Below are positions 1-33,454 of a stretch of DNA of 33,454 bases, one piece after another. Origin of the DNA: Bacteroidota bacterium (lineage in GTDB: Bacteria > Bacteroidota > Bacteroidia > Chitinophagales > UBA2359). The stretch covers positions 1 to 33,454 of the forward strand of contig JAHDHP010000005.1 in the NCBI GenBank assembly GCA_020631245.1, read 5' to 3'. How positions within the stretch are numbered: position 1 is the stretch's first letter; the number at the start of each line of letters is the position of its first letter. Below the pieces are notes generated by a model that worked only from the letters and a program-made list of their open reading frames with translations, had not been told where the DNA came from and ran no database searches. A program made the position numbers and the translations under genes.

Positions 1-32
1 CCAATCATCCTGTCACCCAATCATCCAGTCAC
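1..32. repeat. Two tandem copies of a 16-bp unit
   Basis: The unit CCAATCATCC[T/A]GTCAC occurs twice in a row with one mismatch, ending just before the stop codon of the first gene. Read on the other strand it resembles the 'gattgggtgatt' wording seen near 18520 and 30033, so it may belong to a loose family of short intergenic tandem repeats. The array may continue beyond the window edge. Confidence 0.6.
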
Positions 33-35
33 CAT

Positions 36-1622
36 CTACCTTATTACATCTAACTCTTGTACTTCCTTCGTTCTACCAATAATTGTTTCTATATAATAAC
101 GCCCTACAGGAAAATCATCCAAACCAAGCGGAATATCTTTAATACCTGCATCTAGCGGCCAATCCATCAATTGCTTCAACTCTTTATCATCAGCCCCTAT
201 GATTCGCATGGTAATCTTGTTTCGTTTTCCAACTACTACGCGAATAGAATTACCAGTACGCATTGGGTTTGTAAAATTCACGTTTATATCTGATTTATCT
301 GCTGGCACAAAGTCTTGGGGTACAACGACTAATTTTCGATTTTCTACTGATTTACCTACAATGGTCTGTAACACATAATTTCCTGGTGGAATACCATTTA
401 AGGCAACAGCTACATCGTGCAATCCTCTATCTAATTTCCAATTCATTACATTCTCTACTACCTTACCGTTCTCATCTTTAATCACCATATTTACTTTACA
501 TTTCTGTTCCACTGTAAGCCTAACGAGGTTCCCTTTACGCATCGGGTTGATAAACTCAATTCCGACATATGGATTGACTTTTTCCGCATCTTCAATGGGG
601 TAAATAGGTGGTGAATTAGGCGGTAAATTGATACCAAAATTGTGTAACATTTCGTCTCCATCTCTGATCGTATTATAGCCAATAGCATACGATTCCCATT
701 TCTCTTTTTGAATCGCATCAAGTTCACTATTTGGAATAGATTCATTTTTGATTTCACCTCTAGTTGTTACTTTACCATCTACAATCATTACATCGTCTTC
801 ATTTTCTGATGATACAGTAGGGGTACTACTATCTGCACTTTGTTGAGGTGGCTGTTCTGACAATATAATGTTATTTGGTGTTGAAGAAGCAGGTTTACTA
901 GTATTGATTTGCTTTTTCTCTTCTACAACTATTGATTGTACGGGTGGACTTACTGGCTCAATAATCTCTTTAGCTACTTTGTTTGGTTCTGATTTCTTTT
1001 CCTCATTTACTGATGGACTGACTGGCTCAATGGTCTCCTTAACAACTTTGTTTGGTTCAGAAATAGTTTGTTCAATTGTTTTTACTTGATGATCTACCTG
1101 TTGTATATCATCTTTAGAACTAGGTACGATGTTTTTTACCTCCTCTGCTTGTTCAACAATTGGATTAGGTTTGGTAAAAGAGCCACCACTAGGAGGTATA
1201 GCGGGCTTTTCTTCACTAGCTACAGGAGGAAGTTTCGGTTTTATAGCTTCTGTAACTAGTTCACTACTAGTATGTTTAACTTCCAAAGGTTTCATAAAGT
1301 AGAAGTTAGGTATGTCAACTTTTAGTTTATAATCCCCTTCTGGAATATCACTAACATCAATAGGCACTTTATGCACTCCCGCTGCAAAATCTTGCACTAA
1401 GACTATTTTAATCAGGCGTTTTTGATGATCTACAATGGTAAGTCTCACATTATTTTTACTACCTAAACTTAATTCAATACTGGAAGTATTTACAATTGGA
1501 TTTTGAAATTCCACTAAAATTTTCTCGAAGGGGTTATTATCAACAGGTGTTGTCGTATTTGTTTGTGCGTATACAGATTGAACAAGGTATAATAAGTGCA
1601 ACAACAGAATAATCTTTTTCAT
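36..1622 (-). CDS. Secreted protein with three C-terminal beta-sandwich-like repeats
   Basis: A 528-aa exported protein of unknown function. I chose the start at 1622 because it begins a signal peptide (MKKIILLLHLLYLVQSVYAQ) that a longer upstream reading would bury. Three related blocks of about 75 residues follow: one just after the signal peptide ('FQNPIVNTSSIELSLG'), and two adjacent ones at the C-terminus ('FINPMRKGNLVRL' and 'FTNPMRTGNSIRV'). Each ends in a 'G.Y.L.T..G' strand like the FlgD-type or T9SS sorting-domain fold. Between the first and second lies about 200 residues of Pro/Glu/Lys/Val-rich, probably disordered sequence with an internal duplication (EPNKV.KE.IEPVSP twice). I infer an envelope or surface protein that uses the repeats for binding. 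The C-terminus is not a convincing T9SS type A domain. Confidence 0.8.
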   Translation of the reverse strand: MKKIILLLHLLYLVQSVYAQTNTTTPVDNNPFEKILVEFQNPIVNTSSIELSLGSKNNVRLTIVDHQKRLIKIVLVQDFAAGVHKVPIDVSDIPEGDYKLKVDIPNFYFMKPLEVKHTSSELVTEAIKPKLPPVASEEKPAIPPSGGSFTKPNPIVEQAEEVKNIVPSSKDDIQQVDHQVKTIEQTISEPNKVVKETIEPVSPSVNEEKKSEPNKVAKEIIEPVSPPVQSIVVEEKKQINTSKPASSTPNNIILSEQPPQQSADSSTPTVSSENEDDVMIVDGKVTTRGEIKNESIPNSELDAIQKEKWESYAIGYNTIRDGDEMLHNFGINLPPNSPPIYPIEDAEKVNPYVGIEFINPMRKGNLVRLTVEQKCKVNMVIKDENGKVVENVMNWKLDRGLHDVAVALNGIPPGNYVLQTIVGKSVENRKLVVVPQDFVPADKSDINVNFTNPMRTGNSIRVVVGKRNKITMRIIGADDKELKQLMDWPLDAGIKDIPLGLDDFPVGRYYIETIIGRTKEVQELDVIR

Positions 1623-2107
1623 ATTTGTACATTTTTTTACATAATTCAGGGTATAGGAATCCCATACAAAATATAGGGGCGGATAACAGTGGGTATTTAG
1701 ATTTGATAAAAAATAGAGGTCAGAAATCGCAATCAAAATATGGATACGCCCTAAATTTAGTAATTCAAAAAATAAGATACTAACATTCTATTATAATTTT
1801 GAATTTTATTTTATATACAAATTGATTTTGATTCTTAATAAAGCACGATATACTAGTTGTTCTATCTAATGGCATTTACACTTTCTCATATTTCCCTATG
1901 TATTTAGACACTTACATTTTCGCCCCGCCCACTTGAACACAACTAATTCAAAATCAATTCAATATACAGGAAAAAGCTCTATTTAGACTCTTCTATTTTC
2001 GCTTTTATTGGTATGCATTATTTCTGAGATTTGGTTAAACTAGCAACACATTGATCAATTGTTCTTTCACTTTCACACTTTTAATAACCATAAACTTCAA
2101 AACAATC
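1623..2107. other. Divergent intergenic region without a recognised element
   Basis: This AT-rich gap of 485 bp separates two divergently transcribed secreted-protein genes, so it should hold both promoters. I found no clean TTTG-N20-TAnnTTTG match, no small ORF with a credible start and no strong hairpin. Confidence 0.5.
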
Positions 2108-2848
2108 ATGTTACAATTATTGAATCGACTTACCAAGAAAAGTATGTTGTTAGTCTGCGCCCTTTGTATACTACATTCTTATTCCTTTGCCCAATGGGAT
2201 AATCCTGAGACAGAGGACCCTTGTGATGATCCTTTGAGTGGCATTTTGTGTGGTCATATTATGGATCAGGAAGCTTGGGCAAATACAGCAGAAGAAACTT
2301 ACTGTCAGATGGAGGAAGATGCGGAAGATTATCTATTTCCTGCCTTATTACTTTGGATGGCTGAAAACATGGGACCTAATGTTCCTACTGATCCTACACC
2401 ACCAGAAGATCCCAAAGACCCTAAAGATCCACCTACCGATGGTGAAACTCCCCCCACTGATGGCGGAACTCCTCCAGATGGTGGTACACCTCCTCCAACC
2501 AATGAAAGTCCGACTGATGGTGGGGGTAGTGAAAAATGTCAATCAAGTAGTACTTCAGGATATAGTGAGCAGCGGTATTATGTAGAAGGATTTAATATCG
2601 TCGCATCGCTTAGAAAACAGTTAGATCGTATGGAAAAAGGGAAAGTCTTTAAAAGCTTTAAGTATAATGGAGCTAAATGGAACACTAAGCTGGTTGGCAA
2701 GTATGCATCTACTCCTTCTGATCGTAATGAGTATCTCGCCATTTTTGCTATAAAGGAAACTAAAGCAAGGGGCAATTTCAAAAAACACAATGTTTATATC
2801 AAAGGAAAGGGAAATCGTTTATACTTTAGGTTTGCACGTCAGAAATAA
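2108..2848 (+). CDS. Secreted protein with Pro/Asp/Gly-rich linker
   Basis: A 246-aa exported protein of unknown function. The start at 2108 places a signal peptide at the N-terminus (MLQLLNRLTKKSMLLVCALC, cleavage probably after SFA-Q). The mature part has a short acidic, Cys-containing segment (DPCDDPLSGILCGHIM) that may form disulfides. Then comes a low-complexity linker of about 50 residues built from PPTDG, DPKDP and PPDGG units, and a basic C-terminal domain of about 90 residues (from SEQRYYVEGFNIVASL to the end). The linker looks like a spacer between two folded domains outside the cytoplasm. A terminator follows 21 bp after the stop. An alternative start at 2144 (MLLVCALC) would also give a signal peptide. 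Confidence 0.78.
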   Translation: MLQLLNRLTKKSMLLVCALCILHSYSFAQWDNPETEDPCDDPLSGILCGHIMDQEAWANTAEETYCQMEEDAEDYLFPALLLWMAENMGPNVPTDPTPPEDPKDPKDPPTDGETPPTDGGTPPDGGTPPPTNESPTDGGGSEKCQSSSTSGYSEQRYYVEGFNIVASLRKQLDRMEKGKVFKSFKYNGAKWNTKLVGKYASTPSDRNEYLAIFAIKETKARGNFKKHNVYIKGKGNRLYFRFARQK

Positions 2849-2864
2849 GTAACGAAAAATGAAA

Positions 2865-4406
2865 TTAGTCCATACTTAATGAAGTATGGGCTTTTTTATA
2901 TTTCAGATAGCTCACATTTTTGATTTTTGCTTCTGCCCAATTCGTAAAATCAAAAATACCAAAGGCTGGCTTTTCGATATTTTGATTGTACAAAATCTCT
3001 AGTTTTTCAAAAAGGAGTTTATACTGTTGTTGTTCTTCTTTTAGGGTGCTAGTATTCCAAATCTTTGTAAAAAAGTACTGAAAGAGAGTGTAAAATTGTG
3101 GGTAATCAGTAAGTTGTTTAAGTTTTCGAAATGTATTTCGTTTATATTTTTCAAATGCATCAAAAGCTTCTTGTTCATACAAAATAATAATTCGAAAAAT
3201 ATAAGCAGGACCAATAATTTTCTCTAGTGTTTTGGCTTTAGGATGTTGGAGAAATAGATCTAAATAGTGTAATGCTTGTGGGTAATCTCCAAGCATAAAG
3301 TATAAATGGGCAACGATGGTATACAAATTTAACTCAAACCCAATATTCATCTTTCCAGCTAATAAGTCTATTTGATCGGCAAAAAATGCCAAATCGCTGT
3401 TCACTTGCTTCGTATCACCTGTTTTGATACGATACAAAAAAAGCCCTGCAAAATAGACTTCACAAAAAAGAGTTTGTTCGTATTGATTGCTTAAGGGTAA
3501 TTGATTAATATACTTTAATACGGGTAAGATGTCTTTATACTGCCGACATAAAATCGCTCGATAGATAAGGCGTTGGGCTTTGGTTAGTAATTTTCGGAGG
3601 GGATAGCTTTTACTTTCTGAATACTCATGCTGACTAAATTGAAAGGATCGTTTTGCAATTTCATAACTTTTGGTGTGATTGGGTTCAATCATATAGTAAT
3701 ACCGAAGCATTGTATCATCACAAAGCTCTCGCAGATAAGTACTGTCGGAGGTAGCAGCTTCTTGAAAGATCGGATCTTGAATAAGTTGTTTGTAGTATGT
3801 TTTTTCCTCTTCTCCTACTACCCTACTTTTGCGATTGAGTAATACCAAAAAGCGGTAATAAATCCAGCGAACACGTTCAATCCTGGTGAGTGATTTTAGA
3901 GTAGCTTCGATTTCTTCCTCTCTTTCTAAACACTGCCACATTTCTTCGGAGCTAATATCTGTATTGGCAATAAACTGCCTTTCTAATTGCTGGAGTTCAA
4001 ATAAGCGTAAATAGTTTTTACTTGTTTTGGCTTTTTTAAGTAATCGGTTTAGTAATTTTCGCCCACTTTTCAATTGCTTTTTATTCATCAATAATTCCAC
4101 ATAGCGAATTTCTCGCCGCAACATCAAATCTTCATTTTTGCTTTCGTGAAATTCTGCTAATGATTCTAAAATCTGCTGAAACAAATAACGTTTGGCTGCC
4201 GACAAATGCTTCATAAACTTTTCTTTTCGAAAAACTTTTTCTAGAACCGCTTTATCATATACTTTTTGTTTTTCTAGGACATCAAATAAGCGTACATAGT
4301 TATTGGCTTCTCCAATCTGATGTTGCTTAGATTGTAGTTTAAAATAGCGCTTTTCTGCTTTGCTAAGCGATTTAATAAGATTAAATAAAGGATCATTTTG
4401 TGCCAT
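2865..4406 (-). CDS. Large all-helical protein, TPR-like, unknown function
   Basis: A 513-aa cytoplasmic protein with no signal peptide, rich in Lys, Leu, Glu and Gln and predicted by eye to be nearly all helix. It begins MAQNDPLFNLIKSLSKAEKR. The segment with 'KTGDTKQVNSDLAFFADQID' and 'YFMLGDYPQALHYLDLFLQH' reads like tetratricopeptide helices, so a protein-interaction solenoid is plausible. I took the start at 4406 rather than an in-frame ATG at 4475 because the extension is Cys-rich and unlike the rest, and a promoter-like sequence lies inside it. I recognise no catalytic motif. The gene converges on its neighbour, and the terminator of that neighbour overlaps the last ten codons here. 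Confidence 0.8.
   Translation of the reverse strand: MAQNDPLFNLIKSLSKAEKRYFKLQSKQHQIGEANNYVRLFDVLEKQKVYDKAVLEKVFRKEKFMKHLSAAKRYLFQQILESLAEFHESKNEDLMLRREIRYVELLMNKKQLKSGRKLLNRLLKKAKTSKNYLRLFELQQLERQFIANTDISSEEMWQCLEREEEIEATLKSLTRIERVRWIYYRFLVLLNRKSRVVGEEEKTYYKQLIQDPIFQEAATSDSTYLRELCDDTMLRYYYMIEPNHTKSYEIAKRSFQFSQHEYSESKSYPLRKLLTKAQRLIYRAILCRQYKDILPVLKYINQLPLSNQYEQTLFCEVYFAGLFLYRIKTGDTKQVNSDLAFFADQIDLLAGKMNIGFELNLYTIVAHLYFMLGDYPQALHYLDLFLQHPKAKTLEKIIGPAYIFRIIILYEQEAFDAFEKYKRNTFRKLKQLTDYPQFYTLFQYFFTKIWNTSTLKEEQQQYKLLFEKLEILYNQNIEKPAFGIFDFTNWAEAKIKNVSYLKYKKAHTSLSMD
2870..2897 (+). terminator. Rho-independent terminator inside a convergent CDS
   Basis: CCATACTT-AATG-AAGTATGG forms an 8-bp perfect hairpin followed by GC and six T residues. 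It should end the secreted-protein gene at 2108-2848. The same bases encode the last residues (AHTSLSMD) of the convergent helical protein. Confidence 0.75.
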
Positions 4407-4425
4407 AGACTCATTATTACTTCCA

Positions 4426-4457
4426 CAACAATAACACCTATCTAATTGATTATCAAG
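4426..4457 (-). promoter_or_regulatory. Candidate Bacteroidota promoter for the helical protein
   Basis: On the minus strand CTTG is followed after 20 bases by TATTGTTG, seven of eight matches to TAnnTTTG. The likely transcription start falls only a dozen bases before the ATG at 4406. This supports that start, but one -7 mismatch in AT-rich DNA keeps confidence low. Confidence 0.4.
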
Positions 4458-4653
4458 ATGTAAAAAACAAAACAATTATTTCAGATTGATTAAAAATACA
4501 CTTTTTTTGGTTCATACACACTACATAATATATTATAATTACAAAACAACTCATATATTTTACCTAGTAATTCAAAACATGTTATGTTTTCTTTATCAGT
4601 GGTTATTTTTTGTCGAATAATTTATGCTAGGTACTTAATTGTTCTCAAAAATT

Positions 4654-4690
4654 AACTCGTATACTTCAGATATACGGGTTTTCTTTTTTT
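4654..4690 (+). terminator. Orphan terminator in a divergent intergenic region
   Basis: AACTCGTATA-cttcaga-TATACGGGTT folds into a 10-bp stem with one T-G wobble and is followed by TTCTTTTTTT. It points along the plus strand although no plus-strand gene lies between it and the divergent gene starting at 4406. It may end a small RNA from within 4407-4650 or act as a leader attenuator for the gene at 4772. The rest of this 365-bp gap is AT-rich with nothing else I can identify. Confidence 0.55.
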
Positions 4691-4771
4691 AGATAGGTCT
4701 ACGTTTCTTGAAATTGTCCTCGCTTTTGTGTTACTTTACCATCCTATTTAAATATAAAATAAGTCACTCAA

Positions 4772-5203
4772 ATGGATTTAAAAAATAGAATGAAAAGTAG
4801 GCGTATTCAATTGGAAAGTCAGATCATCACGGAGGTTTTCAATGATAATAAAAATACGGTTCACTTTGATTATCATGTAAACATTGATGACGATGTGAAT
4901 AATATTCGCCTCGATTTATATACCCATAATGCAATCAATGGGGAGATATTCTTACTTCACCAAACAAGCGGTACTAGTTCGCATGATGTGTTGATAAAAA
5001 TGATTTCTTACCTGAAGCAACATCGAAAAGCGGGATTGAAAAATTCTTATACGGTTCGTTGGAAAAATATAAAAGAAGAAAATTCTACGGAGCATGTTTC
5101 TCACTTTTTTGAATACTCGGAAGAGGATGTAAAGAAGAAGTTTTTCTATAATAAGCGACAGGAAGATTATGACTTTAGTATTCAACAAAATCCAGAGTCG
5201 TAG
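4772..5203 (+). CDS. Small soluble hypothetical protein
   Basis: A 143-aa protein of unknown function, with no signal peptide or membrane segment. It starts MDLKNRMKSRRIQLESQI and has alternating beta-like stretches (VHFDYHVNI, NIRLDLYTH, GEIFLLHQTSG) followed by a helix with 'DVLIKMISYLKQH' and a charged, aromatic C-terminus (SHFFEYSEEDVKKKFFYNKR). The pattern suggests a small alpha/beta domain. No catalytic motif is visible. A MITE lies 28 bp after the stop. Confidence 0.65.
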   Translation: MDLKNRMKSRRIQLESQIITEVFNDNKNTVHFDYHVNIDDDVNNIRLDLYTHNAINGEIFLLHQTSGTSSHDVLIKMISYLKQHRKAGLKNSYTVRWKNIKEENSTEHVSHFFEYSEEDVKKKFFYNKRQEDYDFSIQQNPES

Positions 5204-5231
5204 GGATTGAAGGATTGAGGGAATGTGGGAC

Positions 5232-5397
5232 TTAGAGGCTGTCTTGATTTTATAATCAGGCTTGCAAAAGCATCTTTTTTGCCCTAATTGTGTCTTTTTT
5301 TCGCCCCATAGCTCTGCTATGAACCTCAAAAAAGCCTTCATTAGGACTAATAATCTAGCTTTTTCAGCTCTAATCCTAAAATCAAGACAGCCTCTTA
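5232..5397. mobile_element. 160-bp foldback MITE with TTA target duplication
   Basis: Perfect 18-bp terminal inverted repeats (GAGGCTGTCTTGATTTTA at 5235-5252 and its complement at 5377-5394) are flanked by TTA on both sides (5232-5234 and 5395-5397). The arms stay partly complementary inward. The centre is a hairpin, CATAGC-TCT-GCTATG, with outer CTTTTTT/AAAAAAG pairing, so nearly the whole element could fold on itself. It encodes no transposase. The 3-bp TNA duplication and GAGGCTGT ends would fit mobilisation by an IS5-type (IS1031 group) transposase elsewhere in the genome, which is inference. Confidence 0.75.
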
Positions 5398-5460
5398 CAA
5401 TAATAGGTTCGTTATAATTCTTCTCGTTATTTTCTTGCTATTTATTTTGATTCGTTTAAC

Positions 5461-6012
5461 ATGTATGTATATCATCGTAAACCTCCTAATTTTCAAGGTA
5501 ATGTTCTTTATCCGTTGAATCAATTGAAGGATATATTTCCTGTTCTTTATGAAAAAGCGGCGAGTAAATACAAGGGACGAGAAATGATCATGCAACAGCA
5601 GATTCCTCGTTTGAACTGCTTGTGGAATGATGTGTTGCATTTTTCACCCGTTCATCCAGAAAAGGTTATGAACGCTTTATGGTCGCTTGGTTATCCGCCA
5701 CATAGCTCTACTTGGTGGAAAATAGATGTTGAAAAGGTAGGATTTAATGCTACGAATACCGTTGTTTATACAAATCACCGAAAACTTCCTTTTGGGGCAC
5801 CTTTTCCAATAGAAGATTTTATCCCTTTTGAAATAGCCCTAATTAACGAACATCAACAGCTTTCAGTTTCTACCCAAACTTATTATCAGGAATGCAAGGC
5901 ACAAAATCGGCGTCCTTTATTGTTTGTGAATGTTGCTCATGTGTTGCATTGGGGTGCGATTGATATAAGAGGAGTGGAGGAAGTAGTGGTGGTTGAAGGA
6001 AAAAAAGAGTGA
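5461..6012 (+). CDS. Hypothetical protein of a 'YVYH...GNVLYPLN...WNDV' family
   Basis: A 183-aa soluble protein without signal peptide. It begins MYVYHRKPPNFQGNVLYPLN and carries the sequences 'IPRLNCLWNDVLHFSPVHPE', 'LPFGAPFPIEDFIPFEI' and 'LLFVNVAHVLHWGAIDI'. From memory, similar proteins of about this length are annotated as group-specific or hypothetical in unrelated bacteria including bacilli, so this is probably a small widespread family of unknown function, perhaps horizontally spread. I see no proven active site, though the conserved-looking W, N, D and H residues are suggestive. Its TGA stop lies within the end of structured repeat copy A. The valine/glutamate tail (EEVVVVEGKKE) next to the repeat may be a recent addition. 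Confidence 0.7.
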   Translation: MYVYHRKPPNFQGNVLYPLNQLKDIFPVLYEKAASKYKGREMIMQQQIPRLNCLWNDVLHFSPVHPEKVMNALWSLGYPPHSSTWWKIDVEKVGFNATNTVVYTNHRKLPFGAPFPIEDFIPFEIALINEHQQLSVSTQTYYQECKAQNRRPLLFVNVAHVLHWGAIDIRGVEEVVVVEGKKE

Positions 6013-6230
6013 GGGATAGTAGTGGTAGCTTGGTGAAATAGGAGGCTAGTGATGCCTGTGCTGGCAGGGCTGACAACGGAAGACACTGCCAGCATATTGG
6101 CAGAACAGGCGGCTATGAAGCAACTACAAACGGATAGCCCGACCAAGCTGCAGTACTATCATTGCCTGCTCGTTTCATGCGAGGACGCATGAACGGGCGG
6201 CTGTGATAGTATTGCAGCTTAGGCACTCCC
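6007..6230 (-). repeat. Structured dispersed element, copy A
   Basis: Read on the minus strand, the copy begins GGGAGTGCC and ends ATCCCTCACTC. The ends can pair GAGT with ACTC. Inside is a long hairpin (GCTGCAATACTATCA with TGATAGTACTGCAGC) nesting TTCATGCG/CGCATGAA, then the shared core GGTCGGGCTATCCGTTTGTA. A second hairpin (GCTGGCAG/CTGCCAGC, 6060-6093) has the loop TGTCTTCC...GTCAGCC. Copies B and C in this window share this plan. The element overlaps the stop codon of the gene ending at 6012. The tail is followed by six T residues on the minus strand. Confidence 0.85.
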
Positions 6231-6255
6231 AAAATAAGAAATAAAAAAAATCCAC

Positions 6256-7305
6256 ATGAAACATTTTCACATTCTCTCTATTCTATTACTATTAGGATGT
6301 TTAATAGCTAGTTGTGCCCGTGTACCGAAAGATAGCAGTTATGAAACGAAGCGTATTATTACTGGACCAGGGGCAGAAGATTTGGTGATAGATACTGTTG
6401 TTTCGAATTTTCCGCGATTGTTGGTTTCATGTGTGGAACGAAGGGATCGGAATGTCAATTTTGAGGGAGATATTTATGAAATTAATTTGAATACGGATGA
6501 AAGTCGCCCTTTAAAACGGGTGGGAGAGCCAGATGATTTCATCTTTCAACCTCATGGAATCGACTTTATTTGTGATGCTAAGGGGGCTTGTTATTTGTAT
6601 GCGGTGAGCCATTTGAAAAAAGAAAAAAGCAAGGGAATAGATGAGGGGGCACATTTTGTGGTGAAGTATTTGGTGAAGCAACAAGAATTGATTTATCAGG
6701 CGACTTACACCTCTCCTTTATTTACTTCACCCAATGCGGTAGCGGCGTTGCCCAATGGAAGTTTTTATGTAACAAATGATGCTAAGAAACATTTGAGTAT
6801 TACGGAGTCGATGCTTAAACAAAAAAAGTCTACAGTCGTGTTTTATGATAGCCGATATGACGATTATTTAGTCGCTGCAAAGGATTTGGCTTTTGCCAAT
6901 GGGATCAGCATTGTAGATGATAAGGTGTATGTGGCTACGACTAGACAAGGTAAACTTTTTGTGTATCAGAAAGATGCAGGTGGAAGATTAACAAGTCCTG
7001 AAAAGGTGGCGTCTATTATGGGTCAAGATAATCTTAGAACTTATGGTGATAAATTTATTTTGCCTGTCCACCCTAAGAGTTTTGCTTTTTTGAGACATTA
7101 TAAGGATGCAAAAAACATATCACCAACTGTTGTCTATACCATAGATCCGTATAATCGTCCGCGAAAAGAAGTATTATATGCCGATAGTGGCAAGGAGATT
7201 TCTGCAGGCACAACAGGCATTATATACAACAATCACTTGTATATTGGGCAGGTGTTTGAGGCTTTTGTATTGAAAGTAGACTTGGGAGATAAAGGAACAA
7301 ATTAA
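6256..7305 (+). CDS. Paraoxonase/arylesterase-like beta-propeller lipoprotein
   Basis: A 349-aa lipoprotein: the signal peptide ends LIAS-C with the lipidated Cys at residue 20. The body resembles the PON (paraoxonase/lactonase) family, six-bladed calcium-dependent hydrolases. Family features visible in order are GAED (E41, D42, calcium-ligand positions), FQPHGI with H100, SPNAVAALPNGSFYVTND with N160, FANGI with N215, and DN at 258-259. These match the calcium sites of human PON1 by position, which is my alignment by eye. The likely role is hydrolysis of lactones or esters at the periplasmic side of a membrane; the substrate is unknown. The gene starts 25 bp after structured repeat copy A and overlaps the convergent DinB-like gene by four bases at the stop. 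Confidence 0.8.
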   Translation: MKHFHILSILLLLGCLIASCARVPKDSSYETKRIITGPGAEDLVIDTVVSNFPRLLVSCVERRDRNVNFEGDIYEINLNTDESRPLKRVGEPDDFIFQPHGIDFICDAKGACYLYAVSHLKKEKSKGIDEGAHFVVKYLVKQQELIYQATYTSPLFTSPNAVAALPNGSFYVTNDAKKHLSITESMLKQKKSTVVFYDSRYDDYLVAAKDLAFANGISIVDDKVYVATTRQGKLFVYQKDAGGRLTSPEKVASIMGQDNLRTYGDKFILPVHPKSFAFLRHYKDAKNISPTVVYTIDPYNRPRKEVLYADSGKEISAGTTGIIYNNHLYIGQVFEAFVLKVDLGDKGTN

Positions 7306-7952
7306 CTTCTTCCTCCTTGATACTCCCAAACATTATGGGAGGCACTTCCTTGTCTTGGAGCAGGTAAGTCTCCCCCATCGGATTTAATGTTTTGAAAGGC
7401 AGGCATTTCCATTACTCTTTTGGCTTGTTGGAGATGTCTTTGTTCATGGAGAACTATTAGGTTAAAAACTTCTAAAATAGAAAACGTATAAAAAGAACTT
7501 ACTGGAGAAGTAATTCTTACTTTATTTACATTTATTTGCTGTAAGGACTCTTCCATATAGCCCTTCAACAATTGTTGTTGCTCAATAAAATCCCAAATAA
7601 TTGTTTTGCGAATTCGCTTTCCAGAAGGCTTAAATTTCTTAGGAGATTTCATTATTTTGGTCGAGTTAGGACCTATATTTTTTAACATCCATCGCCCCAT
7701 TAATCTAGAAATAAGTGCGGTACTTTCTCGAAATGAATTTCCCTCTTTACGATTTATTTTTCGCTCTAAATCAAACACATAACTCTCATTCATAATGAGT
7801 AAATGCTCGAATATTTGCCCTACCCCCCACTCTTTTTCACTAGGAGCCCAATTGAGCTGAAAATAATTTAATGTTCCAAAATTTGCTCTAGCATCTTCGC
7901 AAAGCAAATCGATTTCCACCATTAGTTCTTCTATTGATTTTACTGCTGCCAT
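7302..7952 (-). CDS. DinB-superfamily four-helix protein
   Basis: A 216-aa cytoplasmic protein with the features of the DinB/YfiT fold, a metal-binding four-helix bundle used by thiol-dependent transferases and by many proteins of unknown role. The N-terminal helix is followed by 'WAPSEKEWGVGQIFEHLLIM', containing the first conserved His. The last helix has 'LIVLHEQRHLQQAKRV', whose two His residues fit the second and third metal ligands. The middle is unusually basic (SPKKFKPSGKRIRK). The activity cannot be assigned from sequence. The stop codon overlaps the end of the convergent paraoxonase-like gene, with no room for a separate terminator. Confidence 0.82.
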   Translation of the reverse strand: MAAVKSIEELMVEIDLLCEDARANFGTLNYFQLNWAPSEKEWGVGQIFEHLLIMNESYVFDLERKINRKEGNSFRESTALISRLMGRWMLKNIGPNSTKIMKSPKKFKPSGKRIRKTIIWDFIEQQQLLKGYMEESLQQINVNKVRITSPVSSFYTFSILEVFNLIVLHEQRHLQQAKRVMEMPAFQNIKSDGGDLPAPRQGSASHNVWEYQGGRS

Positions 7953-8076
7953 AATTACTTGTCTATTGTTCTACTTATTAGTTTTGAGTCCGAAAATAAT
8001 GAAAAAAAATTAAATTATTGCTGTTGAATCAATAACATGACTAGCTCATTTTTATCAGGATGTAATAAGAGACTGT

Positions 8077-8715
8077 TTATTTTTTGAAGGTAGCAATCAC
8101 ATGTACTCCCCACAAATGGCGTTTTGGATTAAAATTACCAAATATACTCATACCTATTCCAACATGTTTAGAAGCCAAATAACTAGCAACTATTTCAAAA
8201 TGAGCACCTACCGTATTGTATGTATTTTTGCGATACTCTTCTACTTGTCCATTTAGTAAAGATACCGTATTTAACAACTCAGCTCTTTGAACACCTCTTA
8301 TATAGGCTGGCCCTAATGCGAGATGCATCATATATTTTGATTTCCCCCAATTAAATCCCGACACAAATGTAATTTCTTGACTTATTTGTTGAGGAATGCG
8401 AGTAATGTTATTATTATTTATTTGAATCGGCTCCACAAATCTCGCAGAAGTAAGGCCCACAATGTGTTTGCGCTGTGCTACATGCACAAATATACTCGCT
8501 GAATATGTAGATAGTTCTCCATTTCCCCAACCAGTACCAAAATTAATATATCCCTTCAATGAGTTTTTTTCCTTATCTGCTTGAACAATTTGATCGATAC
8601 TTTGAGCGTTTAAGCTAAAACCAAAAATTAGTATAAAAATGATTATAATACAACAAGGTTTCAATATAAATTTCAATCTATTGTTTTTTAACTGATTCAA
8701 CAAATCATTACACAT
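8077..8715 (-). CDS. Outer-membrane beta-barrel-like protein
   Basis: A 212-aa exported protein. The N-terminus has a basic stretch and a hydrophobic core (CCIIIIFILIFGFSLNAQ) ending in a typical signal peptidase site. The mature part alternates short amphipathic strands (GYINFGTGWGNG, ASIFVHVAQ, YMMHLALGPAYI, HFEIVASYLA, GIGMSIFGNF) and ends 'GVHVIATFKK', as expected of an eight-strand outer-membrane barrel. The function is unknown. The ATG at 8715 is supported by a promoter-like sequence just upstream. The preferred start gives a long, basic N-region, so a later start is possible, but no other Met precedes the hydrophobic core. Confidence 0.72.
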   Translation of the reverse strand: MCNDLLNQLKNNRLKFILKPCCIIIIFILIFGFSLNAQSIDQIVQADKEKNSLKGYINFGTGWGNGELSTYSASIFVHVAQRKHIVGLTSARFVEPIQINNNNITRIPQQISQEITFVSGFNWGKSKYMMHLALGPAYIRGVQRAELLNTVSLLNGQVEEYRKNTYNTVGAHFEIVASYLASKHVGIGMSIFGNFNPKRHLWGVHVIATFKK

Positions 8716-8731
8716 AACATATTTTTTTATA

Positions 8732-8763
8732 CAAAAATCATAGTACGGAATCTCTAGGACAAA
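8732..8763 (-). promoter_or_regulatory. Candidate promoter for the barrel-like gene
   Basis: On the minus strand TTTG is followed by exactly 20 bases and GATTTTTG, seven of eight matches to TAnnTTTG. It would start transcription about ten bases before the ATG at 8715. Confidence 0.4.
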
Positions 8764-8817
8764 TAAAATTTAATTCATGCAATAAAAAGATCATATCACA
8801 TTAATAATTCTATCTTA

Positions 8818-8849
8818 TTTGGTTTTACCATAAATAAATTGTATTTTTG
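8818..8849 (+). promoter_or_regulatory. Consensus Bacteroidota promoter with long leader
   Basis: TTTG at 8818-8821, a 20-base spacer and TATTTTTG at 8842-8849 match the Bacteroidota sigma-factor consensus TTTG-N19-20-TAnnTTTG fully. The next plus-strand gene starts at 9072, so the 5' leader would be about 215 bases of very AT-rich sequence. The rest of the 8716-9071 gap shows no other feature to me. Confidence 0.5.
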
Positions 8850-9071
8850 TAACTATATGGTATAACATACAGCTTAACAAACACTTTAAAATTTAATTTC
8901 ATACACAAAATATTTTTTAATCAAACTGTATTAACAACGACAAATTTATCATTTGTTTAATTTCCATATAATACAAACTAGGCTTTTATATATGGATAAT
9001 TTCACCAACTTACGTATTTTTTATTAAGCAATAAATATATCTGACACATTTTTTAATCTAATTTAAATGAT

Positions 9072-9692
9072 ATGAAGCAAATTAAGTTGACACACGACGA
9101 ACTTAACATTTTATTACTGCATTATCAAAAGCAATTGGCAGATGCGGAACAACAATTGCAAGAAGCAGCAGATGAAGTAGATCGCATCAAAGGAAAAATT
9201 GCTGAACTTAATGTCTCTAATGGTCTTACCACCGCTAAGCCTGCTACAAAACCAGTGAGAAAGTCACCAGTAGAAACGGTGAAAGCTGCTCCTAAAAGGC
9301 CAGCAAAGGTTACTCAAAAAGCAGCTCCTAAAGTGGAAAGAGAATTGCCTCTTGTAGAAATGCGACCTGCTGAGAATGGAGCCCCTTTTGCCGCTTTGAG
9401 TATGACACAAAAAGAATGGAGAGACATTATTATGGAAATATTGGGTGAGACGAATAAGCCGCTGACTAATAAGCAAATTTTTGAACATGCTAAATCTAAT
9501 TTAGATTTAGAAGAAGATGAATTTAAGCGTGTAAAATCTACTATTGGTCAAGCATTGAATACTTTAGCAAATAAGAAAAATGAAGTATTTAAACATAAGA
9601 AGTTAGGAGAAAGAGGTTTTTACTATTGTTTACCTGAATGGTATAGCAAACAAGGAAATCTTAAAAAAGGATATGTAAAAATGATAAAGTAA
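9072..9692 (+). CDS. Coiled-coil protein with C-terminal winged-helix-like domain
   Basis: A 206-aa cytoplasmic protein in three parts. Residues 1-50 form a Gln/Glu-rich coiled coil (LLHYQKQLADAEQQLQEAAD). Residues 55-100 are a basic, Ala/Lys/Pro/Thr linker like a histone-H1 tail. Residues 113-195 read as a winged-helix domain ('EWRDIIMEILGETNKPLTNK', then 'KRVKSTIGQALNTLANKK' as a recognition-helix candidate and 'GERGFYYCLPEWY' as wing). That layout resembles HARE-HTH or similar DNA-binding wHTH domains. I infer a nucleoid-associated or regulatory protein that dimerises through the coil. A strong terminator follows 46 bases after the stop and a consensus promoter precedes it, so it is probably monocistronic. 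Confidence 0.75.
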   Translation: MKQIKLTHDELNILLLHYQKQLADAEQQLQEAADEVDRIKGKIAELNVSNGLTTAKPATKPVRKSPVETVKAAPKRPAKVTQKAAPKVERELPLVEMRPAENGAPFAALSMTQKEWRDIIMEILGETNKPLTNKQIFEHAKSNLDLEEDEFKRVKSTIGQALNTLANKKNEVFKHKKLGERGFYYCLPEWYSKQGNLKKGYVKMIK

Positions 9693-9737
9693 TTATCTTT
9701 TATACAACCATTCACATATTATATAGTATGTAATATC

Positions 9738-9774
9738 AAAAAGCGACAATTAAATTTAATTGTCGCTTTTTTTA
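9738..9774 (+). terminator. Strong rho-independent terminator
   Basis: AAAAGCGACAATTAAATTTAATTGTCGCTTTTTTT is a near-continuous palindrome followed by T residues. It ends the coiled-coil/winged-helix gene. Confidence 0.85.
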
Positions 9775-9869
9775 TTCCATTCAGAGAAGTAATGATTAAA
9801 AAATGTAGCTTCTTCATTCGTCTTATGGACATATCCTTTTAACATCTTTAACATCTCTTTACATACATC

Positions 9870-10685
9870 ATGAAAAGCAATTATCTACTTATCCCTTTTA
9901 TATTATTGTGTTTTACCTTTATTACTTGTCGTGTAAACAAAAATATTGTCCAAGATAAACCCATGATCTTTATTGAGGGGGGGAGTTTTATGATGGGAAC
10001 TAGTAAAGGAAAAAAATGGGATCGCCCTCCTCATGAAGTTAATCTTACCAGCTTTTATATGGATCAATATGAAGTTACGAATGCTGAATATTGTAATTTT
10101 TTAAATCAACATGGAAATAAAAAAGAAAAAGGAGCTTATTGGTTAGATATAGAAAGTACGGATTGCTCTATTGAAAAAGTAGATAATTTATTTGTTCCTA
10201 AAACGGGTTTAGAAAATCATCCTGTTGTAGAAGTTACTTGGTATGGAGCCAATGCTTATGCCCAACATCTGGGAAAACGCCTTCCTACTGAAGCAGAATG
10301 GGAATATGCTGCTAGAGGCGGTAATAAAAGTAAGAACTTTACTTTTAGTGGGGCTTCCGATCCTTTAAATATTGGGTGGTTTCTTAGTAACACTAAAAAT
10401 CTCCAACCTATCGGGAAAAAACCACCAAATGAATTGATGATATATGATATGAGTGGAAATGTGTATGAATGGTGTTCCGATTGGTATGATCGTTTATACT
10501 ATAGTAAAAGTCCAATAAATAATCCTACTGGTGCTATAGATAAAGATGACCCACTATATAAAGTCATTCGAGGAGGATGTTGGATTAGTATTCCTGATTT
10601 TTTACGTGTTACTAGACGAAATAGTTTTAATCCAGATTTTAGTGACTATACGATCGGCTTTAGATGTGTAAAAGATGTCTTATAG
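9870..10685 (+). CDS. FGE-sulfatase-fold (SUMF1-like) lipoprotein
   Basis: A 271-aa protein with a signal peptide ending 'FTFITC', probably a lipoprotein with Cys20 lipidated, though the -3 Phe is atypical. The body is a complete formylglycine-generating-enzyme fold: 'MIFIEGGSFMMGTS', 'FYMDQYEVTNAEYCNFLN', 'HPVVEVTWYGANAYAQHLGK', 'RLPTEAEWEYAARGG', 'YDMSGNVYEWCSDWYD', 'VIRGGCWIS' and 'IGFRCVKDV'. The catalytic Cys pair of true FGE, in the segment after RGGSW, is not present: that stretch reads IPDFLRVTRRNSF. It is therefore probably not an active sulfatase-maturing enzyme. Bacteroidota use the fold structurally too, for instance in the gliding/T9SS lipoproteins GldJ and GldK. This protein is shorter, so I do not assign it to them. 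Confidence 0.85.
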   Translation: MKSNYLLIPFILLCFTFITCRVNKNIVQDKPMIFIEGGSFMMGTSKGKKWDRPPHEVNLTSFYMDQYEVTNAEYCNFLNQHGNKKEKGAYWLDIESTDCSIEKVDNLFVPKTGLENHPVVEVTWYGANAYAQHLGKRLPTEAEWEYAARGGNKSKNFTFSGASDPLNIGWFLSNTKNLQPIGKKPPNELMIYDMSGNVYEWCSDWYDRLYYSKSPINNPTGAIDKDDPLYKVIRGGCWISIPDFLRVTRRNSFNPDFSDYTIGFRCVKDVL

Positions 10686-10694
10686 CCCCAGTAA

Positions 10695-11477
10695 CTAATT
10701 CATATTATGGACTTGGTCTAATAAAACCTTTACTCGCTTAGCATCTACTTTGTTAGCCCAGTACCCATTTTCTTTAAAAGCAGACCCTATAATTAAGCCA
10801 TCTACAAGTGGGATATAAGCCCTTATATTTTCTGCATTAATACCAGAACCTACCCATATAGGTATAGTTACTTTTTGCCGCACCATTTGAATATCCTTTA
10901 AGGACGTCGCTTTTCCTGTAGAAGTACCTGTTATAACCAACCCATCACTCCTAAAAAAAGTAGCTGTTTCTGCTAACTCAGTGATAGAAATATCGGCAGT
11001 AATAGCATGAGAGCTATGTTTCTTTTGTATATCCGTCATTATTTTTACTGTATCTGCCCCAATCATTTTTCGATAACGTAATAACTCAGCGGCATCAGAT
11101 TGTATGAATCCTTCATCCCCAATATGCGCAAAAACAAATCCTTCTGCACGAATAAATTCTAAACCTGCCGCATGAGCTACTGCTAAAGCTGCTTTATTAG
11201 CTCCTGCTAAAATTTGTATTCCACAAGGTAACTTGGTTTGTTGTTTGACCGCTAATGCAACTCTTGTCATAACGGAACTTATTTCATGTCCTACTTCTTT
11301 TCTAAGGTAAGGGACATCATGCATATTCTCTATGAGTAAGCAATCTACTCCCAATTTTTGATATAAGCGTGCCTCTTCAACTGCTTTTTGTACAATCAAT
11401 TCTACACTTCCTTCATAGGTAGGTGTGCCTGGCAAAGCTGCCACATGAATCATGGCAATGATACTTGGTGGTTTCAA
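10695..11477 (-). CDS. BtpA/SgcQ-family TIM-barrel protein
   Basis: A 260-aa cytoplasmic protein of the BtpA/SgcQ family, TIM barrels named after a cyanobacterial photosystem I biogenesis factor but common in non-photosynthetic bacteria, where the activity is unsettled. Signature segments: 'IAMIHVAALPGTPTYEGS', 'DCLLIENMHDVPYL', 'GIQILAGANKAALAVAHAAG', 'IRAEGFVFAHIGDEGFI', 'DGLVITGTSTGKAT' and the phosphate-loop-like 'IPIWVGSGINAENI' and 'DGLIIGSAFK'. No ATG exists upstream in frame; an in-frame TAA lies 12 bases before the first codon, which is TTG at 11477. A TTG start is therefore the best choice, the only Met alternative being inside the first strand. It converges with the FGE-fold gene, nine bases apart. 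Confidence 0.85.
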   Translation of the reverse strand: MKPPSIIAMIHVAALPGTPTYEGSVELIVQKAVEEARLYQKLGVDCLLIENMHDVPYLRKEVGHEISSVMTRVALAVKQQTKLPCGIQILAGANKAALAVAHAAGLEFIRAEGFVFAHIGDEGFIQSDAAELLRYRKMIGADTVKIMTDIQKKHSSHAITADISITELAETATFFRSDGLVITGTSTGKATSLKDIQMVRQKVTIPIWVGSGINAENIRAYIPLVDGLIIGSAFKENGYWANKVDAKRVKVLLDQVHNMN

Positions 11478-11662
11478 AAAAATGACTTTTTATCTATGTT
11501 TATAATATATTAAATGGTATCCATTTTCATATTAAAGTAAAATAAACTTAAAAATGCTAGATTATCTGCGAAATAATCATTTCAGAAGATTACAAACTTG
11601 CACTAAAAGTAATAAATTTTTATTTTACCACTTAATTATTTCCATTTTCAAATAAAACTCAT

Positions 11663-12457
11663 ATGCTAAATTCATTCCTTAATGTAATATCCCCTCCCAA
11701 AGCGATTTCATTACTTGGCTGTTTATTCTTACTCCTCACTACTGGTACATTTTCTCAAGCACAAACAAATACAACTTGGGCGTTGGTAATGGAAAAACCA
11801 AATCAGTTTGTGGAGCAATTATGGGAATCTAAATCCTATTTTCCTGATCGTGAAATTGACAATCACTATCGAAATGGATTTATCATTGATAAAGTAGAGT
11901 ATGGCAATGGTCGTTGGGTGGTAGTACTAAACAAACCAAGCGTTAGTACTCCCCAAATTTGGAGATACAAAATGGTATATCCTTCTCAAGAGATTCAAGA
12001 ATTTTATGATAAAGGTTACGTAATTAGTTCGCTTACCTTCGGCAATGGTCGATGGGTTTTAGTGATGAACAAATCAGTCAACTATATTCCACAAGTATGG
12101 CGAACTCGTTCTTATTTTCCACAAGCTGAAATTGACGAGTTATATCAACAAGGTTTTATTATTAAAGAGCTGACTTATGGAAATGGCAAATGGGCGGTTG
12201 TTATGGAAAAACCTAGTACTCATATTCCACAGGTATGGCGAAGTAGTGCTAACTTCCCTAAGGAAGAAATACAAGAATTCTATAATCAAGGATACCTTAT
12301 TAGTAGTCTAGTATATGGTCGTGGTCAATGGGTTGTTGTTTTAGATAAACCAAATATCCGAAAAGAACAGGTTTGGCGAACACGTTCCTATTTCCCTGAT
12401 CGTGAAATTCAAGAACTATATGACCAAAACTATATTATCAAAGATATTTTTTATTAA
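11663..12457 (+). CDS. Secreted protein of five exact 46-residue repeats
   Basis: A 264-aa exported protein. A signal peptide of about 34 residues (hydrophobic LLGCLFLLLTTGTFS, cleavage near SQA-Q) is followed from Trp39 by five tandem repeats of exactly 46 residues with no insertions, the last truncated at 42 by the stop. Each unit reads W.[VL]V..[K]P....QVWR...YFP..EI.E.Y..G[FY].I..L.YGNGR. Units 1, 3 and 5 resemble one another (SYFP, FII or YIIK), as do 2 and 4 (EIQEFY..GY.ISSL), so an ancestral pair seems to have been duplicated. The 'YGNGRWVVV' wording recalls the DUF7477 repeat found in bacteria and in plant casein-kinase-like proteins. The function is unknown; a closed or solenoid beta structure is likely. 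Confidence 0.85.
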   Translation: MLNSFLNVISPPKAISLLGCLFLLLTTGTFSQAQTNTTWALVMEKPNQFVEQLWESKSYFPDREIDNHYRNGFIIDKVEYGNGRWVVVLNKPSVSTPQIWRYKMVYPSQEIQEFYDKGYVISSLTFGNGRWVLVMNKSVNYIPQVWRTRSYFPQAEIDELYQQGFIIKELTYGNGKWAVVMEKPSTHIPQVWRSSANFPKEEIQEFYNQGYLISSLVYGRGQWVVVLDKPNIRKEQVWRTRSYFPDREIQELYDQNYIIKDIFY

Positions 12458-12507
12458 AACTTTACACTTTTCATCGAGCTATCATTCTCATTATCAATAG
12501 CTTGCAT

Positions 12508-12547
12508 CAAAAAAGCCACCTGTTTTTTACAACAAGTGGCTTTTTTT
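12508..12547 (+). terminator. Rho-independent terminator
   Basis: AAAAAGCCACCTG and CAAGTGGCTTTTTTT form a stem with one mismatch around a T/A-rich loop, followed by seven T residues. It ends the five-repeat protein gene. Confidence 0.8.
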
Positions 12548-12555
12548 GTAATTAG

Positions 12556-12656
12556 TTTTCTATTCCTTTTACCTGATATTTGACAATAGAAAGGATAAAT
12601 CAATTAGTCAGGTGAAAGGCGATAGATCATAATTTTGTGTCTATTGCCTTTTTTTT
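12556..12656 (+). ncRNA. Candidate small RNA ending in a second terminator
   Basis: AGGCGATAGA (12617-12626) and TCTATTGCCT form a 10-bp stem with one G-T pair followed by eight T residues, a second plus-strand terminator 70 bases after the first. Just before it, TTTTACCTGA (12567-12576) can pair with TCAGGTGAAA (12608-12617) over ten positions with one wobble. Two helices ending in a U tract suggest a compact transcript of about 100 nt. No clear promoter was found. A back-up terminator for the upstream gene is the simpler alternative. Confidence 0.4.
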
Positions 12657-12666
12657 ATTTGATACT

Positions 12667-12795
12667 TTAACAACCAGCCAATAACATAATAAAAATAGCC
12701 AGTATGGCAAACAAGACCACACTCACAAATATCGCTGCAACATAATTTACTCGCCCCTCTTTTTTAGGATCGTCATCAAAATCGTAATGGCTCAT
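12667..12795 (-). CDS. 42-residue single-span membrane peptide
   Basis: A short gene encoding MSHYDFDDDPKKEGRVNYVA followed by a hydrophobic span (AIFVSVVLFAILAIFIMLLA) and a final Gly-Cys. The acidic N-terminus, a basic boundary and one transmembrane helix fit a small inner-membrane protein with its N-terminus in the cytoplasm. It lies downstream of the RRM gene on the same strand, but a strong terminator separates them. The function is unknown. Confidence rests on the coherent membrane-peptide composition and the clean ATG and stop. Confidence 0.6.
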   Translation of the reverse strand: MSHYDFDDDPKKEGRVNYVAAIFVSVVLFAILAIFIMLLAGC

Positions 12796-12814
12796 CTCTT
12801 AAGGTTTTATTAAA

Positions 12815-12861
12815 TAAAAAAGAGTTAGCAAAACAAGCTTTATCAACTGTTTTACTAACTC
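12815..12861 (-). terminator. Rho-independent terminator of the RRM gene
   Basis: On the minus strand GAGTTAGTAAAACA pairs with TGTTTTGCTAACTC (13 of 14 exact, one G-T) and is followed by six T residues. It ends transcription from the RNA-binding protein gene before the 42-residue peptide gene. Confidence 0.85.
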
Positions 12862-12933
12862 CTACCAATTAAATATTTAATTGGATCTATAAAATAAACG
12901 CACTTCAGTTAGAAGCTTGTTTATCAGCTGTTT

Positions 12934-13320
12934 TTAGCTATTATAGTCATCATTACGGTAGTTATCACGGCTACGGTAGTTATCACGTCCACCACCATAG
13001 TCATTACGGTCACGGTATCCACCGCCACGACGGTTGTTGTCACGGTATCCTCCACGGCGGTTATCACGTCCACCTTCACCCTTTGGACGAGCTTTCTTTA
13101 CAACGATAGTACGTCCATCAAATTCAACGTCATTTAAAGCATCAATTGCTTGATACCCTTCATCATCACTTGGCATTTCTACGAATCCGAAACCTTTTGA
13201 TTTACCTGTTTCGTAATCCATAATGATTTTGGCAGAACTTACTTCGCCATACTCTTCAAATAATTCTCGAAGTTGATCCTCGCTTGTCTCGAAATTTAAT
13301 TTTGCAACAAAAATGTTCAT
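12934..13320 (-). CDS. RRM RNA-binding protein with Arg/Gly tail
   Basis: A 128-aa single-RRM protein. RNP2 is MNIFVAKLNF at the very N-terminus and RNP1 is KGFGFVEM at about residue 42, separated by the usual 'EDQLRELFEEYGEVSSAKII' helix and 'MDYETGKS' loop. After residue 80 comes an intrinsically disordered tail of RGG, RDN and YR repeats, as in cyanobacterial and Bacteroidota Rbp proteins, which bind single-stranded RNA and influence gene expression, often in the cold. The tail-coding DNA is itself repetitive (12960-13080). The gene is preceded by a run of A/T and a 740-bp gene-free stretch, so a long 5' leader is possible. Confidence 0.93.
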   Translation of the reverse strand: MNIFVAKLNFETSEDQLRELFEEYGEVSSAKIIMDYETGKSKGFGFVEMPSDDEGYQAIDALNDVEFDGRTIVVKKARPKGEGGRDNRRGGYRDNNRRGGGYRDRNDYGGGRDNYRSRDNYRNDDYNS

Positions 13321-14060
13321 TCTAAAAAATTAAAAAAAATTAAAAAAACTAAAAAATTAGGGAAAAAATACAATACCCAGTTTTGATGACACAATATGTA
13401 TGTAGCCAATTTACGAATATAAAACGCACGTTTCAAAATAAGTAACTAAGGTTACATTGAAAGTATAAAAAAGAATGCACGTACATATCTCTATATCTGT
13501 GACAAATTATGACAACTTATCACCGAATGGCGTCAATTCAAACTAAGTAATAAAAAATAAGAAAGTAGATAAAATAATAGGCTCAAAAATAACACAAGCA
13601 AAAATAAACAAAACAAGGAGGGATTGATTATTTACAACAGTTGGGAACTATACTAAAACAAAAGTTAAAACAAAAGTACCAAACCAATACCAAACAAAAA
13701 TATTCTTGAATTTATTTTTCTGACATCTTATACAAGGGGTACAAAGAACTTATATATAGACCTAAAGCCTACTAACTCCCCTTATGAATACGTAATCTAT
13801 TTAAAGATATTGTGTAAATGTAAGTATAATATCTAATGGAAGAAAGCTTCTGCAGATATTTTTACTATTTCTATAACAATTTACTTAAAAAAAAGATTAA
13901 ATATGCTTACACTTTCTTTAAAACAGCAAAAATAACGCCCAAAACACAAAAGGAGACTCTTTTTTTACCAACAAAAATTTTATATTGAGATCAAAATTAA
14001 ATTACCTACTCTTTTAAACACTCACATTAAACAACAATATAAAAAATAATTGTATTAACC
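13321..14060. other. 740-bp gene-free region between divergent genes
   Basis: This very AT-rich stretch lies between the RRM gene and the charged IFDV-repeat gene, which point away from each other. It contains low-complexity A runs near 13322-13370, the direct repeat AAAACAAAAGT near 13656-13676 and minus-strand promoter-like words (TATTTTTG at 13584-13591, TACTTTTG at 13671-13678) that would give the RRM gene a leader of about 250-350 bases. None is convincing alone. I found no credible small ORF or strong hairpin. Confidence 0.5.
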
Positions 14061-15074
14061 ATGGCAGAAAATAACAAGCCTAAAACAATCTTTGACGTTA
14101 TTGAAGAAGCAGTAGATGCCATTCAAGAACGATTGGAACAAAAAGACGATTCAGATCAAGAATCTGTAAGTATTGATGAGGAGCTTTCAGAAGTAGATGC
14201 TTCCAAAAAGAAAAAACCGAAATCTATTTTCGACGTAATCTTAGGCGGTCAGGAAGAAGAAGAGGATGATACAGCTAACTCTTTGGAGGACTTGGCAAAT
14301 GAGGCTCCTAAAAAGAAGAAAAAACCTAAAACAATCTTTGATGTCCTTTTTGGGGAGGACGAGGAGGAAGAAGAGATTCTAGTAGATGATGATGAGGCAC
14401 AAATGCCTGCTGATTCAGAAATCATAGATGAACTTCCAACAGAGGGAATGGCAGATACAACACCTACTTCTACGAGTGAAGACGATGGCCCTATTATAGA
14501 AGAAGACTCTCCATTTGCCGTCAATGAAGAAAAAGAAAAAAAGAAAAAAACAATTGCACGTAAACCTATTCCTTTCGATGAGACAAAAAAAGAAAAAAGC
14601 AAACCTAAACCTGTCTCTTTTGAAGAAACAAAAAAGAAAACAAAATACCCTCACCTCGAACGTGAAATAGATGATAACTTAGATGATGATATCGACTACT
14701 CTGAATATATGGAAGATATTGTCGAACGAATGAGAGATAAACTCGAAGACAAACTCGATGCTTTCCGTGAAAAGAATCGTACTATGGAAGATAAAATGGA
14801 ACAAAGACATAGTAACATTTTAGATAAACTCGAAAGAAGACTTGATAAGTGGCAAGGTATGATGCCCGAAGAAAAAAGGGAGCAGATAGAATTGAAAAGA
14901 AAAGAGTTTTTTAAAAAGCGAAAAGAATTAGAAGAAAAGCGAAAGAAGTTGGAGAAAAAACGAAGAAAACACCGTGAAAAACAACGTCAATTTGCAGAAA
15001 AAAGAAGAGAACAAGGGAGAGTAAGAAGTAAAAGTAGAGGAGGGAAACATAAACCTAAGCGAGATGACGACTAA
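14061..15074 (+). CDS. Highly charged protein with three KPK[TS]IFDV motifs
   Basis: A 337-aa protein without signal peptide. The motif KPK[TS]IFDV[IL] occurs three times in the acidic N-terminal third (residues 6-13, 52-59, 88-95), each followed by an acidic patch; a variant pair 'IPFDETKK' and 'VSFEETKK' follows near 170-190. The middle (200-260) is acidic with short helices (MEDIVERMRDKLEDKLDAF). Residues 270-337 are a strongly basic coiled coil rich in KRKELEEKRKKLEKKRRKH that could bind nucleic acid or membranes. The regular short motifs spaced by disordered charge look like docking sites for a partner. The membrane-protein gene 74 bp downstream on the same strand is probably in the same transcript. 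I recognise no family. Confidence 0.75.
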   Translation: MAENNKPKTIFDVIEEAVDAIQERLEQKDDSDQESVSIDEELSEVDASKKKKPKSIFDVILGGQEEEEDDTANSLEDLANEAPKKKKKPKTIFDVLFGEDEEEEEILVDDDEAQMPADSEIIDELPTEGMADTTPTSTSEDDGPIIEEDSPFAVNEEKEKKKKTIARKPIPFDETKKEKSKPKPVSFEETKKKTKYPHLEREIDDNLDDDIDYSEYMEDIVERMRDKLEDKLDAFREKNRTMEDKMEQRHSNILDKLERRLDKWQGMMPEEKREQIELKRKEFFKKRKELEEKRKKLEKKRRKHREKQRQFAEKRREQGRVRSKSRGGKHKPKRDDD

Positions 15075-15148
15075 CAAATCATTATATAATCACTTATCTT
15101 ATTACCTCACTCTTTATACTTATCATATCACTTAATTGATCACCTAAC

Positions 15149-15475
15149 ATGGATAAAAGAATTATTATCGGAGTTGTTGCCGGACTTGTTTTCGGTATCT
15201 TAGAAATGCTTATTTTCGATCGTGGTTTTGGACTACCAATCATAGGACTTATTACAGGAGGACTAATTGGATTTGCCAGTACCAAAGATTTACCTGTTCC
15301 TTTTTTGGCCGCTAGTGCCATTATTGGAGCCGTATTATTTATCATTGTAGGACTAGGAGCTTATGGAGCTGAAGGAATGAGTGCTTCCATTATCTTACAC
15401 GATATAGTAATGGGTGGTGTAACAGGTCTCATTATTGGTTTTCTAGCCCAATTCATTGGAAAGAAAATGACTTAA
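15149..15475 (+). CDS. Small Gly-rich membrane protein with three to four spans
   Basis: A 108-aa hydrophobic protein: IIIGVVAGLVFGILEMLIF, LPIIGLITGGLIGFA, FLAASAIIGAVLFIIVGLGA and IVMGGVTGLIIGFLAQFIG are likely transmembrane helices with frequent GxxxG-like packing. The ends are short and basic (MDKR, GKKMT). The function is unknown. It follows the IFDV-repeat gene closely with no terminator between, so the two may work together at the inner membrane. Confidence 0.7.
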   Translation: MDKRIIIGVVAGLVFGILEMLIFDRGFGLPIIGLITGGLIGFASTKDLPVPFLAASAIIGAVLFIIVGLGAYGAEGMSASIILHDIVMGGVTGLIIGFLAQFIGKKMT

Positions 15476-15485
15476 ATGACAATCA

Positions 15486-15521
15486 GGAGGATTGAAGATC
15501 GTTTCTTTTCTACAATCCTCC
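15486..15521. other. Hairpin between convergent genes
   Basis: GGAGGATTG (15486-15494) and CAATCCTCC (15513-15521) form a perfect 9-bp stem around an 18-base loop. It sits between convergent genes and may serve as a weak two-way terminator, although no T run follows. Confidence 0.45.
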
Positions 15522-15533
15522 ATTCAACCATTT

Positions 15534-15610
15534 CGTACAGACAAGGCATGACTTGTCTCTACTCTACCACCAACTGCTCTCGTACAGACAAGGCATGACT
15601 TGTCTCTACT
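15534..15610. repeat. Two copies of a 30-bp palindromic (REP-like) repeat
   Basis: CGTACAGACAAGGCATGACT plus ten further bases occurs at 15534-15563 and again at 15581-15610, identical over 30 bp and 47 bp apart. Each copy contains the stem AGACAAG/CTTGTCT. The second copy lies inside the coding sequence of the BNR protein and encodes the residues ETSHALSVRE near its C-terminus. The first copy supplies its TAG stop codon. The wording resembles short 'GTAGAGAC...GTCTCTAC' intergenic repeats seen in other bacteria. Confidence 0.8.
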
Positions 15611-18159
15611 ACCAACCAATAATTACCTGCTGCTACCTGTTGATCCACTTCCCACAACAAGAAATTTTTCCCCAACATCAATTCCTTTCTTCCCAAATCA
15701 ACCACTAATTTCCCCTGCACATCAAATACTTTCACCTCCACCCACTGTTGTTTTTCACTTTGCAATTCTATCGTAGTACGATCACTAATTGGGTTCGGAT
15801 AAACATTTAAAGAAACACCTAAAACCTCTTCCTCCTCTATCCCAACTGCCCACGGATCACTTGTTGGTTCCTCCAAACAAGTTGTAAACATCGAACGACC
15901 AAATGTGGCAACTGCTAAGGTACGGTTGAGACGATCAAAACTAAGATCAGTCGTAATGACCAAAGGCAAACCCGTACCCATCAACTCCCAACTCGCTCCA
16001 TCATCTTTCGTGACCCAAGCACCCACATCCGTTGCAATATAAAGTGTCCCCTCTATATCAGGATCAATAATCAAATCATTGACAGGCACATCAGGTAAAT
16101 TACTAGAAATATTTACCCATGTTTCACCAAAATTGGTGGACTTATACACATGCGGCAAATAGTCATATTCTGTATAACCTGATAAGGTCGCATATACTGT
16201 TCCTACCTCCTCATAACTAGGAGCCAAGCAGGTCACATAGCGTTCTGCTAATCGTCCTGTAGATACATCTGTCCAATTCGCTCCTTCGTCCATACTCAGC
16301 GAAATTTTACCATCATCCGATCCGATCCAAAGAATATTTGTATCAACAGGTGAAATACCAATCGTAGAAATAGTTCCATAACCATTCGCTCCATCACGAC
16401 CACCACGCGTCAAATCATCACTAATTCGCTCCCAACTTTTTGCTCTCGTAGTAGATTTGTACAAACGATTTGCTCCATAATAAAGCGTTGCCGAATTGAG
16501 CGGATTAAATTCATAAGGTGTATTCCAATTCTTTCGATCCAATCCGCTAATGCCACTATTCGCTCCCAGAAAACTACTTCCTCCATCTGTAGAACGGACT
16601 ATATTTCCCCATTGAGATTCTGCATACAGATAAGCAGGATTCTCAGGATCAACCAAGACCTTAAAACCATCTCCCCAATGAATTCGCTCCCAATCATCCA
16701 AATCACCATTAAAAGTACGCAAGGTTCCATTGTCTTGTGAACCTCCATACAAACGCTCAGGAGCTGTGCGATCAATTTCACAGGTATAAAACTGTGTAAT
16801 AGGTAAGTTATTTATGTGTTGCCAATTATCGCCTCCATTCTCAGAAATATACAGTCCACCATCATTCCCTATATACATAATATCAGGATTAGCGGGATGA
16901 TATTCCAAAGCATGAAAATCTACATGCATATTACTCGTCCATCTCGTCCAACTATTACCATTATTTGTAGATCGGTACAAGTCCACTCCCATCGTATATA
17001 CTTGCTGCGGATTTTCAGGATGCACACGTACATTCCCAAAATACCAACCAAAAGAAACATATACATCCAATAAATCACCATCTTCCACCCGCTCCCAAGT
17101 ATCACCTCCATCGGCTGTTCGATACATACTATGAAAGAAATTTCGTACCTCATCATAGGTAAAAGTCGCATACAAAATATCTGGGTTCGACTTCGAAATC
17201 GCCAAACCAATACGTCCTAGATCGTCCCGCTCAGTTACGGGCAAACCATCGGTCAATTCATCCCAAGTCTCTCCTCCATCTTTTGAACGATAAATCCCCG
17301 AATTACCACCTGCATACTGACGCCCCCACGGATACCGAACCCGCTCCCACATAGCTGCATATACAATATCAGAATCGTTCGAATTGACTACCAAATCAAT
17401 ACAAGCAGTCGTATCATTGATAAACAACTTGCGCTCCCATGTTTCACCAGCATCTTCCGACACATATACCCCTCGCTCCTCATTTCGTCCATACACCCGA
17501 CCTGTAGCAGCGGCATAAATGCGATTCGAATTATTGGGGTCTACTACCAAGCGCGCAATATGTTCCGATTTATCCAAACCCATTTGTTCCCAAGTATCAC
17601 CTCCATCTGTCGATTTATAAATCCCATTTCCTAGTAAAGTACCCGAATCAAAGGACGCATTCGCCTCACCTGTTCCCACATAAATGGTCTCAGGATTTTG
17701 AGGATCAATCGCCAAGTTACCAATCGACAAATACCCCCAATCATCCGACAACTGTGTCCACGATTCCCCTCGATCCATTGTCTTCCATACGCCACCCGTT
17801 GCACTCGCCACATATAAAATATCAGGATTAGTAGGATGCGGAGCCAAATCAGTAATACGCCCTCCCACATTCAAAGGCCCCTTTTGTTCCCACTCCCAAA
17901 TTTCTGCTCCTTTCTCCTTCTGCATCGCTCGCAACTGCTTCGTCTGCGCAATCGCCTTATGATACTTTTCTGCATTCACTTTCCCACTCGGATAGGTACG
18001 TTGTCGAAACATATATTCCGAAGGCTCAGGCCCATCTTTTTTAGGAGGTTCCCAGTCCACCAGCTCCTCCGTATCTAGTGACGAAGTTCCGTATTGGGCA
18101 CACCAAATCGTAGCTAGTATCATACTAGCCATCAACAGAATAAAAGCATAATTTTTCAT
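15559..18159 (-). CDS. Sortilin/BNR-type beta-propeller protein, T9SS cargo
   Basis: An 866-aa secreted protein. The ATG at 18159 gives a signal peptide (MKNYAFILLMASMILATIWC); a TTG six bases upstream is in frame but unnecessary. From residue 80 there are about ten Asp-box motifs of form S.D.G.[ST]W (STDGGDTW, SKDGGETW, SEDAGETW, TADGGDTW, SENGGDNW, STNFGETW), each preceded by 'P..P.IIYVGT' strands, as in VPS10/sortilin-like and glycosyl hydrolase-type propellers. There is no evident sialidase active site. The last 80 residues are a T9SS type A sorting domain ('VYPNPISDRTTIEL', 'VKVFDVQGKLV', 'AAGNYWLVVE'), so it should be exported by the type IX system. Part of its final loop is encoded by a palindromic repeat. 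Role unknown; surface adhesion or ligand binding is plausible. Confidence 0.9.
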   Translation of the reverse strand: MKNYAFILLMASMILATIWCAQYGTSSLDTEELVDWEPPKKDGPEPSEYMFRQRTYPSGKVNAEKYHKAIAQTKQLRAMQKEKGAEIWEWEQKGPLNVGGRITDLAPHPTNPDILYVASATGGVWKTMDRGESWTQLSDDWGYLSIGNLAIDPQNPETIYVGTGEANASFDSGTLLGNGIYKSTDGGDTWEQMGLDKSEHIARLVVDPNNSNRIYAAATGRVYGRNEERGVYVSEDAGETWERKLFINDTTACIDLVVNSNDSDIVYAAMWERVRYPWGRQYAGGNSGIYRSKDGGETWDELTDGLPVTERDDLGRIGLAISKSNPDILYATFTYDEVRNFFHSMYRTADGGDTWERVEDGDLLDVYVSFGWYFGNVRVHPENPQQVYTMGVDLYRSTNNGNSWTRWTSNMHVDFHALEYHPANPDIMYIGNDGGLYISENGGDNWQHINNLPITQFYTCEIDRTAPERLYGGSQDNGTLRTFNGDLDDWERIHWGDGFKVLVDPENPAYLYAESQWGNIVRSTDGGSSFLGANSGISGLDRKNWNTPYEFNPLNSATLYYGANRLYKSTTRAKSWERISDDLTRGGRDGANGYGTISTIGISPVDTNILWIGSDDGKISLSMDEGANWTDVSTGRLAERYVTCLAPSYEEVGTVYATLSGYTEYDYLPHVYKSTNFGETWVNISSNLPDVPVNDLIIDPDIEGTLYIATDVGAWVTKDDGASWELMGTGLPLVITTDLSFDRLNRTLAVATFGRSMFTTCLEEPTSDPWAVGIEEEEVLGVSLNVYPNPISDRTTIELQSEKQQWVEVKVFDVQGKLVVDLGRKELMLGKNFLLWEVDQQVAAGNYWLVVETSHALSVREQLVVE

Positions 18160-18247
18160 TGGCAAAAAAGTCAGTGATTAGGAAGGTTATTCAGGTAGTG
18201 TTATGTATAGATAGGACGATTGTAAAGATAAGTTTTTTTTATTAGCT

Positions 18248-18482
18248 GGGCGTGCCCTTGCGCAGGGATTGGGATATTATGGGCTTGAAAAAAGTACAGC
18301 GTAACGCTAACACAATCCCTCAAGCCCACAATCCCTGCTTCAGGTCGGGCTTTCGGCTAATAGTTGGCTCGTATAAAAGGTGTTCGGCTATTTTTGCTGG
18401 CAGTGTCTTCCTTCGTCAGCCCTGCCAGCAAAAGCCTCACAACCTTTCTACTTCACCAATCTTCCGCCTCTATCCCTCACGC
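18248..18482 (+). repeat. Structured dispersed element, copy B
   Basis: It starts GGGCGTGCCC and ends ATCCCTCACGC, so GCGT can pair with ACGC. The first hairpin domain differs in sequence from copies A and C but has the same plan: GCAGGGATTG/CAATCCCTGC, GGGCTTGA/TCAAGCCC and AGCGT/ACGCT nested in order. The core reads GGTCGGGCTTTCGGCTAATA. The second hairpin is TTTTGCTGGCAG/CTGCCAGCAAAA (18392-18433) around the loop TGTCTTCC...GTCAGCC. It lies just upstream of the BNR protein gene. Confidence 0.85.
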
Positions 18483-18483
18483 A

Positions 18484-18653
18484 ATTCCCCTCCTCGGAGG
18501 GGCTAGGGGTGGGTTCATGACTGGGTGATTGGGTGGGCGTTACGCATTTATTTTAATAAGTGGGCTGTCTTAAAGTCTCCTTTTGGGAGGAGATTTAGAG
18601 GTGAGTTCATGATTAGATGACGGAATGACTGCATGATTGGATGGCGTTACGCG
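18484..18653 (+). repeat. Two diverged copies of a second intergenic repeat
   Basis: The pattern [A]A.TCCCCTCCT..GGAGGGG..TAGGGGTGGGTTCATGA, then 'gattgggtg' words, then GGCGTTACGC, occurs at 18484-18546 and in altered form at 18573-18653 (CTCCTTTTGGGAGGAG, then GAGTTCATGATTAGATGA, GATGGCGTTACGCG). Each starts with a short hairpin. Just after it, 18670-18690 holds a further hairpin (CCGCCAGT/ACTGGTGG) whose CAGTATCTTC loop recalls the loop of the structured element. There are no genes in 18160-18729. Confidence 0.65.
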
Positions 18654-18729
18654 CCCCATTTTTAGTTGCCGCCAGTATCTTCACTGGTGGTTTCTATGAC
18701 AAGAATTAGCGGCTAGGCTGATAACCCTC

Positions 18730-19377
18730 CTACTTCTTCCCCAACCTAATACCCACTGCCAAAGAAAAGCCATCTAAACCATCATATTTTAGGTGATCAA
18801 GAGCTTGCATTTCAAAGAAGATAAGAGAATTCGTTTGTTCGCTGCTTGTCAAACTTGGATCGTCAATCACCTGTTTTGTCTGCCCTATTTCTAGGACAGG
18901 TAACAAGTACTGTGCTTGAAAATAAAAATGATCCGTCATATTCCAACGGAAGCCCAAAGGCGCACCGAGTTGCAAACTATTTCGATTAAATGTTCTAGGA
19001 AAATTAGAGCTTGCTTCAGGTGTTAATTTATTCCTATAAAGATTGAGAGCGGTATTACCACCCGCAAACAATTGAAAGTCGCTATCTTTAAAAAAGATAT
19101 GATTGTACTGGTAAGCAATATTAAATTGATACGAACTTCGTTCGAAAGTTCCTAGTGATTCTAATTGAACGTTTTGATTTCGGTTAAAATTAAAAGGTTG
19201 AATCCTTATTTGCCCCCAGTTTCCACAACGGTTTTCCATATTATAACTAATGCCGACTTCCTTGTAATTAAAAATAGGAACACTGATAGGCATATCAATT
19301 TGGATGGCTTTACTTTGGGCAGTAGACTGAAAATGTAGTAGCGTCAAAAGGCTACAAGTCAAAAAAATTATTCGCAT
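18730..19377 (-). CDS. Outer-membrane beta-barrel-like protein
   Basis: A 215-aa exported protein with a short signal peptide (MRIIFLTCSLLTLLHFQSTA-Q). The mature part is a series of aromatic beta strands with turns (VGISYNM, GQIRIQPFNFN, YQFNIAYQYNHIFF, FQLFAGGNTALNLY, LQLGAPLGFRWNM, FYFQAQYLLPVLEI) and ends 'FSLAVGIRLGKK', a pattern of Bacteroidota outer-membrane barrel proteins. Ligand and role are unknown. The gene stands alone, with an intergenic gap of 227 bp upstream that contains only a 7-bp hairpin (GTTCTTT/AAAGAAC, 19433-19450). Confidence 0.75.
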   Translation of the reverse strand: MRIIFLTCSLLTLLHFQSTAQSKAIQIDMPISVPIFNYKEVGISYNMENRCGNWGQIRIQPFNFNRNQNVQLESLGTFERSSYQFNIAYQYNHIFFKDSDFQLFAGGNTALNLYRNKLTPEASSNFPRTFNRNSLQLGAPLGFRWNMTDHFYFQAQYLLPVLEIGQTKQVIDDPSLTSSEQTNSLIFFEMQALDHLKYDGLDGFSLAVGIRLGKK

Positions 19378-19604
19378 TGAATAAATTGAATTAGATGAAT
19401 AAAATGGTAGGCGTATAGTAAACTAAAGTGTTGTTCTTTCTTTAAAGAACTCAATATATATGAAATAACAAATACTAAAACTCTAGGATTGGGAAATTAT
19501 TGTATCAGGGTTTTTTATATTAGGTTGGCAAATAACTAGCTTGACTATATAGTATTATTTACTATAAGAACATAAACCGATAAGGTAAATAGTCAACATT
19601 GTTC

Positions 19605-21215
19605 CTACTCCCTCACCACTTTATAATAGCCCTTCACTACTTTATCGTCCTCCACTTCCACCATATAAACACCTTGCGGTAAGGTATGCATATCAATGCG
19701 GTGTTGTAGTTGATAGTTGGGAATACTCAAGACTCGATGTCCTAATACATTATATATTTCTACTTGTAGGGGATGCTCACTTTCTATCACGAAATGGGTG
19801 GAGCTTGGGTTGGGATAAATCTGTATGGTTTCTGCTAATTGGTCTTCTAATCCTGTGGCGACTAGGGACTTTTCAAAAAGCCATATATCTCCTTTGCCTT
19901 CATTAGTACTTACATCTTGATCATCACTTTTGGAGAAGGAGGCTACTAAAGCGGTTTGTTGATCGGTGATAGTAATAGCAAGTGGCCATTCGCTTTCTGT
20001 TCCGCCAAAATGTTCCTCCCATAGTATTACACCATCTTGGCTGAGTCCTAGTAACCAGACATCTACTTTTCCATGATTGCCACTTACATGTCCATTTTCA
20101 CTTTCAGAATAAGCACCTACAACCAAACTCCCATAAGGTCCTTTGGCGACTGCTAAGGGATAATCGTGATGACTACCTCCATAGCTTCGTTGCCACATTA
20201 ACTCCCCTTCTGCATTTGTTTTTATCAGCCACATATCCCAACGCCCATAATTGAGGCTTACATCCATATCTTCGCCAAAGGTGCGGGCAAAAATAAAATA
20301 GCCTCCATCATCTCCTGCTAGTAAGTACGGTTCTCCCTCATTATCGGTACTTCCATAACTTTTCTCCCAAAGGAGTGTTCCAGTTGCATCGGTTTTAAAT
20401 AACCAAATGTCTAATAAGCCTTTATTAGGAGTGGATACATCTTCATCACTACTACCTGATTCTGCTGCAATGACAAAGTTCCCTTCCTCATCTTCTAGAA
20501 TTGAATAAGCCTCATCCCACTTGTTTCCACCATAGGTTTGTTCCCATATCATATCACCCTGGTTATCTAATTTTAGTAGCCACACATCTCGGCTATCAAA
20601 ACTCATACTAATATCTCCATTATCACTATTGGTACTTCCTACTAGCGCATATCCTCCATCACTTGTTTCTATGATAGTATTCATTATTTCGGAGGAACTC
20701 CCACCATAGGTTTTTTGCCACATTATTTCTCCAGATGGATCTAATTGGATGACCCATACATCGGCCAATCCCTTGTTCATATCTACATCACCATCATCCC
20801 CCCAAGTATATCCAGCAATGACAAAATTGCCTGCACTGTTTTCTAGTGCTGCATAGGTATAATCATTTCCTGTGCTACCGTAACTTTCCTCCCATTCAAT
20901 AGCTCCTGAAGCAGTGGTTTTAATGACCCAAATATCGCTTTTCCCTTTAGAATCTTGCTTATCTCCCGATGTACTTTCTGAATACCCAACGATTAAATAG
21001 CCATTATCTGCGAGTGGCAGTACCTTAGAAGGATAATCATCTTCTTCGCCTCCATAATTAGCTGACCAGATAAAAGAACTGTTGTTTTGTGCCAATAGAT
21101 TCCCTACACTCATCAGCAACACAAGGCAGAGAATGAGTATTTTGCGATTAAGAAGATTTAATTTTATAGATAGGCAAATAACAAAAAAAGGCATAGAAAA
21201 GGTAAAACACTTCAT
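19605..21215 (-). CDS. Seven-repeat secreted protein with T9SS sorting domain
   Basis: A 536-aa exported protein. The N-terminus from the ATG at 21215 is long before the hydrophobic core (KILILCLVLLMSVGNLLAQ), so the true start may be slightly downstream. Residues 48-440 hold seven units of about 60 residues, each beginning W..[SN]YG[GS]...D (WSANYGG, WEESYGS, WQKTYGG, WEQTYGG, WEKSYGS, WQRSYGG, WEEHFGG) and containing 'GYLIVGYS' and 'D[IV]W[LV][IF]K' strands. Seven repeats suggest a seven-bladed propeller. The C-terminus (IYPNPSSTHFVIES, VEIYNVLGHRVLSI, LPQGVYMVEVED) is a T9SS type A domain. Function unknown; surface or secreted binding role likely. Confidence 0.88.
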   Translation of the reverse strand: MKCFTFSMPFFVICLSIKLNLLNRKILILCLVLLMSVGNLLAQNNSSFIWSANYGGEEDDYPSKVLPLADNGYLIVGYSESTSGDKQDSKGKSDIWVIKTTASGAIEWEESYGSTGNDYTYAALENSAGNFVIAGYTWGDDGDVDMNKGLADVWVIQLDPSGEIMWQKTYGGSSSEIMNTIIETSDGGYALVGSTNSDNGDISMSFDSRDVWLLKLDNQGDMIWEQTYGGNKWDEAYSILEDEEGNFVIAAESGSSDEDVSTPNKGLLDIWLFKTDATGTLLWEKSYGSTDNEGEPYLLAGDDGGYFIFARTFGEDMDVSLNYGRWDMWLIKTNAEGELMWQRSYGGSHHDYPLAVAKGPYGSLVVGAYSESENGHVSGNHGKVDVWLLGLSQDGVILWEEHFGGTESEWPLAITITDQQTALVASFSKSDDQDVSTNEGKGDIWLFEKSLVATGLEDQLAETIQIYPNPSSTHFVIESEHPLQVEIYNVLGHRVLSIPNYQLQHRIDMHTLPQGVYMVEVEDDKVVKGYYKVVRE

Positions 21216-21384
21216 GGTGAGATTTTTATGGGTATAAATGAGGAAGGTGTTTTACTATCCAATGTGGGACTATGTAAAAGATACTATTTTTATCACATAT
21301 ATCCAATTCTATTTTTATATCAGAAGTAAATGGATACTATCTTCATTCTGACTCCTGAAACCTGTCCCCTGACTCCTTAACTTG

Positions 21385-22599
21385 TCACCTCAACAAGTCT
21401 ACGACCCGCTCTGCCGACACCACTGCCCCTTCATGTAAGCCATCTGACAAATAAGCACCTGCGTGATAGGTGTGGTTTTCACCATTGGTATTGATGACTT
21501 CATCGCGATAACGGAATGCTCCTACGGTATAAAGTGGTGTATGGTGGTCTTGAACGTGGATGATTTTGGTGGGGTCGATTAAGTCGCGCATATTGTAAGC
21601 TAAAAAATAAGGCGTATTGGAAGTAATGTTGCAAAGGTCATTGAGGTAGGCATTGTAGCCCCAACCGCTAGGCGTTTCAAAAAAATCGAAGGGGGAAGGA
21701 TGGGTGATTTGATAAGGTTCATAAAAGGCATTATCGTGGTGAATAATGGTTTGGGCATAATTTGCTTTCCAGTTGTTAAAACGGCGACTTTCTGCTGCTG
21801 TGGGATCGCTGAGTAGTTGTAAAACTTGGTCGGGTGGAGTGGCAAAGACGAGCTTATCAAATGTTTCCTCTTTTCCATCATTCCACTGGATGTTTACTCC
21901 CTCTTTGTGTCGATGTATTTCATTCACATTTGCCTCACATATGATCTGCCCTGAAAAACGAGCTAAAATCTGCTCGATATAAGTATATACACCACCCTGT
22001 ATGCGATGCCAGCCTGCCATTTGATATTCAGCAAAGGAAGGAATCCCTAATTCGGCAGGCATCGCATCTACTTGCTCAAAGGGAATGGAGAAACTGTACA
22101 TGGTACAGTTTTTCATCCAAGTGGCACCGATATTGTCTTGCTGGAGAAAATCCTTGATAGAGACATGTTTTAAATCTGGAATTTGATAATCACGCACTCG
22201 TTTTATCGTACTGGCATTTGTCAGTTGTAGTCCAAAAAACTGAGTATATGCGATTAATCTTTGAAGCCCTTTTCTATTATTTTGTGTTAAAATTTGAGAA
22301 AGGTATGATTTGCCATTTTTTAAAAATAGGGCTGTACCTATAGGAATAGGAATGAGTTCTACATCAAGTTCTTTCATCAATGCTTGAAAGCGTTTAAACG
22401 CACCTGAAAACTCAACGACTCCTCCTTCTAAAAATAGCTCTTTTTCTAAACCAGGTACTAGTACATTTTTATTCGTTGTCCGAATATTGCCTCCTAGTTT
22501 ATCTTGTTTTTCTAGCACCGTTATTTGGTGTCCTGCCTTATCCAATAGATAAGCACAGATCATTCCTGCCCCTCCTCCTCCAATGATTGCAATTTTCAT
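21385..22599 (-). CDS. FAD-dependent amine-oxidase/desaturase-like oxidoreductase
   Basis: A 404-aa flavoprotein without signal peptide. The N-terminal dinucleotide-binding motif is IAIIGGGGAGMICAYLLDKA, followed by the acidic-end 'VLEKQDKLGGN' typical of the amine oxidase/protoporphyrinogen oxidase/phytoene desaturase superfamily. The segment 'WNDGKEETFDKLVFATPPDQ' is the second FAD-side motif, and 'YHAGAYLSDGLHEGAVVSAE' is the C-terminal FAD-binding end. The substrate cannot be read from sequence; related enzymes act on fatty acids, isoprenoids and amines. It begins 24 bp after the CrtI-like gene and on the same strand, so the two are probably cotranscribed and may catalyse successive steps. 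Confidence 0.85.
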   Translation of the reverse strand: MKIAIIGGGGAGMICAYLLDKAGHQITVLEKQDKLGGNIRTTNKNVLVPGLEKELFLEGGVVEFSGAFKRFQALMKELDVELIPIPIGTALFLKNGKSYLSQILTQNNRKGLQRLIAYTQFFGLQLTNASTIKRVRDYQIPDLKHVSIKDFLQQDNIGATWMKNCTMYSFSIPFEQVDAMPAELGIPSFAEYQMAGWHRIQGGVYTYIEQILARFSGQIICEANVNEIHRHKEGVNIQWNDGKEETFDKLVFATPPDQVLQLLSDPTAAESRRFNNWKANYAQTIIHHDNAFYEPYQITHPSPFDFFETPSGWGYNAYLNDLCNITSNTPYFLAYNMRDLIDPTKIIHVQDHHTPLYTVGAFRYRDEVINTNGENHTYHAGAYLSDGLHEGAVVSAERVVDLLR

Positions 22600-22623
22600 A
22601 GTGGTTTGGGTTTATAGGCTAAA

Positions 22624-24162
22624 CTAAATAAATACCTTATCTCCCGATAATCGTTGATATAAGGCGGCTCCTGTCCAGAAGGTTCCCGCAAAACCCGCAT
22701 AGCCAGAAGAAGCATTACAGAAGTAAAAATTCTTTAGCGAACTCTCGTGGGTGAGACGACCAATACCAATATTTTTAGGACTTAAATTAGAACCGTAAGA
22801 ATTGCCTTCTGGACACCAGCAGTACCGCTCGTTGGTAGTGGGGCTACCCGTCATTTTGAACACCATGTATTTTCGAAAATCTGGGATATAGTGCTTTTCT
22901 ACTTGATCGACAATCGACCAGAGAATGTTCATTTTTTCTTTTTTGTAGGTCTTTTCATCTCTATTTTTCAAGGCTCTCCAATAGTCGTAATTGGCAACGG
23001 TGAGAAACTCCACAATTTGCCAACCTTCGGGACAATCACCTCGATGGGTGGTTAACTGTGAAGGAGTGGTAATCGCAAAACTTGGATTGCTATAATCGTT
23101 CTCCTTATACATTTGGTAGAAGGCGGTATTGATGTCCTGATGTCCTGTGTGAAACACATTCCATTTGCCAAACCCATACTTCTGTAAATCAAGGTCTTTT
23201 ACAACTACATAAGCCATATAGTTGGAAGGTGAATAATCGTAGTCCAGCTTTTTTTGGAGCGACTTGGAGAACTTATCCCACCCAATAATATGCGCTGCCT
23301 TTTTAGGGTCCATATTACAAATGATGGTTTCCCCTGTCAGTGCAAAAGAGGCATCGGTAAGCAGATTTTTACCTGTCACTCCATACACTCGTTTGCCAGT
23401 TGTTAAGATATTGTGTACTTCATGATTGTAAAGAATCTCTCCCCCATTTTCTCGTATTACTTCTACCATACTATCCATCACATCTTCAAAGTGCTTGGTT
23501 GGATAATAGGCCCCTCTTTGGTAGCCTGTAAATAACATGACCCAAGCATAAAAGGATAATTGATCGGGAGGTAATAGAAAGTCAGGCCATTGAGAGGCTA
23601 ATAATGTTTGTGCGGGCAAGGGCAATTTGAATTCATCAAAGACATCTTGTAGCGTATAACGCAAATATTTAAGGGCAGTAGTTATTGGCTTAAATTGAGT
23701 GAATGCCGTTGCAACTTTAATAGGAAAAGAAGCATTTCCTAAACCTATACTTACTTGATTAACCGTATTGACAAAGGCTTTAAATTGATCGGTAGAATCA
23801 GGAAACAAATTACTTAATCGGCTAATCAACTCTTCGGAAGAGGAAGGGATTTTTAGGTGATAACCTGGCATGTACATATGGTCAAAACCATCGGGATCGT
23901 AGCGTTCAAAGGTAACGCTTTTGTCTAAGCCTAGTTTTTTGAGGACTAAATTGACGGTTTCGCCTTCTCCACAATTCCATACATAATGTAATTGTGCATT
24001 AAATTTATATTTTCGAGCCATTTCGAAGGTATGACCAAAGCCTCCTGGAAATTCATGGGCTTCTATTACGCATACTTTTTTTCCGTGTTTGGCCATTAGT
24101 GCAGCGAAGGAAAGTCCTGCAATTCCGCTGCCGATAACAAGATAGTCAATTGGTTGGTTCAT
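22624..24162 (-). CDS. Phytoene-dehydrogenase/retinol-saturase-like flavoprotein
   Basis: A 512-aa flavoprotein of the phytoene desaturase (CrtI), carotenoid isomerase (CrtISO) and retinol saturase group. The start at 24162 gives MNQPIDYLVIGSGIAGLSFA, the FAD-binding motif at the normal distance from the N-terminus; a longer reading runs through tandem repeats and is rejected. 'VIEAHEFPGGFGHTFEM' is the expected acidic/GG(x)H segment. 'GETIICNMDP' and the C-terminal 'FYFCNASSGYAGFAGTFWTG' complete the fold. Its wording 'GG.GHTF' and the length fit the CrtISO/RetSat branch better than classical CrtI. Its natural substrate, a carotenoid, polyprenoid or other unsaturated lipid, is inference. The P450 gene is divergent from it. 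Confidence 0.87.
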   Translation of the reverse strand: MNQPIDYLVIGSGIAGLSFAALMAKHGKKVCVIEAHEFPGGFGHTFEMARKYKFNAQLHYVWNCGEGETVNLVLKKLGLDKSVTFERYDPDGFDHMYMPGYHLKIPSSSEELISRLSNLFPDSTDQFKAFVNTVNQVSIGLGNASFPIKVATAFTQFKPITTALKYLRYTLQDVFDEFKLPLPAQTLLASQWPDFLLPPDQLSFYAWVMLFTGYQRGAYYPTKHFEDVMDSMVEVIRENGGEILYNHEVHNILTTGKRVYGVTGKNLLTDASFALTGETIICNMDPKKAAHIIGWDKFSKSLQKKLDYDYSPSNYMAYVVVKDLDLQKYGFGKWNVFHTGHQDINTAFYQMYKENDYSNPSFAITTPSQLTTHRGDCPEGWQIVEFLTVANYDYWRALKNRDEKTYKKEKMNILWSIVDQVEKHYIPDFRKYMVFKMTGSPTTNERYCWCPEGNSYGSNLSPKNIGIGRLTHESSLKNFYFCNASSGYAGFAGTFWTGAALYQRLSGDKVFI

Positions 24163-24213
24163 AGAGTAAATATAAGGAATGATTGGAGAAAAAGGAATTG
24201 TGATGGGGCGAAA

Positions 24214-24295
24214 AAACGATTGAACGATTGAACGATAAACGTCCGACGGAAAACGATGAAACGATTTGCGTCCGACGTCCGATGAAAAACGAATG
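24214..24295. repeat. Degenerate short tandem repeats between divergent genes
   Basis: ACGATTGA is repeated with period 8 (AACGATTGAACGATTGAACG), followed by GTCCGACG words and GAAACGATTTGCGTCCGACG. Related wording (GATTGAACG, GTTCAACCG) recurs at 25773-25830. These look like slippage-prone spacers rather than coding or protein-binding sequence. Confidence 0.6.
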
Positions 24296-24319
24296 ACGTG
24301 TAGGGATGCCCAAAAAATA

Positions 24320-24333
24320 CAATGCGCGCATTG
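24320..24333. promoter_or_regulatory. 14-bp palindrome, candidate operator
   Basis: CAATGCGCGCATTG is a perfect palindrome of 14 bp in an otherwise AT-rich region, its last three bases being the -33 TTG of the P450 promoter. Position and symmetry fit a repressor dimer site controlling the P450 and possibly the divergent flavoprotein operon. Confidence 0.5.
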
Positions 24334-24361
24334 CAAACTAGTCACAAAAATGTTACTTTTG
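24330..24361 (+). promoter_or_regulatory. Consensus promoter of the P450 gene
   Basis: ATTG, a 20-base spacer and TACTTTTG match TTTG-N20-TAnnTTTG with one -33 mismatch. The start of transcription would lie about 25 bases before the ATG at 24393. Confidence 0.65.
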
Positions 24362-24392
24362 TTGATCTTCTTTTCTCACCAAAATAGACACC

Positions 24393-25775
24393 ATGAGCGA
24401 AACTCACCAAACAGCTACCCGATCTATTCCGCGTGTTCCTTATTCTGAGAGTATCAAGAATATACAAAAAGCGGTTAGAAATCCTATTTCTGTGTTCTTT
24501 CCATATAAACGCAAGTATGGAAATATTTTTTCGATTCGATTGGGAGGAAATCAAGAGTTGATTATTCTTTCAGACCCGAAGTATATTCAGCAGGTGTTGC
24601 AAAAAAAGAATAAGATTTATCATAAAACGGAGGTGCAAACGGAAGGATTAGCGCAATATGTGGGCAAAGGTTTATTGACGAGTGAAGGAGAATATTGGTT
24701 GAAGCAAAGACGCTTGATTCAACCTGGGTTTCACCGCCCTAAATTGGCTGCTCTTGCGAGTGATATGTTGAATGAGGTGCGGGATTTTGAAACGAGTTTT
24801 GAGCCATATATCGACCAATTTGAGAGCTTCGATATGAAGAAGTATATGATGCACTTGACCTTCCGCATTGTATCTCGTTCTTTATTTGGTACGAGTGTTA
24901 CTTTTGATGAGTTGTTACAGATTGAACAGACGATTGAGGATATTCAAGCCTATTTTGTGAGTAAAACACGGCAGCCTTATTTGAAGCCTCTTTTTCATTT
25001 GATTGGTCGAGAGCAGTTTTATAATGAGATGTTGAAACTGTCGGATAAAATCATTTTCCGCACGATTAACGAGCGAAGACAAACCAATGGAGAGGAATAC
25101 CATGATTTGTTGGATATGTTAATGAAGAGCCGCTATGAGGATACGGGTGAGGGGATGACTGATCAGCAGCTACGCGATGAGAGTTTGATTTTGTTTGTGG
25201 CGGGCCATGAAACAACGGCAAATGCAATGACTTGGCTGTGGTATTTATTGGCACAACATCCGAAAGAGGTGCAAAAATTACGCGAGGAGGTAGATCGGGT
25301 GTTGGGTGATCGTAAGGAGATTACCTTTGCGGACTTACCCAATTTGGTGTATAATCGCCAGGTAATTGATGAGTCGATGCGCCTCTACCCGCCTGCTTGG
25401 ATTACAGATCGCATTGCAGTGGCTGATGATGTGATTGATGGTTATCTGATTCCGAAAGATAGTATTGTCTTGACCTTTATTTATGGGATGCATCGAGATG
25501 AGAACCTATGGCCAAAGGCGCATCACTTTATCCCTGAGCGGTTTAGTAAGGAAAATAAAAAGAAGCATACCAAATATGCTTACATTCCTTTTGGAGGTGG
25601 CCCTAGATTGTGTATTGGAAATAACTTCGCCTTGATGGAAATGCAAATCATACTCGCGCATTTGATACGCCAGTATGATTTTAGTATTGTGCCTGGTCAA
25701 AAGATTATTACTAAGCCTTTGGTGACCTTGCATCCTGATGGGGGGATGATGATGCGGATTAAACGAAAACGGTGA
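24393..25775 (+). CDS. Cytochrome P450 monooxygenase
   Basis: A 460-aa class of soluble bacterial P450 with every core motif: I-helix AGHETT at residues 270-275, ExxR as ESMR (327-330), the PERF segment 'FIPERF', and the heme-ligand loop FGGGPRLCIGN with the thiolate Cys at 407. 'WLKQRRLIQPGFH' is the C-helix WxxxR region. There is no N-terminal anchor and no fused reductase, so ferredoxin and reductase must come from elsewhere. The length and PPAW/GYLIP wording resemble the CYP4/CYP102-like clan of fatty-acid and isoprenoid hydroxylases. Divergence from two desaturase-like flavoproteins suggests joint tailoring of a carotenoid, sterol-like or lipid substrate, which is inference. Confidence 0.95.
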   Translation: MSETHQTATRSIPRVPYSESIKNIQKAVRNPISVFFPYKRKYGNIFSIRLGGNQELIILSDPKYIQQVLQKKNKIYHKTEVQTEGLAQYVGKGLLTSEGEYWLKQRRLIQPGFHRPKLAALASDMLNEVRDFETSFEPYIDQFESFDMKKYMMHLTFRIVSRSLFGTSVTFDELLQIEQTIEDIQAYFVSKTRQPYLKPLFHLIGREQFYNEMLKLSDKIIFRTINERRQTNGEEYHDLLDMLMKSRYEDTGEGMTDQQLRDESLILFVAGHETTANAMTWLWYLLAQHPKEVQKLREEVDRVLGDRKEITFADLPNLVYNRQVIDESMRLYPPAWITDRIAVADDVIDGYLIPKDSIVLTFIYGMHRDENLWPKAHHFIPERFSKENKKKHTKYAYIPFGGGPRLCIGNNFALMEMQIILAHLIRQYDFSIVPGQKIITKPLVTLHPDGGMMMRIKRKR

Positions 25776-25834
25776 AACGATTGAACGGTGGAACGGACTA
25801 CGATTGAACGATGATCGTTCAACCGTTCAACCAC
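25776..25834. repeat. Short-repeat spacer with hairpin between convergent genes
   Basis: Words of the type GATTGAACG and CCGTTCAACC form an inverted repeat. The best hairpin is TTGAACGAT-g-ATCGTTCAA (25804-25822), a 9-bp stem. It fills the whole gap between the P450 and the convergent multidomain gene and may act as a two-way terminator; T runs are absent. Confidence 0.55.
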
Positions 25835-28800
25835 TTAGTATCGTATAACCGTCACTCCCAACTTACTTGCATTCGGTTGATAAAGATTGAAATCGGCAAC
25901 GGTTACATTGGAGTCCATGTTTAAATCGCCCCAAATATAGCGGCTCACCAGAGAAGATTCGATTAAATAAACATCATTATAATCGCCTACGGTAATGACA
26001 CCATCTCCATCCATATCGCCTGTTATCATCGCTTGTACTGTACCTACTGTATTTAATTGATTAGCTCCTTCTAAGACCATACTTGGATCACTTAAATCGT
26101 AAGGGCTAGTGTTATTGACAGCCAATGGATTGGCGGTTGCAATATCAATATGATTACGATGACGAACGATGAGGTGATATGCCGCATTTGCATCGAGACT
26201 ATTGAAAGTCGCTCCTGCTGTTCCTGCCACATCCATCACCATTCCATCGGAACGTAGCCAACAAGCTTTGCTTTGTAAGACATTGTAATCAGCATCTCTC
26301 AATTCGATTAATATCCAATCGACCATATCACTAGGAATACTTGTCAATGCTTCAGTTCCTGCATAGTTATAAGGAGCAGCCTGATAAGGTTGATTTAATT
26401 CGATGAGGTTCTTGGTAGCTAAAATAGTACGCATCATTCCCATACTCATATCGTATGCTCCTTCGAGCTGTATTTGTAATTGTATGACACCTTGGTTTAA
26501 GAAGTCAAAACTCTCTGAACTGGTACAAAAACCATTGCTTACTTCTAAGGTATAAACTCCATCTTGAGTAGGACTATAAGAAGCACTTTCTGCTCCTACT
26601 ATTAAATCATCCCCGTAGTACCATTGGTAAGTAGTATAAGTTCCATCTGTTTGTAAAGCTTCATCTACAAGCGCAATACTCGGCACACTCGGATCTTCAT
26701 GAATGGTTACTTCTTCTTCTATCACAAAGCCATTGTAAGTATAGCTGATCGTATAGGTTCCGACTCCAATATCAGCAGGTATAAATTCGCTGATGGGGTC
26801 ATCATTCAAGAATAAGGAACCACCTGCTGGATTCAATTCGATATTGGTACTCGTTGCCGATATACAATAATCCGTTTCTAGATTTAAAATAGCTACGGCT
26901 ACTAGTTCAAAGGCATAACTAGCAGAGATAGTACTACAAGTACCATTTGTTACTTCTATTGTATAATCTCCATCTGCATTTGGGGAATAACTCGCTGTAG
27001 TTGCTCCACTAATTGGATTGCCATTAAAGTACCATTGGTACGTATCGAAGGTGCCAGCGATAGAAAGCACACCTGCCGATTCGCTAATGGTACCTGGCAT
27101 AGGCATAGCATCAACCGTTACTGTTTCATTGACTGATTGTCCATTGTATGTATAGGTCAAAATATAAGTTCCTGCTCCTAAGCTCGAAGGATCAAAGCTG
27201 GCTACAGCGTCTCCATCTACATATAATTGTCCTCCTGCGGGACTTAGATTAATACCCGTACTTGTTTCACTTTCACAATAATTACTTTCTACATCCAATA
27301 TCTGTACAACTACAAATTCAAAAGCATAAGCAGCAGTAGTCGCACTACAAATACCGCTCGTTACTTCTATTGTATAATCGCCATCAGCTGTTGGTGCGTG
27401 ACTCGCTGTAGTTGCTCCACTAATTGGATTGCCATTAAAGTACCATTGGTACGTATCGAAGGTGCCAGCGATAGAAAGCACACCTGCCGATTCGCTAATG
27501 GTACCTGGCATAGGCATAGCATCAACCGTTACTGTTTCATTGACTGATTGTCCATTGTATGTATAGGTCAAAATATAAGTTCCTGCTCCTAAGCTCGAAG
27601 GATCAAAGCTGGCTACAGCGTCTCCATCTACATATAATTGTCCTCCTGCGGGACTTAGATTAATACCCGTACTCGTTTCACTTTCACAATAATTACTTTC
27701 TACATCCAGTATTTGAACAACTACTAATTCGTAAGCATAAACACCAGATACATCACTACAATATCCACTAGCAATTTCTACTTGGTAATCGCCATCCACG
27801 GTTGGCGTATACGTAGCCCCAATAGCCCCACTAATCGGATTCCCATCCAAATACCATTGGTAGCTATCGTAGGTACTAGGTACTGATAAAGTTCCACCAC
27901 TTTCGGTGATACTTGGAAGCGTAGGCAAAGCATCTACTGTTACTGTGACATTATCCGAACTACTTGCATAGGTATAGGTGAGTGTATGCATTCCAGGCCC
28001 CGCAGCCGATGGATCAAATGTATTGGCACTTACTCCTGTTCCGCTAAGCGTCCCTCCAGCAGGTATCAATTGCAAACTACTAGTTGTTTCTGTTTCACAA
28101 TATCCTTCTACTAAATTGGTAATACTGGCGGCTGGTGGATTGGGTAATCCTTCTGTATATTGTAGAATGGTAATCATCATTTCATTGGTACTCTGCAAAC
28201 CAAAGGTGACCAAACTATTAGATGAATTATAATAACTCGCTTCTTGAATTAAGCCTTGTCCAGCGGGTAGCTGATAAAAAGGATCGAAATAACGAATGGG
28301 TTGATGTTCCCAATCATAATAACCCTGATTAAAATCGTCTGTATAATTATAAAAGCCCTCATACAACTGCTCTCCTTTACTGTTTCCTTCCTTAACATAC
28401 ACATCGAAATCAGTTCCATATTGATGAGTATGAGAGGTCATCATCCATATAAACCAATCTTGGTTGTTGTTGATATTTCCAGAAAAGTTAGAGGTTTGAT
28501 TAGGAGGTAAAAAGAGGCTAGTATATAAAAACAACTCCGACTTCATTTCATATTCTGCTGTTCCCGTAGCTTGGGTATACACATTCATATAAACATCCGT
28601 AGGAGCAGGTCCTATATTACTATAATTAGGGACGTGGTAATTTAAATCTAATATGGTATTTTCATCCCAAAAGAAAGCCGTTCCAGCAGGTAGCTCAATG
28701 TTATCATCATACTGCCAAACAGCGACTAAGTCTTCATTACTATCGGTAAAAGGATTATTAAACAAGGAAATATCGCGCAGTCCTTCATCATAATTACTAG

Positions 28801-29473
28801 CATCCGAGCGATCCAGTTTATACAAGATATAGTGATGCGACAAATCACTCATTTTCACATCTACTCGACTAATTTCTGTGGCTCCTGTCAATTGAGGATC
28901 ATATTTCATCATAAACTCATCCTCTTGTCCAGGCGGAATAAAGATAGGTCCCATATGTACTTGAAATCCTTGCCCAGGAGCAGGCGGTGCAGGACGTGTC
29001 ACCGGAGGTACTCCCCCATCTATATAATATTCATCAATTACTGCCTCATCAACGACTTCACCTGTTGATGGTGATCCCATAATAATCCATTGTCGAACCA
29101 TTTCGACTTCAATATCCGTCAATCCTGCGTGATTTGGATCTGTAGGAGCTACAGCTCCATCTTCCGCATCAATCAACCCATTATTTAATTTGAGTAAGAA
29201 ATGACTACGATACGGATAACCAGGCGATACTCGTTTATGTCCATCACTCATCGCTCCACCATCGGAAGGATCAACATTGACAATAGCATTATACAAATCG
29301 GTATGCGTACCACTCAAATCAAGCCCTGCTGCTGCCGAGGCGTCATGACAACCAGCAACTGCACAACCATTGGTTTGTACAATTTGATGCACTCGCTCAA
29401 GCGTAGAAATAGCAAAACTGAAAGTGGAAAAAAAACAAATCAGTAGTAGGGAAAGGGTAATGTGTTTCATCAT
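25835..29473 (-). CDS. Secreted CX3CH-cytochrome/copper-monooxygenase-like/Ig/dockerin-like protein
   Basis: A 1212-aa exported protein. From the ATG at 29473 the signal peptide is MMKHITLSLLLICFFSTFSF-A. Domains in order: residues 37-43, CAVAGCH, a heme-type motif with three rather than two residues between the cysteines, in a planctomycete-cytochrome-like segment of about 100 residues; residues 170-450, a domain matching copper type II ascorbate-dependent monooxygenases, with HH at 213-214, a single His at 280, H.H at 348 and 350 (TSHTHQYG) and a Met near 432, all positions of the two copper sites of PHM; then Ig/PKD-like repeats with 'YQWY.NG.PI.GA' and 'DGDY..EV.NG.C'; finally two dockerin-type calcium loops (GDMDGDGVITVGDYN, GDLNMDSNVTVADFN). 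No T9SS type A domain is evident. The role is unknown; oxidative chemistry at the cell surface is plausible. Confidence 0.88.
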   Translation of the reverse strand: MMKHITLSLLLICFFSTFSFAISTLERVHQIVQTNGCAVAGCHDASAAAGLDLSGTHTDLYNAIVNVDPSDGGAMSDGHKRVSPGYPYRSHFLLKLNNGLIDAEDGAVAPTDPNHAGLTDIEVEMVRQWIIMGSPSTGEVVDEAVIDEYYIDGGVPPVTRPAPPAPGQGFQVHMGPIFIPPGQEDEFMMKYDPQLTGATEISRVDVKMSDLSHHYILYKLDRSDASNYDEGLRDISLFNNPFTDSNEDLVAVWQYDDNIELPAGTAFFWDENTILDLNYHVPNYSNIGPAPTDVYMNVYTQATGTAEYEMKSELFLYTSLFLPPNQTSNFSGNINNNQDWFIWMMTSHTHQYGTDFDVYVKEGNSKGEQLYEGFYNYTDDFNQGYYDWEHQPIRYFDPFYQLPAGQGLIQEASYYNSSNSLVTFGLQSTNEMMITILQYTEGLPNPPAASITNLVEGYCETETTSSLQLIPAGGTLSGTGVSANTFDPSAAGPGMHTLTYTYASSSDNVTVTVDALPTLPSITESGGTLSVPSTYDSYQWYLDGNPISGAIGATYTPTVDGDYQVEIASGYCSDVSGVYAYELVVVQILDVESNYCESETSTGINLSPAGGQLYVDGDAVASFDPSSLGAGTYILTYTYNGQSVNETVTVDAMPMPGTISESAGVLSIAGTFDTYQWYFNGNPISGATTASHAPTADGDYTIEVTSGICSATTAAYAFEFVVVQILDVESNYCESETSTGINLSPAGGQLYVDGDAVASFDPSSLGAGTYILTYTYNGQSVNETVTVDAMPMPGTISESAGVLSIAGTFDTYQWYFNGNPISGATTASYSPNADGDYTIEVTNGTCSTISASYAFELVAVAILNLETDYCISATSTNIELNPAGGSLFLNDDPISEFIPADIGVGTYTISYTYNGFVIEEEVTIHEDPSVPSIALVDEALQTDGTYTTYQWYYGDDLIVGAESASYSPTQDGVYTLEVSNGFCTSSESFDFLNQGVIQLQIQLEGAYDMSMGMMRTILATKNLIELNQPYQAAPYNYAGTEALTSIPSDMVDWILIELRDADYNVLQSKACWLRSDGMVMDVAGTAGATFNSLDANAAYHLIVRHRNHIDIATANPLAVNNTSPYDLSDPSMVLEGANQLNTVGTVQAMITGDMDGDGVITVGDYNDVYLIESSLVSRYIWGDLNMDSNVTVADFNLYQPNASKLGVTVIRY
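26990..27673 (-). repeat. 411-bp intragenic duplication with 273 identical bases
   Basis: Bases 26990-27262 and 27401-27673 appear identical and are exactly 411 bp apart, 137 codons, so the duplicated Ig-like module stays in frame. The flanks (26940-26989, 27263-27310) diverge gradually. This is a recent duplication or gene-conversion product inside the multidomain gene. Confidence 0.88.
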
Positions 29474-29805
29474 AATTATTTTTCTTTCCCTAAAGATAAT
29501 CATTTATTTTTCTTTACTTATATGTAAAGGGCACCAAATCCTCAATATAAACCGATTGATTAGAATGATAGTTTTTCATATGCTTAAAATTTAGTTAGTC
29601 TACAAAATACATTGAGTGCAAATTATCATATTACAAGGATACTTCTTTACTCGTATTAACTAAACTTTTATCTGCCAATGGGAATAATGCTACTGCGAAT
29701 GCGCTTCAAACAAGGCAAAAAAGCACTTCATAGGCAAAAAACAAGCACTCGTTTACAAAAACCATTTTTTTGTTTACAAATTCAAGCATTACACTTTTAT
29801 TTTCT
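29474..29805. other. AT-rich intergenic region
   Basis: A gap of 332 bases before structured element copy C. It has a short inverted repeat CTTTAC-TTATAT-GTAAAG (29512-29529) upstream of the multidomain gene and a run of AAAAAACAAGCA-type words near 29720-29760. Nothing codes convincingly. Confidence 0.45.
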
Positions 29806-30025
29806 GGGCGTATCCAAGCCGCAATATGCCTACCCACTTGTTCATGCGATAACGCATGAATCGGCAGACGCTTATACTGCGGCTTGGTCGGGCTATCCGT
29901 TTGTAGTTGGCTCATAGAAAACATATTCGGCTAGGTTGCCTAGCAGTGTCTTCCTCCGTCAGCCCTGCTAGGCAAAGCCTCATTATGTTTCTATTTCTCC
30001 AAGCTACCACTATTATCCCTTACGC
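29806..30025 (+). repeat. Structured dispersed element, copy C
   Basis: It starts GGGCGTATCC and ends ATCCCTTACGC, with GCGT/ACGC able to pair. Hairpin one is AAGCCGCAATAT with ATACTGCGGCTT, nesting TTCATGCG/CGCATGAA as in copy A. The core GGTCGGGCTATCCGTTTGTA is identical to copy A. Hairpin two is GCCTAGCAG/CTGCTAGGC (29938-29973) around the loop TGTCTTCC...GTCAGCC. It lies 34 bases past the PhoD gene's stop codon, on the opposite strand. Confidence 0.87.
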
Positions 30026-30059
30026 AAAAGTCCATGATTGGGTGATTTGCGTCCAACCC

Positions 30060-31535
30060 TCAATCTTTCTTCGTTGAATGATAGACTCTAAATGATTTGA
30101 CCACTTCATTATCCTCATCAATAATACTCAACTCCACGTATTCATCTTTTTCGATGCGTACTTTTCCAAATCCGTTTTTTATATTTTTACTTCCTAGTCC
30201 GTTCCCTCCCTGATTCCAAACCTTCTTTTTCAGCCGATATTTTAGGGTCATCATACCTATTAGTTTGACATATTTAGCAGCATGGGTTTTGCCCACACTT
30301 AAGCCACTCGTATTTAATTCAGGTAATCCAGCATTTTTGCCATCATCCATTACATTGTGGTGGGTATCACCACTTATCACAATTACATCTTTGATATTTT
30401 CTTGCTCCAAGAAAGCATAAAAATCAGCCATTTCATGTGGGAAGCCTGCCCAATAATTGGAATAGCCTGCCGCCATTTTAAAGGCACTATATCCTTTTGC
30501 CGAAAAGCGTTGTAAACTCACTCCTGCATGAATGAGTTTGACCATGTTTTTATTCAAGGGCACTCCACTTACAATAAACTTCCAATCGGCAGTTGAATTT
30601 TTAAGTCCTTCTTTGAGCCAATCCAATTGCTTTTCACCAAATAGCTGGTGTTCGGGCTTGGGTCTAAATCGCCATCTTCCGCGTTTGTTTTGCTCGAATA
30701 ATGCTTGTGTTGGCTGTGGGCGAGAGGAACAACGATCTAGGACAAAAAACTCCGCATTGCCCATCTTGAAAGAGTGATGAATGGCTTCGGCGGTATCGGG
30801 CATTTCGTAGTGGGGAAAAAACTCACAATAGCCTTTTACAGCATTGCGATGCCAAGCGTAGGGGAAAGTATCTACCGTAAAATAGTTTTGGGTACGCATC
30901 ATTCCTTTTCGCTCAAAACCAGAGCCACTCGAATGAAAACGTCCGCTATCATTGTTGACATGATCGTGGTCATCAAAGACATAATTGATGGGAAGTTGGG
31001 TAAGCATTTCTTTCATTATATTTTCATTGTATCTAATATTGTAAGCTTCCGCAACTTTGGTATAATCACTCGTATAGTCATCCCCTAACTTTACATCGGG
31101 ATAGGCATAATCACCAAGATGCATAAAGAAGAGTGGATCATGTTTGGGCATCACCTCGAATACTTTCATGTTATCTGTTTCTTGGCAGGAACCAGTAACA
31201 AAGGTATAGGTGCCTTTCTCCCCTACTTTGGGAAATGTTTTGAAGTTGCCTGCTAATTGCTGATCTGTGGTGCTGACATTAAATTTGTAATCTTGATAAG
31301 GCTCTAAATTGCTTATTTCAAATGCTACAAATCCATTGCTGCGTATTTCTTTTTCTACTTGTATCTCTTCTTTCCCATTTTCTACTAATAATTTGACTTC
31401 TCCTTTACCCGATATTTGCACGATAATAGTGGCTGAATGGTCGGTAACAGCTCCTATGATTGGACCTGAAATGATGTTTTGTGCTGCTAAAGAAAAGCTA
31501 AAAAAGAAAAGGTATAAACTAAATATAAATCGCAT
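30060..31535 (-). CDS. phoD: PhoD-family alkaline phosphatase/phosphodiesterase
   Basis: A 491-aa exported enzyme with a plain signal peptide (MRFIFSLYLFFFSFSLAA-Q), not a twin-arginine one as in Bacillus PhoD. After an N-terminal beta-sandwich (residues 20-105) comes the metallophosphatase domain: 'TFVTGSCQETD', 'MHLGDYAYPDVKL' (metal Asp), 'YVFDDHDHVNND' (D/H ligands), and 'VVISGDTHHNVM' (His pair). These are the metal-binding blocks of PhoD, a calcium/iron-dependent phosphatase that releases phosphate from phosphodiesters and monoesters in the periplasm or outside. A phosphate-starvation role is expected of the family; no PhoB-like box was sought in detail. A promoter-like sequence sits upstream. 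Confidence 0.9.
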   Translation of the reverse strand: MRFIFSLYLFFFSFSLAAQNIISGPIIGAVTDHSATIIVQISGKGEVKLLVENGKEEIQVEKEIRSNGFVAFEISNLEPYQDYKFNVSTTDQQLAGNFKTFPKVGEKGTYTFVTGSCQETDNMKVFEVMPKHDPLFFMHLGDYAYPDVKLGDDYTSDYTKVAEAYNIRYNENIMKEMLTQLPINYVFDDHDHVNNDSGRFHSSGSGFERKGMMRTQNYFTVDTFPYAWHRNAVKGYCEFFPHYEMPDTAEAIHHSFKMGNAEFFVLDRCSSRPQPTQALFEQNKRGRWRFRPKPEHQLFGEKQLDWLKEGLKNSTADWKFIVSGVPLNKNMVKLIHAGVSLQRFSAKGYSAFKMAAGYSNYWAGFPHEMADFYAFLEQENIKDVIVISGDTHHNVMDDGKNAGLPELNTSGLSVGKTHAAKYVKLIGMMTLKYRLKKKVWNQGGNGLGSKNIKNGFGKVRIEKDEYVELSIIDEDNEVVKSFRVYHSTKKD

Positions 31536-31563
31536 AATTGATTATTACTAGTGGCAGAAGGAA

Positions 31564-31595
31564 CAAAGATATGTAATAATTGACGATAGAACGAA
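31564..31595 (-). promoter_or_regulatory. Candidate promoter of the PhoD gene
   Basis: On the minus strand TTCG, a 20-base spacer and TATCTTTG match TTTG-N20-TAnnTTTG with one -33 mismatch. Transcription would start about 20 bases before the ATG at 31535. Confidence 0.45.
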
Positions 31596-31600
31596 AAATG

Positions 31601-31621
31601 GTGCGAAGTGCGAAGTGCGAG
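31601..31621. repeat. Three tandem 7-bp repeats
   Basis: GTGCGAA, GTGCGAA, GTGCGAG occur head to tail between two divergent genes. This is a short slippage-prone tract of the kind also seen at 1-32 and 24214-24295. Confidence 0.75.
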
Positions 31622-31730
31622 GAAAAAACGTTCATTGTTGATCATCAAGTCGTCTATTTTTTTGTATATTTATAAAATCATATACTCGGAAGGAATATGG
31701 GAAGATTTTCTTAATCTTAAAGATATTCAG

Positions 31731-33170
31731 ATGAAAACCTATCTTATTACTTATCTACTTCTTTTTTTTAGTTTTTACTCCTACTCGCAAACGCAAGATT
31801 GGAAAGTTTATAATACAGAAACCTCGGCTATTCCTAGCAACTTTGTTAATGATATGTGTTATGATGAAGCAGCAGATGCCTTCTGGTTAGCAACTATTGG
31901 TGAAGGGCTTGTTCATTGGGACAAAGGTGACAAATGGACGGCCTATAATACCCAAAATTCAAAGATTCCTAATGATTCTATTTTCTATGTGATGCAAACA
32001 AAGGATCAACAAAATATGTGGGTTGCCACTTTTGGCGGTGGACTCGTTCATATTGATTCTAAGAAAAACATGCAGGTATATGATCGCGAAAACTCCGATT
32101 TACCTTCTAATTTTGTTACGCGCATTGTAGAAGATAATCAAGGTAATTTGTGGATTACGACTTTAGAGTTTATGTCGGTTATGGTGGATAATGTCGAGAA
32201 TGGAGGTATCGTAAAAATTGATAAAACGGGTAATTGGACGGTATTTAATAAAGAGAACTCTCCCCTACCCACCAATAATGTATTTTCTTTGGCTGTTGAC
32301 CAAAACGATCATGTTTGGGTGGGTACTATCAATGCAGCAAGTCCTACCGAAATCCTAGAAGATGGTGCTGGATTAGTGCGTATTCCACCAGAAGGAGAAT
32401 GGGAAATTTATAATACCGAGAACTCGCTAATTCCTAGTAATAATATTATGGATATAATTATTGATGACTCTAATTCACTATGGTTTGGCGATTTACATGG
32501 TAATCTTACTTTATTTTGTCCGTATGAAACGAATCCCGTTTATGATTTTATGCAGCATTTTTTGGATGGGCAAGATGGCTGGTTAACTTTAAAAAACGAA
32601 CTATTATTTAATAATCAGATTTTATGTTTAGCAACCAATAGGGAACAAAATGCTATCTATCTAGGAGTTGGTCCACCTGACTTGCTTTGTTTTCCAATTA
32701 TAAATCCTACTGCCCCACCTCCATCAGGAATTTTTTACTTCACACCTCAAATGGATCAAGGAAACTTTAGTACAGAAGATCATCCCATCGCTGATTTTCC
32801 AGTGAATGATATTTTTGTCGATATGAATAATCAAGCGTGGATTGCTACTCAGGGTGGTGGTATTGCTCATTCTGTAAATTCAACTTCTAGTCCCACATTT
32901 GACTCTACCACTATTTCTTTGCATATTTATCCGAACCCTGTACAAGAACAGTTACAAATGGAAGTAACACTTCCTGCTCATCAATTGGTAGAAGTGCGTC
33001 TGTATGATATTCAAGGACGTGTTTGTGTGCAGCAGTCATGGCAGCATTTACAATCGGGCGTACAGCCATTAAGTGTTCCTTTGTCTACTGATGTCCATGC
33101 AGGTAGTTATGTTTTGGAATTGTTGATAGATGGCGAGCAAGTGAAGGTGGAGAAATTGGTGAAGGAATGA
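31731..33170 (+). CDS. Two-component-propeller-like secreted protein, T9SS cargo
   Basis: A 479-aa exported protein. I chose the ATG at 31731 because it starts a signal peptide (MKTYLITYLLLFFSFYSYSQ); the upstream in-frame extension runs through the tandem repeats and lacks export character. The body has repeats of the two-component regulator propeller type: 'W..[YF]N.[EQ]NS.[IL]P.N.[IV]....D....LWV.T.G.GL', with clear units around WKVYNTETSAIPSNFV, WTAYNTQNSKIPND, VYDRENSDLPSNFV, WTVFNKENSPLPTNNV and WEIYNTENSLIPSNNI. The C-terminus (IYPNPVQEQLQMEV, VRLYDIQGRVCVQ, HAGSYVLELLIDG) is a T9SS type A sorting domain. There is no kinase or membrane segment, so it is a free secreted propeller, not a sensor. 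Confidence 0.9.
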   Translation: MKTYLITYLLLFFSFYSYSQTQDWKVYNTETSAIPSNFVNDMCYDEAADAFWLATIGEGLVHWDKGDKWTAYNTQNSKIPNDSIFYVMQTKDQQNMWVATFGGGLVHIDSKKNMQVYDRENSDLPSNFVTRIVEDNQGNLWITTLEFMSVMVDNVENGGIVKIDKTGNWTVFNKENSPLPTNNVFSLAVDQNDHVWVGTINAASPTEILEDGAGLVRIPPEGEWEIYNTENSLIPSNNIMDIIIDDSNSLWFGDLHGNLTLFCPYETNPVYDFMQHFLDGQDGWLTLKNELLFNNQILCLATNREQNAIYLGVGPPDLLCFPIINPTAPPPSGIFYFTPQMDQGNFSTEDHPIADFPVNDIFVDMNNQAWIATQGGGIAHSVNSTSSPTFDSTTISLHIYPNPVQEQLQMEVTLPAHQLVEVRLYDIQGRVCVQQSWQHLQSGVQPLSVPLSTDVHAGSYVLELLIDGEQVKVEKLVKE

Positions 33171-33174
33171 TACT

Positions 33175-33205
33175 AAAAAAGGCAACAAACATAATGTTTG
33201 CTGCC
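33175..33205 (-). terminator. Terminator for the gene at the window end
   Basis: On the minus strand GGCAGCAAACAT-T-ATGTTTGTTGCC forms a 12-bp stem with one G-T pair followed by six T residues. It points at the partial gene 33311-33454 and lies just beyond the stop of the propeller gene, whose 3' end may also use the hairpin. Confidence 0.7.
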
Positions 33206-33310
33206 CTATCAATTTAGGCACAATAATGATACTTTAATTAGCAATATCAAATACGCATGAGGACCTAACCCATGATATTGTGTACCTCTATTAATTTATA
33301 AATTTGTTCG

Positions 33311-33454
33311 TTACACAATAGTTACTTCTTTGCGATCTGAAGGATCGAGTGCAGTTCCCTTTACATCAATCTCTGCTTCTACGAAATAAGCAGACTTTTC
33401 ATTGTTAGCAAACTTGGCTAACTTACCTAAACCGCCTAAAGCTCCATCTTTCTC
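33311..33454 (-). CDS. C-terminal part of an unidentified protein
   Basis: An open frame runs in from the window edge and ends with TAA. The 47 visible residues include DGALGGLGKLAKFANNEKSA and YFVEAEIDVKGTALDPSDRK, ending EVTIV. The mix of a Gly/Ala/Lys helix and a beta stretch suggests a folded soluble domain. The family cannot be told from this piece. A terminator in the right orientation lies about 100 bases downstream. Confidence 0.6.
   Translation of the reverse strand, partial: EKDGALGGLGKLAKFANNEKSAYFVEAEIDVKGTALDPSDRKEVTIV

Follow-up and report, generated by a model that had tools for sequence, protein, structure and literature searches.

Three copies of a dispersed element lie in the window, the whole 33,454-nucleotide stretch of Bacteroidota DNA analysed here. 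Direct reading of the sequence places them at 6007-6230, 18248-18482 and 29806-30025, as the initial annotation had proposed, and the conserved core has three matches over the whole window, where chance would give 0.15. Upstream of the first copy, the open reading frame at 5461-6012 takes its stop codon from the copy's first bases, inside GAGTGAGGG. The element is a three-way junction with arms P1, P2 and P3, its two ends pairing as P1. In the list below, strands are those under selection, R1 is a covariance model of the P2 domain, and R2 is a model of the junction made from 14 compact elements only, taken from metagenomic viral contigs and Bacteroidota genomes.

6007-6230, + (selected strand): copy A, whole element, read from the sequence; R2 match at 6007-6160, E = 3.5e-5
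6007-6011, +: copy A, 5' side of P1, GAGTG, pairing with CACTC at 6224-6228; compensated relative to GCGTG/CACGC
6007-6144, +: copy A, long arm (P2 domain), the Flavo-1 core plus an inserted hairpin with loop GGGCTGAC..GGAAGACAC; R1 136.1 bits
6143-6223, +: copy A, arm P3, the swappable hairpin with nested GTTCATGCG../..CGCATGAA
18248-18482, -: copy B, whole element
18343-18482, -: copy B, P2 domain; R1 146.8 bits
18478-18482 with 18250-18254, read on -: copy B, closing stem, GCGTG with CACGC
18255-18344, -: copy B, P3 arm, self-complementary and of a sequence family other than that of A and C
29806-30025, -: copy C, whole element; R2 match at 29868-30025, E = 0.0022
29886-30025, -: copy C, P2 domain
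30021-30025 with 29808-29812, read on -: copy C, closing stem, GCGTA with TACGC
29813-29888, -: copy C, P3 arm, from the whole-element DNA fold

The compensated pairs by which copies B and C had been said to differ (T-A to G-C, G-C to C-G and G-C to A-T) are seen in the sequence around the kept loop AGTGTCTTCC..GTCAGCCCT, as are the nested TTCATGCG/CGCATGAA arm common to copies A and C and the unrelated yet self-complementary arm of copy B. The tail CCCTYACGC, which had been given as shared by all three, does not hold for copy A, whose tail is CCCTCACTC; because this change compensates the head GGGAGT of copy A, it makes the case for structure stronger. A further compensated change, overlooked in the initial annotation, lies in the P1 closing stems, which read GAGTG/CACTC in A, GCGTG/CACGC in B and GCGTA/TACGC in C.

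Other repeats are found nearby. A MITE-like dispersed repeat of ~162 bp with 38-bp inverted ends (AGAGGCTGTCTTGATTTT..) occupies 5234-5395 of the window; it is absent at the orthologous site of the sister genome (G001) and has many copies elsewhere in that genome. Word-like low-complexity repeats (ATTCAGTCATTCGCTCATTC; ATCGTTCAATCGTCGGACGT; GATTGGGTGATTGGATGACTGG) occur at 24214-24276 and 25767-25823 and in the flanks of many copies, clustering beside the element and often directly 5' of it. Additionally, an exact 31-bp repeat, TCGTACAGACAAGGCATGACTTGTCTCTACT, is present twice at 15533-15610, and a relative of it inside the P3 arm of copy L009 indicates that P3 arms can contain other repeats.

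Fold and strand under selection

On the selected strand, the element is laid out as GCGTG-AGGGAT..(P2)..GGATAGCCCGACC-(P3)-GCACGCCC, and when copy C is folded as DNA over its whole length, P1, P2 and P3 all form (z = -8.2). P2 in its compact form contains two 3x3 purine internal loops with 2 bp between them, to which the window subfamily adds a long insert with the kept loop at its end. Terminal stems of at least 10 bp are present in 112 of 139 P3 arms, compared with 2 of 139 after shuffling, and the median stem is 19 bp rather than 5 bp; grouping the arms by the words they have in common lacked the resolution needed to test arm exchange.

The stems covary. Among 31 copies, 21 of the 42 P2 pairs have changed on both sides, with a score that none of 500 shuffles reached. 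Under a tree-based null, in which substitutions were re-placed at random on the tree, three pairs among 146 copies exceeded the alignment-wide threshold, all of them pairs of the structure, to which nine of the ten strongest covarying column pairs also belong. P1 covaries in alignment A4 as well as in the window's three copies, and the architecture of the Flavo-1 superfamily, a P1 stem joining the ends together with a P3 arm, is thus found both by folding and by P1 covariation.

Single-step departures from Watson-Crick pairing in well-formed pairs comprise 62 G.T against 9 A.C parsimony events (p = 7e-11). Since this ratio would reverse on the opposite strand, the selected strand is the complement of the one on which the initial annotation had read the element. 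The G.T excess arises from both directions, through 28 C-to-T and 34 A-to-G events, and unpaired columns show many G-to-A changes, so that mutation bias does not explain it. The significant covarying pairs and the strand asymmetry of the intermediates support the earlier proposal that selection acts on a folded single strand, rather than repeat decay having produced the pattern, while strand asymmetry alone cannot separate RNA from single-stranded DNA (ssDNA).

Flavo-1 kinship and dispersal in Bacteroidota

An Rfam scan of the window gave no match at the gathering score. At a relaxed threshold, Flavo-1 (RF01705) was matched on the selected strand over positions 1-76 of its 76 (23.8 bits for L003 and 20.5 bits for L009); because scores of 20-24 bits lie below the curated gathering score of 42, the window element is reported as an extended relative of Flavo-1 and not as a member. 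The P2 core aligns at full length on one strand, with R2 matched over positions 1-82 of 82 in both copies A and C. Within the R2 alignment, 93.5% of cells are paired and 9 of 18 pairs have changed on both sides, and of 148 near-complete genomes from the phylum the model matches 24. The initial annotation had mentioned, without a name, repeats of this kind in other Bacteroidota, and correctly so, as they are the Flavo-1 family, which in several relatives is a repeat with at least 75-87 scored copies and is multi-copy in G004, G017 and G020. The full junction is seen in the compact copies of Bacteroidota genomes (L047, L040) and of viral contigs; many viral-contig matches to a 16-base core were rejected as chance matches in phage genes. 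The extended P2 form was also observed in an uncultured Bacteroidia MAG (L131:396-538), where the P3 arm seems to be missing, and in a Chlorobiota MAG (L135:1460-1620), in both with closing stem GCAGC/GCTGC.

The element is abundant in its own genome, where R1, applied to 371.6 kb of contigs, scored 45 copies at 60 bits or more (~12 per 100 kb); the contigs sampled were the longer ones, chosen for carrying a copy, and ~540 copies genome-wide is an upper-side estimate. A first DNA search of the same genome returned 643 candidates, and copies are equally frequent in G001, a genome that agrees with the public MAG JAHDCM01 over the contig compared. Across 140 copies with both ends found in the own and sister genomes, none lies inside an open reading frame; they are intergenic, at short distance from genes, and show no bias in gene orientation (left neighbours 50 to 50, right neighbours 42 to 58). 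No clear replication-strand bias was found in three complete genomes, a weak test with ~50 copies and sampled GC skew, and the chromosomal copies are therefore probably not chromosomal priming sites. The lack of gene bias and of clear replication bias fits amplification as a selfish or neutral repeat.

Synteny gives one clear case of presence and absence, as the site of copy A is empty in G001, where orthologues of the flanking genes are adjacent without the element; the intergenic sequence there is too diverged to define the insertion joint. A joined-flank BLAST search for precise empty sites in loci of the own and sister genomes returned one weak match, in which the left flank alone was similar. 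None of the copies examined is the end of an insertion sequence, a reading against which the initial annotation had weighed its own, since they are complete, ~180-300 bp long and intergenic, with differing flanks. A flank preference (Y on the left, A on the right) was rejected as part of the element because it does not covary.

The sole PF01797 gene found in the incomplete own genome, encoding a Y1 (RAYT-type) transposase (L031:155-838), is not accompanied by the element. It sits among AACCTGTCAGGTT-type palindromes, which form a separate REP family, and a RAYT link was rejected. In G094, a 6.2-kb unit bounded by inverted elements (L338:1-6208) was likewise rejected as an autonomous transposon, since the tRNA-Ile/Ala pair inside it is characteristic of an rRNA operon; at 3.14-3.15 Mb, the two element matches recur.

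Conjugative plasmids and filamentous phages

Junction matches of R2 extend to plasmids of Moraxella (3e-15), Acinetobacter (1.3e-7), Shewanella (4.8e-7) and Vibrio (2.7e-4), to F (3.8e-8 and 6e-5) and to R388 (5e-4 and 1.1e-3), those to Vibrio, R388 and an inovirus (L276) being weak, and Bacteroides and Paraclostridium plasmids are matched as well. The scores that link the extended form of the window to the plasmids are weak (Flavo-1 20-24 bits; R2 E-values of 3.5e-5 and 0.002). R2 found no match on phiX174, ColE1 or ColIb-P9, the last being a plasmid with known ssDNA promoters.

On the six plasmids with an inferable oriT side, all 15 copies of the element lie on the inferred transferred strand (two on F, two on R388, four on M. 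bovoculi, two on M. ovis, one on M. catarrhalis and four on V. alginolyticus plasmids), copies within one plasmid and among the Moraxella plasmids not being independent. The oriT side was inferred from the order of the relaxosome, coupling protein and relaxase genes; for F and R388 we take it from established knowledge, and for the other plasmids we assume it by analogy. Two side observations concern these plasmids: in the R388 element (L391:20079-20211), GTG/CAC replaces GGG/CCC at the base of P2, the same compensated change as in G031 (L040), and in Moraxella plasmids (L272:966-1122, L278:5881-6038) one copy stands directly beside the inferred oriT, adjoining a TrwA-like gene.

The two elements of F, at 58091-58172 and 63479-63560, belong to the strand entering the recipient, and ssb and ygeA follow ~470 bp downstream of them. 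No more than a few bases separate the 3' end of the element from the end of the Frpo1/Frpo2 duplication. The element thus ends both repeats, and its positions fit those published for Frpo1 and Frpo2, ssDNA promoters that stand ~5 kb from each other, ahead of ygeA and ssbF (PMC9849209). The F-type element is carried by 3,988 plasmid records, 3,081 of them typed as conjugative, and by 2,137 of 5,426 E. coli genomes, in which 4,633 of 4,692 places (99%) are on plasmids. Anti-defence genes of the leading region are reportedly encoded by the transferred strand alone (PMC11541004). On Vibrio vulnificus pYJ016, Shewanella baltica pS22303 and B. fragilis pBF9343, whose oriT side is uncertain, the element stands upstream of genes for ArdC or DUF3560 and on the strand opposite to theirs, and an Acinetobacter phage-plasmid carries it upstream of ArdA, again on the opposite strand. 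Two filamentous phages have the element on the coding strand: L276, with Zot and a G2P replication protein, and L386, with a secretin and a phage replication protein. A search of the available literature found no paper tying Flavo-1 to plasmids.

Interpretation and comparison with known systems

The reading that we favour, with confidence evenly divided for and against it, is that the element folds and acts as ssDNA, as a three-way junction of the Flavo-1 superfamily that has been amplified on Bacteroidota chromosomes; an initiation role is our most economical guess at its job. Action as ssDNA is suggested by the conserved fold, by strand-specific selection, by placement on the transferred strand of plasmids and the coding strand of ssDNA phages, and by the inconsistent transcription of Flavo-1 (PMC9723704). 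The initial annotation had left RNA and ssDNA open, and the plasmid and phage evidence favours ssDNA.

The element would be active when the strand GCGTNAGGGAT...AGCCCGACC-(hairpin)-GGNACGCCC is single-stranded, the active molecule probably being DNA, and the window would hold its extended form, with a long P2 insert and a long exchangeable P3 arm. On conjugative plasmids, the active strand would be the transferred strand entering the recipient, and in filamentous phages the coding, presumably packaged, strand. The element would likely serve as a single-strand initiation site: within SSB-coated ssDNA, its fold would offer a landing pad to a conserved host factor, which would start priming, or support early transcription, on that strand. 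On the chromosomes of Bacteroidota, the same fold has been amplified into a non-autonomous, intergenic repeat, whose copies probably spread through single-stranded intermediates by some enzyme. No partner protein or enzyme was found for the element, which counts against the ssDNA-initiation reading. So do the absence of a clear replication-strand bias among chromosomal copies, the failure of R2 to match ColIb-P9, phiX174 and ColE1, the F element's want of AAGCGG and of a visible -35/-10 pair, and the weakness of the scores for Vibrio, R388 and L276 and of those by which the extended form is linked to plasmids.

Alternatively, and with a rather low probability, the element may be a non-autonomous mobile hairpin, REP/RAYT- or IS200/IS605-like, with a fold selected only as the ssDNA substrate of a transposase and with plasmid copies that are ordinary insertions. 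High copy number, intergenic position, palindromic arms, a strand-specific fold and the empty site in G001 agree with such a hairpin, but the only Y1 gene found in the incomplete own genome stands among different palindromes with no element beside it, no composite or autonomous copy was seen, and the constant place beside Frpo in F-type plasmids, on one strand only, suggests use in place. It is improbable that the element is a structured RNA, a small RNA or UTR element acting after transcription, as which Rfam files Flavo-1. Comparative data had led to the proposal of that family as RNA (Weinberg et al. 2010, PMC2864571), and G.U-compatible intermediates on one strand would be equally expected of RNA; on the other side stand the unrelated orientation of neighbouring genes, the hundreds of dispersed copies, the occurrence in ssDNA phages and on the transferred strand, and RNA-seq of F. 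psychrophilum, in which Flavo-1 matches occur in sense as well as in antisense orientation and often fall where no transcription was found (PMC9723704). Intergenic position, palindromes and nearby genes agree with a BIME-like element, binding protein or setting topology as double-stranded DNA, but such an element is very improbable, since a duplex site would not give rise to the excess of G.T over A.C, and strand locking on plasmids also speaks against it. Template-switch correction of palindromes without selection, for which the long near-perfect P3 arms are typical substrates, is hardly credible as the source of the paired changes, being already disfavoured by covariation and strand asymmetry, as well as by conserved loop and internal-loop sequences, covariation of P1 between ends ~200 bp apart and retention of the same three-way junction between phyla.

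Action as ssDNA may tentatively be generalised, with somewhat less than even confidence, into the proposal that Flavo-1 is not an RNA but a trans-phylum ssDNA initiation element of conjugative plasmids (F and R388 included), filamentous phages and Bacteroidota chromosomes, on which it reaches hundreds of copies, and that it spreads through ssDNA. If true, an orphan "RNA" of 2010 without known function would be re-assigned to ssDNA and tied to the best-studied conjugative plasmids, where the proposal is immediately testable; a widespread module would be added beside the leading-region ssDNA promoters, and a large class of dispersed Bacteroidota repeats would be explained.

Compared with known systems, the element shares with Flavo-1 RNA the P2 core GGGAT..AGCGG..AGCCC, whereas window-type copies carry ~80-85 extra P2 bases, and their P1 closing stem and P3 arm are unpaired in the Rfam model. 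REP/RAYT systems are likewise dispersed intergenic palindromic repeats, but the window element is much larger, forms a three-way junction and is without a linked RAYT, the Y1 gene at L031 having no copy at its sides. PriA primosome assembly sites, ssi and sso offer a functional analogy, as folded ssDNA initiation sites on conjugative plasmids and ssDNA phages. AAGCGG/AGCGG is present in compact members, and we take the former to be the motif of primosome assembly sites, whereas the F member is without AAGCGG, and phiX174 and ColE1 are unmatched by R2. When the F element was read by eye, no -35/-10 pair was visible, and Bacteroidota promoters differ. The plasmid relatives (all 15 copies) share with Frpo a leading-region position on the transferred strand, the window element itself being chromosomal. 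Frpo1 and Frpo2 of F each end in a Flavo-1-type junction on the transferred strand, but their published function belongs to a stem-loop with -35/-10 boxes (PMC9849209), beside which the junction appears to be a neighbouring module.

Follow-up and report, generated by a model that had tools for sequence, protein, structure and literature searches.

The question raised by this locus is whether the head and the tail of a repeated element in the genome of a Bacteroidota bacterium (Chitinophagales; UBA2359) form one folded unit, although its ends lie about 200 bases apart, and what kind of element such a closed unit represents. The analysed window, i.e. the complete stretch of 33,454 nucleotides at the start of contig JAHDHP010000005.1, contains three copies, with copy A (6007..6230) folding on the forward strand and copies B (18248..18482) and C (29806..30025) on the reverse strand. 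In copy A the closing helix P1 is formed by GAGTG (6007..6011) and CACTC (6224..6228), with a conserved CC next to it (6229-6230), and the bounds 6007-6230 proposed by a sequence-only reading are thus exact. P1 consists of GCGTG (18478-18482) and CACGC (18250-18254) in copy B and of GCGTA (30021-30025) and TACGC (29808-29812) in copy C. The sequence-only reading had described a helix of four base pairs, GCGT with ACGC and GAGT with ACTC. The pairing holds, but the helix measures five base pairs, and the motifs given show this pairing in reverse complement, shortened by one base and with the reverse strand unstated. Copies B and C had furthermore been credited with identical ends, but they differ, and the fifth P1 pair of copy C is a second compensated version, a double change beyond the single one originally described.

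The unit measures about 200-260 nt, with lengths of 195-306 nt recorded, and includes a conserved core of about 140 nt, and its 5'->3' order is P1 head, P2, the nested helices P3-P7, GACC, a 3' hairpin, GG, P1 tail, CC and an A-rich exit. Heads read GCGTGAGGGAT and relatives and are preceded by a short T/C-rich stretch. P2, which is represented by GGGATA (6013..6018) and TAGCCC (6135..6140) on the forward strand of copy A, varies among copies (AGG/CCT, GAG/CTC, GTG/CAC). It encloses the core (6019..6134, forward strand) with P3-P7 and the conserved loop GGCTGAC...GGAAGACA, in RNA notation GGCUGAC...GGAAGACA. The variable 3' hairpin of copy A (6145..6220, forward strand; AAGCTGCAGT...ATTGCAGCTT) harbors the nested palindrome TTCATGCGAGGACGCATGAA, and the hairpin sequence is freely swapped between copies, with a tiny CCCGCAGGG-type loop at one extreme and long arms harboring nested palindromes at the other. 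Folding of a single copy yields z=-9.3. In one subfamily the palindrome GTAGAGACGTTGC..GCAACGTCTGTAC always occupies the same position in the core, which thereby reaches about 163 nt (L074:15338, L092:3304, L055:1600 and others).

The covariation of head and tail was investigated in 105 genomic copies, whose tails were placed without recourse to pairing, namely as the inverted repeat right after the conserved CCCGACC that is followed by the conserved CC. Five Watson-Crick P1 pairs are present in 93 of the 105 copies, and six of the 105, all rows with the consensus head, are one-base register errors. Seventeen heads depart from GCGTG and 13 of them are accompanied by a fully complementary tail (GCGCA/TGCGC five times, GCGTA/TACGC four times, GTGTG/CACAC three times and GAGTG/CACTC once), which corresponds to the head-to-tail comparison suggested in the sequence-only reading. 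Permutation of heads and tails resulted in a mean of 0.5 and a maximum of 5 matches, and none of 100,000 permutations reached 13. The four unmatched heads comprise ACGTG (twice) and TCGTG (once), each with a single mismatch of the outermost base, and GCATG, which reflects a one-base register error and after correction reads GCATG/CATGC, thus also pairing. Independently varying heads and tails, which we sought as a refutation, are accordingly confined to three single mismatches of the outermost base. At least five different P1 versions coexist within this one genome.

A second alignment of 56 rows, with ends defined by the hairpin and counts uncorrected for relatedness, showed that all seven helices tested, P1 and six more, covary. 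The proportion of paired cells is 96.8% compared with 87.9% in shuffled and 22-40% in slid alignments, and 187 vs. 43 cells are changed on both sides. P1 alone has 98.9% paired cells with double changes at four of its five pairs, only the outermost pair ever breaks, and RNAalifold recovers the helix unprompted. Loci outside the genus were retrieved with a pattern in which both outer head positions of P1 are unconstrained, and their tails were found via CAC..CC. Among the matches listed, from a scan of named genomes that includes chance matches in other phyla, are GGGTG/CACCC in Chitinophagales and Cytophagales MAGs, CTGTG/CACAG in at least three MAGs, GTGTG/CACAC, and GAGTG with TCACTC; a Flavobacterium-like genome (L228) has GCGTT/AACGC. 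The matched end change between copy A and copies B and C is hence one instance of a covariation that lies far above chance and extends to distant Bacteroidota. The role of P1 as the boundary is documented by the syntenic flanks of the sister species, which become alignable again right past the tail CC, and by a shift of flank composition at both element ends. The covariation is therefore real, strong and broader than initially claimed, and the boundaries set by P1 are correct.

Pairing of head and tail alone does not prove that the element is an RNA. The strand that folds can nevertheless be read from the non-Watson-Crick pairs, since cruciform or other-strand folding should make A-C as common as G-U or commoner. 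The ratio of G-U to A-C is 41:4 in the core and 115:15 in the variable hairpin (p=3e-20; hairpins scored on Watson-Crick pairs only), and due to this excess of G-U it is one strand that folds and not a cruciform. The folded form is one defined strand, either as RNA or as single-stranded DNA, and the data fit both.

The distribution of the element is characterized by high and patchy copy numbers. A DNA search of this genome provided 644 first-look candidates, an exact pattern recovers 419 copies, and 144 profile matches in 1.03 Mb of contigs correspond to about 600 copies in the 4.44 Mb genome. The sister genome of the same genus has at least 217 exact-pattern copies, whereas other members of the family have 0-19. 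Of 198 genomes examined in the phylum, 15 contain the scaffold pattern, compared with one match in one genome for the reversed-pattern control. Several Bacteroidia families share the scaffold, each genome having its own copy number and inner sequences. The orientation relative to flanking genes is neutral (21 sense, 30 antisense, 20 convergent, 14 divergent). Copy A is inserted at the 3' end of the gene at 5461-6012, and the sister genome lacks it in the orthologous interval, where the gene end differs. Its head supplies the TGA stop codon (6010-6012) of this gene, and the sister-genome orthologue ends in its own sequence.

The neutral orientation, the patchy copy number, inner sequences that differ from genome to genome and the lack of copy A in the sister interval favor a mobile element over a cis-acting RNA. 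The reading that we favor, with a probability of roughly 0.6, is that of a non-autonomous mobile element, intergenic and high in copy number, which belongs to a Flavo-1-like superfamily and acts as a single-stranded nucleic acid. One strand, as ssDNA or RNA, would fold such that P1 encloses the P2-P7 core and the exchangeable 3' hairpin, and this strand may be recognized during spread by an enzyme supplied in trans. P1 could juxtapose both ends in a manner comparable to the subterminal hairpins of IS200/IS605 and REP elements, and the helices would stay paired under selection for being copied. We propose this mechanism of mobility with moderate confidence.

The persistence of sites provides a mixed picture. 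Among 49 orthologous intergenic intervals compared with the sister genome, the element is shared at five and unshared at three (Fisher p=6e-5 for co-occurrence, interval length uncontrolled), which is more persistence than a restless element suggests and was counted against mobility. Orientation is the same at four of the five shared sites, and in the clearest cases the downstream flank is kept up to the tail. However, in four of the five cases the similarity of the two copies does not exceed that of random pairs, and the 3' hairpins mostly differ; at one shared site the first species carries GCGTG/CACGC and the second GCATG/CATGC. Shared sites with dissimilar copies are explained by either re-use of the site or replacement of the resident copy. 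An empty site at base resolution was not found in comparison with the only same-genus genome, which is about 75% identical, and a search for joined flanks within the genome returned just two short matches, both in simple flank repeats.

No excess of direct repeats indicative of target-site duplication is present at the ends of 107 copies (512 length/offset combinations), and the flanks lack inverted repeats. An IS608-like lagging-strand mechanism predicts a replichore bias, and the missing bias in five complete Flavobacterium-like genomes (Flavo-1 orientation vs. position, permutation p 0.45-0.99) counts against the mobile-element reading; in this genome a GC-skew proxy for the replication strand was marginal (p=0.05-0.06). 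RAYT genes of subclass 2.6 in Bacteroidetes are flanked by 'atypical secondary structures' (PMC6006769), a description that suggested the RAYT/Y1 transposases as candidate partners. A search of 22 genomes, in which 30 Y1 loci with 1.5 kb flanks were inspected, placed the element near only one (G106, L163), which is class 1.2-like and has palindromes of its own; apart from this case, Y1 transposase genes in 17 genomes had no element beside them. A RAYT link is thus not supported. The single Y1 gene of the genome under study has no element nearby. No autonomous, gene-bearing copy was seen in 1.02 Mb of this 78% complete genome, copies without a tail match being contig ends, minimal hairpins or one-base tail variants, and multi-copy protein families are lacking in the sampled contigs.

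The element resembles REP/RAYT systems as a dispersed, intergenic and structured repeat of which one strand folds and for which a mobile origin in trans is plausible. It differs from REPs in the absence of a GT[AG]G foot (GTAG/GTGG) on a hairpin of 20-40 nt, in place of which it has a nested multi-helix unit of about 200 nt. With MITEs it shares the short, non-coding and high-copy character without genes of its own, but it lacks long terminal inverted repeats, P1 being 5 bp, and target-site duplications. A self-complementary repeat of about 165 nt at window positions 5234-5395, with 38-nt terminal inverted arms (AGAGGCTGTCTTGATTTT...AAAATCAAGACAGCCTCT), looks like a MITE; about 20 copies exist in the sister genome, and it is missing at the orthologous place there. 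Simple hairpin repeats directly adjoin the 5' side of most copies of the element (L034, L066, L078; window 18490-18560), among them TCATCCAATCATGCAG-type heptad arrays around GCGTAACGC, CGTCGGACGTTAATCG modules, CCCCTCCGAGGAGGGG and GCACTTCGCACATC. A related palindrome, TCGTACAGACAAGGCATGACTTGTCTCTACT, is located at 15533-15610 in two identical 31-nt copies that are 47 nt apart.

The alternating orientation of copies along the chromosome was likewise counted against mobility, which does not account for it. In the draft assemblies of this genome and its sister genome, 89 of 117 pairs of adjacent copies point in opposite directions (p=1.4e-8), and heads face each other in 19 of 22 gaps below 3 kb. 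The copies are spaced more evenly than under random placement within these contigs (CV 0.54 vs. 0.88, 95% range 0.76-1.02). The lack of neighbors with the same orientation could stem from recombinational loss of direct repeats, but this would not account for the preference of facing heads over facing tails. Most short gaps with inward heads contain codirectional genes, and the two species have a matching head-in pair around one operon (L085 15-,4862+; L242 267-,5020+). The alternating pattern is not significant in Flavobacterium-like genomes. The head-in gaps and the bracketed operon, together with the intergenic location and the co-occurrence at five sister-genome intervals, are compatible with a resident structural or regulatory element at the boundaries of transcription units, such as a terminator, a processing or stability element or an insulator, each copy being under selection. 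We regard this explanation as unlikely: the orientation is neutral to the flanking genes, a terminal U-run is missing, and copies at shared sites mostly resemble each other no better than random pairs do, with different 3' hairpins. Furthermore, Flavo-1 matches in F. psychrophilum are often untranscribed (PMC9723704).

High copy number, even spacing and opposite-facing neighbors would also suit a double-stranded DNA site, i.e. an extruded cruciform or a palindrome bound by a nucleoid protein. It is nonetheless improbable, because a cruciform folds both strands and no asymmetry is expected, in conflict with an excess of G-U over A-C of about 8 to 1, and because the multi-branch core is not palindromic.

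Flavo-1 RNA (Rfam RF01705; Weinberg et al. 2010, PMC2864571) is among the known systems closest to the element. Searches of the window against tRNA, Rfam and microRNA models returned no real match, and literature searches by sequence string led only to 16S and primers. No match in the window reached the RF01705 cut-off of 42 bits, nor did copies A and C with permissive filters, and searches of the whole genome and the sister genome had zero matches. By contrast, several copies with the GTGAGGGAT...AGCCCGACC scaffold from other families of the class reach 53-65 bits against the same cut-off. We therefore describe the window element as a Flavo-1-like relative and not as a member of RF01705. Common to both are the P2/P3 scaffold GAUNG..AGNGG .. 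AGCGGA.AGC, its layout of 3 bp, a mismatch, 2 bp and then the AGNGG helix around a central domain with covarying helices 2 and 3, the central variable hairpin, the optional 3' hairpin and the CC plus A-rich exit. Both are also intergenic, high-copy and orientation-neutral, with a range in Bacteroidetes. The plan of canonical Flavo-1 matches, TTTTAGC-CCCGAT...AGC-GGG-A(variable)-GCT-CC-TAAAA, permits an AGC/GCT closing helix, which hardly varies and hence displays complementarity but not covariation. The Flavobacterium-like L228 copy, in which GCGTT/AACGC is combined with a 3' hairpin, is intermediate. P2 of the window copies reads GGG/CCC where Flavo-1 has CCC/GGG, their core is far larger and their 5-bp P1 is variable; in the Rfam structure the first and last eight positions are unpaired, leaving it without P1.

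Rfam types RF01705 as an sRNA gene, and a conserved, covarying single-strand structure would be in agreement with an ordinary family of trans-acting small RNA genes. We consider this quite improbable for a sequence present in about 600 copies that follow no gene-orientation or promoter logic and have no conserved genomic neighbor. In line with the neutral orientation of the present element, the Flavo-1 matches of F. psychrophilum are indistinctly sense or antisense to transcribed regions, many lie outside them, and the transcriptome study that examined them assigned no function (PMC9723704). Least probable of all is a mutational artefact, in which template-switch repair of imperfect palindromes produces the matched changes without selection: it suits the long, perfect and exchangeable 3' hairpin and the nested palindromes, but the 5-bp P1 arms are separated by about 200 nt and two other structures, and covariation is just as strong in P2, P3 and the core helices despite their nested and interrupted layout.

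Flavo-1 is an RNA family that has lacked an explanation since 2010. The closing helix provides exact ends, reveals that the database model is too short, and joins differently sized repeats of Bacteroidia as one superfamily. A tentative extension of the mobile-element reading, which we consider possible but doubtful, is that Flavo-1 and the element described here constitute a single Bacteroidia superfamily, namely mobile DNA that folds as a single strand but has been catalogued as a small RNA, truncated at both ends in the database, and whose roughly 600 copies in this genome form an alternating, even and head-inward array around transcription units that the genome may use as boundaries. The question thereby moves from the regulatory target of an RNA to what copies the element and why its copies alternate along the chromosome.
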